A stretch of 41,626 bases of DNA, from positions 1-41,626 of the forward strand of contig CANCVE010000028.1 in the NCBI GenBank assembly GCA_947381435.1, read 5' to 3'. Under the pieces are notes generated by a model, which was not told the DNA's origin, made no database searches, and saw only the letters and a program-made list of their open reading frames with translations. This document shows, piece after piece, positions 1-41,626 of this stretch. The position numbers and the translations under genes were made by a program. This DNA comes from Chitinophagaceae bacterium. GTDB lineage: Bacteria > Bacteroidota > Bacteroidia > Chitinophagales > Chitinophagaceae. Each line of letters opens with the position of its first letter. Position 1 is the stretch's first letter.

Positions 1-545
1 TATAGAAAATCAATGTCTAGTTGTCCTTTGCCACCAGCATAATCTATGGCACTACTGTATTTCCAGTGTTGCGGTTCTGTTACCAAGCCAGACACAACCG
101 GGTTATTGTGTATGTAATCCCGTTTTTGTTCTATCACATCTTGCGACCACAACTCTATTGGTTGATTGTGTTGTTGCCAAAGCTGGCTATTGGTTACGTT
201 GCAATTCTTTTCGGCAGCCCGTTTCATCATCCACAACAGCCATTCTTTTCTACTTTCTTGCGGATTCTCCATTATCAATTTATGTAATTGCTTGGATGTA
301 AACTCTTTAAACTTTCCCAAAACCATCTCTGGGTTATTATCTTTTGCCCTTATTATCAAGTGTATGTGGCTCGACATGATGCACCAACAATATATTTCAA
401 GCCCTTTATTCTTTCTACAGTAATCCAAGTTTTCCAATACTGCTGTCAGATACAGTTCCCGTACAAAAATATCAAGCCAATATACTGTGGCAAAGCTTAC
501 AAAGTACAATCCTGCCTTGTTATGAAATTTATAGTTCCTACTCAT
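1..545 (-). CDS. REP-associated tyrosine transposase (RAYT, IS200/Y1 type), C-terminus beyond window edge
   Basis: An open frame runs on the minus strand from ATG at 545-543 to the left edge, giving 181 codons and no stop. It begins MSRNYKFHNKAG. The HUH nuclease motif appears as SSHIHLI at about residues 57-63, and a C-terminal helix reads DYIHNNPVVSGLV, where the tyrosine is the expected nucleophile of Y1 transposases. The last visible part, KYSSAIDYAGGKGQL, is also typical near the end of the family, so only a few residues are probably missing. Y1 enzymes cut single-stranded DNA at hairpins. RAYTs are domesticated members that occur beside REP hairpins, and REP-like hairpins lie directly upstream here (615-896). 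The HUH histidines and the tyrosine are present, so the protein may be active. Family assignment is firm; mobility is inference. Confidence 0.9.
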   Translation of the reverse strand, partial: MSRNYKFHNKAGLYFVSFATVYWLDIFVRELYLTAVLENLDYCRKNKGLEIYCWCIMSSHIHLIIRAKDNNPEMVLGKFKEFTSKQLHKLIMENPQESRKEWLLWMMKRAAEKNCNVTNSQLWQQHNQPIELWSQDVIEQKRDYIHNNPVVSGLVTEPQHWKYSSAIDYAGGKGQLDIDFL

Positions 546-614
546 CTTGCTGCAAAGAGACTGCATTTTAATACAATAGGGTTATACTTTTATTTTTTGT
601 TATTGGATTTATCT

Positions 615-690
615 TAGCGAAGCCACAAGTGACACACTTGCGGTAGCAGCGAGTCTGTGCGGCACTCTGATTTGACTTGCGGCAGCGGGG
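615..690 (+). repeat. REP-like hairpin unit, copy A
   Basis: This 76-bp unit starts tagcgaagccacaagtg and ends cggcagcgggg. It contains an imperfect hairpin, ccacaagtg / cacttgcgg with loop aca, flanked by gcgaagc and gtagcagcg, and a second tail copy of acttgcggcagcg. It is identical, as far as I can read, to the unit at 821-896. It lies immediately upstream of the RAYT gene, which is the usual place for REP units mobilised by that transposase. Confidence 0.75.
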
Positions 691-727
691 GGACTCCGAC
701 TAGCTTAGGCTTCCCACTCGCTACAAT

Positions 728-767
728 CTTCGCTGCTACCGCAAGTGTTTCACTTGTGGATACGCTA
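728..767 (-). repeat. REP-like hairpin, inverted copy C
   Basis: This is the same hairpin as copies A and B in the opposite orientation: cttcgctgctaccgcaagtg, loop ttt, cacttgtggatacgct. Together with A and B it forms a head-to-tail and head-to-head cluster like the BIME arrangements known from other bacteria. The hairpin core is conserved while the outer flank differs from A and B. Confidence 0.65.
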
Positions 768-796
768 CAATCAAATAGTTATAGTAAAAATGATGC

Positions 797-896
797 TTCA
801 AAAACATTAGCAAACTATCATAGCGAAGCCACAAGTGACACACTTGCGGTAGCAGCGAGTCTGTGCGGCACTCTGATTTGACTTGCGGCAGCGGGG
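797..896 (+). repeat. REP-like hairpin unit, copy B, with outer extension; left bracket of the type III R-M island
   Basis: Positions 821-896 repeat the 76-bp unit at 615-690. The preceding stretch, caaaaacattagcaaac (about 799-815), recurs in inverted orientation just outside the REP unit at 6240-6336. Copy B and the right-hand copy therefore form an imperfect inverted repeat of roughly 100 bp enclosing the RNA candidate, mod and res. Confidence 0.65.
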
Positions 897-927
897 GAAT
901 ACTGTGAGAAGTTATTCATAAAACCCT

Positions 928-1088
928 ATGACTATCCGCTATTTGGTAATTTGTTTTTATGTTCTCCATCATCTCGCCGTCTTTGCGAGGCACGAAGCAA
1001 TCTAATTTTATTGGCAAAAGATTGCTTCGTGCCTCGCAAAGACGTTCACTGTGTTCAAAACATCTGCTACCAAATAGCGGATAGTCAT
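928..1088. repeat. Nested inverted-repeat element (two concentric perfect palindromes)
   Basis: The outer arms, 928-948 and 1068-1088, are perfect 21-bp inverted repeats (atgactatccgctatttggt...). Inside them lie perfect 26-bp arms at 978-1003 and 1019-1044 with a 15-nt loop; their core is tgcgaggcacgaagcaatct. The core is related to the palindrome at 32461-32549 (tgcgaggaacgaagcaa), so it belongs to a dispersed family. A 72-codon minus-strand frame across it (916-1134) is a by-product of the symmetry. No transposase lies inside, so it is best seen as a MITE-like or hairpin element. Confidence 0.8.
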
Positions 1089-1271
1089 TTAAAACCCAAT
1101 ATTTAAAGTTCGAGACCCAATAAAGAGGCGGCATCCTTACACCAAACCAATCATTCTGTGATAAGAGCGCACTAATTAAGTTGGTAATGGGGATTTATTT
1201 TTATTTATTTTTTGGGGAGGGAGGAATTGAGTGGCCGAGATTGTAGCCCTTATTGCTATTGGGGGCTTATT

Positions 1272-1304
1272 AGATTTGGCAACTTTTTAAAAGTTGCCAA
1301 ATCT
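1272..1304. repeat. Perfect 16-bp palindrome with one-base centre
   Basis: Arms agatttggcaactttt (1272-1287) and its exact complement (1289-1304) surround a single T. The absence of a usable loop makes a normal terminator unlikely, although an extruded hairpin is possible. I see no gene in the surrounding stretch 1089-1504, which is AT-rich and otherwise featureless. One possible TAnnTTTG element, tatatttg, lies near 1436-1443. Confidence 0.7.
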
Positions 1305-1512
1305 TGCTCAGAGTATTCTTATTGATAACGCGGGGCTGTGAGTTGTATCTATTAAAACTAAACACACAGTAATATTAAGATAATATTATATCAGCAACTT
1401 AGATATAATTATTACTTGCTAACCCTACAATAAATATATTTGACCAAAATAAAATTGATTATTGATATAAACGTATAACAAACATATTATTTAACGCATT
1501 GCGTTGCTAAGT

Positions 1513-1665
1513 GTTTCTCTGCAGATAAAACCTGAGAATTTTTATATAAGCAAAGAGAAACAGTACAAGCGATGCATCCGAAAGGGTGCATCTTCTTGCT
1601 GTTTTCTATTTTGCTACGGTTCTCTCAGGTACCTTTCTGCGATAGAATAATAAGCGGAGGATTGC
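1513..1665 (+). ncRNA. Structured RNA candidate, 6S-like rod
   Basis: The sequence folds by eye into one long interrupted rod. The closing helix pairs 1516-1524 (tctctgcag) with 1637-1646, and a second helix pairs 1531-1538 (cctgagaa) with 1620-1629 (ttctctcagg). An asymmetric bubble follows: 11 nt at 1539-1549 and 5 nt at 1615-1619. The upper stem pairs 1550-1563 with 1599-1614. The apical stem pairs 1566-1579 with 1584-1598 around a GAAA tetraloop (1580-1583). The GNRA loop fixes the plus strand. A long rod with a central bubble is the plan of 6S RNA (ssrS), the RNA that sequesters sigma70 polymerase. The bubble is smaller than in classical 6S, so that identity is tentative. A T-rich tract follows at 1671-1688. 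No reading frame crosses the element. Confidence 0.5.
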
Positions 1666-1707
1666 ACCTATTTTTTTCTCTTCTTTTATTCTATTGAAGC
1701 ATTGGTA

Positions 1708-3645
1708 ATGCAGTTGCAACAACTGCTTATGAAACTATTAAATGCTTTACAAAACACACTACAAAAAGAACCCAACTACGTTACTGATGACGGCGAACTA
1801 AAGAAATGGGTAGTTATTGAAAAAGCTTATGAATATGATGCTGATTTGCTAGGCTTATTGCTTGATGAGTCAGAATTGAAAGCAGCTTTTTTTAAAGAGA
1901 TAAAAGGAGCTTTGGTATTTAACCAATCTTTCTTCATTCAATTTCTAGAGCAAAAGAATTATTTAAATGATAGCTACACGGCTTATAAAAACAAAGTAGG
2001 TTTAACCATAGATGGTAAATATTTGAAGCAACGAAATGAAGTTGCCTTGGTTTGGCCTTTTAAAGACTGCATTCTGGAAGGCGGACAAAGCCGTGAAGAA
2101 GACAAAAGGGAAGAAATATTTTTCAATGAAACCCTTGCACAAGACGAAATAACCCAACTATTAGAACCCAAGGTTTTAACCAATGCCAAACGCTACACCG
2201 CCGAAGGCGTAATTCCCCTTTTTGGAGGGGTGCCCGAAGGGCGGGGTGGTTTCAACCGAAACGAAAACGGAACGATTACGGACAATTTAATAATTAAAGG
2301 GAACAATCTATTAGCACTTCATTCTTTAAAGAAGGAATTTACAGGGAAGGTAAAGCTGATTTATATAGACCCGCCATATAATACTGGTAAAGATGGGTTT
2401 CAATATAATGACAGCTTTTCTGTTTCATCATGGCTAACTTTCATGAAAAATAGACTTGAAGTTGCGAAAGAGTTACTTTCAAAAAATGGAGTTATATTTA
2501 TCCAAATGGACGATAAGTACAAAGACTATTTAAAAGTCTTGTGTGATGACATCTTTAGAATAGAAAATTTTATTGTGAATATTATTTGGAAAAAGAGAGG
2601 AGGTCCACCAAATGATAAAGTAATTGGAGCAACACACGAAAATATTTTACTTTACTCAAAAACTGAAGAGTATAAGTTAAATAAAAAGCCTAGAACTGAA
2701 GAGCAAAAAGGACGATATACAAACCCCGACAATCATCCTAAAGGAAATTGGTCAGCAGATAACTTGATGGCAAATGTTAAAGGAGGTAGAGGTGTAGATT
2801 CTTTACATTTTGCGATAATAAATCCAAATACTGGGGAGGAACACTTTCCTTCTTCAAACGGGAATTGGAGATACAATCAAGAAACAATAAATAGGCTAAT
2901 AGCTAATAATGAAATCTATTTCGGAAAGGATGGCAATGGGAAACCAAAACTCAAAAGATTTTTTGATGATTTAAAACATGAGGGTGTCTCTGTTGGTACA
3001 TTTTGGGAAGACTTACCACAAAATAATTCAGCAACTGCTGAGATATTAAAATTGTTTGGTTCGGTAAATGAGTTTGATACCCCAAAACCAGAAAAACTAA
3101 TTGAAAGAATTATTAATATAGGTTCAGATGTCGGCGATATTGTTTTAGACTTTTTTGCGGGAAGCGGAACTACAGCAGCAGTTGCGCTTAAAATGAAAAG
3201 GCAGTTTATTACAACTGAGCAAATGGATTATATTGAGAATGTAACTGTTGAAAGATTAAAAAAAGTTATTGCAGGTGAACAAGGAGGAATTAGCGAATCG
3301 GTAGAATGGAAAGGAGGCGGTCAATTTGTTTACCTAGAACTAAAAAAGTACAATCAATCTTTTATTGAACAAATAGAAGCAGCCAAAGATACAGAGTCAA
3401 TTCTAGGAATATGGGAGGATATGAAGGCAAAGTCTTTCCTTAACTATAATGTGAAAATACAAGAACAAGAGAAACACTTGGAAGCATTTAAATTAGACAC
3501 ACTTTTAAATCAAAAGCAAATACTACTTAAACTTTTAGACTTTAACCAACTGTATGTAAACTTATCTTCACTAGACGATAAGGACTTTGCTAATACCCTG
3601 GAAGAGAAGAAACTAACTAAAGACTTTTATCAAATTAAAAAATAG
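1708..3645 (+). CDS. mod: Type III restriction-modification system, DNA (adenine-N6) methyltransferase subunit Mod
   Basis: Mod methylates adenine in an asymmetric site and supplies sequence recognition for the type III Mod-Res complex. It is a beta-class methyltransferase: the catalytic DPPY (D221-Y224, in YIDPPYNTG) precedes the SAM-binding motif DFFAGSGTT (from D481). The stretch between them, about residues 260-450, is the expected target-recognition region. About 645 residues is normal for the family. I take ATG at 1708; TTG at 1702 and ATG at 1729 are alternatives, and none has a clear ribosome-binding site. Residues 168-182 (VIPLFGGVPEGRGGF) come from an inserted dispersed palindrome. 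The stop lies 5 nt before res, so the two are co-transcribed. Mod can act alone as a methylase; Res needs it. Confidence 0.93.
   Translation: MQLQQLLMKLLNALQNTLQKEPNYVTDDGELKKWVVIEKAYEYDADLLGLLLDESELKAAFFKEIKGALVFNQSFFIQFLEQKNYLNDSYTAYKNKVGLTIDGKYLKQRNEVALVWPFKDCILEGGQSREEDKREEIFFNETLAQDEITQLLEPKVLTNAKRYTAEGVIPLFGGVPEGRGGFNRNENGTITDNLIIKGNNLLALHSLKKEFTGKVKLIYIDPPYNTGKDGFQYNDSFSVSSWLTFMKNRLEVAKELLSKNGVIFIQMDDKYKDYLKVLCDDIFRIENFIVNIIWKKRGGPPNDKVIGATHENILLYSKTEEYKLNKKPRTEEQKGRYTNPDNHPKGNWSADNLMANVKGGRGVDSLHFAIINPNTGEEHFPSSNGNWRYNQETINRLIANNEIYFGKDGNGKPKLKRFFDDLKHEGVSVGTFWEDLPQNNSATAEILKLFGSVNEFDTPKPEKLIERIINIGSDVGDIVLDFFAGSGTTAAVALKMKRQFITTEQMDYIENVTVERLKKVIAGEQGGISESVEWKGGGQFVYLELKKYNQSFIEQIEAAKDTESILGIWEDMKAKSFLNYNVKIQEQEKHLEAFKLDTLLNQKQILLKLLDFNQLYVNLSSLDDKDFANTLEEKKLTKDFYQIKK
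2211..2253 (+). repeat. Dispersed palindromic repeat inserted in frame within mod
   Basis: About 43 bp of GC-rich sequence forms two adjacent hairpins, cccc-ttttt-ggagggg (2215-2230) and gccc-gaa-gggc (2232-2242). Composition is strikingly unlike the AT-rich gene around it. From memory, closely similar palindromes are dispersed in many Bacteroidota genomes. The insertion keeps the frame and adds about 14 residues between the N-terminal region and the NENGTITDNLIIKGNN block that is conserved in Mod proteins, so it resembles the in-frame palindromic elements known from Rickettsia genes. Confidence 0.6.
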
Positions 3646-3650
3646 AAACC

Positions 3651-6212
3651 ATGAGTTTTTTATATAACACATTGGTAGAGGAATTTGGTAAAAGAGAAAT
3701 TGCTAGAGTTCCTGTTCCCAACTACATCACTGATAATCTAAAACCAGGGTATGGTCAAAGACCTTATCAAATAGAGTCGTTTCAGCGGTTTATTCTTTGC
3801 CATACAGAAGACTTTACTGGCAAGCCCAAAAAGCCAATGCACTTATTGTATAATATGGCAACAGGTAGCGGTAAAACTTTGGTAATGGCTGGACTGATGT
3901 TGTACTTGTATGAAAAAGGGTATCGGAACTTCTTGTTTTTTGTAAACTCAAACAATATCATCAAGAAAACAAAAGACAACTTTTTAAATCCACAGGCTTC
4001 GAAATATTTATTCAATAGCAAAATAGTCATTGACGGTAAAGAGGTTTGCATAAAGGAAACGGACACCTTTGAAAGTGCTGATGCGCAAAATATCAACATA
4101 AAATTTACTACAATTCAGCAACTTCATATTGACCTAAACAACACTAAGGAAAATAGTGTAACCTATGAAGATTTTAAGGATACTAAAATGGTATTGATTG
4201 CGGACGAAGCGCACCATTTAAGTTCGGCAACAAAAAACAATGGCGACCTCTTTGGCAGTTGGGAAGGCACTGTAATGGAAATATTGAAGCAGAATTTTGA
4301 TAACATACTATTGGAATTTACTGCTACCCTTGATTATGACAATGCCGAAATATTAAAGAAGTATCAAGACAAGGTAATTTTTAAGTATGACCTTGCCCAA
4401 TTTAGAATTGATAAGTATTCAAAAGAAATAAATCTGGTTAGGTCTTTATATGACGAGCAAGAACGAATTGTGCAAGCATTGATTTTAAACTTGTATCGTC
4501 AAGTATTAGCCACTTCAAATAATATCAATCTTAAACCTGTTATCCTCTTTAAGGCAAAGAAAACGATAAAAGAATCCGAACAGAATAAGGTAAACTTCCA
4601 TCATTTAATAGACATCCTTTCTACTTATTTAATTGACCAAATAAGAGAAACTGCAACAGTACCTATCGTTCAGAAAGCTTTTAGTTTCTTTGATTCAAAA
4701 AGCATTTCATCGGCAGAAATAGTAAGAAGGATAAAATCTAATTTCCGTTTCGAGAATTGCATTAGTGCAAATAATGATGAAGAAGCAGAGAAAAATCAGT
4801 TGCTTTTAAACACTTTGGAAGACGAAAACAATCCTATACGTGCAGTATTTGCTGTACAGAAATTGAATGAAGGTTGGGATGTCTTGAATTTGTTTGATAT
4901 AGTTCGTTTATATGAAGGACAAAATACAGGAGGAACAAATACTACGGTTGGGGCAACGACATTGTCGGAAGCGCAATTGATAGGTAGAGGTGCAAGATAT
5001 TTTCCATTTGCAATGGAAGAAGGGCAGGATAAATACACCAGAAAATATGATGATGACCAAACCAATGATTTAAAGATACTGGAGGAATTGTATTATCATA
5101 CAAAAGAAGATAGCCGATATATTTCGGAATTAAAGAAAGCCCTTGTTTTATCTGGCATTTATGAGGATGAAGATAATTTGGTGACTAAACAACTTTCACT
5201 GAAACTAGAGTTTAAGGAAAGTGATTTTTATAAAACTGGAAAGGTTGTATATAATAGAAAAGTTGAAAAGAGTTATGACAATGTAAAGTCGTTTGCTGAC
5301 TTTGGCGTTTCAAAGAGAAACTTTACTTACACCCTTTCTTCGGGTGGTGGTAAGATGACTAATGTTTTTACAAAGGAGGAAGAGTCTTTTACGGAAGAGG
5401 ATGGAATAATCCCCAAAAAGCTAGTTGATATTCCAAAACATGTAATCCGTTTTGCATTATCACAAAATCCTTTCTATTATTTTGAAAGCATAGTAAGATA
5501 CTTTCCAAACATCGGTTCAATAACCCAATTTATAGAAAGTAAAGAATATCTAGGAAGCTTGGAGATTGATTTTAAGGGCTCAAAGTCAAGGTTAGGAGCT
5601 ATAAACAATAGCGACTATTTACTTGCCCTTCAAGGATTGTTAAGAGATATTGAACAAGAAATAAAGTCCAACCTAGTCGAATTTGAGGGTTCTGACTATG
5701 TAAAAGAATACGTTCACAAGGTCTTTAAAGACAAAGAAATTAAAGTTCCCAAAGGAAGTGAAAGAGAGGATGGGCAAGAAGCATTGGTTTTACACGAACC
5801 TTGGTATGTTTATAATGCAAACCATGGTACAAATGAAGAGAAGGCATTTGTAAAAATGTTTAAAAAACGTTTTGAATTGTTCTCAAACAAATTCACCAAT
5901 ATTTATCTAATACGTAATGAAAGAGAGTTAAAAATAATTGACAAACAAGGCAGGGCATTTGAGCCAGATTTTATCTTGTTCTGCAAAGAGAAGGATAAGA
6001 AAGACCTTACCTATCAAGTATTTATAGAGCCTAAAGGGGCTCATTTGATTGCAAATGATAAATGGAAAGAGGAATTTCTTCAGCAAATTAGAAAAGAAGA
6101 AAAGACCATTAAAATAGATTCAGATAACTATCTAATTACGGGTGTTCCATTCTATAATTATGAGAATGAAAATGAGTTTGGCAGAACATTGGAGGGGACA
6201 TTGGGGGTATAA
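3651..6212 (+). CDS. res: Type III restriction-modification system, helicase-nuclease subunit Res
   Basis: Res couples ATP hydrolysis to diffusion or translocation along DNA and cuts when two Mod-Res complexes meet at unmethylated, oppositely oriented sites. The protein has 853 residues. The Walker A motif is ATGSGKT (residues 70-76) and motif II is DEAH (185-188, in ADEAHHLSS). A helicase C-terminal part carries QLIGRGARYFPF near residues 442-453. The C-terminal PD-(D/E)XK nuclease is visible as EPDFILF (D773) and FIEPKG (E793, K795). All key residues are intact, so the system is probably active. It starts 5 nt after mod. Confidence 0.94.
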   Translation: MSFLYNTLVEEFGKREIARVPVPNYITDNLKPGYGQRPYQIESFQRFILCHTEDFTGKPKKPMHLLYNMATGSGKTLVMAGLMLYLYEKGYRNFLFFVNSNNIIKKTKDNFLNPQASKYLFNSKIVIDGKEVCIKETDTFESADAQNINIKFTTIQQLHIDLNNTKENSVTYEDFKDTKMVLIADEAHHLSSATKNNGDLFGSWEGTVMEILKQNFDNILLEFTATLDYDNAEILKKYQDKVIFKYDLAQFRIDKYSKEINLVRSLYDEQERIVQALILNLYRQVLATSNNINLKPVILFKAKKTIKESEQNKVNFHHLIDILSTYLIDQIRETATVPIVQKAFSFFDSKSISSAEIVRRIKSNFRFENCISANNDEEAEKNQLLLNTLEDENNPIRAVFAVQKLNEGWDVLNLFDIVRLYEGQNTGGTNTTVGATTLSEAQLIGRGARYFPFAMEEGQDKYTRKYDDDQTNDLKILEELYYHTKEDSRYISELKKALVLSGIYEDEDNLVTKQLSLKLEFKESDFYKTGKVVYNRKVEKSYDNVKSFADFGVSKRNFTYTLSSGGGKMTNVFTKEEESFTEEDGIIPKKLVDIPKHVIRFALSQNPFYYFESIVRYFPNIGSITQFIESKEYLGSLEIDFKGSKSRLGAINNSDYLLALQGLLRDIEQEIKSNLVEFEGSDYVKEYVHKVFKDKEIKVPKGSEREDGQEALVLHEPWYVYNANHGTNEEKAFVKMFKKRFELFSNKFTNIYLIRNERELKIIDKQGRAFEPDFILFCKEKDKKDLTYQVFIEPKGAHLIANDKWKEEFLQQIRKEEKTIKIDSDNYLITGVPFYNYENENEFGRTLEGTLGV

Positions 6213-6239
6213 TCTGTTTATTACGTCTAGCCCATGAAT

Positions 6240-6360
6240 CCCCGCTGCCGCAAGTTAAATCAGTGTCATCGCTGCTACCGCAAGTTAAATCAGTGTCATC
6301 GCTGCTACCGCAAGTGTGTCACTTGTGGCTTCGCTAAGGTGGTTTGCTAATGTTTTTGCA
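6240..6360 (-). repeat. REP-like hairpin cluster, inverted copy D with internal duplication; right bracket of the R-M island
   Basis: Read on the minus strand this matches the 76-bp units at 615-690 and 821-896, ending in the same gcttcgct flank. A block of about 30 bp starting cgctgctaccgcaagttaaa is duplicated in tandem. The outer flank 6337-6355 (ggtttgctaatgtttttg) is the inverse of 799-815. The cluster begins 28 bp after the res stop codon. Confidence 0.65.
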
Positions 6361-6939
6361 GTATCGTTTCACTTCTAGCCCATGAATACTACTTCTAGCC
6401 CATGAATTTCCAACTTGTAAAGTAATGCTCGAAAATCGGAGTGCTAGTTCATAAATCCCTTCATGGACTTTATGGTTACTAAATTAACACATATCTAAAA
6501 TCCCTATTTTAAAACTTAAATTTACAGCTCATCTGTTGCCGACGTTTATTAAGATAAGATATGTACATAATATTTATTCCTTTTATATACCTATTTAGTA
6601 ATCTTCAGCACTTTACAGAGTAATTCACCAGCACCCCATTTTTAGATTTTAGCAATAAATGTAACGTTCACAAACTAGCTGAGAATTTTACAATCACACT
6701 TCTGAAATAATGAGTGAAAAGTGTATGTGTTACACAAATTGAAATTTACATGATTAGAATCATTCGGTAGTTATGAACGTTATAGCCTAATCTTGCATCA
6801 GATAAGCGAAAAAGAAAAAGGAAGCTCTTTACGGTAAGTTTTAAGGTTTATGGTTGTACATTAAAAATTGAGTGTTCACCAACAGAATTGCCCACCACTT
6901 ATTAGGTTGAAAATTGATTAACATTTAAAACTTAAAAGT
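6361..6939. other. Intergenic region with repeated tctagcccatgaat motif
   Basis: There is no convincing gene in these roughly 580 bases. The 14-mer tctagcccatgaat occurs at about 6226, 6374 and 6394; the last two are a 20-bp tandem pair and the first lies just before the REP cluster. I cannot see a clear TAnnTTTG promoter for the gene at 6940. The word aacgtt recurs at 6664 and 6777 without evident meaning. Confidence 0.5.
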
Positions 6940-7644
6940 ATGGCAACGGCTATTACAGTTACTTCACCACTTACAACGACACAGATTACAACAATTGAAA
7001 CAAACACGGCCTCTACAGATGTTATTTTAACATTGGCAAAAATAGTTCTTACTCCCGCTCAGGATAAAGCTAAACTAACAGTGGGCGTTATTAAATCGTC
7101 TGAAATTACGGATGTGAACACTTCATTTGTAAAGACAAATACTAAGGGCGTACCAAGCACTTTGGATGTTTCTATTTATCAGGCTGATATTTTGTATATG
7201 GCGGTGCTAAAAGGAATACAAGCTACCATGTTACAGCATTATAATGAGGTAACGACATTGGTGGAAGTGTCTCAGCACAATTTAATGATAAAGACTAATG
7301 CTATATTGGCAAATGTGCGTATTGTGGCAAAAACAGATAAAGGTGTTTCTGATGCAAAAGATGCTTTGGATCTTAAGTATTTTACACGTGCATCTGCAAG
7401 TGTAGGCTCTGTAAATACTATTGGGGAAGGGGTAGTAATGGTATTGTCGGGCATTAACCCTAATAAACCTTTTGCAAATACAGAGAAAACAATGTTGCAA
7501 ATACTAAATGTAGGTGGCAGTAGTGCTAATGCAATAAGAGTAAATGGATTTACTTCGGCTCATTTGCCGAAAGAATGGGTAAATATTGTTGTTACCAACC
7601 TTAGCACAACGGATGCGGGTGGCTTTGAGGTGTTTATGAAATAA
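6940..7644 (+). CDS. Protein of unknown function, 234 residues
   Basis: I do not recognise a family. The start is ATG at 6940 (MATAITVTSPLTTTQ), preceded by an A-rich leader without a strong ribosome-binding site, which is normal in Bacteroidota. There is no signal peptide and no membrane segment. Residues 1-35 are rich in threonine; 36-135 look alpha-helical (AKIVLTPAQDKAKL, YQADILYMAVLKGIQ); residues 150-234 look beta-rich with glycines and end GGFEVFMK. The mix of a helical front and a beta-rich tail suggests a two-domain soluble protein. It stands alone, followed by a heptamer repeat, a terminator (7682-7711) and a long 7/21-nt array. The gene at 32886 has a comparable setting, but I see no clear sequence similarity. 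Confidence 0.75.
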   Translation: MATAITVTSPLTTTQITTIETNTASTDVILTLAKIVLTPAQDKAKLTVGVIKSSEITDVNTSFVKTNTKGVPSTLDVSIYQADILYMAVLKGIQATMLQHYNEVTTLVEVSQHNLMIKTNAILANVRIVAKTDKGVSDAKDALDLKYFTRASASVGSVNTIGEGVVMVLSGINPNKPFANTEKTMLQILNVGGSSANAIRVNGFTSAHLPKEWVNIVVTNLSTTDAGGFEVFMK

Positions 7645-7677
7645 TTGACAAATGGTAATTGACAATTGATATTGTAA
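7643..7677 (+). repeat. Heptamer tandem repeat after the stop codon
   Basis: Five degenerate 7-nt units directly follow the stop codon at 7642-7644, in the register taattga, caaatgg, taattga, caattga, tattgta. It sits between the gene and its terminator, so it would be transcribed as 3' untranslated sequence. Confidence 0.6.
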
Positions 7678-7681
7678 AGAG

Positions 7682-7711
7682 GCTATCACAGGTGTTGTGG
7701 TAGCTTTTTTT
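7682..7711 (+). terminator. Rho-independent terminator of the gene at 6940
   Basis: A 9-bp stem, gctatcaca / tgtggtagc, with one G-T pair and the loop ggtgt, is followed by seven T residues. Its position 37 bp after the stop codon fits termination of the 6940 transcript. Confidence 0.75.
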
Positions 7712-7720
7712 GTGGGTTTA

Positions 7721-8060
7721 AGTTGACGGTGTAAAGCTTTTGTAGTTGAATTTATAGCTTGCAAAGCCTTAGACATGGCTTACTAAATGTTCAGCTTGGC
7801 TTGACGATTGCTCAGCTTGGCTGGAAAAGTGTTCAGCTTGGCATAATAAAATGCTCAATTTGGGTAAATTAGCCTCTAGCATAGCTGAACTAGCTTTAAA
7901 TAAGGCTGGGCTAACCCCTCTGCTTGGCTTTTGGAGCTTAGTTGAAGACTTTTCAAGCCTAGCTGAGGGCTTTCTGTGTAAAGTAGAAGACTTTTGAGAA
8001 GTAACGTAAGACTTTCCAAGCCTAGCTGAGGGCTTTATATGCTTAGTAGAGTACATAGGA
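7721..8060. repeat. Long degenerate tandem array, 7-nt register with 21- and 63-nt higher order
   Basis: Words of seven bases repeat in near-constant phase, for example agcttgg, cttgacg, attgctc, agcttgg, ctggaaa, agtgttc, agcttgg: a 21-nt unit made of three heptamers. Further right, the words agcctag, ctgaggg and ctttctg or ctttata recur 63 nt apart. The minus-strand frame across it (7769-8056) stays open only because the period is a multiple of three. No constant repeat with unique spacers is present, so it is not CRISPR. Confidence 0.7.
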
Positions 8061-8082
8061 TGTCAAGCTTTAGGAGAGTGTA

Positions 8083-8317
8083 TGCAGGGCAAACGCACTA
8101 AAATTAATTGGATAAAATATACCACATAGTCACATAGCCACATAGTGTTCAGTAAGGAAACGCTTCGCTTTAAGGCCACATAGACGGGGATATACAGGCT
8201 TACAACGCTATGTGACCTTAAAGCGAAGCGTTTTATCTGCCTGAAATAATAAAAGCTATGTGCCTACTGTGGCTATGTGGTATAAAAAAAATTAAATGCG
8301 TTTGCCCTGAGAGTGTA
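8083..8317. mobile_element. MITE-like element of about 225 bp with terminal inverted repeats and flanking 9-bp direct repeats
   Basis: Perfect 13-bp terminal inverted repeats, cagggcaaacgca (8085-8097) and its complement (8297-8309), bound the element. Inside, 26-bp arms at 8158-8183 and 8208-8233 pair with one mismatch, and flanking words such as cacatag repeat on both arms. The 9-mer gagagtgta occurs just outside the left end (8074-8082) and at the right end (8309-8317), as a target-site duplication would. There is no coding capacity, so movement would need a transposase supplied elsewhere. Confidence 0.7.
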
Positions 8318-8563
8318 GGTTAGTTTAATACTATTTTAAATATTAACTTGGTAATTTATCTAGAGACAACATTTAAAAAAATAACTAGCATAATAGAGTA
8401 CCCTTTTAGCAAAACTGACTAAAATCATTGTTTTTTATGCTTTTTCACTGCCTAAAATAATTTTTTTATACCCCGATTTTAAACTTGGGTATCATAAAGA
8501 TGATTTACTGAAACTCAATACTAGTAAGGACTTTAGCTTTAATATGTTAGTTTGGTATCATAA

Positions 8564-8595
8564 AAACGCCATTAAGTTGGTACCTAATGGCGTTT
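8564..8595. repeat. Perfect 11-bp inverted repeat
   Basis: Arms aaacgccatta (8564-8574) and taatggcgttt (8585-8595) enclose a 10-nt loop. It is not followed by a T-run on either strand, so a terminator role is doubtful. It lies just upstream of the TAnnTTTG element at 8605-8612. Confidence 0.6.
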
Positions 8596-8618
8596 GAGTA
8601 GCGTTACTTTTGTGTAAC

Positions 8619-8803
8619 AATAAAGGAAATAAACATTCCTAAAAAAAAAGGCAGCAATCGTTAGAGGAGCAAGTTTATCGTGAGAGGTCAAAGTTCGAAG
8701 CAAGTTAAGCTACTTTAAAAGGCTCAAATTACTAAGAAGAATTTTTCATATGGCAAGCAATCGTTAGAGGTCAGTCTGTTTCTACAGAGTGACCCTTTTT
8801 TTT
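8619..8803 (+). ncRNA. Possible small RNA with its own promoter and terminator
   Basis: A TAnnTTTG element, tacttttg (8605-8612), precedes about 180 bases without an ORF that end at a convincing terminator (8769-8803). The 15-mer agcaatcgttagagg occurs twice, at 8653-8667 and 8756-8770, 103 bp apart; the second copy runs into the terminator stem. I could not match it to a known RNA family. A proper -33 element is not obvious, so the start is approximate. Confidence 0.4.
8769..8803 (+). terminator. Rho-independent terminator
   Basis: A 10-bp stem, ggtcagtctg (8769-8778) with cagagtgacc (8785-8794), has one G-G mismatch and the loop tttcta. It is followed by a run of eight T residues. No protein gene ends nearby on the plus strand, which supports a non-coding transcript. 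Confidence 0.75.
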
Positions 8804-9017
8804 AAATCACATTGCAAATATATAGGATAAACAATCCAATATTAATTAATTGTGAAATTTATTTTTAGATGACAGTTATTTCGCGAATGTTACATGTGCC
8901 TGTCGTCTATTTCCTCCGATTCAAATACTAATGAGAAACAATGCAATCATTGTTGTCATTAATTACAATCTTTAAATAAGTGTTACTTTCCTTAGATGAT
9001 TATCTTTCACAGACTCA

Positions 9018-9521
9018 TTATGCCTCATCAATACGTGTGGATGGTTTTGCAATTTCTTTGTACTGAGACTTGAAATGAAAGATGAATGTAACAGCCAAAC
9101 CGACTAAACAACCTGCAAAAACTGATATAACCCTTTCGAGCGCAGTATCCCACACATGTTTGCCTTCTTCGTGTAGCATTAAAATTATCGTGGCAGCAAG
9201 TGCAGAACGACTTCCTGAATCTAGTTTAAACAAATAACAAAAAGACAGTGTAGTGGTTAGGCCAAGGCAAATCATCCACATATTGGTTGGATATAGCCAT
9301 AAGCAAATCATTCCAGAACAAGCCCCAACAAGGTTTGCCTTTATACGTGTAATGGCCAATGGAACAGACTCCCGCCCATCTGGAGACAGTACCAACATGA
9401 CAGAAATAATGCACCAAGCAATTTCTTTATAATGCATTAGTGAAGCCCCCATGAAGACGATTAATGTGCCGGTTACACATTTTGAAGCATAGATTAATAA
9501 ACTTTTTAGTCTATCTGTCAT
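9018..9521 (-). CDS. FUSC / aromatic acid exporter-like membrane protein
   Basis: This short (167 residues) inner-membrane protein has about four hydrophobic segments: LLIYASKCVTGTLIVFMGAS, the IAWCIISVMLVLS segment, ANLVGACSGMICLWL and VISVFAGCLVGLAVTFIF. The pattern ITRIKANLVGACSG followed by LGLTTTLSFC and RSALAATIIL resembles the membrane half of the FUSC/ArAE family; the cytosolic half of longer exporters is absent. Substrate is unknown. It follows the mntH-like gene on the same strand after 71 bp and could be the last gene of that transcript. A role in metal or acid stress would be only a guess. Confidence 0.7.
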   Translation of the reverse strand: MTDRLKSLLIYASKCVTGTLIVFMGASLMHYKEIAWCIISVMLVLSPDGRESVPLAITRIKANLVGACSGMICLWLYPTNMWMICLGLTTTLSFCYLFKLDSGSRSALAATIILMLHEEGKHVWDTALERVISVFAGCLVGLAVTFIFHFKSQYKEIAKPSTRIDEA

Positions 9522-9592
9522 ATTATTAAATGAATAGTGAATTGATTAATTGAAACTCTGTTCTACGTTGTATGGTTTAAAACCACTAAAAT

Positions 9593-11491
9593 CTATTCAG
9601 CTGTTGCATACACATTGATAATCAAAATAGCAATATCCAAATCGTGCCGCACTGCATCAATTGTTTCCCCAAAAAGATAATCTTTTAATCCTCTGTGCCT
9701 GTGTGCCCCAACAATCAGCATATCAGCATCGGCTTCTTTTACTAGCCTCACTATTTCTTTTACCCTGTTTCTATAGCCAAGCTTTGTAGAAACTTTATAG
9801 CCTAATGCAGTCAATTGTTTTTCATACTCTTGCAATCTCTGTCTGTCTTTTTGCGTTTCAGCATCGTCACTAGAGGCGCCTAAATAATTGGCTGATACAC
9901 TCTCAATGATATGTAATAATGTGTATTGAGCATCCATTTTTCCTTGACCAATTGCTTCTGCAATCAATTTTCCGTCGTTATTACTAAAATCAAGGGCGAT
10001 GGCAATATTTTTAATTGGTCGAATCTTAAGGTTTACAAGCGGCAATGCTTCTGGGTGCATGTCGGCACTATGGCGAAGCCTTCTTCTCTGTGCTAGTGGT
10101 ATGATCGTCATCGCAATAAACAGCCAAGCTATGATTAATGCAACTAAGCTAATCGTTATTTTGAGTAATAAGTTGCCATCTGTTTCGTAAACTTCCATCA
10201 TTTTACCTACAACCAACTGCACATTCAAATAAACAAGAATAATGGCTATAACCCATGCGGCTATTTTAGTTTTTAAATCGATAGCAAATTCTCCCATTGA
10301 AACCTTGTCACTAACAAAGTGTATCAAAGGAATGATGGCGAACCCAAGTTGAAGACTTAATACAACCTGACTAAATATCAGTAAGTCATCCACTTTTGCG
10401 TCTCCATAAAAATAGATAACCACCACTGCCGGAACAATGGCTATTAATCTGGTAATTAGTCTTCTCAATAAAGGGTCTAAACGCAAACTAAGGTAACCTT
10501 CCATCACTATTTGACCTGCTAGTGTGCCAGTAATGGTGGAGCTCTGACCTGAAGCTATTAATGCAATGGCAAATATGGTTGGGGCCATCTTATTGCCCAA
10601 CAGCGGACTAAGTAATCTGGAAGCATCTTCTATTTTAGCAACACCAGTGTGTCCTGTTGTGTAGAAAACACTTGCAGCAAGTATCAATATAGCTGCATTT
10701 ACAAAGAATGCACCATTTAGCGCAATGAAACTATCAATGAAATTATATTTCAATGCACGCCTGATACCTTCCCATCCAGAACTTATTTTTCGGGTTTGTA
10801 CCAATGCCGAGTGTAAGTACAAATTGTGTGGCATTACCGTAGCACCAATAATACCCACGGCTATATACAGGGAATCTTTATTTAATTTGGTGGGGATGAA
10901 TCCCTTTACTACATCATTGAAATTCGGTTTTGCAAATATTAACTCTACCAAGAAAGATAAAGCAATGATGGATACCAGTCCCAAAATGAAAGCCTCCAAT
11001 TTCCTGATTCCTAGTTTTTGAAGCCACATTAACAGAAATGTATCTAGTACAGTTATGGAAACACCCCATATTAAAGGAAGGCCAGTAAGTAGATTAATAC
11101 CTATTGCCATGCCCAATATTTCCGCGAGGTCGCAGGCTGCAATGGCTAGTTCGGCAAGTATATACAAACAGAAATTTATTACGGGCGGATATACTTCTCT
11201 ATTTGCTTGTGCTAAATCTTTTCGGCGCACTATACCCAACCTTGCACTCAGGCTTTGTAGTAACAACGCCATTAAGTTGCTCATTAGCAATACCCAAATG
11301 AGGCGATACCCAAACTGTGCGCCGCCTTGTAAGTCGGTAGCCCAATTGCCAGGATCCATGTAACCCACACTTACCAAGTAGGCAGGACCAAAGTAGGCTA
11401 GTATTCTTCTGAAACCTTTATGAGAATTTATATCTACCGATGAATTTACTTCTCCGAGTGAAGTGTCGTGGTGTAAGTTCGATTTATCCAT
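9593..11491 (-). CDS. mntH: Nramp-family divalent metal (Mn2+/Fe2+) transporter fused to a C-terminal universal stress protein domain
   Basis: The protein imports Mn2+ or related ions by proton symport in the inner membrane. The Nramp signature DPGN (46-49) lies in TM1 and MPHN (220-223) in TM6; these supply the metal ligands. Residues about 30-475 hold 11-12 membrane helices. From about residue 490 a UspA-like domain follows (IKNIAIALDFSNNDGK ... DMLIVGAHRHRGLKDYLFGE). Its nucleotide-binding loop is close to, but not exactly, the GxxGx9G(S/T) consensus, so ATP binding is uncertain. Normal MntH is about 420 residues; the extra 150 are the fusion. It starts 3 nt after the DtxR/MntR-like gene, so the two form one operon, probably repressed at high metal. 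Confidence 0.9.
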   Translation of the reverse strand: MDKSNLHHDTSLGEVNSSVDINSHKGFRRILAYFGPAYLVSVGYMDPGNWATDLQGGAQFGYRLIWVLLMSNLMALLLQSLSARLGIVRRKDLAQANREVYPPVINFCLYILAELAIAACDLAEILGMAIGINLLTGLPLIWGVSITVLDTFLLMWLQKLGIRKLEAFILGLVSIIALSFLVELIFAKPNFNDVVKGFIPTKLNKDSLYIAVGIIGATVMPHNLYLHSALVQTRKISSGWEGIRRALKYNFIDSFIALNGAFFVNAAILILAASVFYTTGHTGVAKIEDASRLLSPLLGNKMAPTIFAIALIASGQSSTITGTLAGQIVMEGYLSLRLDPLLRRLITRLIAIVPAVVVIYFYGDAKVDDLLIFSQVVLSLQLGFAIIPLIHFVSDKVSMGEFAIDLKTKIAAWVIAIILVYLNVQLVVGKMMEVYETDGNLLLKITISLVALIIAWLFIAMTIIPLAQRRRLRHSADMHPEALPLVNLKIRPIKNIAIALDFSNNDGKLIAEAIGQGKMDAQYTLLHIIESVSANYLGASSDDAETQKDRQRLQEYEKQLTALGYKVSTKLGYRNRVKEIVRLVKEADADMLIVGAHRHRGLKDYLFGETIDAVRHDLDIAILIINVYATAE

Positions 11492-11494
11492 GGG

Positions 11495-12166
11495 TTAATT
11501 TTCTTTTAATAATGTTACAAATAAAGCCAATGCTAGTTCGCGGCTGATGGTGAAAGGGATAGAGGCATTTGTTTCTATCTCTAGAGAATTATCAAATGAG
11601 AATTTTCTTATTACACTGATAGATGTTCCAATGGCTATGTTTTTATGGGTAAGTAGTTCTAATAGTTCTGATGATTGGCTCCCCACTGCACTAACCTTGG
11701 CGGAACTTCCGATGGGTAGATCTACAAGATTTATCTGTGGTTGCACTTCTATTTTCCCATTACTATCCGGTATAGGATCTCCATGAGGGTCGAACTTGGG
11801 ATGCCCTAAAAAGCTATCTAGTCTTTCTACCAATAAACCACTACTTATGTGTTCCAACTCTTCGGCAATGGTGTGTACTTCATCCCAACGGAAGTTTAGT
11901 TTCTCTACCAAAAAGAATTCCCATAAGCGATGCTTGCGAACAATGCCCAAGGCAATCTTTTGCCCTTCATCGCTCAGTGAGAAGCCTTTATATTTTTCGT
12001 AATTGAGTATTTGTTTAGCGTTCAGCTTTTTAAGCATGTCGGTAACAGAGGCTGCTTTGGTGTTTAGTTTGGCGGCAACTTCATTGGTGCCAACATTTGC
12101 ATCGGACTGTTGCAAATGGTAAATGGTCTTTATGTAGTTCTCTTCGGTAGTAGATAAGTTATCCAT
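11495..12166 (-). CDS. mntR: DtxR/MntR-family metal-dependent transcriptional repressor
   Basis: The protein senses Mn2+ or Fe2+ and represses uptake genes. It has 223 residues: an N-terminal winged helix (MDNLSTTEENYIKTIYHLQQ ... TKAASVTDMLKKLNAK), the dimer and metal-binding domain with LGIVRKHRLWEFFLVEKL and EELEHISSGLLVERLD, and a C-terminal FeoA/SH3-like domain from about residue 145 (INLVDLPIGSSAKVSAVG). Spacing of 3 nt to the Nramp gene points to autoregulation of a regulator-transporter operon. The symbol is inferred from that neighbour; iron specificity (IdeR-like) cannot be excluded. Confidence 0.88.
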   Translation of the reverse strand: MDNLSTTEENYIKTIYHLQQSDANVGTNEVAAKLNTKAASVTDMLKKLNAKQILNYEKYKGFSLSDEGQKIALGIVRKHRLWEFFLVEKLNFRWDEVHTIAEELEHISSGLLVERLDSFLGHPKFDPHGDPIPDSNGKIEVQPQINLVDLPIGSSAKVSAVGSQSSELLELLTHKNIAIGTSISVIRKFSFDNSLEIETNASIPFTISRELALALFVTLLKEN

Positions 12167-12241
12167 GCTGAAATAATATTTTAGGCAAATCTAAATTATT
12201 ATTTCGTACAATGGAAAAGTATTAAATGCAAGCGCATTGTT

Positions 12242-12276
12242 TAATATCTCATATCTAATATTTCATAACTATAACT
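12242..12276. repeat. Heptamer tandem repeat downstream of the DUF1398 gene
   Basis: Units taatatc, tcatatc, taatatt, tcataac and tataact run in strict 7-nt phase and stop next to the stop codon of the minus-strand gene (12280). A different heptamer array lies at the other end of the same gene (12693-12734). Confidence 0.6.
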
Positions 12277-12279
12277 TCC

Positions 12280-12672
12280 CTACGGTGCAGGAATTATCTC
12301 AGCCAATAGTTCATTGCCTGCTTTATCAAAATAGGTGCAGGTCATCTTTTCCATATTTACTTCCCACTTTTCTATGCCAGATTTGGCGCAGTCGCTACAA
12401 AAGGTGGGGTAATTAGTTTTGCCTTGTTGATGTGCTTTAAGGTCAGCTTCAAACTGAACTTTATCACTTGTATCAACTACATCTAGACTTTCATATTTAC
12501 TACCCGAAGACACTTTGTAATCATTCTCTCCATAGTAATCAACATTCCCATCTGCTACAAAAGCCTTATAACGTAATACGCCTAGTTCTTTAATTTCTTG
12601 TATGTAACTAGGGAAATCGGCGCCGCTCTTCACCTTTGAATGTGCAGCCTTAATCTGTTCATTTGTAAACAT
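12280..12672 (-). CDS. DUF1398 family protein
   Basis: The protein of 130 residues starts MFTNEQIKAAHSKVKSGADF and has the family pattern GVLRYKAFVADGNVDYYGEND followed by TDKVQFEADLKAHQQGKTNY. It carries a CxxC pair (FCSDCAKSGIEKW) that might bind metal or be redox-active, which I state only as a possibility. It is soluble and its function is unknown; some relatives are annotated as phage envelope proteins without good evidence. I choose ATG at 12672. The nine extra residues obtained from GTG at 12699 are encoded partly by the adjacent heptamer repeat and do not look like family sequence. Confidence 0.75.
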   Translation of the reverse strand: MFTNEQIKAAHSKVKSGADFPSYIQEIKELGVLRYKAFVADGNVDYYGENDYKVSSGSKYESLDVVDTSDKVQFEADLKAHQQGKTNYPTFCSDCAKSGIEKWEVNMEKMTCTYFDKAGNELLAEIIPAP

Positions 12673-12692
12673 AAAGGTGTTTTTTATATGTC

Positions 12693-12734
12693 TAACCACT
12701 AATAACTAAGCACTAACAACTAAGCCTTACCCCT
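12693..12734. repeat. Heptamer tandem repeat between the DUF1398 and ABC-F genes
   Basis: Units taaccac, taataac, taagcac, taacaac, taagcct and tacccct follow each other in 7-nt phase. The last units overlap the stop codon region of the ABC-F gene (12727). The array thus fills the whole gap between two genes on the same strand. Confidence 0.6.
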
Positions 12735-14676
12735 CCATCTCCACTATCTGCTCAAACAATTCTTCGTAATGAGCTTCTGCCAATTTAATCTTAGCATTTA
12801 TTTCCTTATAGTGCCTTTCTGTTTCTGCAAACTTCACAGCATCCTTGTAGCTATCAGGTGCAGCTAATGCTAGTTCAATGGTAACTTTCTCTGCTTTTAG
12901 TTTCTCCAGTTCATCTTCCGCCTTCTTAAACCTGTTTTGCAGTTTCTTCAACTCCGTATTATCTACTCTTGGCTTGGTAGGAGCCTCTTGTTGTTTATTC
13001 TTTTGTGGTTCTGCTGCTTTTGCGGCAGGTTTTTCTTCAATGGCGGCTTTACGGCTTTGTTCCTTTGCATGTTTAGCCATACGCTCCTTCCACTCAACAT
13101 ATTCAGTATAAGTACCCTTAAACTCTTTTATTTCATGATCTACAATTTCCCAAATCTTATTGGCAGTCTTTGAAACAAAGAACCTATCGTGACTTACTAA
13201 TATCAAACTTCCCTCGTATTTATCCAAGGCTTCTGCCAAGAGTTCCACGCTGTGCATGTCCAAGTGGTTGGTGGGTTCATCTAGCATCAAAAAGTTACTC
13301 TTACTCACAATAACCTTTGCCAATGCCACCCTAGCTTTTTCCCCTCCACTCAATACTTTTATCTTCTTATCCGTATCGTCTCCACCAAAAAGAAAACAGC
13401 CCAACAAACCCCTCAATTCAGGATCCGTCTTGCCACTTCTACTCTCTTGCATCTCCTCCAAAATGGTGTTATCCATCGTTAATGCTTCTAGTTGGTGCTG
13501 AGCATAAAAGCTACTGTCTACATTATGTCCCCACACTCTTTCGCCTTCAAAGTTTTCTTCTGTTCCGGCAATTATCCGTAGTAATGTACTCTTTCCCTTA
13601 CCATTTGCCCCAATCAATGCAATCTTGTCGCCACGGTTTATCTCCGCAAAACCCTTATCTACAATAACATTATTGCCATATTGCTTATGAATATCTTTCA
13701 GCGTTACCAATACCCTTCCTGGTTGATTATTCAACTGAAAGTTTATCCTTATGTTCGGCCTTTCCATCTCCACATTCTCAATCCGTTCTATCTTGTCCAG
13801 CCTCTTCATAATGCTTTGCGCCATTGCAGCCTTACTCGCCTTCGCTTTAAAACGCTCCACAAACTTTTCTTGTTGCTTGATGTAGTCTTGCTGATTCTCA
13901 AAAGCCCTTTGTTGCATTTCTATGCGCAATGCCTTTTCTGTTTCATAGTATTCGTAGTTGCCAGAATATATATGAAGCTCCTGCTGATAAATCTCTACAA
14001 TCTTATTTACCATACGGTTCAAGAAATATTTATCGTGGCTCACTATCACCACACTTCCTTGATAGTGGAGGAGGTATTTTTCCAACCACTCAATAGACGG
14101 TAAATCCAAGTGATTGGTAGGTTCATCCAGTAGCAATACATCGGGGGCTTGCAATATCATCTTGGTAAGCAACACCCGCATACGCCATCCACCACTAAAT
14201 TCCTTGTAGGGTTTGCCCATTTGCTCGGTGGTAAATCCAAGCCCGTGCAACACTTCCTCCGTTTTATATTGAATGTTATAGCCATCCAATACATCCATTT
14301 CGTGCAGTAGGTCGGTATATTTTATAAGCAGTTCTTCGTTCTCATTCGTTTCCAGTTCTATGCCCAGTTCTTCTATTTCTTTCTCCAATTCGCGCACTCT
14401 TTCAAAGGCACCCATGGCCACTTCCAATATACTTTCGTTGGTATCAAAGCTCAACAGATCTTGGTGTAAGTAACCAATTGTAGTACCTCTTCCCTTCTCA
14501 ACAGACCCCTTAGACGGCAAATACTGACCCACCAAAACCTTTAGCAGCGTAGATTTTCCCGTACCATTATATCCTATCAATCCAATGCGTTCGCCCGGGT
14601 TTATGTGCCATGTAGCATCTTCCACAATCACCCTTGCACCAAATTCGAACGTTAAGTTTTGAAAGCCAATCAGCAT
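12727..14676 (-). CDS. ABC-F family ATPase (ribosome-associated, Uup-like)
   Basis: ABC-F proteins bind the ribosomal E site and act on stalled or paused translation, sometimes giving antibiotic protection; they are not transporters. Two ABC domains are complete. The first has Walker A GYNGTGKST (35-43), signature FSGGWRMR and Walker B LLLDEPTNHLD. The second has GANGKGKST, LSGGEKARVAL and LMLDEPTNHLD. A linker with basic helices (YIKQQEKFVERFKAKASKAA) lies between them, and a charged C-terminal coiled coil occupies about residues 555-649 (LKKLQNRFKKAEDELEKLKA), as in Uup/YdiF types. No membrane segment is present. A TAnnTTTG promoter precedes it. Which subfamily it belongs to is not settled from sequence reading. 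Confidence 0.92.
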   Translation of the reverse strand: MLIGFQNLTFEFGARVIVEDATWHINPGERIGLIGYNGTGKSTLLKVLVGQYLPSKGSVEKGRGTTIGYLHQDLLSFDTNESILEVAMGAFERVRELEKEIEELGIELETNENEELLIKYTDLLHEMDVLDGYNIQYKTEEVLHGLGFTTEQMGKPYKEFSGGWRMRVLLTKMILQAPDVLLLDEPTNHLDLPSIEWLEKYLLHYQGSVVIVSHDKYFLNRMVNKIVEIYQQELHIYSGNYEYYETEKALRIEMQQRAFENQQDYIKQQEKFVERFKAKASKAAMAQSIMKRLDKIERIENVEMERPNIRINFQLNNQPGRVLVTLKDIHKQYGNNVIVDKGFAEINRGDKIALIGANGKGKSTLLRIIAGTEENFEGERVWGHNVDSSFYAQHQLEALTMDNTILEEMQESRSGKTDPELRGLLGCFLFGGDDTDKKIKVLSGGEKARVALAKVIVSKSNFLMLDEPTNHLDMHSVELLAEALDKYEGSLILVSHDRFFVSKTANKIWEIVDHEIKEFKGTYTEYVEWKERMAKHAKEQSRKAAIEEKPAAKAAEPQKNKQQEAPTKPRVDNTELKKLQNRFKKAEDELEKLKAEKVTIELALAAPDSYKDAVKFAETERHYKEINAKIKLAEAHYEELFEQIVEMEG

Positions 14677-14698
14677 TTGTATCCTTTTTTATGAGCCG

Positions 14699-14706
14699 CA
14701 AATGTA
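14699..14706 (-). promoter_or_regulatory. Bacteroidota -7 element for the ABC-F gene
   Basis: On the minus strand the sequence is TACATTTG, matching TAnnTTTG, 22 bp from the ATG. The following bases CGGCTCAT are identical to those after the yidC element at 31367-31374, so the two promoters share 16 bases. Confidence 0.7.
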
Positions 14707-14715
14707 GGGCGTACG

Positions 14716-14785
14716 AGTAAGTTGTAAGCAGAAAGTCATTGTCAGGAAGTCAAGAGTGGGATGTAGTAAGTAAAAAGTGGAATGT
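14716..14785. repeat. Heptamer tandem repeat upstream of the ABC-F promoter
   Basis: Ten units in 7-nt phase: agtaagt, tgtaagc, agaaagt, cattgtc, aggaagt, caagagt, gggatgt, agtaagt, aaaaagt, ggaatgt. Most end in gt. It begins 10 bp upstream of the -7 element and therefore covers the -33 region. Confidence 0.6.
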
Positions 14786-15216
14786 TATCGCTATAAAATC
14801 TTCTTGGGCGTGCCTCTGTGGGTCGGGCAGAACTACGTTCGTAACCTTCGTTCAAATAATTATTAATTATTTTCTCTCGCTTATCTTACAATCTTTTTGC
14901 CTTAAGAAGGGACAAAAAGTATTTCCACTTCAATCCCTCACGCACTATGCGAGTACCCAAACAGTAAACCTGTCAGGTCTCAAAGACCTGACAGGTTTAA
15001 TTGCACCGCCGATGTTGTGTGTTTTCACCAACATCGTACGAGATGTCTGGAGTTTATTGTTGTTGGTCAAAAGACGCAACGACGAATGATAGTGAAAAGT
15101 ATGGAAAAGGAGATATAATGAATATACTCATAAGCAGAAACCCATTATTAGAAATAATAAAATATACAACCCGAAAATAATATTACAATATAGCTTAAGT
15201 CTTTTTGTAGATTCAT
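14786..15216. other. Repeat-rich intergenic stretch with two palindromes
   Basis: No convincing gene is present; the frame 14739-15089 runs through repeats. A perfect 16-bp palindrome with loop caa occupies 14965-14999 (arms taaacctgtcaggtct). A second inverted repeat, cgatgttg (15010-15017) / caacatcg (15029-15036), follows. From memory, both resemble dispersed repeats of Bacteroidota. The stretch near 14808-14835 (gggcgtgcc...ggtcgggc) also looks like part of a repeat. Confidence 0.6.
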
Positions 15217-15381
15217 TTACTTTCTCAAAATATGGAAGGATAAGCAAAGGGTTAGTATTCCCCCCCAAGGTTGATTTTTAGGATAACCATTTTTTTTATC
15301 AACATAAAGATGGAGTTGAGTTTTTGCTATCAAAAGGATTCCGCAAATTATTCCTAAAATAAGCCTTAGATTCTCATGCAT
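15217..15381 (-). CDS. Small hypothetical membrane protein, 54 residues
   Basis: An uninterrupted frame runs from ATG 15381-15379 to TAA at 15217. The product starts MHENLRLILGIICGILLIAK and continues QLHLYVDKKNGYPKNQPWGG, then ILTLCLSFHIL. Two short hydrophobic stretches (residues 6-19 and 41-51) separated by a polar loop suggest a small membrane protein. A canonical TATATTTG element lies 30 bp upstream, which favours a real gene over chance. I recognise no family and see no strong ribosome-binding site. Confidence 0.45.
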   Translation of the reverse strand: MHENLRLILGIICGILLIAKTQLHLYVDKKNGYPKNQPWGGILTLCLSFHILRK

Positions 15382-15410
15382 GTAATTTATAATTGTTTCT
15401 TAACTATTCA

Positions 15411-15418
15411 CAAATATA
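15411..15418 (-). promoter_or_regulatory. TAnnTTTG promoter element for the 54-residue ORF
   Basis: On the minus strand the octamer is TATATTTG, 29 bp from the ATG of the small ORF, giving a predicted leader of roughly 20-25 nt. The -33 element is not clear. Confidence 0.5.
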
Positions 15419-15446
15419 AAAGAAAAGATTTCACAGAATGTGGGGC

Positions 15447-15476
15447 TGTAGAGACAAGGCATGCCTTGTCTCTACA
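15447..15476. repeat. Perfect 30-bp palindrome without a loop
   Basis: The arm tgtagagacaaggca is followed at once by its exact complement. Similar tagagac...gtctcta palindromes are, from memory, widely dispersed in Bacteroidota and cyanobacteria. The stretch from 15477 to 15707 contains no gene I can support. Confidence 0.75.
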
Positions 15477-15707
15477 CAAAACCCTCCCCCCAAATCTTTA
15501 TTCCCCTCATTCAATAACCTACTCTGCGGTCTCAAGCGAGGAAATGGGGTTTTGAAAGTTTGGTAAAGCGCTTCTGCCAGACAAGTATTTTTCACTCATA
15601 AAATATTTTCTCGTGGCGCTTCCTTTTAGTTTTTCCCCTTTCAAAGCCTTCCCTACAGGCATTTTCCACTTTAATCACCTTGTTTTATACATCTCTCCAA
15701 CGAGATA

Positions 15708-15732
15708 GGGAGGCGTATTTGGTATGCCTCCC
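15708..15732 (+). terminator. Hairpin, possibly a terminator or remnant
   Basis: A 7-bp stem, gggaggc (15708-15714) / gcctccc (15726-15732), has an 11-nt loop and is followed by tcttt. No gene ends shortly before it, so if it once terminated a transcript the gene is gone. It stands immediately before the 42-nt array. Confidence 0.4.
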
Positions 15733-15738
15733 TCTTTG

Positions 15739-15952
15739 AAACTAATTAGTTATGCCGCGTTTCTCATTAGTTATGCGATGAAACTAATTAGTTCCGCCGC
15801 ATTACTCATTAGTTATACGATGAAACTAATTAGTTATGCCGTGTTTCTCATTAGTTATACGATGAAACTAATTAGTTATGCCGTGTTTCTTCTTAGTTAT
15901 GCGATGAAACTAATTAGTTCCACCGCATTTCTTCTTTGTTCTAAGGTTAAAC
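15739..15952. repeat. 42-nt tandem array made of two related 21-nt halves
   Basis: About five copies of a 42-nt unit run from 15739. The half units begin aactaattagttatgccg and ttctcattagttatgcga, sharing attagtta at the same place, so the basic period is 21, itself three 7-mers (aactaat, tagttat, gccgcgt). Because 42 is a multiple of three, an artificial frame (15724-15975) with 14-residue repeats stays open. Copies differ at a few fixed positions, so divergence is moderate. Confidence 0.8.
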
Positions 15953-16000
15953 ATATTGGTCGAACAGTATATTGAATCAATAAATTAAAAAAATATAGAC

Positions 16001-16201
16001 ATGAATTGAGTAGTAACAGATTTAAGTAAAGAGGCAGATGATGCCATTGCGCCAAAAGTGAATGCCATAATAGTAGGCTGTACTGGCAATGCAAACTTTA
16101 CGGTAACCACCCAATTAAGTGATTTGGTTAGGGCCAAAACAAATTATGCTAACAAGTTGGGCTTGGTGGCCACAGGAAACCTATTAGTTGTGAGATATTA
16201 G
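16001..16201 (+). pseudogene. Gene remnant interrupted by a stop at codon 3
   Basis: After ATG AAT the third codon is TGA (16007-16009). The frame then stays open for 63 codons to TAG at 16199-16201. The translation VVTDLSKEADDAIAPKVNAI, then IVGCTGNANFTVTTQLSDLV and RAKTNYANKLGLVATGN, looks like genuine protein with a helical and Thr-rich composition. There is no alternative start with a leader. It is probably a truncated fragment of a larger Bacteroidota hypothetical protein; the end runs into a heptamer repeat. The family idea rests on memory only. Confidence 0.5.
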
Positions 16202-16232
16202 ATATGAGTTATTAGGGTTTGAGTAAATATTA
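16184..16232 (+). repeat. Heptamer array, left half of a mirror pair
   Basis: Seven units in 7-nt phase: ttagttg, tgagata, ttagata, tgagtta, ttagggt, ttgagta, aatatta. It overlaps the end of the gene remnant and stops at the terminator hairpin 16235-16273. Confidence 0.65.
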
Positions 16233-16234
16233 AA

Positions 16235-16273
16235 AGAGAGGCTGCCCTAATTGGAGCAGCCTCTCTTTTTTTC
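16235..16273. terminator. Strong bidirectional-looking terminator
   Basis: An 11-bp perfect stem, agagaggctgc (16235-16245) / gcagcctctct (16256-16266), with a 10-nt loop, is followed by a T-run on the plus strand and preceded by four A residues. It ends the remnant's transcript; on the minus strand its short T-run could help end the gene at 16309. Confidence 0.8.
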
Positions 16274-16311
16274 TAATATCTCATATTTAATATCTCATAT
16301 CTAAAAACTCA
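16274..16311 (-). repeat. Heptamer array, right half of a mirror pair
   Basis: Units taatatc, tcatatt, taatatc, tcatatc and taaaaac are the reverse complement of the words in 16184-16232 (ttagata, tgagata). The array reaches the stop codon of the minus-strand gene at 16309. Confidence 0.65.
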
Positions 16312-17421
16312 CTTTTTTTGCGGTGCTTTTTGGTATTGCAAAACAATCTTGGCATTGCGTTGCTCATCCGAAGCAATATTAATCTCATAATGCTTTGTTC
16401 CTGAAGTGATAACAACTAATGCTGTATTTGGAGGTACTGCCCCTAAGTTCTCGGCCACTACAATAAAGTCATAATTGGGGTTATTCTTTTCTATATGAAT
16501 ATTCATTGTGATAGGGGAGTAGGTAAGTCTTTTACGATTCACAATTTTTATGTTGTTATGGTACACGCTGATGGTGTCTCCATCTATTTGTCCATTATCA
16601 AAAAATTCCACTCTTGCTTCCTCACTATCTACAATAAAAGTTTGTGTCAATACATTCTCACGTTTCAGTAAAACCTCAGGTATCTGTAATACGGTGTCTC
16701 TATTTATTTCTACAACTGTATCAGAATTTATGTTTGGATTAGTTGGAAGCTGATGCGGCACCAATTTTACCGTATCTATTTCCTCTTTAACAACCGAATT
16801 ATTTTTTTTCTTTACTTCGGTAGACACCATAAAGTCTTCTGCCCCTGGTTTAATTAAGTTCTGCTTAGCAGAAGGCTTTACTGCCAAAGGGGCCAATTTG
16901 CGCTTAGGAAGGATGTTCTTTTTAAGCAAAAAATCTTCTTTCGTAAAATCTGTGGTATACTTCCTTTCTAAGTAAACGGTTCCGTCACTACAGGGCGAAC
17001 CTGCTACTTCGCTCACACCACTAAAAGTTCCTGTAAGTGTTTCTTTAGTGCCGTCAGCAGATTTTTTATACTCTAAATAGCAAGTCATCAGGCATGCTGT
17101 AGATTGATCATTGGTCTTCAATTCTAGCATTTTAGTCTCTCTTATCAGCAATGTCTTTCCTTTTTTGTTAAAAATACCTTGAATAGCGGCCTTACCATAA
17201 AATTCATTTACATCCCTGTAAGAGTAGGTTACCCCTTGAATGGAGTTGTCTGGCAAATCATTTATTTGAACTTCGTATTTATATTTATCTTCAACAAATT
17301 GCCCCGATCGAAGGTGAAAATGTGTATTATTAACGAAATATCCTCTCCATATACCAGTAAGCTTCTGAGAGAAGCAGATGGTAGTAAATAATATTAATAT
17401 TTGAGTAAAGATAAATTTCAT
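16309..17421 (-). CDS. Secreted protein of unknown function
   Basis: I start it at ATG 17421, which gives MKFIFTQILILFTTICFSQ, a clear signal peptide; a longer frame from 17490 adds 23 residues that bury it. The mature protein of about 350 residues has an N-terminal beta-rich part (LTGIWRGYFVNNTHFHLRSG ... YKYEVQINDLPDNSIQGVTY) that resembles a lipocalin-like fold. A linker of low complexity follows (about 180-240), and then a C-terminal beta domain (RVEFFDNGQIDGDTISVYHN ... NLGAVPPNTALVVITSG). I do not recognise a named family. It is probably periplasmic or at the cell surface. The stop overlaps a heptamer array and a terminator. Confidence 0.75.
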   Translation of the reverse strand: MKFIFTQILILFTTICFSQKLTGIWRGYFVNNTHFHLRSGQFVEDKYKYEVQINDLPDNSIQGVTYSYRDVNEFYGKAAIQGIFNKKGKTLLIRETKMLELKTNDQSTACLMTCYLEYKKSADGTKETLTGTFSGVSEVAGSPCSDGTVYLERKYTTDFTKEDFLLKKNILPKRKLAPLAVKPSAKQNLIKPGAEDFMVSTEVKKKNNSVVKEEIDTVKLVPHQLPTNPNINSDTVVEINRDTVLQIPEVLLKRENVLTQTFIVDSEEARVEFFDNGQIDGDTISVYHNNIKIVNRKRLTYSPITMNIHIEKNNPNYDFIVVAENLGAVPPNTALVVITSGTKHYEINIASDEQRNAKIVLQYQKAPQKK

Positions 17422-17710
17422 AAGCGTGCAAATTAATCGAGACTTATTAAAAAAAATAGTTAAAGGTTTTTCTAAAGTAATAAGGTGCAATAGTAAACTA
17501 TAACGTTTTATGAAACGATGATGTATTTATAATTTGGTTTAACGATTGAAAGGCTAATTCTGAGGAATTTAATTTTCTGTTTAGGTGAATGACACAATTA
17601 GTAAGCAGAAGTTTTTATTAGAATCATCAAAAAACTATGAAAAAGATTATTCAAAACCATCTATAAAAGCCTAATCATTAATAAACGATACAATTCATCA
17701 ACTCATTTAC

Positions 17711-17718
17711 TACATTTG
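17711..17718 (+). promoter_or_regulatory. TAnnTTTG promoter element of thrS
   Basis: TACATTTG stands 33 bp before the thrS start, giving a leader of roughly 25-30 nt. That is too short for a T-box or other leader control. The rest of the gap from 17422 to 17751 contains no gene. Confidence 0.65.
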
Positions 17719-17751
17719 CAAACTTTGTTTAAATAAAGGGTTGATATAAAT

Positions 17752-19689
17752 ATGATAAATATTACTTTTCCTGATGGTGCTGTAAGGCAATATGAAAACG
17801 GTTCGAGTGCTTTGGATATTGCAAAATCTATCAGCGAAGGATTAGCACGTAAGGTGCTAGCTGCAAGTGTAAATGGTCAGGTTTGGGATGCCTTCCGCCC
17901 TATTAATAACGATGCTTCTCTCAAATTAATAACATGGGATGATAATGAAGGAAAGAATACTTTTTGGCATTCTTCAGCTCACTTAATGGCAGAAGCAGTA
18001 GAAGCTACTTTTCCTGGTGTGAAGTTTTGGGTTGGGCCAGCATTGGATAAAGGGTTCTATTACGACATGGATTTGGGCGACAGAAAATTGACTGAAGAAG
18101 ATTTGGCAGGATTGGAAAAGAAAATGCAAGAACTTGCTAAACAAAATAACCGCTTCCTCAGAAAAGAAATAGCTAAAGCAGATGCAATCAGCTATTTTAA
18201 AGAAAAAGGTGATGAATATAAATTAGACTTATTGACTAATTTGACTGATGGAGAGATTACTTTCTATTCGCAAGGTGCCTTTACAGATTTATGTCGTGGG
18301 CCACATATTCCTGCAACCGGCGCTATCAAAGCAATTAAATTGACCAATATTGCTGGAGCTTACTGGAAAGGTGATGAGAAGAATAAACAGCTTACAAGAT
18401 TATATGGAATAACTTTTCCTACGCCAAAAGAGTTGGATGAGTATTTATTGATGCTTGAAGAAGCCAAGAAAAGAGATCATAGAAAGCTAGGAAAGGAATT
18501 GGGCATCTATACAATGGATGATGAAATAGGACAAGGGTTGGTTTTGTGGATGCCTAATGGAACGGTAATAATTGAGGAATTAGAAAAGTTAGCCAAAGAA
18601 ACAGAAGGCGCTGGCGGATATAAGCGTGTAGTTACACCACATATTGCCAAGGAAAGCATCTACTTAACTAGTGGACATTTGCCTTATTATGCCGATAGTA
18701 TGTTTCCGCCAATGGAAATGGACGGAGAAAAGTACTATCTAAAACCAATGAACTGCCCGCATCACCATAAAATATTTGCTGCTGAACCTAAGAGCTATCG
18801 CGATTTACCTTATCGAATAGCCGAATATGGAACTTGTTACCGTTATGAGCAAAGTGGCGAACTGTTTGGATTAATGAGGGTACGTTGCCTTCACATGAAC
18901 GATGCACATATATATTGTAGCAAAGAACAATTTTTCGAGGAGTTTAAGGCTGTAAATGAGATGTATTTAAAATACTTTAAAATCTTTGGTATTGAAAAGT
19001 ATGTAATGCGTTTAAGTTTGCACGATCCTGCTAAACTTGGAAAGAAATATGTAGATGCACCAGAATTGTGGCAAGAAACAGAAGCAATGGTTCGTAAAGT
19101 TTTGATAGAAACCGGTACACCATTCATAGAAGTTCAAGATGAAGCTGCGTTCTACGGGCCAAAGATTGACGTACAAATTTGGAGTATTATTGGTAGAGAA
19201 TTTACGCTTGCTACTAATCAAGTAGATTTCAATAGTGGAAGGAAGTTTAAATTGGAATATACCACTCAAAACAACGAAAGCGATGTTCCATTAATCATTC
19301 ATAGAGCTCCATTAGGAACACATGAAAGGTTCATTGGGTTCCTACTTGAACATTATGCAGGCAAATTCCCTGTTTGGTTAGCACCATTACAAGTTAAAGT
19401 ACTTCCCATCAGCGACAAGTTCATTGAATATGCACAACACGTTAAATCTTCACTTTTAGAAGTTGGAGTTAGAGTAGAGATAGATGAGCGTCAAGAGAAA
19501 ATTGGCAAGAAGATTCGTGAAGCTGAATTAAGCAGAGTCCCTTACATGCTAGTTGTGGGTGAAAAAGAGGTGGCTGAAAATAGATTATCAATCAGACGTC
19601 AAGGAAAAGGAGATACAGGATCTCTCACTTTAGAAGAATTTATAGCTAATATAAAACAAGAGATTTTTGAAAGAGCTAGCGGAGAATAA
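17752..19689 (+). CDS. thrS: Threonyl-tRNA synthetase
   Basis: The enzyme charges tRNA-Thr in the cytosol. It has 645 residues, the normal length. The N-terminal TGS domain is MINITFPDGAVRQYENGSSA. The editing domain has HSSAHLMAEAV and the CRGPHIPATG loop. The class II catalytic core has the zinc-site cysteine in MNCPHHHKIF, motif 2 in YRYEQSGELFGLMRVR and motif 3 in IIHRAPLGTHERFIGFLLEH. The C-terminal anticodon-binding domain follows (VWLAPLQVKVLPISDKFIEY). infC follows after 64 nt, the ordinary thrS-infC pairing. Confidence 0.98.
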   Translation: MINITFPDGAVRQYENGSSALDIAKSISEGLARKVLAASVNGQVWDAFRPINNDASLKLITWDDNEGKNTFWHSSAHLMAEAVEATFPGVKFWVGPALDKGFYYDMDLGDRKLTEEDLAGLEKKMQELAKQNNRFLRKEIAKADAISYFKEKGDEYKLDLLTNLTDGEITFYSQGAFTDLCRGPHIPATGAIKAIKLTNIAGAYWKGDEKNKQLTRLYGITFPTPKELDEYLLMLEEAKKRDHRKLGKELGIYTMDDEIGQGLVLWMPNGTVIIEELEKLAKETEGAGGYKRVVTPHIAKESIYLTSGHLPYYADSMFPPMEMDGEKYYLKPMNCPHHHKIFAAEPKSYRDLPYRIAEYGTCYRYEQSGELFGLMRVRCLHMNDAHIYCSKEQFFEEFKAVNEMYLKYFKIFGIEKYVMRLSLHDPAKLGKKYVDAPELWQETEAMVRKVLIETGTPFIEVQDEAAFYGPKIDVQIWSIIGREFTLATNQVDFNSGRKFKLEYTTQNNESDVPLIIHRAPLGTHERFIGFLLEHYAGKFPVWLAPLQVKVLPISDKFIEYAQHVKSSLLEVGVRVEIDERQEKIGKKIREAELSRVPYMLVVGEKEVAENRLSIRRQGKGDTGSLTLEEFIANIKQEIFERASGE

Positions 19690-19753
19690 AAAATATACCT
19701 AGTTTCGATTAAATTTATAAATAACAAGTAACAATTAAATTAAATAAGTCTTA

Positions 19754-20350
19754 ATGGCATTACCATTTAAAAGCAACAGTGGTGGAAGTGGAAGATTCAA
19801 TCCACGTTTCAACAGACAACAAGAACCAGAACACCGTATCAACGAAAGAATTAGGGCATTACAAGTTCGTTTGGTTGGTGACAATGTTACGGTTGGTGTT
19901 TATCCAATACAAGAGGCTTTGAAAATTGCACAACAATTGGAATTGGATTTGGTAGAAATATCTCCAACAGCAGCTCCACCAGTTTGTAAAGCAATTGATT
20001 ACAAGAAGTTTCTTTACGAGAAAAAACGTAAGGAAAAAGAAATGAAAGCCAATGCTAAGCAAAGTGAAGTAAAAGAAGTTCGCTTTACACCGGGAACAGA
20101 TGACCATGATTTTGATTTTAAATCTAAACACGCTGAGAAATTTTTGAAAGAAGGGAACAAAGTGAAAGCTTATGTTCAATTCAAAGGAAGGGCTATCATG
20201 TTTAAGGAACGTGGTGAATTGGTTCTTTTAAAATTTGCCGAAAGATTGGCAGATTGTGGTCAGCCAGAAAGTCTTCCTAAGCTCGAGGGCAAGAAAATGT
20301 TCTTGATGCTTACCCCAAAGACTGCTAAGAAAAAGAAAGAGAACGAATAA
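19754..20350 (+). CDS. infC: Translation initiation factor IF-3
   Basis: IF-3 binds the 30S subunit, prevents premature 50S joining and checks the start codon. The product has 198 residues with a Bacteroidota-style Gly/Arg-rich N-terminal extension (NSGGSGRFNPRFNRQQE). The N domain is INERIRALQVRLVGDN, and the linker and C domain contain KEVRFTPGTDDHDFDFKSKH and VKAYVQFKGRAIMFKERGE. Here the start is ATG, not the AUU used for autoregulation in enterobacteria. The usual followers rpmI and rplT are missing; infA comes next with its own promoter. Confidence 0.97.
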   Translation: MALPFKSNSGGSGRFNPRFNRQQEPEHRINERIRALQVRLVGDNVTVGVYPIQEALKIAQQLELDLVEISPTAAPPVCKAIDYKKFLYEKKRKEKEMKANAKQSEVKEVRFTPGTDDHDFDFKSKHAEKFLKEGNKVKAYVQFKGRAIMFKERGELVLLKFAERLADCGQPESLPKLEGKKMFLMLTPKTAKKKKENE

Positions 20351-20469
20351 TTGTGGTAGGTTATCTCCATTTTAGCGCTAAACAAACTTTTGTAGCCTGG
20401 AATACATGTGATTATTTTGATTAAAAAAAAACTTTTTTAAAGAATGGATTTATTTGAGAAATATCTCCC

Positions 20470-20477
20470 TATCTTTG
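20470..20477 (+). promoter_or_regulatory. TAnnTTTG promoter of the infA-rplQ operon
   Basis: TATCTTTG ends 16 bp before the infA ATG, so the leader is only about 8-10 nt. The preceding gap to infC (143 bp) shows no terminator, so read-through from thrS-infC remains possible. Confidence 0.7.
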
Positions 20478-20493
20478 CAGCCCGAAAAAAAGT

Positions 20494-20712
20494 ATGTCTA
20501 AACAGCAGTTAATAAAACAGGATGGTCAGATTATTGAAGCAATGAGTAATGCTATGTTTAGGGTAAAACTTGAAAACGGGCATGAAATTCTAGCCACTAT
20601 ATCTGGTAAAATGAGAATGCACTATATTAGAATTCTACCTGGAGATAAAGTAGGTGTTGAGATGAGTCCTTACGATTTAAGTAGAGGCAGAATTAATTTT
20701 AGGTACAAATAG
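20494..20712 (+). CDS. infA: Translation initiation factor IF-1
   Basis: IF-1 occupies the 30S A site during initiation. The product of 72 residues is a single S1/OB fold: [40 protein letters not shown] and [20 protein letters not shown]. Length and sequence are canonical. It opens the operon that continues with rpmJ and rpsM. Confidence 0.98.
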
Positions 20713-20757
20713 CCTTTGGGTTATAATCGTTTGTTTGAAAAAGATAAATAATAAATA

Positions 20758-20874
20758 ATGAAAGTTAGAGCAGCTATAAAAAAGCGTAGTGCAGACTGTA
20801 AAATTGTTAAACGTAAAGGGAAATTGTATGTAATAAACAAAAAGAACCCTCGTTTCAAACAACGTCAAGGCTAA
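20758..20874 (+). CDS. rpmJ: 50S ribosomal protein L36
   Basis: This is a 38-residue frame, [20 protein letters not shown] followed by [18 protein letters not shown]. Only one of the zinc-ligand cysteines seen in C+ forms is present (C14), so it is a zinc-free C- type L36 without a complete ribbon. It lies 45 bp after infA and 52 bp before rpsM, its standard place. Confidence 0.97.
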
Positions 20875-20926
20875 AATTACAAAAGCAAAAAGTAATAATA
20901 ATTTATAATTAAAGATAGAATAGTAC

Positions 20927-21307
20927 ATGGCACGTATTGCTGGTATAGACTTACCTAAAAATAAAAGAGGCGAAATAGGACTTACATACATATATGGTAT
21001 TGGTCGTAGTCGCGCTCGTCAAATCTTGAGTGATGCTTCAATTTCTTTCGACAAGAAAGTTAACCAATGGAATGACGATGAGCAAACAGCGATTCGTAAT
21101 TTAATTAACGCCGAGTTTAAGGTTGAAGGTGCGCTGCGTAGTGAAACACAAATGAATATTAAACGTCTTTTGGATATCGCTTGTTACCGTGGACTTCGTC
21201 ACAGAAAAGGTCTACCAGTACGTGGTCAACGTACTAAGACAAATAGTCGTACAAGGAAAGGTAAACGTAAAACAGTTGCGGGTAAGAAAAAAGCAGCTAA
21301 GAAGTAA
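20927..21307 (+). CDS. rpsM: 30S ribosomal protein S13
   Basis: S13 sits in the head of the small subunit and contacts the P-site tRNA and the L5 bridge. The 126 residues start [20 protein letters not shown] with the helix-two-turn-helix motif [14 protein letters not shown], and end in the basic tail [20 protein letters not shown] that reaches tRNA. Length is normal. Confidence 0.98.
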
Positions 21308-21383
21308 GAATTAATAGGTAGTTAACATTTTACTTTTATTATTTTATAATTGAAATTGTAAAAGGAAATCAAATAAACAAGTT

Positions 21384-21794
21384 ATGGCTAAACAAGCTAA
21401 AGCTCAAAATAGTGCTAAAGCAGCTGCTAAGAAAAGAATTGTAAAAGTAGAAGCTTCAGGTGAAGTTAGAATCAGCGCTACTTTTAATAACATCATAGTT
21501 GCATTCACAAACAAGCAAGGACAAGTTATTTCTTGGTCTTCTGCTGGAAAGATGGGGTTCAGGGGCTCGAAGAAAAATACACCTTATGCTGCTCAAATGG
21601 CAGCTTCTGATGCAGCTAAAGTTGCAGTAGATGCTGGACTGAAAAGAGTTGAAGTGTTTGTAAAAGGACCGGGCTCTGGTCGTGAAGGTGCTATTCGTGC
21701 AATTGCACAAAGTGGTATTGATGTAACTATAATTAAAGATGTTACTCCTGTTCCTCACAATGGCTGTAGACCTCCGAAAGCTAGAAGGGTATAA
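21384..21794 (+). CDS. rpsK: 30S ribosomal protein S11
   Basis: S11 forms part of the platform near the mRNA exit. The 136 residues have a basic Ala/Lys N-terminal tail, then [40 protein letters not shown] and the conserved C-terminus [18 protein letters not shown]. The position between rpsM and rpsD is standard. Confidence 0.98.
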
Positions 21795-21896
21795 TACTCT
21801 TTCATACATTTATCAATTTTTAATGGAATTTGATTTAGTTTTCTGATTTTTTAATAATCAACTTTCATTCAAATAAAAAATCAGTAAAATAATTTT

Positions 21897-22502
21897 ATGG
21901 CAAGATACACAGGTCCAAAGACCAAAATCTGTAGAATTTACGGAGAGCCAATTCTAGGTAATGGCAAATGGTTAACTAAAAATAGTAACCCCCCAGGTCA
22001 GCATGGTGCTACTCGTAAAAGAAAGACTCTCGGAGAATATGCACTTCAATTGAGAGAAAAGCAAAAAGCTAAATATACTTATGGTCTTCTAGAACGTCAG
22101 TTCAGAAAAACCTTTGAAGAGGCTTCTAAAATGAAAGGTGTTAAAGGTGAAAACCTTATCAAACTTTTGGAAGCTAGATTAGATAATACTGTTTTCAGAT
22201 TGGGTTTGGTTGCTAGTCGCCCAGAAGCAAGGCAATTGGTAGCTCACAAACATATTACTGTAAACAATGAAGTAATGAATATCCCTTCTTACTCTTGCAA
22301 ACCAGGAGATATTATTGGCTATAAGAACAAGAGTCTAGCTAATGATTCTATAATAGCAAAAAAGCGTGGTAAGAATCCTAAATATAGTTGGGTGGATTGG
22401 AATGATGCTTCACAATCGGGTGTTTTTATCACTTATCCTGAAAGAGAAAGTGTTCCAGAAAATATTAAAGAACAACTAATAGTCGAATTGTACTCTAAAT
22501 AG
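21897..22502 (+). CDS. rpsD: 30S ribosomal protein S4
   Basis: S4 is a primary 16S rRNA binder and nucleates assembly of the small-subunit body. The 201 residues start MARYTGPKTKICRIYGEPIL. The N-terminal cysteine cluster of zinc-binding S4 is absent, so it is a C- form. The S4 RNA-binding domain is visible as RLDNTVFRLGLVASRPEARQ and LVAHKHITVNNEVMNIPSY. In many bacteria S4 represses its own operon; no leader site is apparent here. Confidence 0.98.
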   Translation: MARYTGPKTKICRIYGEPILGNGKWLTKNSNPPGQHGATRKRKTLGEYALQLREKQKAKYTYGLLERQFRKTFEEASKMKGVKGENLIKLLEARLDNTVFRLGLVASRPEARQLVAHKHITVNNEVMNIPSYSCKPGDIIGYKNKSLANDSIIAKKRGKNPKYSWVDWNDASQSGVFITYPERESVPENIKEQLIVELYSK

Positions 22503-22602
22503 TTTTTTGCTGAAATCTTAAAAATTTAGATTTCTCATTAAATGAATTTCAATAATTAAATAAAGTAAAAAAGTTAATCTTTTTACTATAAACAGTTTAA
22601 AC

Positions 22603-23601
22603 ATGGCTATATTAAATTTCCAGAAACCCGATAAAATCGTTTTACAGAAAGTATCTGATTTCGAAGGAGAGTTTGAATTTAGACCCTTAGAGCCAGGATA
22701 TGGTTTAACAATTGGTAATGCTCTACGTAGAGTTCTTTTAAATAGTCTTGAAGGATATGCCATCATAGGTATTAAGATCGAAGGTGTAGATCATGAATTT
22801 GCAACTATTAAAGGTATTACAGAAGATGTTACTGAAATTATACTTAATCTAAAACAAGTTCGTTTCAAAGCAACTACTGATTTAGATGTCTCTACAGAAA
22901 AAATCAATTTATCAATAAAGAGTACTAGCGAATTTACTGCGGGAATGATTGAAGAATCATCACAGTATTTTAAAGTTATGAATCCTGAACTAGTAATTTG
23001 TATAATGGATACAATTTCTAGACTTGATATTGAATTAACTGTTGCTAAGGGCCGTGGTTATGTTCCTGCTGAAGAAAATAAAGTTAAGGATAGTACCTTT
23101 GGTTATATTTCAATTGACTCTATTCATACACCAATCAAAAACGTTAACTATTCAATAGAAAATTATCGTGTTGAGCAAAGAACGGATTATGAAAAATTGA
23201 TACTAAATGTAGCTACAGATGGTACAATTCACCCTGAAGAAGCTGTTAAGCAAGCTTCAAGAATTCTTATCCAGCATTTGATGATTATAACTGATGAGAA
23301 TATCACTTTCGATTCTAAGGAAGAAAAGAAGGATGATGTTGTTGATGAACAAATATTGCAACTACGCAAAGTATTAAAGACTCCACTTGAGGATTTAGAT
23401 CTTTCTGTTAGAGCCTTTAACTGTCTTAAAGCGGCTAAGATTAATTCTTTAAGTGAATTAGTTCAATATGAACAAGAAGACTTGATGAAGTTCAGAAATT
23501 TTGGTCAAAAGTCGTTATCTGAAATAGAACAAGTTTTAATTGAAAGAGGTCTTAGTTTCGGAATGGATTTAATTAAAATGGGTCTCGATAATCTAGATTA
23601 G
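22603..23601 (+). CDS. rpoA: RNA polymerase alpha subunit
   Basis: Alpha dimerises to start polymerase assembly and its C-terminal domain contacts UP elements and activators. In the 332 residues the N-terminal domain shows FEFRPLEPGYGLTIGNALRR and VLLNSLEGYAIIGIKIEGV. A short acidic linker (EEKKDDVVDEQ) follows, then the C-terminal domain LSVRAFNCLKAAKINSLSEL with NFGQKSLSEIEQVLIERGLS. All is as expected for the family. Confidence 0.98.
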   Translation: MAILNFQKPDKIVLQKVSDFEGEFEFRPLEPGYGLTIGNALRRVLLNSLEGYAIIGIKIEGVDHEFATIKGITEDVTEIILNLKQVRFKATTDLDVSTEKINLSIKSTSEFTAGMIEESSQYFKVMNPELVICIMDTISRLDIELTVAKGRGYVPAEENKVKDSTFGYISIDSIHTPIKNVNYSIENYRVEQRTDYEKLILNVATDGTIHPEEAVKQASRILIQHLMIITDENITFDSKEEKKDDVVDEQILQLRKVLKTPLEDLDLSVRAFNCLKAAKINSLSELVQYEQEDLMKFRNFGQKSLSEIEQVLIERGLSFGMDLIKMGLDNLD

Positions 23602-23668
23602 GTTTAATATACACTTACCTTAGTAAGTATAATAAAACAATAAGTTTTTACAGAATTAATAAAATATC

Positions 23669-24202
23669 ATGCGTCACGGAGATAAAATAAATAATTTAGG
23701 AAGAAAAGTAGCTCATAGAAAAGCACTATTGAGTAATCTTTCATCTCAATTGATAATGCACAAAAGAATCGTAACTACATTGGCTAAAGCTAAAGCACTA
23801 CGTACTCACATTGAACCAATTATTACAAAGTCTAAAAAAGTTAATACTAAAGACTTGACTATGCATCAGCATAGAATTGTTTTTTCTTATCTTCAAAATA
23901 AGGAAGCAGTTAAAGAATTATTTACTGTAATTGCTCCAAAGATAATTTCTCGTCCAGGGGGTTATACAAGAATCATCAAGTTAGGTATTAGAAGTGGTGA
24001 TAATGCTGAAAAAGCTCTTATTGAACTTGTTGATTTCAATGATGTTTATACAAAAGATGCTTTTCCAACCGTTGACTCTACTAAGAAAACTCGTAGAAGT
24101 CGTGCTAAAAAATCTGATACTGACACTTTAGAAGTTTCTGATGAATCTTCTGCAACAGATATAGTCATTGATGATTCATCGGATTCAGCAGAAACTATTT
24201 AA
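23669..24202 (+). CDS. rplQ: 50S ribosomal protein L17 with extended C-terminus
   Basis: L17 lies near the exit tunnel of the large subunit. The conserved core is [20 protein letters not shown] to about residue 120. Beyond it lies a tail of roughly 50 residues, first basic ([12 protein letters not shown]) and then acidic and Ser/Thr-rich ([20 protein letters not shown]). Enterobacterial L17 is about 127 residues. Such tails are, from memory, common in Bacteroidota. It is the last ribosomal gene before the terminator at 24241. Confidence 0.97.
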
Positions 24203-24240
24203 ATTTTACAAACTTAAGAGTGAAAGCAGTTAATTATAAA

Positions 24241-24275
24241 AAAAAGCAAAACCTATAGGTTTTGCTTTTTTTTTA
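24241..24275 (+). terminator. Rho-independent terminator after rplQ
   Basis: A perfect 13-bp stem, aaaaagcaaaacc (24241-24253) / ggttttgcttttt (24258-24270), with loop tata runs into a T-run. It separates the ribosomal operon from carA, at least partly. Confidence 0.88.
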
Positions 24276-24333
24276 ATAAAACTTGTTTTTTGTCGTTTTC
24301 TTTTAAATTGTTTTAATAAGTAAATTGATAAAT

Positions 24334-25431
24334 ATGCCTAATAAATCAAATAAAGCTATTTTGTTGTTAGCGGATGGAAATGTTTTTCATGGTAAAGTAT
24401 TTGGTAAGGCAGGAACCGCTTCGGGTGAAATATGTTTCAATACCGGAATGACCGGTTATCAGGAAGTATTTACAGACCCTAGTTATTCTGGGCAAGTTTT
24501 GATTATGAATAATGTCCATATTGGTAACTATGGTGTAAAAGATTCTGACATCGAAAGTAATTCAATCAAGATTAATGCATTAATTGCTAGAAATCTGGAA
24601 AGTGAATTCAGTCGTTACCAAGCAACAGATTCATTAGATTCTTTTTTAATAAGTCAAAATATCTTAGGTATTTATGATGTTGATACTCGTAGCCTTGTAG
24701 CACATATCCGTGAGAAAGGAGCTATGAATTGTATAATTTCTAGTGAAATATTTGATTTAGTCGAGTTAAAACAATTGCTTGATAGTTGCCCTAATATGGA
24801 TGGGTTAGAATTAGCAAGTACTGTTAGTACCCAACAAGAATACGAACTTGGCGATACAGCATCTCCTATAAAGATTTCTGTACTAGATTTTGGGATTAAG
24901 AAGAATATACTAAATTGTCTAGTAGAAAGAGGTGTACATCTTAGAGTTCATCCTGCTAAAACCCCAATTTCTCGCTTAAAAGAGTTTACTCCTTCTGGAT
25001 ACTTTATTTCGAATGGTCCTGGTGATCCAGCTGCTATGCCTTATGCAGTTGAAACAGTAAAGGCAATATTAGATGAAGGAAAGCCTGTTTTTGGTATTTG
25101 TTTGGGGCATCAATTACTTGCATTGGCTAATGGAATTGATACCTTTAAGATGCATCATGGTCATAGAGGACTTAATCATCCAGTAAAAAATCTACAAACT
25201 GGTATTTGTGAAATCACTACTCAAAATCATGGATTCGGAGTTAATCCTGATGCTGTTGCTAAGAATGCAAATATTGAAGTCACTCATATTAATTTGAATG
25301 ACAACAGTATTGAGGGTATCAAATTACTCAATAAACCTGCATTTAGCGTCCAATATCACCCAGAGGCTACACCTGGACCTCATGATAGCAGATATTTGTT
25401 TGATGATTTTATTAGGCTAATGAAGAATTAA
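24334..25431 (+). CDS. carA: Carbamoyl-phosphate synthase small (glutaminase) subunit
   Basis: CarA hydrolyses glutamine and passes ammonia to CarB for carbamoyl phosphate, feeding pyrimidine and arginine synthesis. I use ATG 24334; a TTG three codons upstream is less likely. The 365 residues have the N-terminal CarA domain (ALLLADG-like start ILLLADGNVFHGKVFGKAGT, GEICFNTGMTGYQEVFTDPS). They also have a class I glutamine amidotransferase domain with nucleophile Cys in FGICLGHQLLALA, and HPEA near the end (SVQYHPEATPGPHDSRYLFD). carB is not adjacent. A terminator lies between rplQ and carA, so carA may depend on read-through or on an unseen promoter. Confidence 0.97.
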   Translation: MPNKSNKAILLLADGNVFHGKVFGKAGTASGEICFNTGMTGYQEVFTDPSYSGQVLIMNNVHIGNYGVKDSDIESNSIKINALIARNLESEFSRYQATDSLDSFLISQNILGIYDVDTRSLVAHIREKGAMNCIISSEIFDLVELKQLLDSCPNMDGLELASTVSTQQEYELGDTASPIKISVLDFGIKKNILNCLVERGVHLRVHPAKTPISRLKEFTPSGYFISNGPGDPAAMPYAVETVKAILDEGKPVFGICLGHQLLALANGIDTFKMHHGHRGLNHPVKNLQTGICEITTQNHGFGVNPDAVAKNANIEVTHINLNDNSIEGIKLLNKPAFSVQYHPEATPGPHDSRYLFDDFIRLMKN

Positions 25432-25470
25432 TTTTTTATTATATTCTCAACTTTAAATTTTTAACCAAAA

Positions 25471-25504
25471 AAATATTCCCTAATTCAAGGGAGTATTTTT
25501 TTTA
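25471..25504 (+). terminator. Rho-independent terminator after carA
   Basis: An 11-bp stem with one wobble, aaatattccct (25471-25481) / agggagtattt (25488-25498), is followed by a long T-run. The following gap to 25667 holds only a weak promoter-like catctttg near 25517. Confidence 0.85.
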
Positions 25505-25667
25505 TGTATAACCATCATCTTTGCAGAACCGCTTGTGTCTTTTACATCTAACTAATGTATCATTTTATCATAAGTGAAATTTCTAATTTACTTGTTCTTG
25601 TTTTTATTGTATTATTAAATTGATTAATAAAAATGTCTTATTTTCAATTTACTAAATATGCGTTAGT

Positions 25668-26297
25668 ATGATTTCTTTAGGTATTATCGAGGATGATCGC
25701 TTTCTGCGAAGAAACATAGAAGAGTGTATAGGCATGGTTAATGACGTATGTCTCAACTTTTCTTTTAATAGTATGGAGGCATTTCTAGAACAGCTCAATA
25801 GTTTGGAGGAACCTTTTTTAATATTTATTGATTTAGGCCTGCCTGGAATATCAGGGCTAGAGGGAATTACCTATATAAGAAAGCTTTGGGCAGAAACTCA
25901 CATAGTTGTAATTACTGGCAATGATGATGAAAATACCATCTTTGATTGTATTCAACGTGGTGCAAATGGTTATTTATTAAAGCCTTTTAAGATTAAGGAT
26001 TTATTTGACAACATAGAAATAATTAGAAATGGTGGAGCTTTAATTACTCCACAAGTAGCATTGAAATTATTTAGTAAAATTCATAAGCCTCAAGATACTT
26101 TTGTTGATGTAACATCTAGTTTAACGGCAAGGGAAAGAGATGTTGTAAATGAATTATTAAAAGGACTTACCTATAAAGAGATATCTTTTGCATTAGGAAT
26201 TTCGACTACTACAGTAAACGATCATATTAAAAATGTGTATATAAAACTCGATGTTAGATCTAAATCTGAATTATTAGCAAAAATTCTTAAGAGATAA
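25668..26297 (+). CDS. NarL/LuxR-type response regulator
   Basis: The product has 209 residues. The receiver domain has the acidic pocket IEDD (8-10), phosphoacceptor D55 in IFIDLGLPG, the switch residue T83 and K105 in LLKPF. A LuxR/GerE helix-turn-helix occupies about 145-205 (LTARERDVVNELLKGLTYKE, then SFALGISTTTVNDHIKNVYI). The domain order is normal. It begins a tight cluster with a histidine kinase (16 nt downstream) and a lone receiver, so the three likely form one signalling pathway. The target genes cannot be read from the sequence. Confidence 0.95.
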   Translation: MISLGIIEDDRFLRRNIEECIGMVNDVCLNFSFNSMEAFLEQLNSLEEPFLIFIDLGLPGISGLEGITYIRKLWAETHIVVITGNDDENTIFDCIQRGANGYLLKPFKIKDLFDNIEIIRNGGALITPQVALKLFSKIHKPQDTFVDVTSSLTARERDVVNELLKGLTYKEISFALGISTTTVNDHIKNVYIKLDVRSKSELLAKILKR

Positions 26298-26313
26298 CTT
26301 CCTTAAATGCCTC

Positions 26314-28197
26314 ATGAACAACTACGAAACACATAATTCGGAACTTGATAAACTAAAATTGATTCTAAACAGTTTTACAGATGCTGTATTACTGGAATCA
26401 AAGGACAGAACTATAGATTTTGTAAACCAAGCTTTCTGTAATCTTTTCAAAATTAAACTTCCAATTGAATCCATTATAGGCTCTAATTGTGAGGAAGGGG
26501 TAATTGCATCTAGTTTCCAATTTAAAAACCCTTCAAGATTCATATATCGCATAGAAGAAATAATCGAAGAACTTAAACCCATACAAAAAGAAGAAATTAT
26601 TCTTAGAGATGGGCGCCTTTTTTATCGTGACTATATGCCTGTCATTATCAATAATGTAATTTCAGGTCATTTATGGGTCTATAAGGAAGCATTTAATAAT
26701 CCGGAATCACTAAATATTTACACTCAACCAGTCATTAATCTATTCGAGGAAATTGTAAATTCCATAGATGTCTGTATTGCTGTTTTAGATAAAGAAAAAA
26801 AGTATCTTTTTATTAATAAAGCTTCAATTTCTGATAATAAGAAAAGAAACTTTTTAATTGGAAAGACAGATATTGAGTATTATAAATACTTTAGTATACC
26901 ATATACTTATAATCAAACTGGAAATGAGTGCTTTCTTAAAACAATTGAAGAAGGTATCGTAACAAAGTTTGAAGAGCTATCTAAAGATTTTACTGGAAAA
27001 GAGTGTTACAAAACCATTACTTACTGTCCATTGACCTCCGGGAATGGAATTGTGGAGAAAGTGATTTGCTATTATATTGATCTTACCAAAGAAAAGGAGG
27101 CCGAGAACAGATTAACTAAAGATTTAGAGTCTTTTAAACATTCATTAAATAATATCAGTGAAGCTGTTTTAGTTGCAGATGGAAATTTGGAATTAACGTA
27201 CTCAAATTATAGCTTTCAAGAATATTTATTACAAGAAAATGTAGATGTACATACTATTTTCAATTTTATTTCGTTTCAGAATTATGATTTCTACAAACAA
27301 TTGTTTTCGGTGCTTTCAGGCGATACCAGTGGAGCAGGTGGTAGAATTCAATTAAAAGATAAAAATGATTCAACTAATTGGTATAAATACAAAATCAATA
27401 AAGGGGTTGAGTCAAATGGAAATAAACAAAGTGGCGTAGTGACTGTATTAAACAATATTTCGGGGGAGGTTGCATTAGAGGAGAACTTATTAGAGGTCGT
27501 AAAGCGCGAAAAGGAGCTTAATGAGCTAAAATCTGCGTTTGTAAACATGGTATCTCACGAAATGCGCACTCCTTTGGCCATTATTTCCTCTTGTGCCGAA
27601 TTAATACAACTAATGATCGCAAGCGGGAAGCCTAAAGAAGATATTGAAGCGTATGCTGGTCACATTATTCGCGAGGTTGAAAGAATGACAGCTTTTATGA
27701 ATGATATTCTAATCATAAGTAAAATAGAAGCAGGTAAAATAGAATTTAATCCTGAAACTATATCTCTGAATAGTTTTCTTGATGAGTTAATTAAAAAAGG
27801 ATACCTCCCTTGGAAAGATAATCGTAGCCTTGAAATATCCATTAAAGGTAACGAAAGGGTTTTTCCTTTCGATAACAAGATGCTTAGGCATATATTGCAG
27901 AATCTTTTGGATAATGCGTTTAAATATTCTGCAAATAAAGCTGCTCCTAGGATAAGATTGAGGTATAGCAAAAACTATATTACCTTTTCTGTGATTGATG
28001 CAGGCATTGGAATTCACCCTGAAGATATTGAAAAGCTATTCTCCTCGTTTTCTCGAGGTAGAAATGTAGGAAGCATATATGGTACCGGCATTGGGTTGGT
28101 TGTTGTAAAGTATTTTGTGGATCTCCATAAAGGAACAATCAGCATTAAGAGTAAATTGAATGTAGGGTCCATTTTCTCTATTAAAATTCCTTATTAG
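26314..28197 (+). CDS. PAS-domain sensor histidine kinase
   Basis: The kinase of 627 residues has no evident membrane segment, so it is probably cytosolic. Three PAS-like regions lie at about 12-125 (ILNSFTDAVLLESKDRTIDF), 140-260 (IVNSIDVCIAVLDKEKKYLF) and 270-390 (SFKHSLNNISEAVLVADGNL). HisKA follows with H415 in VNMVSHEMRTPLAIIS. HATPase has the N box NLLDNAFKYSA (N530), G1 DAGIGI and G2 GTGIGLVVVKYF. All catalytic motifs are intact. The first PAS regions lack obvious haem or flavin signatures. The start is 16 nt after the LuxR-type regulator. Confidence 0.93.
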   Translation: MNNYETHNSELDKLKLILNSFTDAVLLESKDRTIDFVNQAFCNLFKIKLPIESIIGSNCEEGVIASSFQFKNPSRFIYRIEEIIEELKPIQKEEIILRDGRLFYRDYMPVIINNVISGHLWVYKEAFNNPESLNIYTQPVINLFEEIVNSIDVCIAVLDKEKKYLFINKASISDNKKRNFLIGKTDIEYYKYFSIPYTYNQTGNECFLKTIEEGIVTKFEELSKDFTGKECYKTITYCPLTSGNGIVEKVICYYIDLTKEKEAENRLTKDLESFKHSLNNISEAVLVADGNLELTYSNYSFQEYLLQENVDVHTIFNFISFQNYDFYKQLFSVLSGDTSGAGGRIQLKDKNDSTNWYKYKINKGVESNGNKQSGVVTVLNNISGEVALEENLLEVVKREKELNELKSAFVNMVSHEMRTPLAIISSCAELIQLMIASGKPKEDIEAYAGHIIREVERMTAFMNDILIISKIEAGKIEFNPETISLNSFLDELIKKGYLPWKDNRSLEISIKGNERVFPFDNKMLRHILQNLLDNAFKYSANKAAPRIRLRYSKNYITFSVIDAGIGIHPEDIEKLFSSFSRGRNVGSIYGTGIGLVVVKYFVDLHKGTISIKSKLNVGSIFSIKIPY

Positions 28198-28208
28198 TAT
28201 TTCGTATA

Positions 28209-28583
28209 ATGAGTCAAAAAACAATTTTAGTTGTAGAAGATGAGCTATTCCTCTTGGAAATAACTACTTCTATACTTCAATTGTATGGCTTCGCTACCTT
28301 AACCGCTACAAATGCTACCGAAGGATTACAAGTATTAGCAGAAACTAAACCAGATCTTATACTAAGTGATGTAATGATGGGTGAAATAGATGGTTTTCAA
28401 TTCATTAAAATGCTCAAAGAAAATCCACTACATCAAGATATTCCAGTTATATTTCTTACTGCACTTGCCGATATAGTAGATAAAAATAAGGGAATGGCAG
28501 TTGGTGCGCAAGCTTATATCACTAAGCCGTTTAATGGAAAGGAATTGGTAAACACCATCAATCGTTTATTACGATTGCCTTAA
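28209..28583 (+). CDS. Single-domain (CheY-like) response regulator
   Basis: The 124 residues are a bare receiver: acidic pocket VEDE (9-12), phosphoacceptor D54 in LILSDVMMG, T84 in FLTA and K106 in ITKPF. There is no output domain. It starts 11 nt after the kinase stop. It may act as a phosphate sink, a relay intermediate, or compete with the LuxR-type regulator for the same kinase; the sequence does not decide. Confidence 0.93.
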   Translation: MSQKTILVVEDELFLLEITTSILQLYGFATLTATNATEGLQVLAETKPDLILSDVMMGEIDGFQFIKMLKENPLHQDIPVIFLTALADIVDKNKGMAVGAQAYITKPFNGKELVNTINRLLRLP

Positions 28584-28598
28584 TTTTAAATCGGCTAT

Positions 28599-29234
28599 CT
28601 ACAGAACCCTATATCCAGATGTTGGTATAATGAAAAATGTATTAGGCACAGGGCTCAAATTCACTTTGGTAGCCGTATATGTTACCTTTTCTCCACTTGC
28701 ACCTACCGCTTCATATTCTAATACTAAGCCTGATATGTTTTTAAACTGATATTCAAACTCTTTTACAGATGGGGTAATCGAACTCGTAAAGAATAAATAA
28801 TAAGTACTACCATCTTTTAGATGAATTACAGACCTTTTACAATCATATCCAGCAATTCTTTTGTGTATATCTGTTGACTCAATGGTAAGCCCATCATACC
28901 TTTTATTTTCTTCTTTCCATTTATCATTATCTAGTTTGGTAATGAACTTATTATTGCCAAACTCTCTAAGCACTGTAGCCTCTCCAGTAGCTTTATCGTA
29001 AATAATACTCTGATTAAACGAAGGACTCTGTAAATCTGACCTACTAGAATTTCCTTTTATGTATACAGTTTTAGTACTCGATTTAAGAATTTGCTTTGTT
29101 TCTGCACTTGCAGTATCAGATGGCGCAATACTATAGCTAATAGTACACTCAGCAATGATGCGTTGCTGTGCTTGCAAACATTTTGTAATAAAAACTAAAA
29201 CTATCAGTACTATTATTCTTTTCATTTGTTTCAA
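28599..29234 (-). CDS. Secreted protein, DUF4412/GLPGLI-like
   Basis: The protein of 211 residues begins MKQMKRIIVLIVLVFITKCL and QAQQ, a clear signal peptide; ATG at 29225 (MKRIIVL) is an equally good start. The mature part is a run of beta strands: AECTISYSIAPSDT, STKTVYIKGNSSRSDLQSPS, QSIIYDKATGEATVLREFGN, IAGYDCKRSVIHLKDGSTYY. The sequence of measured strands around GYDCKR resembles DUF4412 or GLPGLI proteins of Bacteroidota envelopes, whose function is unknown. It converges on the receiver gene with a 15-bp gap and no clear terminator. Confidence 0.75.
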   Translation of the reverse strand: MKQMKRIIVLIVLVFITKCLQAQQRIIAECTISYSIAPSDTASAETKQILKSSTKTVYIKGNSSRSDLQSPSFNQSIIYDKATGEATVLREFGNNKFITKLDNDKWKEENKRYDGLTIESTDIHKRIAGYDCKRSVIHLKDGSTYYLFFTSSITPSVKEFEYQFKNISGLVLEYEAVGASGEKVTYTATKVNLSPVPNTFFIIPTSGYRVL

Positions 29235-29304
29235 TTGTGTCTTCGTTTGTAAACGATTTAAAGTAACGAAATATTATTTATACAAACTCAATACCATAAA
29301 ATAA

Positions 29305-29335
29305 AAATGCCCCACAAATTAATTGTAGGGCATTT
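29305..29335 (-). terminator. Hairpin terminator, minus strand, probably for yidC
   Basis: Stem aaatgccc / gggcattt with an inner acaa / ttgt helix and loop attaa. On the minus strand it is followed by T-rich sequence. It lies about 160 bp after the yidC stop; on the plus strand the T-run is weak. Confidence 0.6.
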
Positions 29336-29349
29336 CAATTATCATATAT

Positions 29350-29486
29350 CGACCACAAAGAACACAATGTTTTTACTAAGGAACACTAGGAATAACAATT
29401 ACTTTTTTAACATCATTAAACTTAGAGAACAGACTTTGTGTACTTTGTTTCTTTTCTTCCTTGTGTACTTAGTGGTTATACTATAC
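29350..29486. repeat. Dispersed repeat-like DNA with inverted accacaaag / ctttgtg words
   Basis: The ends read gaccacaaagaacacaatg and ccttgtgtacttagtggtta, which are loosely inverted, and similar words recur between them (actttgtgtactttgtttc). From memory, related sequences are scattered through Bacteroidota genomes between genes. No credible reading frame is present. Confidence 0.4.
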
Positions 29487-29492
29487 TAGCAA

Positions 29493-31346
29493 TTATTTGC
29501 CATTTTTATTCTTCATACTTTCAACCTTCTTTTGTGTTTCCATCACCTGCGCATAACGTTCTTGCCATTTACTTTGTTTTTTAGGCTGCGTACGTGTTTC
29601 TTTCATCTTAGCCAATATCTTAGCATGATCAATAATGTAAGTCTGAATCACGAATTGTAGTAATAATGTAATAGTATTAGATACAGTATAGTACCAAGTA
29701 AGTGCAGATGGCAATCTATTAAAGAAGAACAACATCATGAATGGAAAAATGTACGGCATGTACTTCATTGCCGGATTATCTTGCGTTGGTTGATTTCCGA
29801 TATTGTATAATGAGATCGCAAAACTTGTTAATACAGCAGTTATGGTGAATAAACTGATGTGATCTCCAAAACCAAATGGAATTGAGAAAGGTAATTGCGC
29901 AATAACATCATAAGACGACAAATCATGGCTCCATAAAAACGACTCCCCTCGAAGTGAAATGTTCGAATTGAAAAAACTATACAACGCAAAGAAGATAGGT
30001 ATCTGCAATAATGCCGGAATACAGCCACCCAAAGGATTTACGCCCGCCTCTCTAAACACTTTCATCTGATCCATAGCAAAAGCTTGTTGGTCAGCACCAT
30101 GTTTCTTCTTCAGTTCATCAAGTTCTGGTCTCAAAACTTTCATTTTGGCACCGCTTAGGTAACTACCATACATTAATGGGGCAGTAAACAAACGGATAAA
30201 CAAGGTAAGTAACAAGATTGCCCACCCAAAGTTAGAAATAAGCTTTGCAAAGAAGCCAAATACAGGCATAATCACATACATATTTACCGGACGTACAAAT
30301 GAGTAAACATCTCTACCAAGATTGATGATACCATCCATGCCGTTATTCAATTTTTCTAGGGTATGGTAGTCATTGGGGCCATAATACAACTGCATCGGTA
30401 TAGAAGCTTGTGAATTTACTGGCACATGCATTTGCAAATTAGCTTCAATTTTAGCTAAAGTGTTGGTAGTATCCTTTTCGGTACTGCGTTCCCATTTTAC
30501 ACCACCACTTGCAAAGTTATTTTTAGCAATAAGGGTGGTATTAAAGAACTGTTGTACAAAACTCATCCATTGTGCTGGTTTTTCTAGCGTATGATCGTTA
30601 TGCGAGGAAATGTAATCGAACTTGTTATCCTCACTAAAACAGATATTACTCATCTGTCTTTCATAAAGGTTCGATTTTTCATTCTGCGTTGTTGTCCAAT
30701 TCCACAAAATATTCACGTTACCATTACTCAATAACTTATCTGCGCCATTCATGTTAATGTTCCAGTCTATCAAATAGCTATTTGGCTTAATAATGTATTG
30801 GTGCGTAAGGCTTTGTCCATTCTTTGCAGCAATGGTAAAGCTTACTGTTTGGCTTCCGTCAGCATTTTTTATTATCGATGGCTGACCAAAGTATAAGTTA
30901 GTAACGGCATTAGCGTTATTATTGCCAGTATTTATGTTGTAGCTAATTTTATCGTTAGCATTTGCGCCCAGTACAATTGGTTTGCCATTAACGCTAGAGT
31001 TGTATTTCTTTAATTCCACTCCTTTCACGCTTCCACCCTTATTACTAAAGGTAATTTTAATTACTTCATTCTCTACCGTAGTAAATTGCTCAGTACCCAA
31101 AGCCGCTGTGGTAAAGTCTCCTGCTGCAGTTAGCTTATCTGCGGTATCTCTCTTTAAAAATTCTTTGTTTATTGCACTAGTATCTCTAAGTTTTAGTTGT
31201 TTTTGAGTAATTAGCTCAATAGAATCTTTGTCGTGTTTTTCTTTTGCCTGAATTGCGGCATTTTGTTGATTGCTGAAATAGAAATAGGCGAAAAATAGGA
31301 TTGCCAATAATACCATTCCAACGATTGTGTTCTTGTCCGTCTGCAT
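29493..31346 (-). CDS. yidC: Membrane protein insertase YidC
   Basis: YidC inserts and folds inner-membrane proteins alone or with Sec. The 617 residues have an N-terminal membrane anchor (TIVGMVLLAILFFAYFYF). A large periplasmic domain (about 50-360) follows, then the conserved insertase core: FFAKLISNFGWAILLLTLFI, GGCIPALLQIPIFFALYSFF and the last membrane segments to about 580. The C-terminal tail is basic (QPKKQSKWQERYAQVMETQK), useful for ribosome contact. The length is normal for the Gram-negative form. A TAnnTTTG promoter stands 20 bp upstream. Confidence 0.97.
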   Translation of the reverse strand: MQTDKNTIVGMVLLAILFFAYFYFSNQQNAAIQAKEKHDKDSIELITQKQLKLRDTSAINKEFLKRDTADKLTAAGDFTTAALGTEQFTTVENEVIKITFSNKGGSVKGVELKKYNSSVNGKPIVLGANANDKISYNINTGNNNANAVTNLYFGQPSIIKNADGSQTVSFTIAAKNGQSLTHQYIIKPNSYLIDWNINMNGADKLLSNGNVNILWNWTTTQNEKSNLYERQMSNICFSEDNKFDYISSHNDHTLEKPAQWMSFVQQFFNTTLIAKNNFASGGVKWERSTEKDTTNTLAKIEANLQMHVPVNSQASIPMQLYYGPNDYHTLEKLNNGMDGIINLGRDVYSFVRPVNMYVIMPVFGFFAKLISNFGWAILLLTLFIRLFTAPLMYGSYLSGAKMKVLRPELDELKKKHGADQQAFAMDQMKVFREAGVNPLGGCIPALLQIPIFFALYSFFNSNISLRGESFLWSHDLSSYDVIAQLPFSIPFGFGDHISLFTITAVLTSFAISLYNIGNQPTQDNPAMKYMPYIFPFMMLFFFNRLPSALTWYYTVSNTITLLLQFVIQTYIIDHAKILAKMKETRTQPKKQSKWQERYAQVMETQKKVESMKNKNGK

Positions 31347-31366
31347 AAATTTTCTTAAATGAGCCG

Positions 31367-31374
31367 CAAATGTA
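31367..31374 (-). promoter_or_regulatory. TAnnTTTG promoter element of yidC
   Basis: On the minus strand TACATTTG is followed by CGGCTCAT and lies 20 bp before the ATG. A heptamer array begins 6 bp upstream (31381), so the -33 position falls inside the array. Confidence 0.7.
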
Positions 31375-31380
31375 AGGTTT

Positions 31381-31485
31381 AGTGAACAGTGTACAGTAAA
31401 CAGTGAGTAGTAAACAGTAAACAGTTAACAGTTATCAGTGAACAGTAAGCAGTAAACAGTTATCAGAAACTAGTTATTAGTTAAT
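31381..31485 (+). repeat. Fifteen-unit heptamer array, left half of a mirror pair
   Basis: Units in strict 7-nt phase: agtgaac, agtgtac, agtaaac, agtgagt, agtaaac, agtaaac, agttaac, agttatc, agtgaac, agtaagc, agtaaac, agttatc, agaaact, agttatt, agttaat. The consensus is agtaaac. It is the cleanest heptamer array in the window and lies between the promoters of yidC and mnmD. Confidence 0.85.
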
Positions 31486-31546
31486 ATTTCAGCTATGGTA
31501 CACAAATTATCACAATTAAATTTCAATTAAAAACCAATCCCACATT

Positions 31547-31554
31547 TACTTTTG
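31547..31554 (+). promoter_or_regulatory. TAnnTTTG promoter element of mnmD
   Basis: TACTTTTG is followed by cctttt; predicted transcription starts near 31561. The leader of roughly 115 nt would then consist mainly of the heptamer array 31583-31680. Confidence 0.55.
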
Positions 31555-31582
31555 CCTTTTAATAAACTTCTGTTAACTTTAA

Positions 31583-31680
31583 ACTCTTTACTGTAAGCTA
31601 GTAACTAGTTACTGTTTACTACAAACTGTTTACTGTTAACTGCTCACTGTTTACTGCAAACTGTTCACAGAAAACTCATG
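31583..31680 (-). repeat. Fourteen-unit heptamer array ending in the mnmD start codon, right half of a mirror pair
   Basis: Units actcttt, actgtaa, gctagta, actagtt, actgttt, actacaa, actgttt, actgtta, actgctc, actgttt, actgcaa, actgttc, acagaaa, actcatg. The consensus actgttt is the reverse complement, in rotated register, of agtaaac in the array 31381-31485. The final unit actcATG contains the start codon of mnmD in phase. Confidence 0.85.
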
Positions 31681-32343
31681 ACAAAGCAAATTCTTATCAC
31701 AAATGATGGTAGCTATACGGTGGCTATTCCCGAAATGAACGTTACATATCACAATATTCATGGAGCATTGCAAGAAAGTGTACATATATATATACAGACC
31801 GGGTTTCGGTTTGCGCTTCCTTTCATCAATTTCGAAACTATTTCGGTTTTCGAAATGGGTTTTGGCACAGGACTAAATGCTATACTTACACTACAAGAGG
31901 CTATTAGGCTACAGCGCAAGGTTTATTATTACACTACTGAGGCTTTTCCGCTCAGTTTGCAAGAGGCGAAGTTATTACAACAAGATAAATTACTAAATAC
32001 AGGTCATTTAGCCATGCGATTGCACGAGGCGGCATGGGAACAAGATATTTTGATTAATGAATATTTTATTCTGCACAAAACACGGCAGCCATTACTTGAA
32101 CTTTCCTTAAAAACACCCTTCGATATTGTCTATTTTGATGCATTTGCCCCTACCGTGCAGCCAGAATTGTGGACGGAAACCGTTTTTGCCCATATTTATC
32201 AGCACCTAAACAAAAATGGTGTATTGGCAACCTATTCTAGTAAAGTTATTGTTCGCAAAGCCATGCAGGCAGTAGGTTTTGCGGTAGAAAAGTTGGCAGG
32301 CCCAAAAGGAAAAGCAGAGATAGTGCGGGCAATGAAGAAATAG
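31678..32343 (+). CDS. mnmD: tRNA (5-methylaminomethyl-2-thiouridylate34) methyltransferase, MnmD-like
   Basis: The enzyme methylates nm5(s2)U at the wobble position to mnm5(s2)U using SAM. The 221 residues correspond to the methyltransferase half of enterobacterial MnmC; the FAD-dependent oxidase half is missing, as in standalone MnmD. The SAM motif is VFEMGFGTGLNAILTLQEA (about 60-78) and the catalytic region is FDIVYFDAFAPTVQPELW (about 151-168). The C-terminus has KLAGPKGKAEIVRA, a family hallmark. The start codon is embedded in a heptamer repeat, and the leader has no ribosome-binding site. Confidence 0.92.
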   Translation: MTKQILITNDGSYTVAIPEMNVTYHNIHGALQESVHIYIQTGFRFALPFINFETISVFEMGFGTGLNAILTLQEAIRLQRKVYYYTTEAFPLSLQEAKLLQQDKLLNTGHLAMRLHEAAWEQDILINEYFILHKTRQPLLELSLKTPFDIVYFDAFAPTVQPELWTETVFAHIYQHLNKNGVLATYSSKVIVRKAMQAVGFAVEKLAGPKGKAEIVRAMKK

Positions 32344-32353
32344 AGGCTTTATT

Positions 32354-32423
32354 GTCGAGAGTTAAAAGTAGAAAGTCGAGAGAGTGATGTAGAAAGTTGA
32401 GGGTATGAGTTATTAGATTTATA
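32354..32423 (+). repeat. Heptamer array downstream of mnmD
   Basis: Ten units in 7-nt phase: gtcgaga, gttaaaa, gtagaaa, gtcgaga, gagtgat, gtagaaa, gttgagg, gtatgag, ttattag, atttata. With the array at 31583-31680, mnmD is flanked by heptamer arrays on both sides. Confidence 0.65.
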
Positions 32424-32460
32424 AGGGTTACAATGTTTTTCTTAAAATCGTTTAGATCTT

Positions 32461-32549
32461 GCCGTTATTGCGAGGAACGAAGCAACCCTTTTTAATAAAA
32501 TTGTTGCTATTAATCCTAAAAAGGTTGCTTCGTTCCTCGCAATAACGGC
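32461..32549. repeat. Perfect 27-bp inverted repeat, same family as 978-1044
   Basis: Arms at 32461-32487 and 32523-32549 pair perfectly around a 35-nt loop, with the core tgcgaggaacgaagcaacc. The core differs from that at 978-1044 in one base of the central part and in the ends. Long arms with a variable loop suggest a mobile hairpin. Confidence 0.8.
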
Positions 32550-32885
32550 GAATGTGTGGAGGATATTTAGTAAAGTATCATTGTAAATAACCTTTAGTTC
32601 CTCTAGATAATAATATAATTTGAACAACAAATGTTTGAAGTAAACTGTTCTCAATTTAACGCAACATTTTACAATATTCTTCAACCATTTTTCTAAACTA
32701 TTTCCCTCTTTTTTCAAGCCATTTCCTCTTTTTCCTCCTTTTAGCCCTCAATTCCCATTTAGTTATGCACAATCGACCCCTTATTTACCTTATTTATTTG
32801 ATGTCATGCTATTTGTATTACAATACCTATAGTTTTCCAAAATTATTAAACAGTTATCTATTTTTTTACTTTAAAACATCAAATT
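32550..32885. other. Intergenic leader of the 32886 gene with a degenerate 21-nt repeat
   Basis: There is no credible gene here; the frame 32765-32974 runs out of phase into the following CDS. At about 32683-32760 the pyrimidine-rich words tatttcc, catttcc and the following text recur about 21 nt apart. The last 100 bases are very AT-rich (up to 85 per cent by eye) with no clear TAnnTTTG element. Confidence 0.45.
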
Positions 32886-33830
32886 ATGGCACATCAAGAA
32901 GTTCCGGAAGGAATCGTAGCTCAAACAATCCTGTTAGGAAAAATCGCGAAAAAAGTATCAGACGATGCTGGTAGTAGTGTATTAAAAGCAATGTTGCTGA
33001 AAAATGGCATCGTCCTCACCGACGATGTTGATAAAGGTGTTATTGCGCTCGAGAAAAACGATAGCTATCTGTCGTTTAAAGCCTCTAGCGAAAAAAGCTC
33101 GCAGCAGCGGAATATTTTGATGGCCCCCATAAATAAAACGATGACGTCATGTTACCAATTTTTGAAAATTCATTTCAGTCCCGAGTTCAAAATCGTAGCA
33201 GATTGGGGCGGTACAATCGGTAATGGCGGAAAAATTACTTATGCCACCACCACATTGGGGCAGCAAACCATGCTTTTGGCATTAATAACCAAAAACGGCA
33301 GTTTTGATGATCCCGAAGTTAGTCCGTTGGAAGAATACCTTACGCTTCACCATATTGATCTTGCGCTCCATGCCACTCATGCGGCCGAAGCATTAGTTTT
33401 TGATACTGCTTTTGCTGATGATAAGAAGAGTAGCGAAACCGCCCGCGAGCAAAGAGACATAGAATGGTCTATACCGTTATCGCATATCAGGATGATTGGC
33501 GATTATTTGATGAAGCTGTACAACGGCAATTCAAAAATTTTGGGCGATTATGGTTTTGTGGTAGTGAATAACCCAAAAGTTATTAAAACAAGAAAGCGAT
33601 TGCTTAGTCCTGGCGAAACTCGTTTTAAAACAAGGGTAAAAATTGGAAGTACCATTGATAACAATGGCACTATTGCTATTTACATTTATAAAGGCGCTAC
33701 CATTAGTGGTACAGCAACTTTGCTTGCACCGGGAAATATATATACAGTTACATCCGGAAATAGTATTTTAACCTTTAATAATCCCTCACAAACTACTAAA
33801 GCAAGTTTCTTGTTAGTACCTAAAGTTTAG
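32886..33830 (+). CDS. Protein of unknown function, 314 residues
   Basis: I recognise no family. The start is ATG 32886 (MAHQEVPEGIVAQTILLGKI). No signal peptide or membrane helix is evident. Residues 1-235 look mostly helical, with paired histidines (LTLHHIDLALHATHAAEALV) and RMIGDYLMKLYNGNSKILGD. The last 80 residues are beta-rich (RVKIGSTIDNNGTIAIYIYK, GATISGTATLLAPGNIYTV) and end FLLVPKV. GC content looks higher than in neighbouring genes. The gene is flanked by tandem arrays on both sides (32683-32760 and 33869-34012), much like the gene at 6940, which also has a helical front and beta tail. Confidence 0.75.
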   Translation: MAHQEVPEGIVAQTILLGKIAKKVSDDAGSSVLKAMLLKNGIVLTDDVDKGVIALEKNDSYLSFKASSEKSSQQRNILMAPINKTMTSCYQFLKIHFSPEFKIVADWGGTIGNGGKITYATTTLGQQTMLLALITKNGSFDDPEVSPLEEYLTLHHIDLALHATHAAEALVFDTAFADDKKSSETAREQRDIEWSIPLSHIRMIGDYLMKLYNGNSKILGDYGFVVVNNPKVIKTRKRLLSPGETRFKTRVKIGSTIDNNGTIAIYIYKGATISGTATLLAPGNIYTVTSGNSILTFNNPSQTTKASFLLVPKV

Positions 33831-33868
33831 TTGTAAAAAAGAAGAAAAAGGCATCACGAAAGGTGCTT

Positions 33869-33976
33869 TTTTCATCACGAACTGAGGTTATTTCATCACG
33901 TTTTTAGGTTTTTACATCACGTTTTTAGGTTATTACATCACAGATTGGGGTTATTACATCACGAATTAAGGGTTTT
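33869..33976. repeat. 21-nt tandem array of five units
   Basis: Units begin at about 33873 with catcacg and repeat every 21 nt: catcacg, aactgag, gttattt; catcacg, tttttag, gttttta; catcacg, tttttag, gttatta; catcaca, gattggg, gttatta; catcacg, aattaag. The third heptamer and the first are the most constant. It follows the gene at 32886 by about 40 bp, with a weak hairpin (aaaaggcatc / ggtgctttttt) between. Confidence 0.85.
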
Positions 33977-34012
33977 GGTACATAAAAACCCTTAATTCGT
34001 GATGTAATAACC
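33949..34012. repeat. Perfect 28-bp hairpin closing the 21-nt array
   Basis: Arms 33949-33976 and 33985-34012 pair perfectly around the loop ggtacata. The left arm is the last array unit (ggttattacatcacg...) and the right arm is its exact inverse, so the array turns back on itself. This could serve as a terminator-like hairpin or as a recombination product. Confidence 0.85.
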
Positions 34013-34191
34013 TTCTTTCATGATGAAAAATGGCCGTTTTTGGAGCGATTTAAACCTGTTTTCGCCATAAAAACAAGATTTCGTGATAGAAATGGGAGAG
34101 GATGGGTAGGAATATATTTTTATCTAGCAGCTCAAAAAAAATAATTTCAGGTCATTCACAAAATTTGTACACTATAAAAAATAGTTTACAA

Positions 34192-34199
34192 TAGATTTG
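34192..34199 (+). promoter_or_regulatory. TAnnTTTG promoter element directly before the type II methylase
   Basis: TAGATTTG ends 5 bp before the ATG at 34205. With the usual distance from -7 to the start site, transcription would begin at or next to the start codon, so the mRNA would be leaderless or nearly so. Confidence 0.6.
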
Positions 34200-34204
34200 C
34201 TTGT

Positions 34205-35800
34205 ATGATACAGCATGATGACCTTATTCCTTCACAAAATGCGTTGCCCAGTAGCTTTGCTGATAAGGTTGGGCAGATTTATTCAAAATCGGTTTCATCT
34301 ATTCATAAAAAAAAGAATGGTCAGTTTCTTACGCCCGTTGAAATTGCGCGTTTCATGTCTACATTGGTATTTTCAAATGAAGAAAAACTAAAACTTCTCG
34401 ATCCAGGTTGTGGGGTTGCCATTCTTTCTTGTTCTCTTATTGAAACAATTGTGCATACCAACAAAAATATCAATTCAATAGACTTGGTTTTATACGAACC
34501 TGATCAAAATATTGTACCCTACCTAGCTAAAGTGTTGGATTATCTTAAGAAATGGATGTCTGAAAAGGATATTAAGTTCAAACTAACGCTTATTGAGGAA
34601 GATTTTGTATTGGATAATAGCATTTGCTTTGAAAAATCTGCGCCACTTTTCTTTAAGTTGGAAGATAAGGTGTTCGATATTGTCATATCTAATCCTCCTT
34701 ACTTTAAAATTCCAAAAGAAGACAAAAGAGCTGTGGTTGCGAAGTCGATTGTATGGGGGCAACCCAATATCTATTCAATTTTTATGATGGTAGCGTCTAA
34801 ATTATTGAAAGAAAATGGACAATTGATATTTATTACCCCTCGAAGTTTCGCTTCGGGCAATTATTTTAGGGCATTCAGAGAAGCTTTTTTTCAAGAGATA
34901 GAGATTCAGCACATCCATCTGTTTGGTTCGCGGACAGAAGCATTTGATAAGGATAGTATTTTACAGGAAACATTGATTCTTAAAGGAAAAAAGAAAGCCT
35001 TGGATATGCGCTTGGCAGAAATTGTGGTAACGCACTCTAGCGGCATCTATGATATTGGGCAATACAGTGAAAAAAGATATAGGACAAACGAATTAATTAA
35101 TTATAACTCGACAGAAAAAATAATACACCTGCCTGCAAATGAAGTGGATGACAACATAATTAAGTTGTTTAAAACATGGACGGGCAATTTGAGGGAGTAT
35201 AATATCAAGATTTCTACAGGACCTGTTGTTTCGTTTAGGGCTACGAGGTATTTATTCACCGAATATCAAAATGGAACCATCTTTTTAGTGCCTCTTTTCC
35301 AACTTGTCAATACTTCCAAGATGAACTTTGAATGGCCTGTATCAAAAAGAAATAAACCTCAATATATTCAGCTTTGTGATGATACCAGATCTATCCTATT
35401 GACCAATAAAAATTATATCTTCCTCAGAAGATTTAGTTCTAAAGATGATAAAAGCAGGCTGATTGCAGCACCTTATTTTGCTGAACCCAGTAAATGGGAA
35501 TATATTGGTGTAGAGAATCATCTTAACTACATATATCGCCTAAATGGGGAGCTTAAAAACAATGAGATATTAGGTTTGTGTGCTTTATTAAACAGTAATT
35601 TATTTGATATTTATTTTAGAACCTTTAATGGTAACATAAACGTAAGTGCCACTGAACTTAGGGAAATGCCGCTGCCACCTTTAGCGGATATTCAGCAAAT
35701 AGGGAATCAGATTGTACTGAACGAGGATTTTTCGCAGGAGAAAATAGATGAACTCATTAACAGCTACTTTAGTGTAGAACATATTTTTGCAAATGAATAA
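34205..35800 (+). CDS. BsuBI/PstI-type DNA adenine-N6 methyltransferase
   Basis: This is the protecting methylase of a type II system. Of 531 residues, motif I is LLDPGCGVAILS (D66) and the catalytic motif is SNPPYFKIP (N163-Y166), motif I before IV, as in gamma-class enzymes. The N-terminal KKKNGQFLTPVEIARFMSTL is the characteristic FxTP region. A C-terminal target-recognition half follows (about 300-531), with NHLNYIYRLNGE and LNSNLFDIYFRTFNGNINVS. Family membership is inferred mainly from the partner nuclease. The stop overlaps the nuclease start by 14 bp, so translation is probably coupled. Target CTGCAG is inference by family. Confidence 0.9.
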   Translation: MIQHDDLIPSQNALPSSFADKVGQIYSKSVSSIHKKKNGQFLTPVEIARFMSTLVFSNEEKLKLLDPGCGVAILSCSLIETIVHTNKNINSIDLVLYEPDQNIVPYLAKVLDYLKKWMSEKDIKFKLTLIEEDFVLDNSICFEKSAPLFFKLEDKVFDIVISNPPYFKIPKEDKRAVVAKSIVWGQPNIYSIFMMVASKLLKENGQLIFITPRSFASGNYFRAFREAFFQEIEIQHIHLFGSRTEAFDKDSILQETLILKGKKKALDMRLAEIVVTHSSGIYDIGQYSEKRYRTNELINYNSTEKIIHLPANEVDDNIIKLFKTWTGNLREYNIKISTGPVVSFRATRYLFTEYQNGTIFLVPLFQLVNTSKMNFEWPVSKRNKPQYIQLCDDTRSILLTNKNYIFLRRFSSKDDKSRLIAAPYFAEPSKWEYIGVENHLNYIYRLNGELKNNEILGLCALLNSNLFDIYFRTFNGNINVSATELREMPLPPLADIQQIGNQIVLNEDFSQEKIDELINSYFSVEHIFANE

Positions 35801-36728
35801 AATTGATGAGGCAAAAGAAATCCTAAAAGGGCTAGGTCTGCCAATTCCGCAGCAAAACGAGATTTCAGCATACACATTATTGGCACTTTGTGGTATTGAA
35901 CCAACTGATAAATGGAAAGATGCAACCAATAAAAGCGCAAAAGTTTCTAAAGGGATAATGGCATTTTGCAAAGAAGTTTATAACAAGGAATATGCACCAA
36001 ACACAAGGGAGACTTTTAGAAGGCAAGTGCTGCATCAGTTTGTACAAGCGAGGATAGTGGACTATAATCCTGAGAATCCATTATTACCGGTGAATAGTCC
36101 GAAGGCGCATTATGCACTAACCAAGGAAGCATTGACTGCAATTCGAACATTTGGAACAAAAAAATGGAAAGAAGCAAGCGATTTATTTAAATCGGAAGTG
36201 GGCGACCTATCAAAACGCTATCTAAAAGAAAGGGAACATAACCTTATTCCAGTGCTATTGAGTAATGGAGAGATAATAAAGCTATCTGCGGGAAAACATA
36301 ATGTTGTTCAGGCGGCAATTATTCAGGATTTTGCAGCACGGTTTGCAAATGGGAGCGAAGTTCTATATTTGGGGGATACTGCAAACAAAGATTTGTATGT
36401 TGATAAGGATATTTTGAAAGAAATAGGCATACCAATTACAGAACACAGCAAATTACCCGATGTTGTTTTATATGATAGAAAAAAAAACTGGCTTTATTTG
36501 ATTGAGGCTGTTACATCGCATGGTCCTGTTTCGCCAAAAAGGGTTGTTGAACTCGAGGAATTACTAAAAGATTGCAAGGCAGGAAAAGTGTATGTAACGG
36601 CATTTCCTGATTTTGCTGAATTTAAAAAACATTCAACCAACATTGCTTGGGATACTGAAGTTTGGTTGGTTGATTTCCCTGAACATATGATTCATTTTAA
36701 CGGAGATAGGTTTATGGGGCCACGATAG
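35787..36728 (+). CDS. BsuBI/PstI-type type II restriction endonuclease
   Basis: The nuclease cuts the site left unmethylated by its partner; characterised BsuBI and PstI recognise CTGCAG. The N-terminal part (about 1-150) is a helical DNA-binding domain (YNKEYAPNTRETFRRQVLHQ). The C-terminal BsuBI/PstI catalytic domain includes VLYLGDTANKDLYVDKDIL, LPDVVLYDRKKNWLYL (D225), IEAVTSHGPVSPKR (E240) and YVTAFPDFAEF. It ends WDTEVWLVDFPEHMIHFNGD. The PD-(D/E)XK-like core has EAV in place of ExK, as in the family. ATG at 35787 or 35793 may be used; both overlap the methylase gene. It looks intact. Confidence 0.93.
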   Translation: MQMNKIDEAKEILKGLGLPIPQQNEISAYTLLALCGIEPTDKWKDATNKSAKVSKGIMAFCKEVYNKEYAPNTRETFRRQVLHQFVQARIVDYNPENPLLPVNSPKAHYALTKEALTAIRTFGTKKWKEASDLFKSEVGDLSKRYLKEREHNLIPVLLSNGEIIKLSAGKHNVVQAAIIQDFAARFANGSEVLYLGDTANKDLYVDKDILKEIGIPITEHSKLPDVVLYDRKKNWLYLIEAVTSHGPVSPKRVVELEELLKDCKAGKVYVTAFPDFAEFKKHSTNIAWDTEVWLVDFPEHMIHFNGDRFMGPR

Positions 36729-36875
36729 TAGCCCGAATTTGTGAAGATTGATGTTATCTAGAATGATAATTTCTTAGATTACAACAAAAATGTATTGTAA
36801 TCATAATGAGAAATACACATCGCTCCTTTCATTACCCATAACTATTCCTTTATCTTAGCAAAAAATTAGTGATTA

Positions 36876-38036
36876 ATGGCGAGTATTTTAATAATAGACG
36901 ACGAACGCGCAATACGGAATGTACTGAAGGAAATATTGACCAATGAAGGCTACAAAGTAGACGAAGCCGTGGATGGGGAGGAGGGATTGAAGAAATTTAC
37001 TTCGGGAAATTATGACCTTATTCTCTGCGATATCAAGATGCCAAAGGTGGATGGTATCGAATTTTTGCAACAAGCCAATGCTATTAATCCTGATGTGCCT
37101 ATTATTATTATTAGTGGTCACGGAAATATAGAAACTGCCGTAGATGCGGTGAAAAAAGGCGCTTACGATTACATTTCTAAGCCGCCAGACCTTAACCGTA
37201 TGCTGATAACCATCCGCAATGCGATGGACAAAACCAATTTGGTGAAGGAAACCAAAGTGTTGAAGCGTAGGGCATCCAAAGTACAGGAGATTATTGGCGA
37301 AAGTGACCCGATAAAGAAGATTAAAGACACGATAGAAAAGGTAGCAGTTACGGATGCACGTGTTTTGGTTACGGGCGAGAACGGAAGCGGCAAGGAACTA
37401 GTTGCCCGATGGTTACACGAGAAAAGTAACCGCCGAGATAACCAAATAGTGGAGGTAAACTGTGCTGCCATACCCAGCGAACTGATAGAGAGTGAATTGT
37501 TTGGGCACGAAAAAGGGTCTTTTACATCGGCCATCAAGCAAAGGATAGGAAAGTTTGAGCAAGCAAACGGAGGTACGTTGTTTTTGGACGAAATAGGCGA
37601 CATGAGCCTGTCGGCACAGGCAAAAGTGTTGCGTGCCTTGCAAGAAGGAAAGATTACTAGGGTAGGGGGCGACAAAGAAATTGCTGTAGATGTTCGTGTG
37701 GTGGCAGCTACTAATAAGGACTTGCTGCAAGAAGTGGAGGCCAAGAACTTTAGGCTCGATTTGTACCATCGTTTGGGGGTAATACTAATTCATGTGCCTT
37801 CACTTAATGAACGTAGGGGGGATATTCCGCTTTTGGTTGATAAATTTTTGCAGGATATAGCCCTAGAATATGGTCAACAACCAAAAACTATTGATGATGC
37901 AGCAATGGAGGCACTTAAAAAACACAACTGGACTGGTAATATCCGAGAACTTAGGAATGTAGTGGAAAGATTGATTATACTTTCTGGTAAAACCATCACC
38001 ACAAACGATATAGACAGTTATGTTTTGTTGAAATAG
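36876..38036 (+). CDS. NtrC-family sigma-54-interacting response regulator without DNA-binding domain
   Basis: The product has 386 residues. The receiver domain has D52 in LILCDIKMP. The AAA+ domain has Walker A GENGSGKE (167-174), GSFTSA (214-219) in place of the canonical GAFTGA loop, Walker B LFLDEIGD and the arginine-bearing LDLYHRLGVILIHVPSLNER. The protein ends VVERLIILSGKTITTNDIDS, about 70 residues before a normal Fis-type helix-turn-helix would end, so it lacks its own DNA-binding domain. From memory this form is common in Bacteroidota. Its partner kinase is not adjacent. A near-consensus element tatcttag lies about 25 bp upstream. Confidence 0.93.
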   Translation: MASILIIDDERAIRNVLKEILTNEGYKVDEAVDGEEGLKKFTSGNYDLILCDIKMPKVDGIEFLQQANAINPDVPIIIISGHGNIETAVDAVKKGAYDYISKPPDLNRMLITIRNAMDKTNLVKETKVLKRRASKVQEIIGESDPIKKIKDTIEKVAVTDARVLVTGENGSGKELVARWLHEKSNRRDNQIVEVNCAAIPSELIESELFGHEKGSFTSAIKQRIGKFEQANGGTLFLDEIGDMSLSAQAKVLRALQEGKITRVGGDKEIAVDVRVVAATNKDLLQEVEAKNFRLDLYHRLGVILIHVPSLNERRGDIPLLVDKFLQDIALEYGQQPKTIDDAAMEALKKHNWTGNIRELRNVVERLIILSGKTITTNDIDSYVLLK

Positions 38037-38047
38037 ATTCTTAAGCG

Positions 38048-38331
38048 GGAATCGGAAGGATCGTGAATCGCAAGTTTATTTGCTTGAAATTTATGGTTGG
38101 GTAGCTTTATGGTGGATTTCTGGTCAAACGAGGAATCGGAAGGGTCGTGAATCGCAAGTTTAGTTTCTTGAAATTTATGGATGGGTAGCTTTATGCTGGA
38201 TTTCTGGTTAAACGAGGAATCGGAAAGAACGTGAATCGCAAGTTTAATTGCTTGAAATTTATGGTTGGGTAGCTTTATGCTGGCTTTCTGGTCAAACGAG
38301 GAATCGGAAGGAACGTGAATCGTAAGTTTGT
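38048..38331. repeat. 84-bp tandem repeat, about 3.4 copies
   Basis: The word ggaatcgg starts at 38048, 38132, 38216 and 38300, exactly 84 bp apart. Each unit begins ggaatcggaagga-cgtgaat and continues cgcaagttta, ttgcttgaaatttatgg, gggtagctttatg and ttctggtcaaacga. 84 is 4 x 21 and 12 x 7. Copies differ at about one position in ten. It fills the gap between convergent genes; a further partial copy of its first 31 bp lies at 41256-41287. Confidence 0.9.
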
Positions 38332-38353
38332 GGACTAATATTTATGGGGTTTA

Positions 38354-38437
38354 CTAACTAACGACTTACGATTCTCAACTCCCGATTAACGATACTCAAC
38401 TCCCGACATTTTACTCCCGTTTTCCGATTAATTAAAT
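38354..38437. repeat. Heptamer array reaching the stop codon of the BamA-like gene
   Basis: Units: ctaacta, acgactt, acgattc, tcaactc, ccgatta, acgatac, tcaactc, ccgacat, tttactc, ccgtttt, ccgatta, attaaat. A 21-nt higher unit (acgattc, tcaactc, ccgatta) is repeated with one change. It overlaps the stop codon of the minus-strand gene (38428-38430) in phase. Confidence 0.75.
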
Positions 38438-40296
38438 ACCACAAAATCCGGTCGTTTGATGTATTGACTATTGAATACGTACCGAAGATTGGTGGATAGG
38501 TTTACATTGAACGAACTCATACCGCCAATGGTGCGGGGAAAGTAGAAAAGCCTTAGTTCGATGGTGCCAAATATTAAGTTTTCGTTTCTTGTTCTCAATC
38601 CCATACCAAGACTTGCGTATCCATCAATATTAGAACTGTTGATGAGCGTACTTTCAGTTTTTAAGGTAGTAAAATTGGTAAATACAAACGGAGCAAAGCT
38701 AAAACCAGCCAATTTCCATTTATCATAGAACACAGATTCTGCATTAATGGTTATTCTTGTGGTTGATTGCGTGGCAGAATCACCACCAAATTGTGGTATT
38801 CCATACGCGCTGTTCAGTATTAAAGGGGCATCTAACAATCTATGAAATTGATGGGCACCACTAAGGCTAAAGTAACTTCGGTTGTACCATAAGCTATTCA
38901 GTTTTCGCAGTTTTGTAAACGTTTCTATGTTAAAAAGCATACTGAGGTCTTCAAACTTTGAGTGTCGGAAATAACTACCTATTTTAATTTCGTAGTTTAT
39001 ATAGTTTTTCTTCTTGGTAAAATAGTTTTTCTCGAAGTCAATGCCAAAATATGGGCGTTCTAGTTCGTTTTTGTGCGTCCATCCACCTATAATAGAGAAA
39101 TTATATCCTTCAGGAACGTCTTCGTTTCTGCCAAAACCATATATAAAGTTTGTATGATAGTATTCCTGCTTAAAGAACGTATAAGCAGCAAGTACACACT
39201 TTAGGTTTGCATACATGGGATTGTAAGTCTGAATATATTTATTAGGTATGCTTTTAAATTCTCTGTCACTTATCCGCAAAGCCAAAAACTGTTTAGCTTT
39301 TCTTTCTACAGGGTCATTATAAAACTTACTACAGGTAATATTGTAGCCTGCCCATACATTATAATCATTAAAATGGTATTGATTGTCTAGAGAAAATAAC
39401 GAGTCTTTGTCATATTTATTATCATTTTGATGAGTGGCTACTTCAGCTTCTCCGGTCCATAAATGATAAGGGCTTACCAATGGCAAAGTAATACGTGCAT
39501 ACGAATACTTTTCGTCTCTTCTTCCGTTACTATAGGCGTTTGCTAAGTTTTGGTGGCCTAAAGTGAGGTTAGCGAAGGATCCCATGAAGTTTCTGCGGGT
39601 GTATTCTGCACCCCAACCATAGTTGGGACGTCTATCGAGATCGTAGAGGTTTTTAAATACTAGTTCTTGCCCTGTACCCATTAAATTGTTATCTCTTAGC
39701 TCTGCATAGACCGTTTTTCCGTTTACGTCTGCTACACCACCTACAGAAAACACATCTTTATAAAAGATATCTACATTTACTTCGCTATGGTTGGCCTTAT
39801 TTCGGGTAACTTCTATTCGTGCATCCTGCAAATAGGAAAGGCTACGCAAATACCTTACATTTTCGGCAATAAGACTGGGATTTAATGAATCACCTTCTTT
39901 AAAAAAGAGATTTGCATGAATTAAACTTTCCTTGGTTGGTTTATGAAGTCTGTTTGCCAGATTAATTAGGAAGTTTCTGACTACCTGACTCGTATCGTTT
40001 ACAGATACACCAAAACTTACGTTGTTTATGGTTATTTTATGTATTAATTTTCCTTTGTAGGATGCAAATGGGGTAATATTTTTAGTGGCATCTAAGTTTG
40101 CATGCTCAACGGGCGAATTAGTAGCAACACTTTGTCCTATTTTCCCCAAAAGTCCTGTCTTCTTTGCCAGAAAAAAGGTATCTGTATGCGTTGTATCTGG
40201 CTTTGCTGCATGTTGTGCTTGAAGTGTGCCAATAAAAAAAAAGCATAAGACCATACTTTCAATAAATAAAGAGAAGTATAACCTTATGCTTTTCAT
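38428..40296 (-). CDS. Outer-membrane BamA/TamA-like beta-barrel protein
   Basis: The protein of 622 residues has a signal peptide (SLFIESMVLCFFFIGTLQAQ). Residues about 80-190 look like one POTRA-type domain (LIHKITINNVSFGVSVNDTS, GDSLNPSLIAENVRYLRSLS, DARIEVTRNKANHSEVNVDI). The rest is a beta-barrel with many aromatic-rich strands (NYGWGAEYTRRNFMGSFANL, KKNYINYEIKIGSYFRHSKF) and a terminal strand ending in YIKRPDFVVFN. A single POTRA and the weak similarity argue against BamA itself, which has five; this is more likely a smaller Omp85-superfamily or surface-antigen relative with unknown cargo. It has no operon partner. Confidence 0.75.
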   Translation of the reverse strand: MKSIRLYFSLFIESMVLCFFFIGTLQAQHAAKPDTTHTDTFFLAKKTGLLGKIGQSVATNSPVEHANLDATKNITPFASYKGKLIHKITINNVSFGVSVNDTSQVVRNFLINLANRLHKPTKESLIHANLFFKEGDSLNPSLIAENVRYLRSLSYLQDARIEVTRNKANHSEVNVDIFYKDVFSVGGVADVNGKTVYAELRDNNLMGTGQELVFKNLYDLDRRPNYGWGAEYTRRNFMGSFANLTLGHQNLANAYSNGRRDEKYSYARITLPLVSPYHLWTGEAEVATHQNDNKYDKDSLFSLDNQYHFNDYNVWAGYNITCSKFYNDPVERKAKQFLALRISDREFKSIPNKYIQTYNPMYANLKCVLAAYTFFKQEYYHTNFIYGFGRNEDVPEGYNFSIIGGWTHKNELERPYFGIDFEKNYFTKKKNYINYEIKIGSYFRHSKFEDLSMLFNIETFTKLRKLNSLWYNRSYFSLSGAHQFHRLLDAPLILNSAYGIPQFGGDSATQSTTRITINAESVFYDKWKLAGFSFAPFVFTNFTTLKTESTLINSSNIDGYASLGMGLRTRNENLIFGTIELRLFYFPRTIGGMSSFNVNLSTNLRYVFNSQYIKRPDFVVFN

Positions 40297-40451
40297 ATTA
40301 CAATCTAAATCAGAAACAATTATAAACGCGTTTTACTAATGTGGGGTTTTGTAGAACAGCATCTTTTCATAAAGCATAAAATGAAAAGAAATTACCGATT
40401 CTATTGACTGCAAATTATAGTAAATGCGTTAAAGTAACTTGTTAAATTGAA

Positions 40452-41228
40452 CTATAAGTTAATGATACCTTTAAAAACGTAAGTGGCAGGACCACAAAGC
40501 CAGATATTTTCAAATTGGGTATCTGAAATCTTGTCAAATTCTACTGCTAAGTCGCCACCAAGGGTAGAAACTTCTATTCTATTAAACCCAATTCCTTCTC
40601 TTGCAAACACAATAGCACTAGCAGTAACGCCTGTGCCACAACTTAGGGTTTCATTTTCTACACCTCTTTCGTAAGTGCGAACAGAAATGTGCCCTTCATC
40701 GCCACTTTCTACAAAATTTACGTTAATACCTTCTTTTTTAAAGTCATCACTGTAGCGTATGGCTTTACCCTCTTCAAAAACATTAATTTCGGCTAAATCC
40801 ATAGAAGGTTTTACGTAGTGAGGGCTTCCAGTGTTTAAAATAAAAGAACCGCAGTGACTTTCTATGGCAGAAACATCTTTCATTTTTAGGTAAACCCATC
40901 CTTCAGAAAAGTAAGCGTCGTGATCGCCATCTATGGCTATGAATTTATATTTGTCTTTGATGATGCCTCTATCAAAAGCAAACTGTGTAAGGCACCTACC
41001 GCCGTTGCCGCACATGCTACTTTCGTTGCCATCGGCATTATAATACTTCATTTCGAAGTCATAACCATCTTTTAAGTTCAAAAGCATTAATCCATCGGCA
41101 CCAATACCAAACTTCCTGTCGCATAGAAAGTTAACTTGTTCGGTAGTAAGGTTAATTTTTCCTTCACGATTATCTATTATTACAAAATCGTTGCCCGTTC
41201 CTTGATATTTATAAAAGGTTAATTCCAT
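40452..41228 (-). CDS. dapF: Diaminopimelate epimerase
   Basis: DapF converts LL- to meso-diaminopimelate for lysine and peptidoglycan synthesis. I use ATG 41228 (MELTFYKYQGTGNDFVIIDN); the 18-residue extension from 41282 lies in a repeat-like region. The product has 258 residues. The two catalytic cysteines are in SSMCGNGGRCLTQFA and ETLSCGTGVTASA. The length is slightly short but within the family. It stands alone; no lysA or dapA is adjacent. No TAnnTTTG element is evident upstream. Confidence 0.96.
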   Translation of the reverse strand: MELTFYKYQGTGNDFVIIDNREGKINLTTEQVNFLCDRKFGIGADGLMLLNLKDGYDFEMKYYNADGNESSMCGNGGRCLTQFAFDRGIIKDKYKFIAIDGDHDAYFSEGWVYLKMKDVSAIESHCGSFILNTGSPHYVKPSMDLAEINVFEEGKAIRYSDDFKKEGINVNFVESGDEGHISVRTYERGVENETLSCGTGVTASAIVFAREGIGFNRIEVSTLGGDLAVEFDKISDTQFENIWLCGPATYVFKGIINL

Positions 41229-41255
41229 TTGTTTGTAATGTTTATTTATTTTAAC

Positions 41256-41287
41256 GGGAATCGAAAGGAGCGAAAATCGCAAGTTTT
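41256..41287. repeat. Partial copy of the 84-bp repeat
   Basis: gggaatcgaaaggagcga followed by aaatcgcaagtttt resembles the first 31 bp of the units at 38048-38331 (gggaatcggaaggatcgtga...). It lies 28 bp upstream of dapF, so the 84-bp repeat is not confined to one locus. Confidence 0.55.
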
Positions 41288-41337
41288 AAACCCTAACTAG
41301 ATTTTAAGTTCCACTATTCCCAGTATTGTTCATTATA

Positions 41338-41553
41338 TTAAGCTGATATTTGAGTAATTGATAATTTCTCCATCATCTTACTCAACATCATAAATACCCT
41401 AGATACATAACTTTCTAATTCTATTATTTGAGGTTTATCTAAATATTTAATCAGCAATGCTATCTCGATTTGAGTATCTATACTCGTCCCAATCAGGTTT
41501 GCAACAAAACTGAGGGATGTTTTATGATATGAAATTTGGTATTGATTAGTGAC
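41338..41553 (-). pseudogene. Probable remnant of a four-helix-bundle (S23/IVP-like) protein
   Basis: A minus-strand frame without an initiator runs from after a TGA at about 41554 to TAA at 41340-41338. Its translation includes ISYHKTSLSFVANLIGTSID, TQIEIALLIKYLDKPQIIEL and ESYVSRVFMMLSKMMEKL, which resembles the second half of four-helix-bundle proteins related to the 23S intervening-sequence protein. A stop and the lack of a start suggest a truncated or frameshifted gene. The rest of the sequence to the right edge shows another short minus-strand frame in a different phase. Confidence 0.35.
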
Positions 41554-41626
41554 TCAAGCTTTTGTTTGTATTGTTCTATATTTTCAAAAAAGTTCCTTAC
41601 ATTTTGCTTAAATACATCTGTGTCTG

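Follow-up and report, generated by a model that had tools for sequence, protein, structure and literature searches.

Tandem repeats with two preferred unit lengths, 7 and about 21 bp, in the intergenic DNA of a Chitinophagaceae genome

The intergenic DNA of the Chitinophagaceae genome G000 contains two populations of tandem repeats, one with a unit of 7 bp and one with a unit of about 21 bp, rather than following one general 7-nt register. The starting point was the window, the whole stretch of 41,626 nucleotides of contig CANCVE010000028.1 that was analysed. Higher-order units and inverted copies are found in or near many arrays, some unit families are dispersed within the genome, and species differ widely at shared gene pairs. 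We put the probability at roughly 0.5 that these are fast-evolving, satellite-like non-coding repeats that arise by slippage and by template switching at hairpins, preferentially in steps of 7 and 21 nt.

Two unit lengths in intergenic DNA

Autocorrelation was calculated for 20 regions of 20 kb, about 8% of the genome. Intergenic DNA was defined as that outside open reading frames of at least 100 amino acids picked greedily by length, so that small genes are included in it, and the set comprised 63,261 bp in 204 segments, compared with 20 shuffles. The main peaks are at lags 21 (z 26.7), 42 (z 20.7), and 7 (z 14.6), followed by 84 (z 11.2), 63 (10.0), 126 (8.1), and 105 (7.7), and then by 14 (z 6.9), 41 (6.8), and 28 (3.3). 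The short lags 3 (z 12.1) and 4 (z 8.9) are also raised. The sequence-only reading had expected peaks at 7, 14, 21, and 84 and an excess throughout the intergenic DNA of the genome. All four lags are raised, and the excess extends past the window in the sampled part, while coding DNA of the same sample displays the codon pattern alone (3 shuffles). Similarly, the arrays called by TRF number 59 in 63 kb of intergenic DNA, compared with 14 in 336 kb of coding DNA.

The same reading had assumed a single 7-nt register, and this does not hold for G000. Lags 35, 49, 56, 70, 77, 112, and 119 are not raised in the intergenic set, and local-lag segments with score 13 are few at 35 (n=7), 49 (n=5), and 56 (n=3). 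Peaks at 7 and 21 without these other multiples of 7 thus indicate two populations. When the fundamental period was taken as the shortest lag whose score was no less than 35% of the highest, 212 arrays of the genus set fell into classes of 7/14 (n=68), 20–22 (n=56), 40–44 (n=32), 63–64 (n=6), and 84–85 bp (n=2), and the remaining 48 were spread over further periods, none of which had more than four arrays. The four longer classes make up 96 of the 212 arrays, so a 7-nt unit does not cover all of them, and 41-bp units (11 arrays) and 22-bp units (5 arrays) are not multiples of 7.

The sister genome G012 gives another picture, as 174 kb of it has peaks at 35, 42, 70, 21, 63, and 84. The periods of 35 and 70 are real and count against the two-class reading, and peaks at these lags besides 21 and 42 favour a 7-nt register. 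A 9/18-bp register, suggested by 20 kb of G012, was dropped after the 174 kb showed other peaks. Enough intergenic sequence for analysis was present at 73 of 80 loci in one survey and at 34 of 40 in another.

The arrays of the window are listed in Table 1. The sites named in the sequence-only reading were scored against 300 dinucleotide shuffles per region; 13 of the 14 hold arrays with a period that is a multiple of 7 (p≤0.007), while no significant array was found at 14716 (score 5.4, shuffle mean 5.5, p=0.46). The site it placed at 7721 is the 21-bp array at 7776–7842. Two further arrays fall outside the rule of 7, a 30-bp unit at 6244–6315 (score 41.4) and an 8-bp unit at 8123–8146. A search for known RNA families gave no Rfam match at gathering score in the window.

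Table 1. Tandem arrays and inverted copies in the window (lag and array scores; p from dinucleotide shuffles).
Position	Strand	Feature	Support
7643–7671		Weak heptad array at stop of ORF 6940–7644	Lag 14 score 11.6, p=0.003; TRF period 7
7776–7850		21-bp array, 3.6 units	TRF score 73; lag 21 score 21.8 over 7776–7842, p=0.003
7926–8051		21/63-bp array, not named in the sequence-only reading	Lag 63 score 29.8 over 7945–8050; internal lag-21 z 4.8
12242–12278		Heptad array (14-bp pairs), upstream of iron-dependent-repressor gene 11495–12166 (-)	Score 12.0, p=0.007; gene from Pfam
12692–12725	+	Heptad array, ACT core, between ORFs 12280–12699 and 12727–14676	Score 15.6, p=0.003; TRF 54
15737–15960		42-bp (2 x 21) array	Lag 42 score 122.6; internal lag 21 z 3.9; unit family on C72, C47, C12, C17
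16182–16215		Left arm of inverted heptad pair; TTAG/TGAG heptads, without strict ACT/AGT core	Score 13.4
16272–16304		Right arm of inverted heptad pair 16182–16304, just past stop of minus-strand ORF 16309–17490	Score 16.4
31381–31489	-	AGT(N4) heptad arm (AGTNAAC), upstream of yidC-type gene 29493–31346 (-)	Lag 7 score 42.6
31570–31676	+	ACT(N4) heptad arm (ACTGTTN), directly 5' of methyltransferase gene 31678–32343	Score 31.8 over 31570–31668
32354–32408	-	21-bp array of AGT heptads, past stop of 31678–32343	Score 14.2, p=0.007; heptads by eye
33852–33976		21-bp CATCACG array, 6 units	Score 53.4; another array in G000 on C196
33949–34012		Perfect 28-bp inverted repeat, 8-nt loop: array end of 33852 and its inverted copy	
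38048–38329		84-bp x 3.4 array between convergent genes	Score 162.8; internal lag 21 z 0.2
38354–38430	+	ACT-type heptad array adjoining 84-bp array	Lag 21 score 19.0 over 38356–38406; heptads to about 38430 by eye

Heptad arrays and their inverted copies

Heptad arrays are widespread across the phylum. The proposal that arrays share a period and not a motif fails for most of them, as an ACT/AGT core is found in 45 of the 68 heptad arrays of the genus set (20.4 expected); it is broadly right for the 21-mers, though some of their families recur. The arrangement of the core is also regular. Opposed neighbouring heptad arrays read AGT...ACT in all 14 pairs of the genus sample, 10 of 10 in G000. 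In 148 genomes of the phylum, a pair search counting overlapping matches with centres of 4–34 nt gave 209 matches for AGT...ACT and 16 for the reversed order. G191, whose heptamer holds both trinucleotides, supplies 15 of these 16, and without it the counts are 190 and 1; G000 alone contributes 106 of the 209. The ACT pattern is not universal in the phylum, and the reversed control outnumbers it (overlapping matches) in, for example, G176 (478 vs. 262), G178 (150 vs. 19), G171 (107 vs. 15), and G132 (72 vs. 0).

For placement and polarity, arrays were defined by four or more ACT or AGT spaced 7 nt apart, single gaps being permitted, and the midpoint is intergenic in 69 of 82 such arrays of the genus sample. 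After stops AGT prevails over ACT (35 vs. 17 in the genus sample, 7 vs. 6 in other Chitinophagaceae) and before starts ACT over AGT (24 vs. 7 and 3 vs. 1, respectively), one array possibly counting toward several genes.

Many arrays lie in or beside inverted repeats. When each arm of a pair and any repeat in the 150-bp flanks were counted, an inverted repeat with a score of at least 16 was found for 40 of 68 heptad arrays and 30 of 96 21-type arrays; the corresponding nulls, made from permuted units and shuffled flanks, are 2.9% and 0.4%, and 5 of 41 array-free regions score as high. In the window, 16184–16215 pairs with 16273–16304 (score 22) and 31396–31462 with 31602–31668 (score 29.5). Calculated folds are strong for 16180–16306 (-60.8 kcal/mol, z -10.6) and 33930–34030 (-51.1 kcal/mol, z -11.1), weaker for 15737–15860 (z -4.7), and only z -2.0 for 31545–31676, where 5 of 200 shuffles were equally good.

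It is possible, if doubtful, that selection maintains the heptad pairs as hairpins of RNA or DNA at the ends of genes, i.e. 3' ends, terminator extensions, or leaders, and that a protein or RNA polymerase recognises the heptad step and the AGT/ACT core. The polarity in the phylum and the position of heptad arrays next to stops and starts favour this, and so does the distribution of 7-type arrays, which occur in 13 of 116 convergent and 4 of 123 divergent gaps (p=0.022). For strict inverted pairs, however, the difference is not significant (4 of 116 vs. 2 of 123, p=0.44), and the opposed pairs are few, 14 pairs taking in at most 28 of the 82 arrays. The pair at 16182–16304 surrounds a GC-rich, terminator-like hairpin with a T run, but the handful of further centres read in G000 do not resemble terminators; a general role of heptad pairs as brackets around terminators was therefore rejected.

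Comparison of species, with one genome for each, also bears on hairpin selection. At the 31381/31570 locus an inverted heptad pair is present in G000, G003, G002, and G006, 4 of 11 species, and the arms are complementary although the heptamers differ; selection of a hairpin would give this too. At a response-regulator locus, on the other hand, the best inverted repeats of G000 and G010 are no better than those of shuffles. TAACTGA arrays ahead of start codons have been proposed to have a translational role, according to the accessible part of the account (PMC4679880). Hairpin selection leaves the 21-bp arrays unexplained.

Slippage by itself, in turn, leaves the AGT...ACT polarity, the ACT core, and the gene-end placement unexplained. 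We consider it unlikely that two activities lie behind the repeats, a lineage-specific enzyme or repair route that would write copies of about 21 nt of any sequence, and a phylum-wide AGT/ACT reader or writer that would maintain a single polarity of the heptad hairpins found at gene ends.

Arrays of about 21 bp, their spread and turnover

The arrays of about 21 bp are mostly limited to the genus and often have higher-order units of 41–43 or 63 bp. In G000, 44 arrays of the 21-type were found in 441,626 sampled bases, which extrapolates to about 490 per genome. Units of 42 bp (17 arrays) and 63 bp (4 arrays) retain an internal lag of 21 (pooled z 8.1 and 9.2), and in this they are like higher-order satellite repeats. 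The one 84-bp unit that was examined, at 38048 in the window, is without such a lag; by eye it has a heptad-derived look. The longest arrays among those listed are about 310 bp, whereas arrays of satellite DNA run to kilobases. Simple derivation of the 21-mers from three heptads was rejected, the internal lag-7 signal being weak (z 2.7, 49 arrays), and so were coding repeats of seven amino acids, as 27 arrays have 46 open frames compared with 44.7 ± 4.7 when columns were permuted. Codon-phased variation was not seen in these 27 arrays either (phase statistic 2.85 vs. 2.93).

Since 21 bp is two helical turns, the arrays might form lattices bound by a regulatory or nucleoid protein whose sites must lie that far apart, but this is rather improbable. 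Conserved columns are contiguous inside the unit (lag-1 z 3.8, 36 arrays), trinucleotides with CG show a 1.7- to 2.5-fold enrichment, partly because the arrays have a higher G+C content (0.375 vs. 0.313), and dyad symmetry is found at p<0.05 in 11 of 39 arrays; the first impression that the 21-mers are universally palindromic was given up on this last count. No site common to all 21-type arrays was found, however, and the units differ between loci. The helical facing suggested in the sequence-only reading is not supported by the equally in-phase spacings, lags 10–11 not being raised in the intergenic DNA of G000 and units of 31–32 and 52–53 bp being nearly missing, with one 31-bp array among the 212. 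Indels (2.8%, mismatches 10.1%) are present in 38 of 68 21-type arrays, and this tolerance argues against strict selection on spacing. Among long regions, 21-type arrays occur in 24 of 75 divergent, 40 of 150 tandem, and 13 of 33 convergent ones, with no significant preference for promoter-bearing gaps. An apparent preference for convergent gaps in G000, where arrays cover 21.5% of the convergent intergenic bp compared with 8.8–11.3% elsewhere, was not significant genus-wide.

Within G000, certain unit families are each present at a few loci. The 15737 unit, the sole family searched for across the genus, is found on five contigs of G000, and of the 12 other genomes only G003 has a match, a weak one; its absence from the other 11 also speaks against a binding lattice. 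The 33852 unit occurs on one further contig, and for the 38048 unit no second array was found in G000. In four pairs of copies, compared within 400 bp on each side, homology is confined to the arrays.

The sequence-only reading suggested comparing array lengths in related strains; between species, the changes are large. The convergent gene pair with the 84-bp array is separated by 395 bp in G000, but by 16 bp without any array in G003, the nearest relative sampled. In G002 the same gene pair has a hairpin resembling the G000 unit, while G001 and G006 have other heptad arms.

REP/REPIN elements are short intergenic palindromes that are dispersed in the genome and associated with RAYT transposases. 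The arrays described here are likewise short, intergenic, and dispersed, but have no conserved sequence, the tandem period being the constant feature. That they are a mobile element family, e.g. REP/REPIN-like palindromes moved by Y1 (RAYT-type) transposases, is very improbable: 12 of the 13 genomes of the genus have Y1_Tnp matches (G000 has 7), some arrays are palindromic, and families are dispersed inside G000, but a conserved palindrome is lacking, copy pairs have the array alone in common, and none of the four Y1_Tnp loci read among 42 matches listed has heptads. One of these loci (L270) has a 41-bp array about 0.8 kb from the ORF, one (L271) has none, and L272 and L273 have weak lags only (52; 15 and 20, respectively), and the four loci give no support to a RAYT link.

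Proposed origin and relation to known repeats

In the satellite-like reading that we favour, intergenic DNA would grow by tandem duplication, preferentially in steps of either 7 nt or about 21 nt. Inverted copying by template switching in a hairpin may produce the heptad arms that are opposed as AGT...ACT. The 21-bp arrays would be re-amplified as blocks of two or three units and occasionally copied to other loci. The step sizes would be set by the copying machinery and not by selection, for instance if slippage during replication involved a contact or loop of fixed length. Polymerase slippage with a 7-nt contact was proposed in the 2007 survey of Mrazek and colleagues (as cited in the accessible parts of PMC4679880 and PMC4692102). 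A putative generating enzyme would belong to this scheme; one common to the arrays is possible, and for the heptads so is a protein that binds with a 7-bp step.

Heptameric simple sequence repeats are familiar in prokaryotes from LSSR surveys, from the heptamers of cyanobacteria, and from the GGGAATC-type repeats of Xanthomonas and Nostoc, and an excess of heptamers in bacteria is already published. The arrays described here share with them a 7-nt tandem unit, an intergenic position, and a patchy distribution among lineages, but their heptads are degenerate, mostly have an ACT/AGT core, and have a fixed polarity where arrays are opposed. Eukaryotic satellite DNA has a constant unit length with differing sequence, higher-order units, and families at several loci. 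The first two properties recur here, and for the 15737 unit so does a family at several loci, in arrays that, unlike satellites, are bacterial and short and include many different units per genome. CRISPR arrays differ in that the units here are, by eye, alike over their whole length, without spacers.

Among the closest published repeats are the direct TAACTGA repeats, which are known from Beggiatoaceae, cyanobacteria, and five Bacteroidetes. Of 14 sets in Flexibacter litoralis, 12 point forward ahead of a start codon and one lies in reverse after a stop, as far as the accessible part of the account goes (PMC4679880). These repeats contain ACT, oriented before starts as in the genus sample, and their polarity in F. 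litoralis matches that of the present arrays. Among the heptad arrays listed, one from G000 has the consensus ACTGATA, a rotation of TAACTGA. There, however, one exact heptamer is repeated, while here many heptamers have ACT alone in common, paired arms occur, and there are also the arrays of about 21 bp. The sequence-only reading knew of no account of its period-conserved, sequence-free form from Bacteroidota, which goes too far for heptamer arrays and still fits the 21-bp class, not described in the accessible part of that account. The literature search met no account of a genus-wide 21-bp register or of the AGT...ACT polarity, which is weak evidence as subscription papers were mostly outside its scope.

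The repeat class is set by unit length and not by sequence, so the mechanism that sets the length can be separated from the sequence that is repeated. As arrays are many per genome, sister species differ widely, and the samples of some family members lack the 21-bp form, the origin of the unit length can be tested by comparison and by genetics. For the heptamer excess of earlier bacterial surveys, the AGT...ACT polarity offers a point of entry at the sequence level. If the writing enzyme and the AGT/ACT reader or writer were real, these repeats would be a bacterial satellite-DNA system having its own ruler.

Unit lengths of the intergenic arrays

The genome to which the window belongs as contig 28 (G000) comprises 4.88 Mb in 231 contigs. 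Its nearest named relatives by rpoA are three Chitinophagaceae metagenome assemblies with 90-91% protein identity, in a collection that may omit records very near the window's own. A sequence-only reading had proposed that intergenic DNA here follows one register of seven, shared as a period and free of any motif. A significant array at a multiple-of-7 lag was found at 13 of the 14 sites it named, the exception being 14716 (p=0.46; 300 shuffles per region), while two window arrays with units of 30 and 8 bp fall outside the rule. The excess does extend past the window: the intergenic DNA (63,261 bp) of twenty 20-kb pieces of G000 has self-match peaks at lags 21, 42, 63, 84, 105, and 126 and at 7, 14, and 28 (z from 26.7 down to 3.3), and lags 3, 4, and 41 are also raised. 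The coding DNA of this sample displays a triplet pattern. TRF reported 59 intergenic arrays versus 14 in coding sequence five times as long, and in sample plus window 277 local-lag segments scored at least 13, versus six after a single shuffling. These 441,626 bases (72,107 bp intergenic) contain 44 arrays of the 21-type, 25 heptad arrays and 16 of other periods, covering 7,223, 1,790, and 1,929 bp, respectively.

Arrays scoring at least 14 were collected from the window, samples of 13 genomes of the genus and the loci L027 and L028, giving 212. The fundamental period is 7 in 57 of them and 14 in 11; periods 20, 21, and 22 account for 2, 49, and 5 arrays, periods 40 to 44 for 1, 11, 17, 2, and 1, periods 63 and 64 for 4 and 2, and periods 84 and 85 for one each. 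The remaining 48 have other periods, with at most four arrays per period. Since units of 42 and 63 bp retain an internal lag of 21, the second basic unit is about 21 bp with higher-order multiples, and not every multiple of seven; the 84-bp unit of the window has no internal 21 lag (z 0.2). A single register in this genome is not supported: units of 41 and 22 bp are present in this set, and none of the lags 35, 49, 56, 70, and 77 is raised in the G000 intergenic sample. Units of 31-32 and 52-53 bp are almost absent from the 212 arrays, though likewise in helical phase. Counter to the two-class reading, the sister genome G012 peaks at 35 and 70 too. Its loci (L117, L126-L135) display these mixed with 21, 42, 63, and 84, as well as arrays at 9 and 47, and their density of array segments per base of intergenic DNA is the highest among the genus genomes sampled.

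Distribution of the two classes

Among the genus samples, the highest or nearly highest peak falls at lag 21 or 42 in G000-G002, G005-G007, and G009-G012. G003 peaks at 41 and 82, G008 has a weak 42 only (26 kb), and G004 has no 21/42 peak (33 kb). Of 80 named rpoA loci, 73 had enough intergenic sequence for analysis, and the 21 register dominates L027, L028 and one Parafilimonas terrae locus, L093. The latter, from another genus, carries a strong 21-bp array (L093:11906-12197). A weak peak at lag 21 is present in L082 (z 4.3), yet the arrays there are heptads only. The register was not seen in small samples (about 20 kb each) of eight other family genomes, nor above triplet background in the 34 analysed of 40 small phylum samples, nor in 150 kb of E. 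coli K-12. Heptads are more widely distributed: five ACT at 7-nt steps are found in 94 of 148 phylum genomes, G000 having the most matches (659 versus 36 for a reversed control pattern). The control outnumbers ACT in some other phylum genomes, and ACT is therefore not the core everywhere.

Other steps were also encountered. The GC-rich phylum genome G168 has its own repeat step, with a strong 8-nt intergenic register at L205 (lag 8, z 9.8; also 48 and 56), and L237 of G117 has an intergenic repeat of 86-87 bp (lag 87, z 8.0).

Core and direction of the heptads

The heptads of the genus carry both a motif and a direction. The consensus holds ACT or AGT in 45 of 68 heptad arrays versus 20.4 expected from shuffled heptamers, and ACT is enriched 2.7-fold, so the motif-free claim fails for most of them. 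In 40 of the 68, an inverted repeat lies within the array or the 150 bp on either side. Opposed neighbours at most 250 bp apart are ordered AGT then ACT in 14/14 cases in the genus and 3/3 in other Chitinophagaceae. When the 148 phylum genomes were searched for four AGT and four ACT steps around a centre of 4-34 nt, this order gave 209 matches in 25 genomes (106 from G000) and the reverse order 16 in two, 15 of them from G191. The heptamer of G191 is ACTAGTN and the order there is thus meaningless; without this genome the counts are 190 and 1. AGT:ACT is 35:17 after stops (7:6 outside the genus), and ACT:AGT is 24:7 before starts (3:1 outside). This agrees with the orientation of TAACTGA arrays, which are described in a passage of PMC4679880 as forward ahead of starts and reverse after a stop.

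Features of the window
Feature	Position	Strand	Remarks
Weak Y1_Tnp match	255-473	-	26.8 bits
Restriction-modification system, type III pair	1702-6212		Pfam
30-bp unit x 2.4	6244-6315		97% matches; not in the 7/21 classes
8-bp unit x 3	8123-8146		CACATAGT
83-aa open frame	15724-15975		within 42-bp array
Terminator-like GC-rich hairpin with T run	16232-16269		within inverted heptad pair 16182-16304
Restriction-modification system, Eco57I-like methylase and BsuBI/PstI-type endonuclease	34205-36728		Pfam; close to the 33852 array
Response-regulator gene	36876-38036

Array families, gene neighbours and proposed growth

The 21-type arrays are not coding, and a coding origin was rejected. The 83-aa frame repeats because 42 is a multiple of 3, and annotation may report it spuriously as a repeat protein. 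Palindromy (p<0.05) was found in 11 of 39 arrays tested; 30 of 96 have an inverted repeat inside them or in a flank, and 38 of 68 contain indels (gapped finder). The array at 33852 closes with a perfect inverted copy, 28 bp long, of its own terminal sequence. Some unit families recur, four array pairs being known within the G000 sample. In G000 the 15737 family is found on five contigs, the 33852 unit recurs on a single other contig, and the 38048 unit forms just the one array. Among the 12 other genomes, the 15737 family, the sole one searched across the genus, has a weak match in G003 only. Homology between copies was found in the arrays alone. G000 has seven Y1_Tnp matches.

The same gene pairs differ strongly between species. 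Between the response-regulator gene and its convergent neighbour, G000 has 395 bp holding the 84-bp array, G003 (94% protein identity) 16 bp, and G010 88 bp. The gap of G002 measures 91 bp and includes a perfect 15-bp hairpin similar to the G000 unit; that of G001 measures 172 bp and contains a long heptad array together with a complementary arm. In G006, where the neighbour is different, a heptad hairpin is followed by a 21-mer array. Inverted repeats at this locus exceed shuffles in G001, G002, and G006, and do not in G000 and G010. The methyltransferase gene at 31678 has a match in 11 genomes, G000 included. It is preceded by an inverted heptad pair with differing heptamers in G000, G002, G003, and G006. 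The inverted repeats ahead of it in G004, G007, and G011 exceed shuffles but are of another kind than heptad pairs; by eye, ACT heptads precede its start in G005, G010, and G011.

Passages of PMC4679880 and PMC4692102 cite an already published heptamer excess and slippage proposal. In literature of partial coverage, no account was found of a sequence-free class of about 21 bp that spans a genus, or of the AGT...ACT rule. Slippage alone fails to explain why the heptads keep one polarity, share a core trinucleotide and retain complementarity, and a functional hairpin is therefore the main rival for the heptads. In the proposed mechanism the DNA would grow by tandem copying in preferred steps, with inverted copying as a second route, and the data fit such tandem and inverted copying, with strong differences between species.
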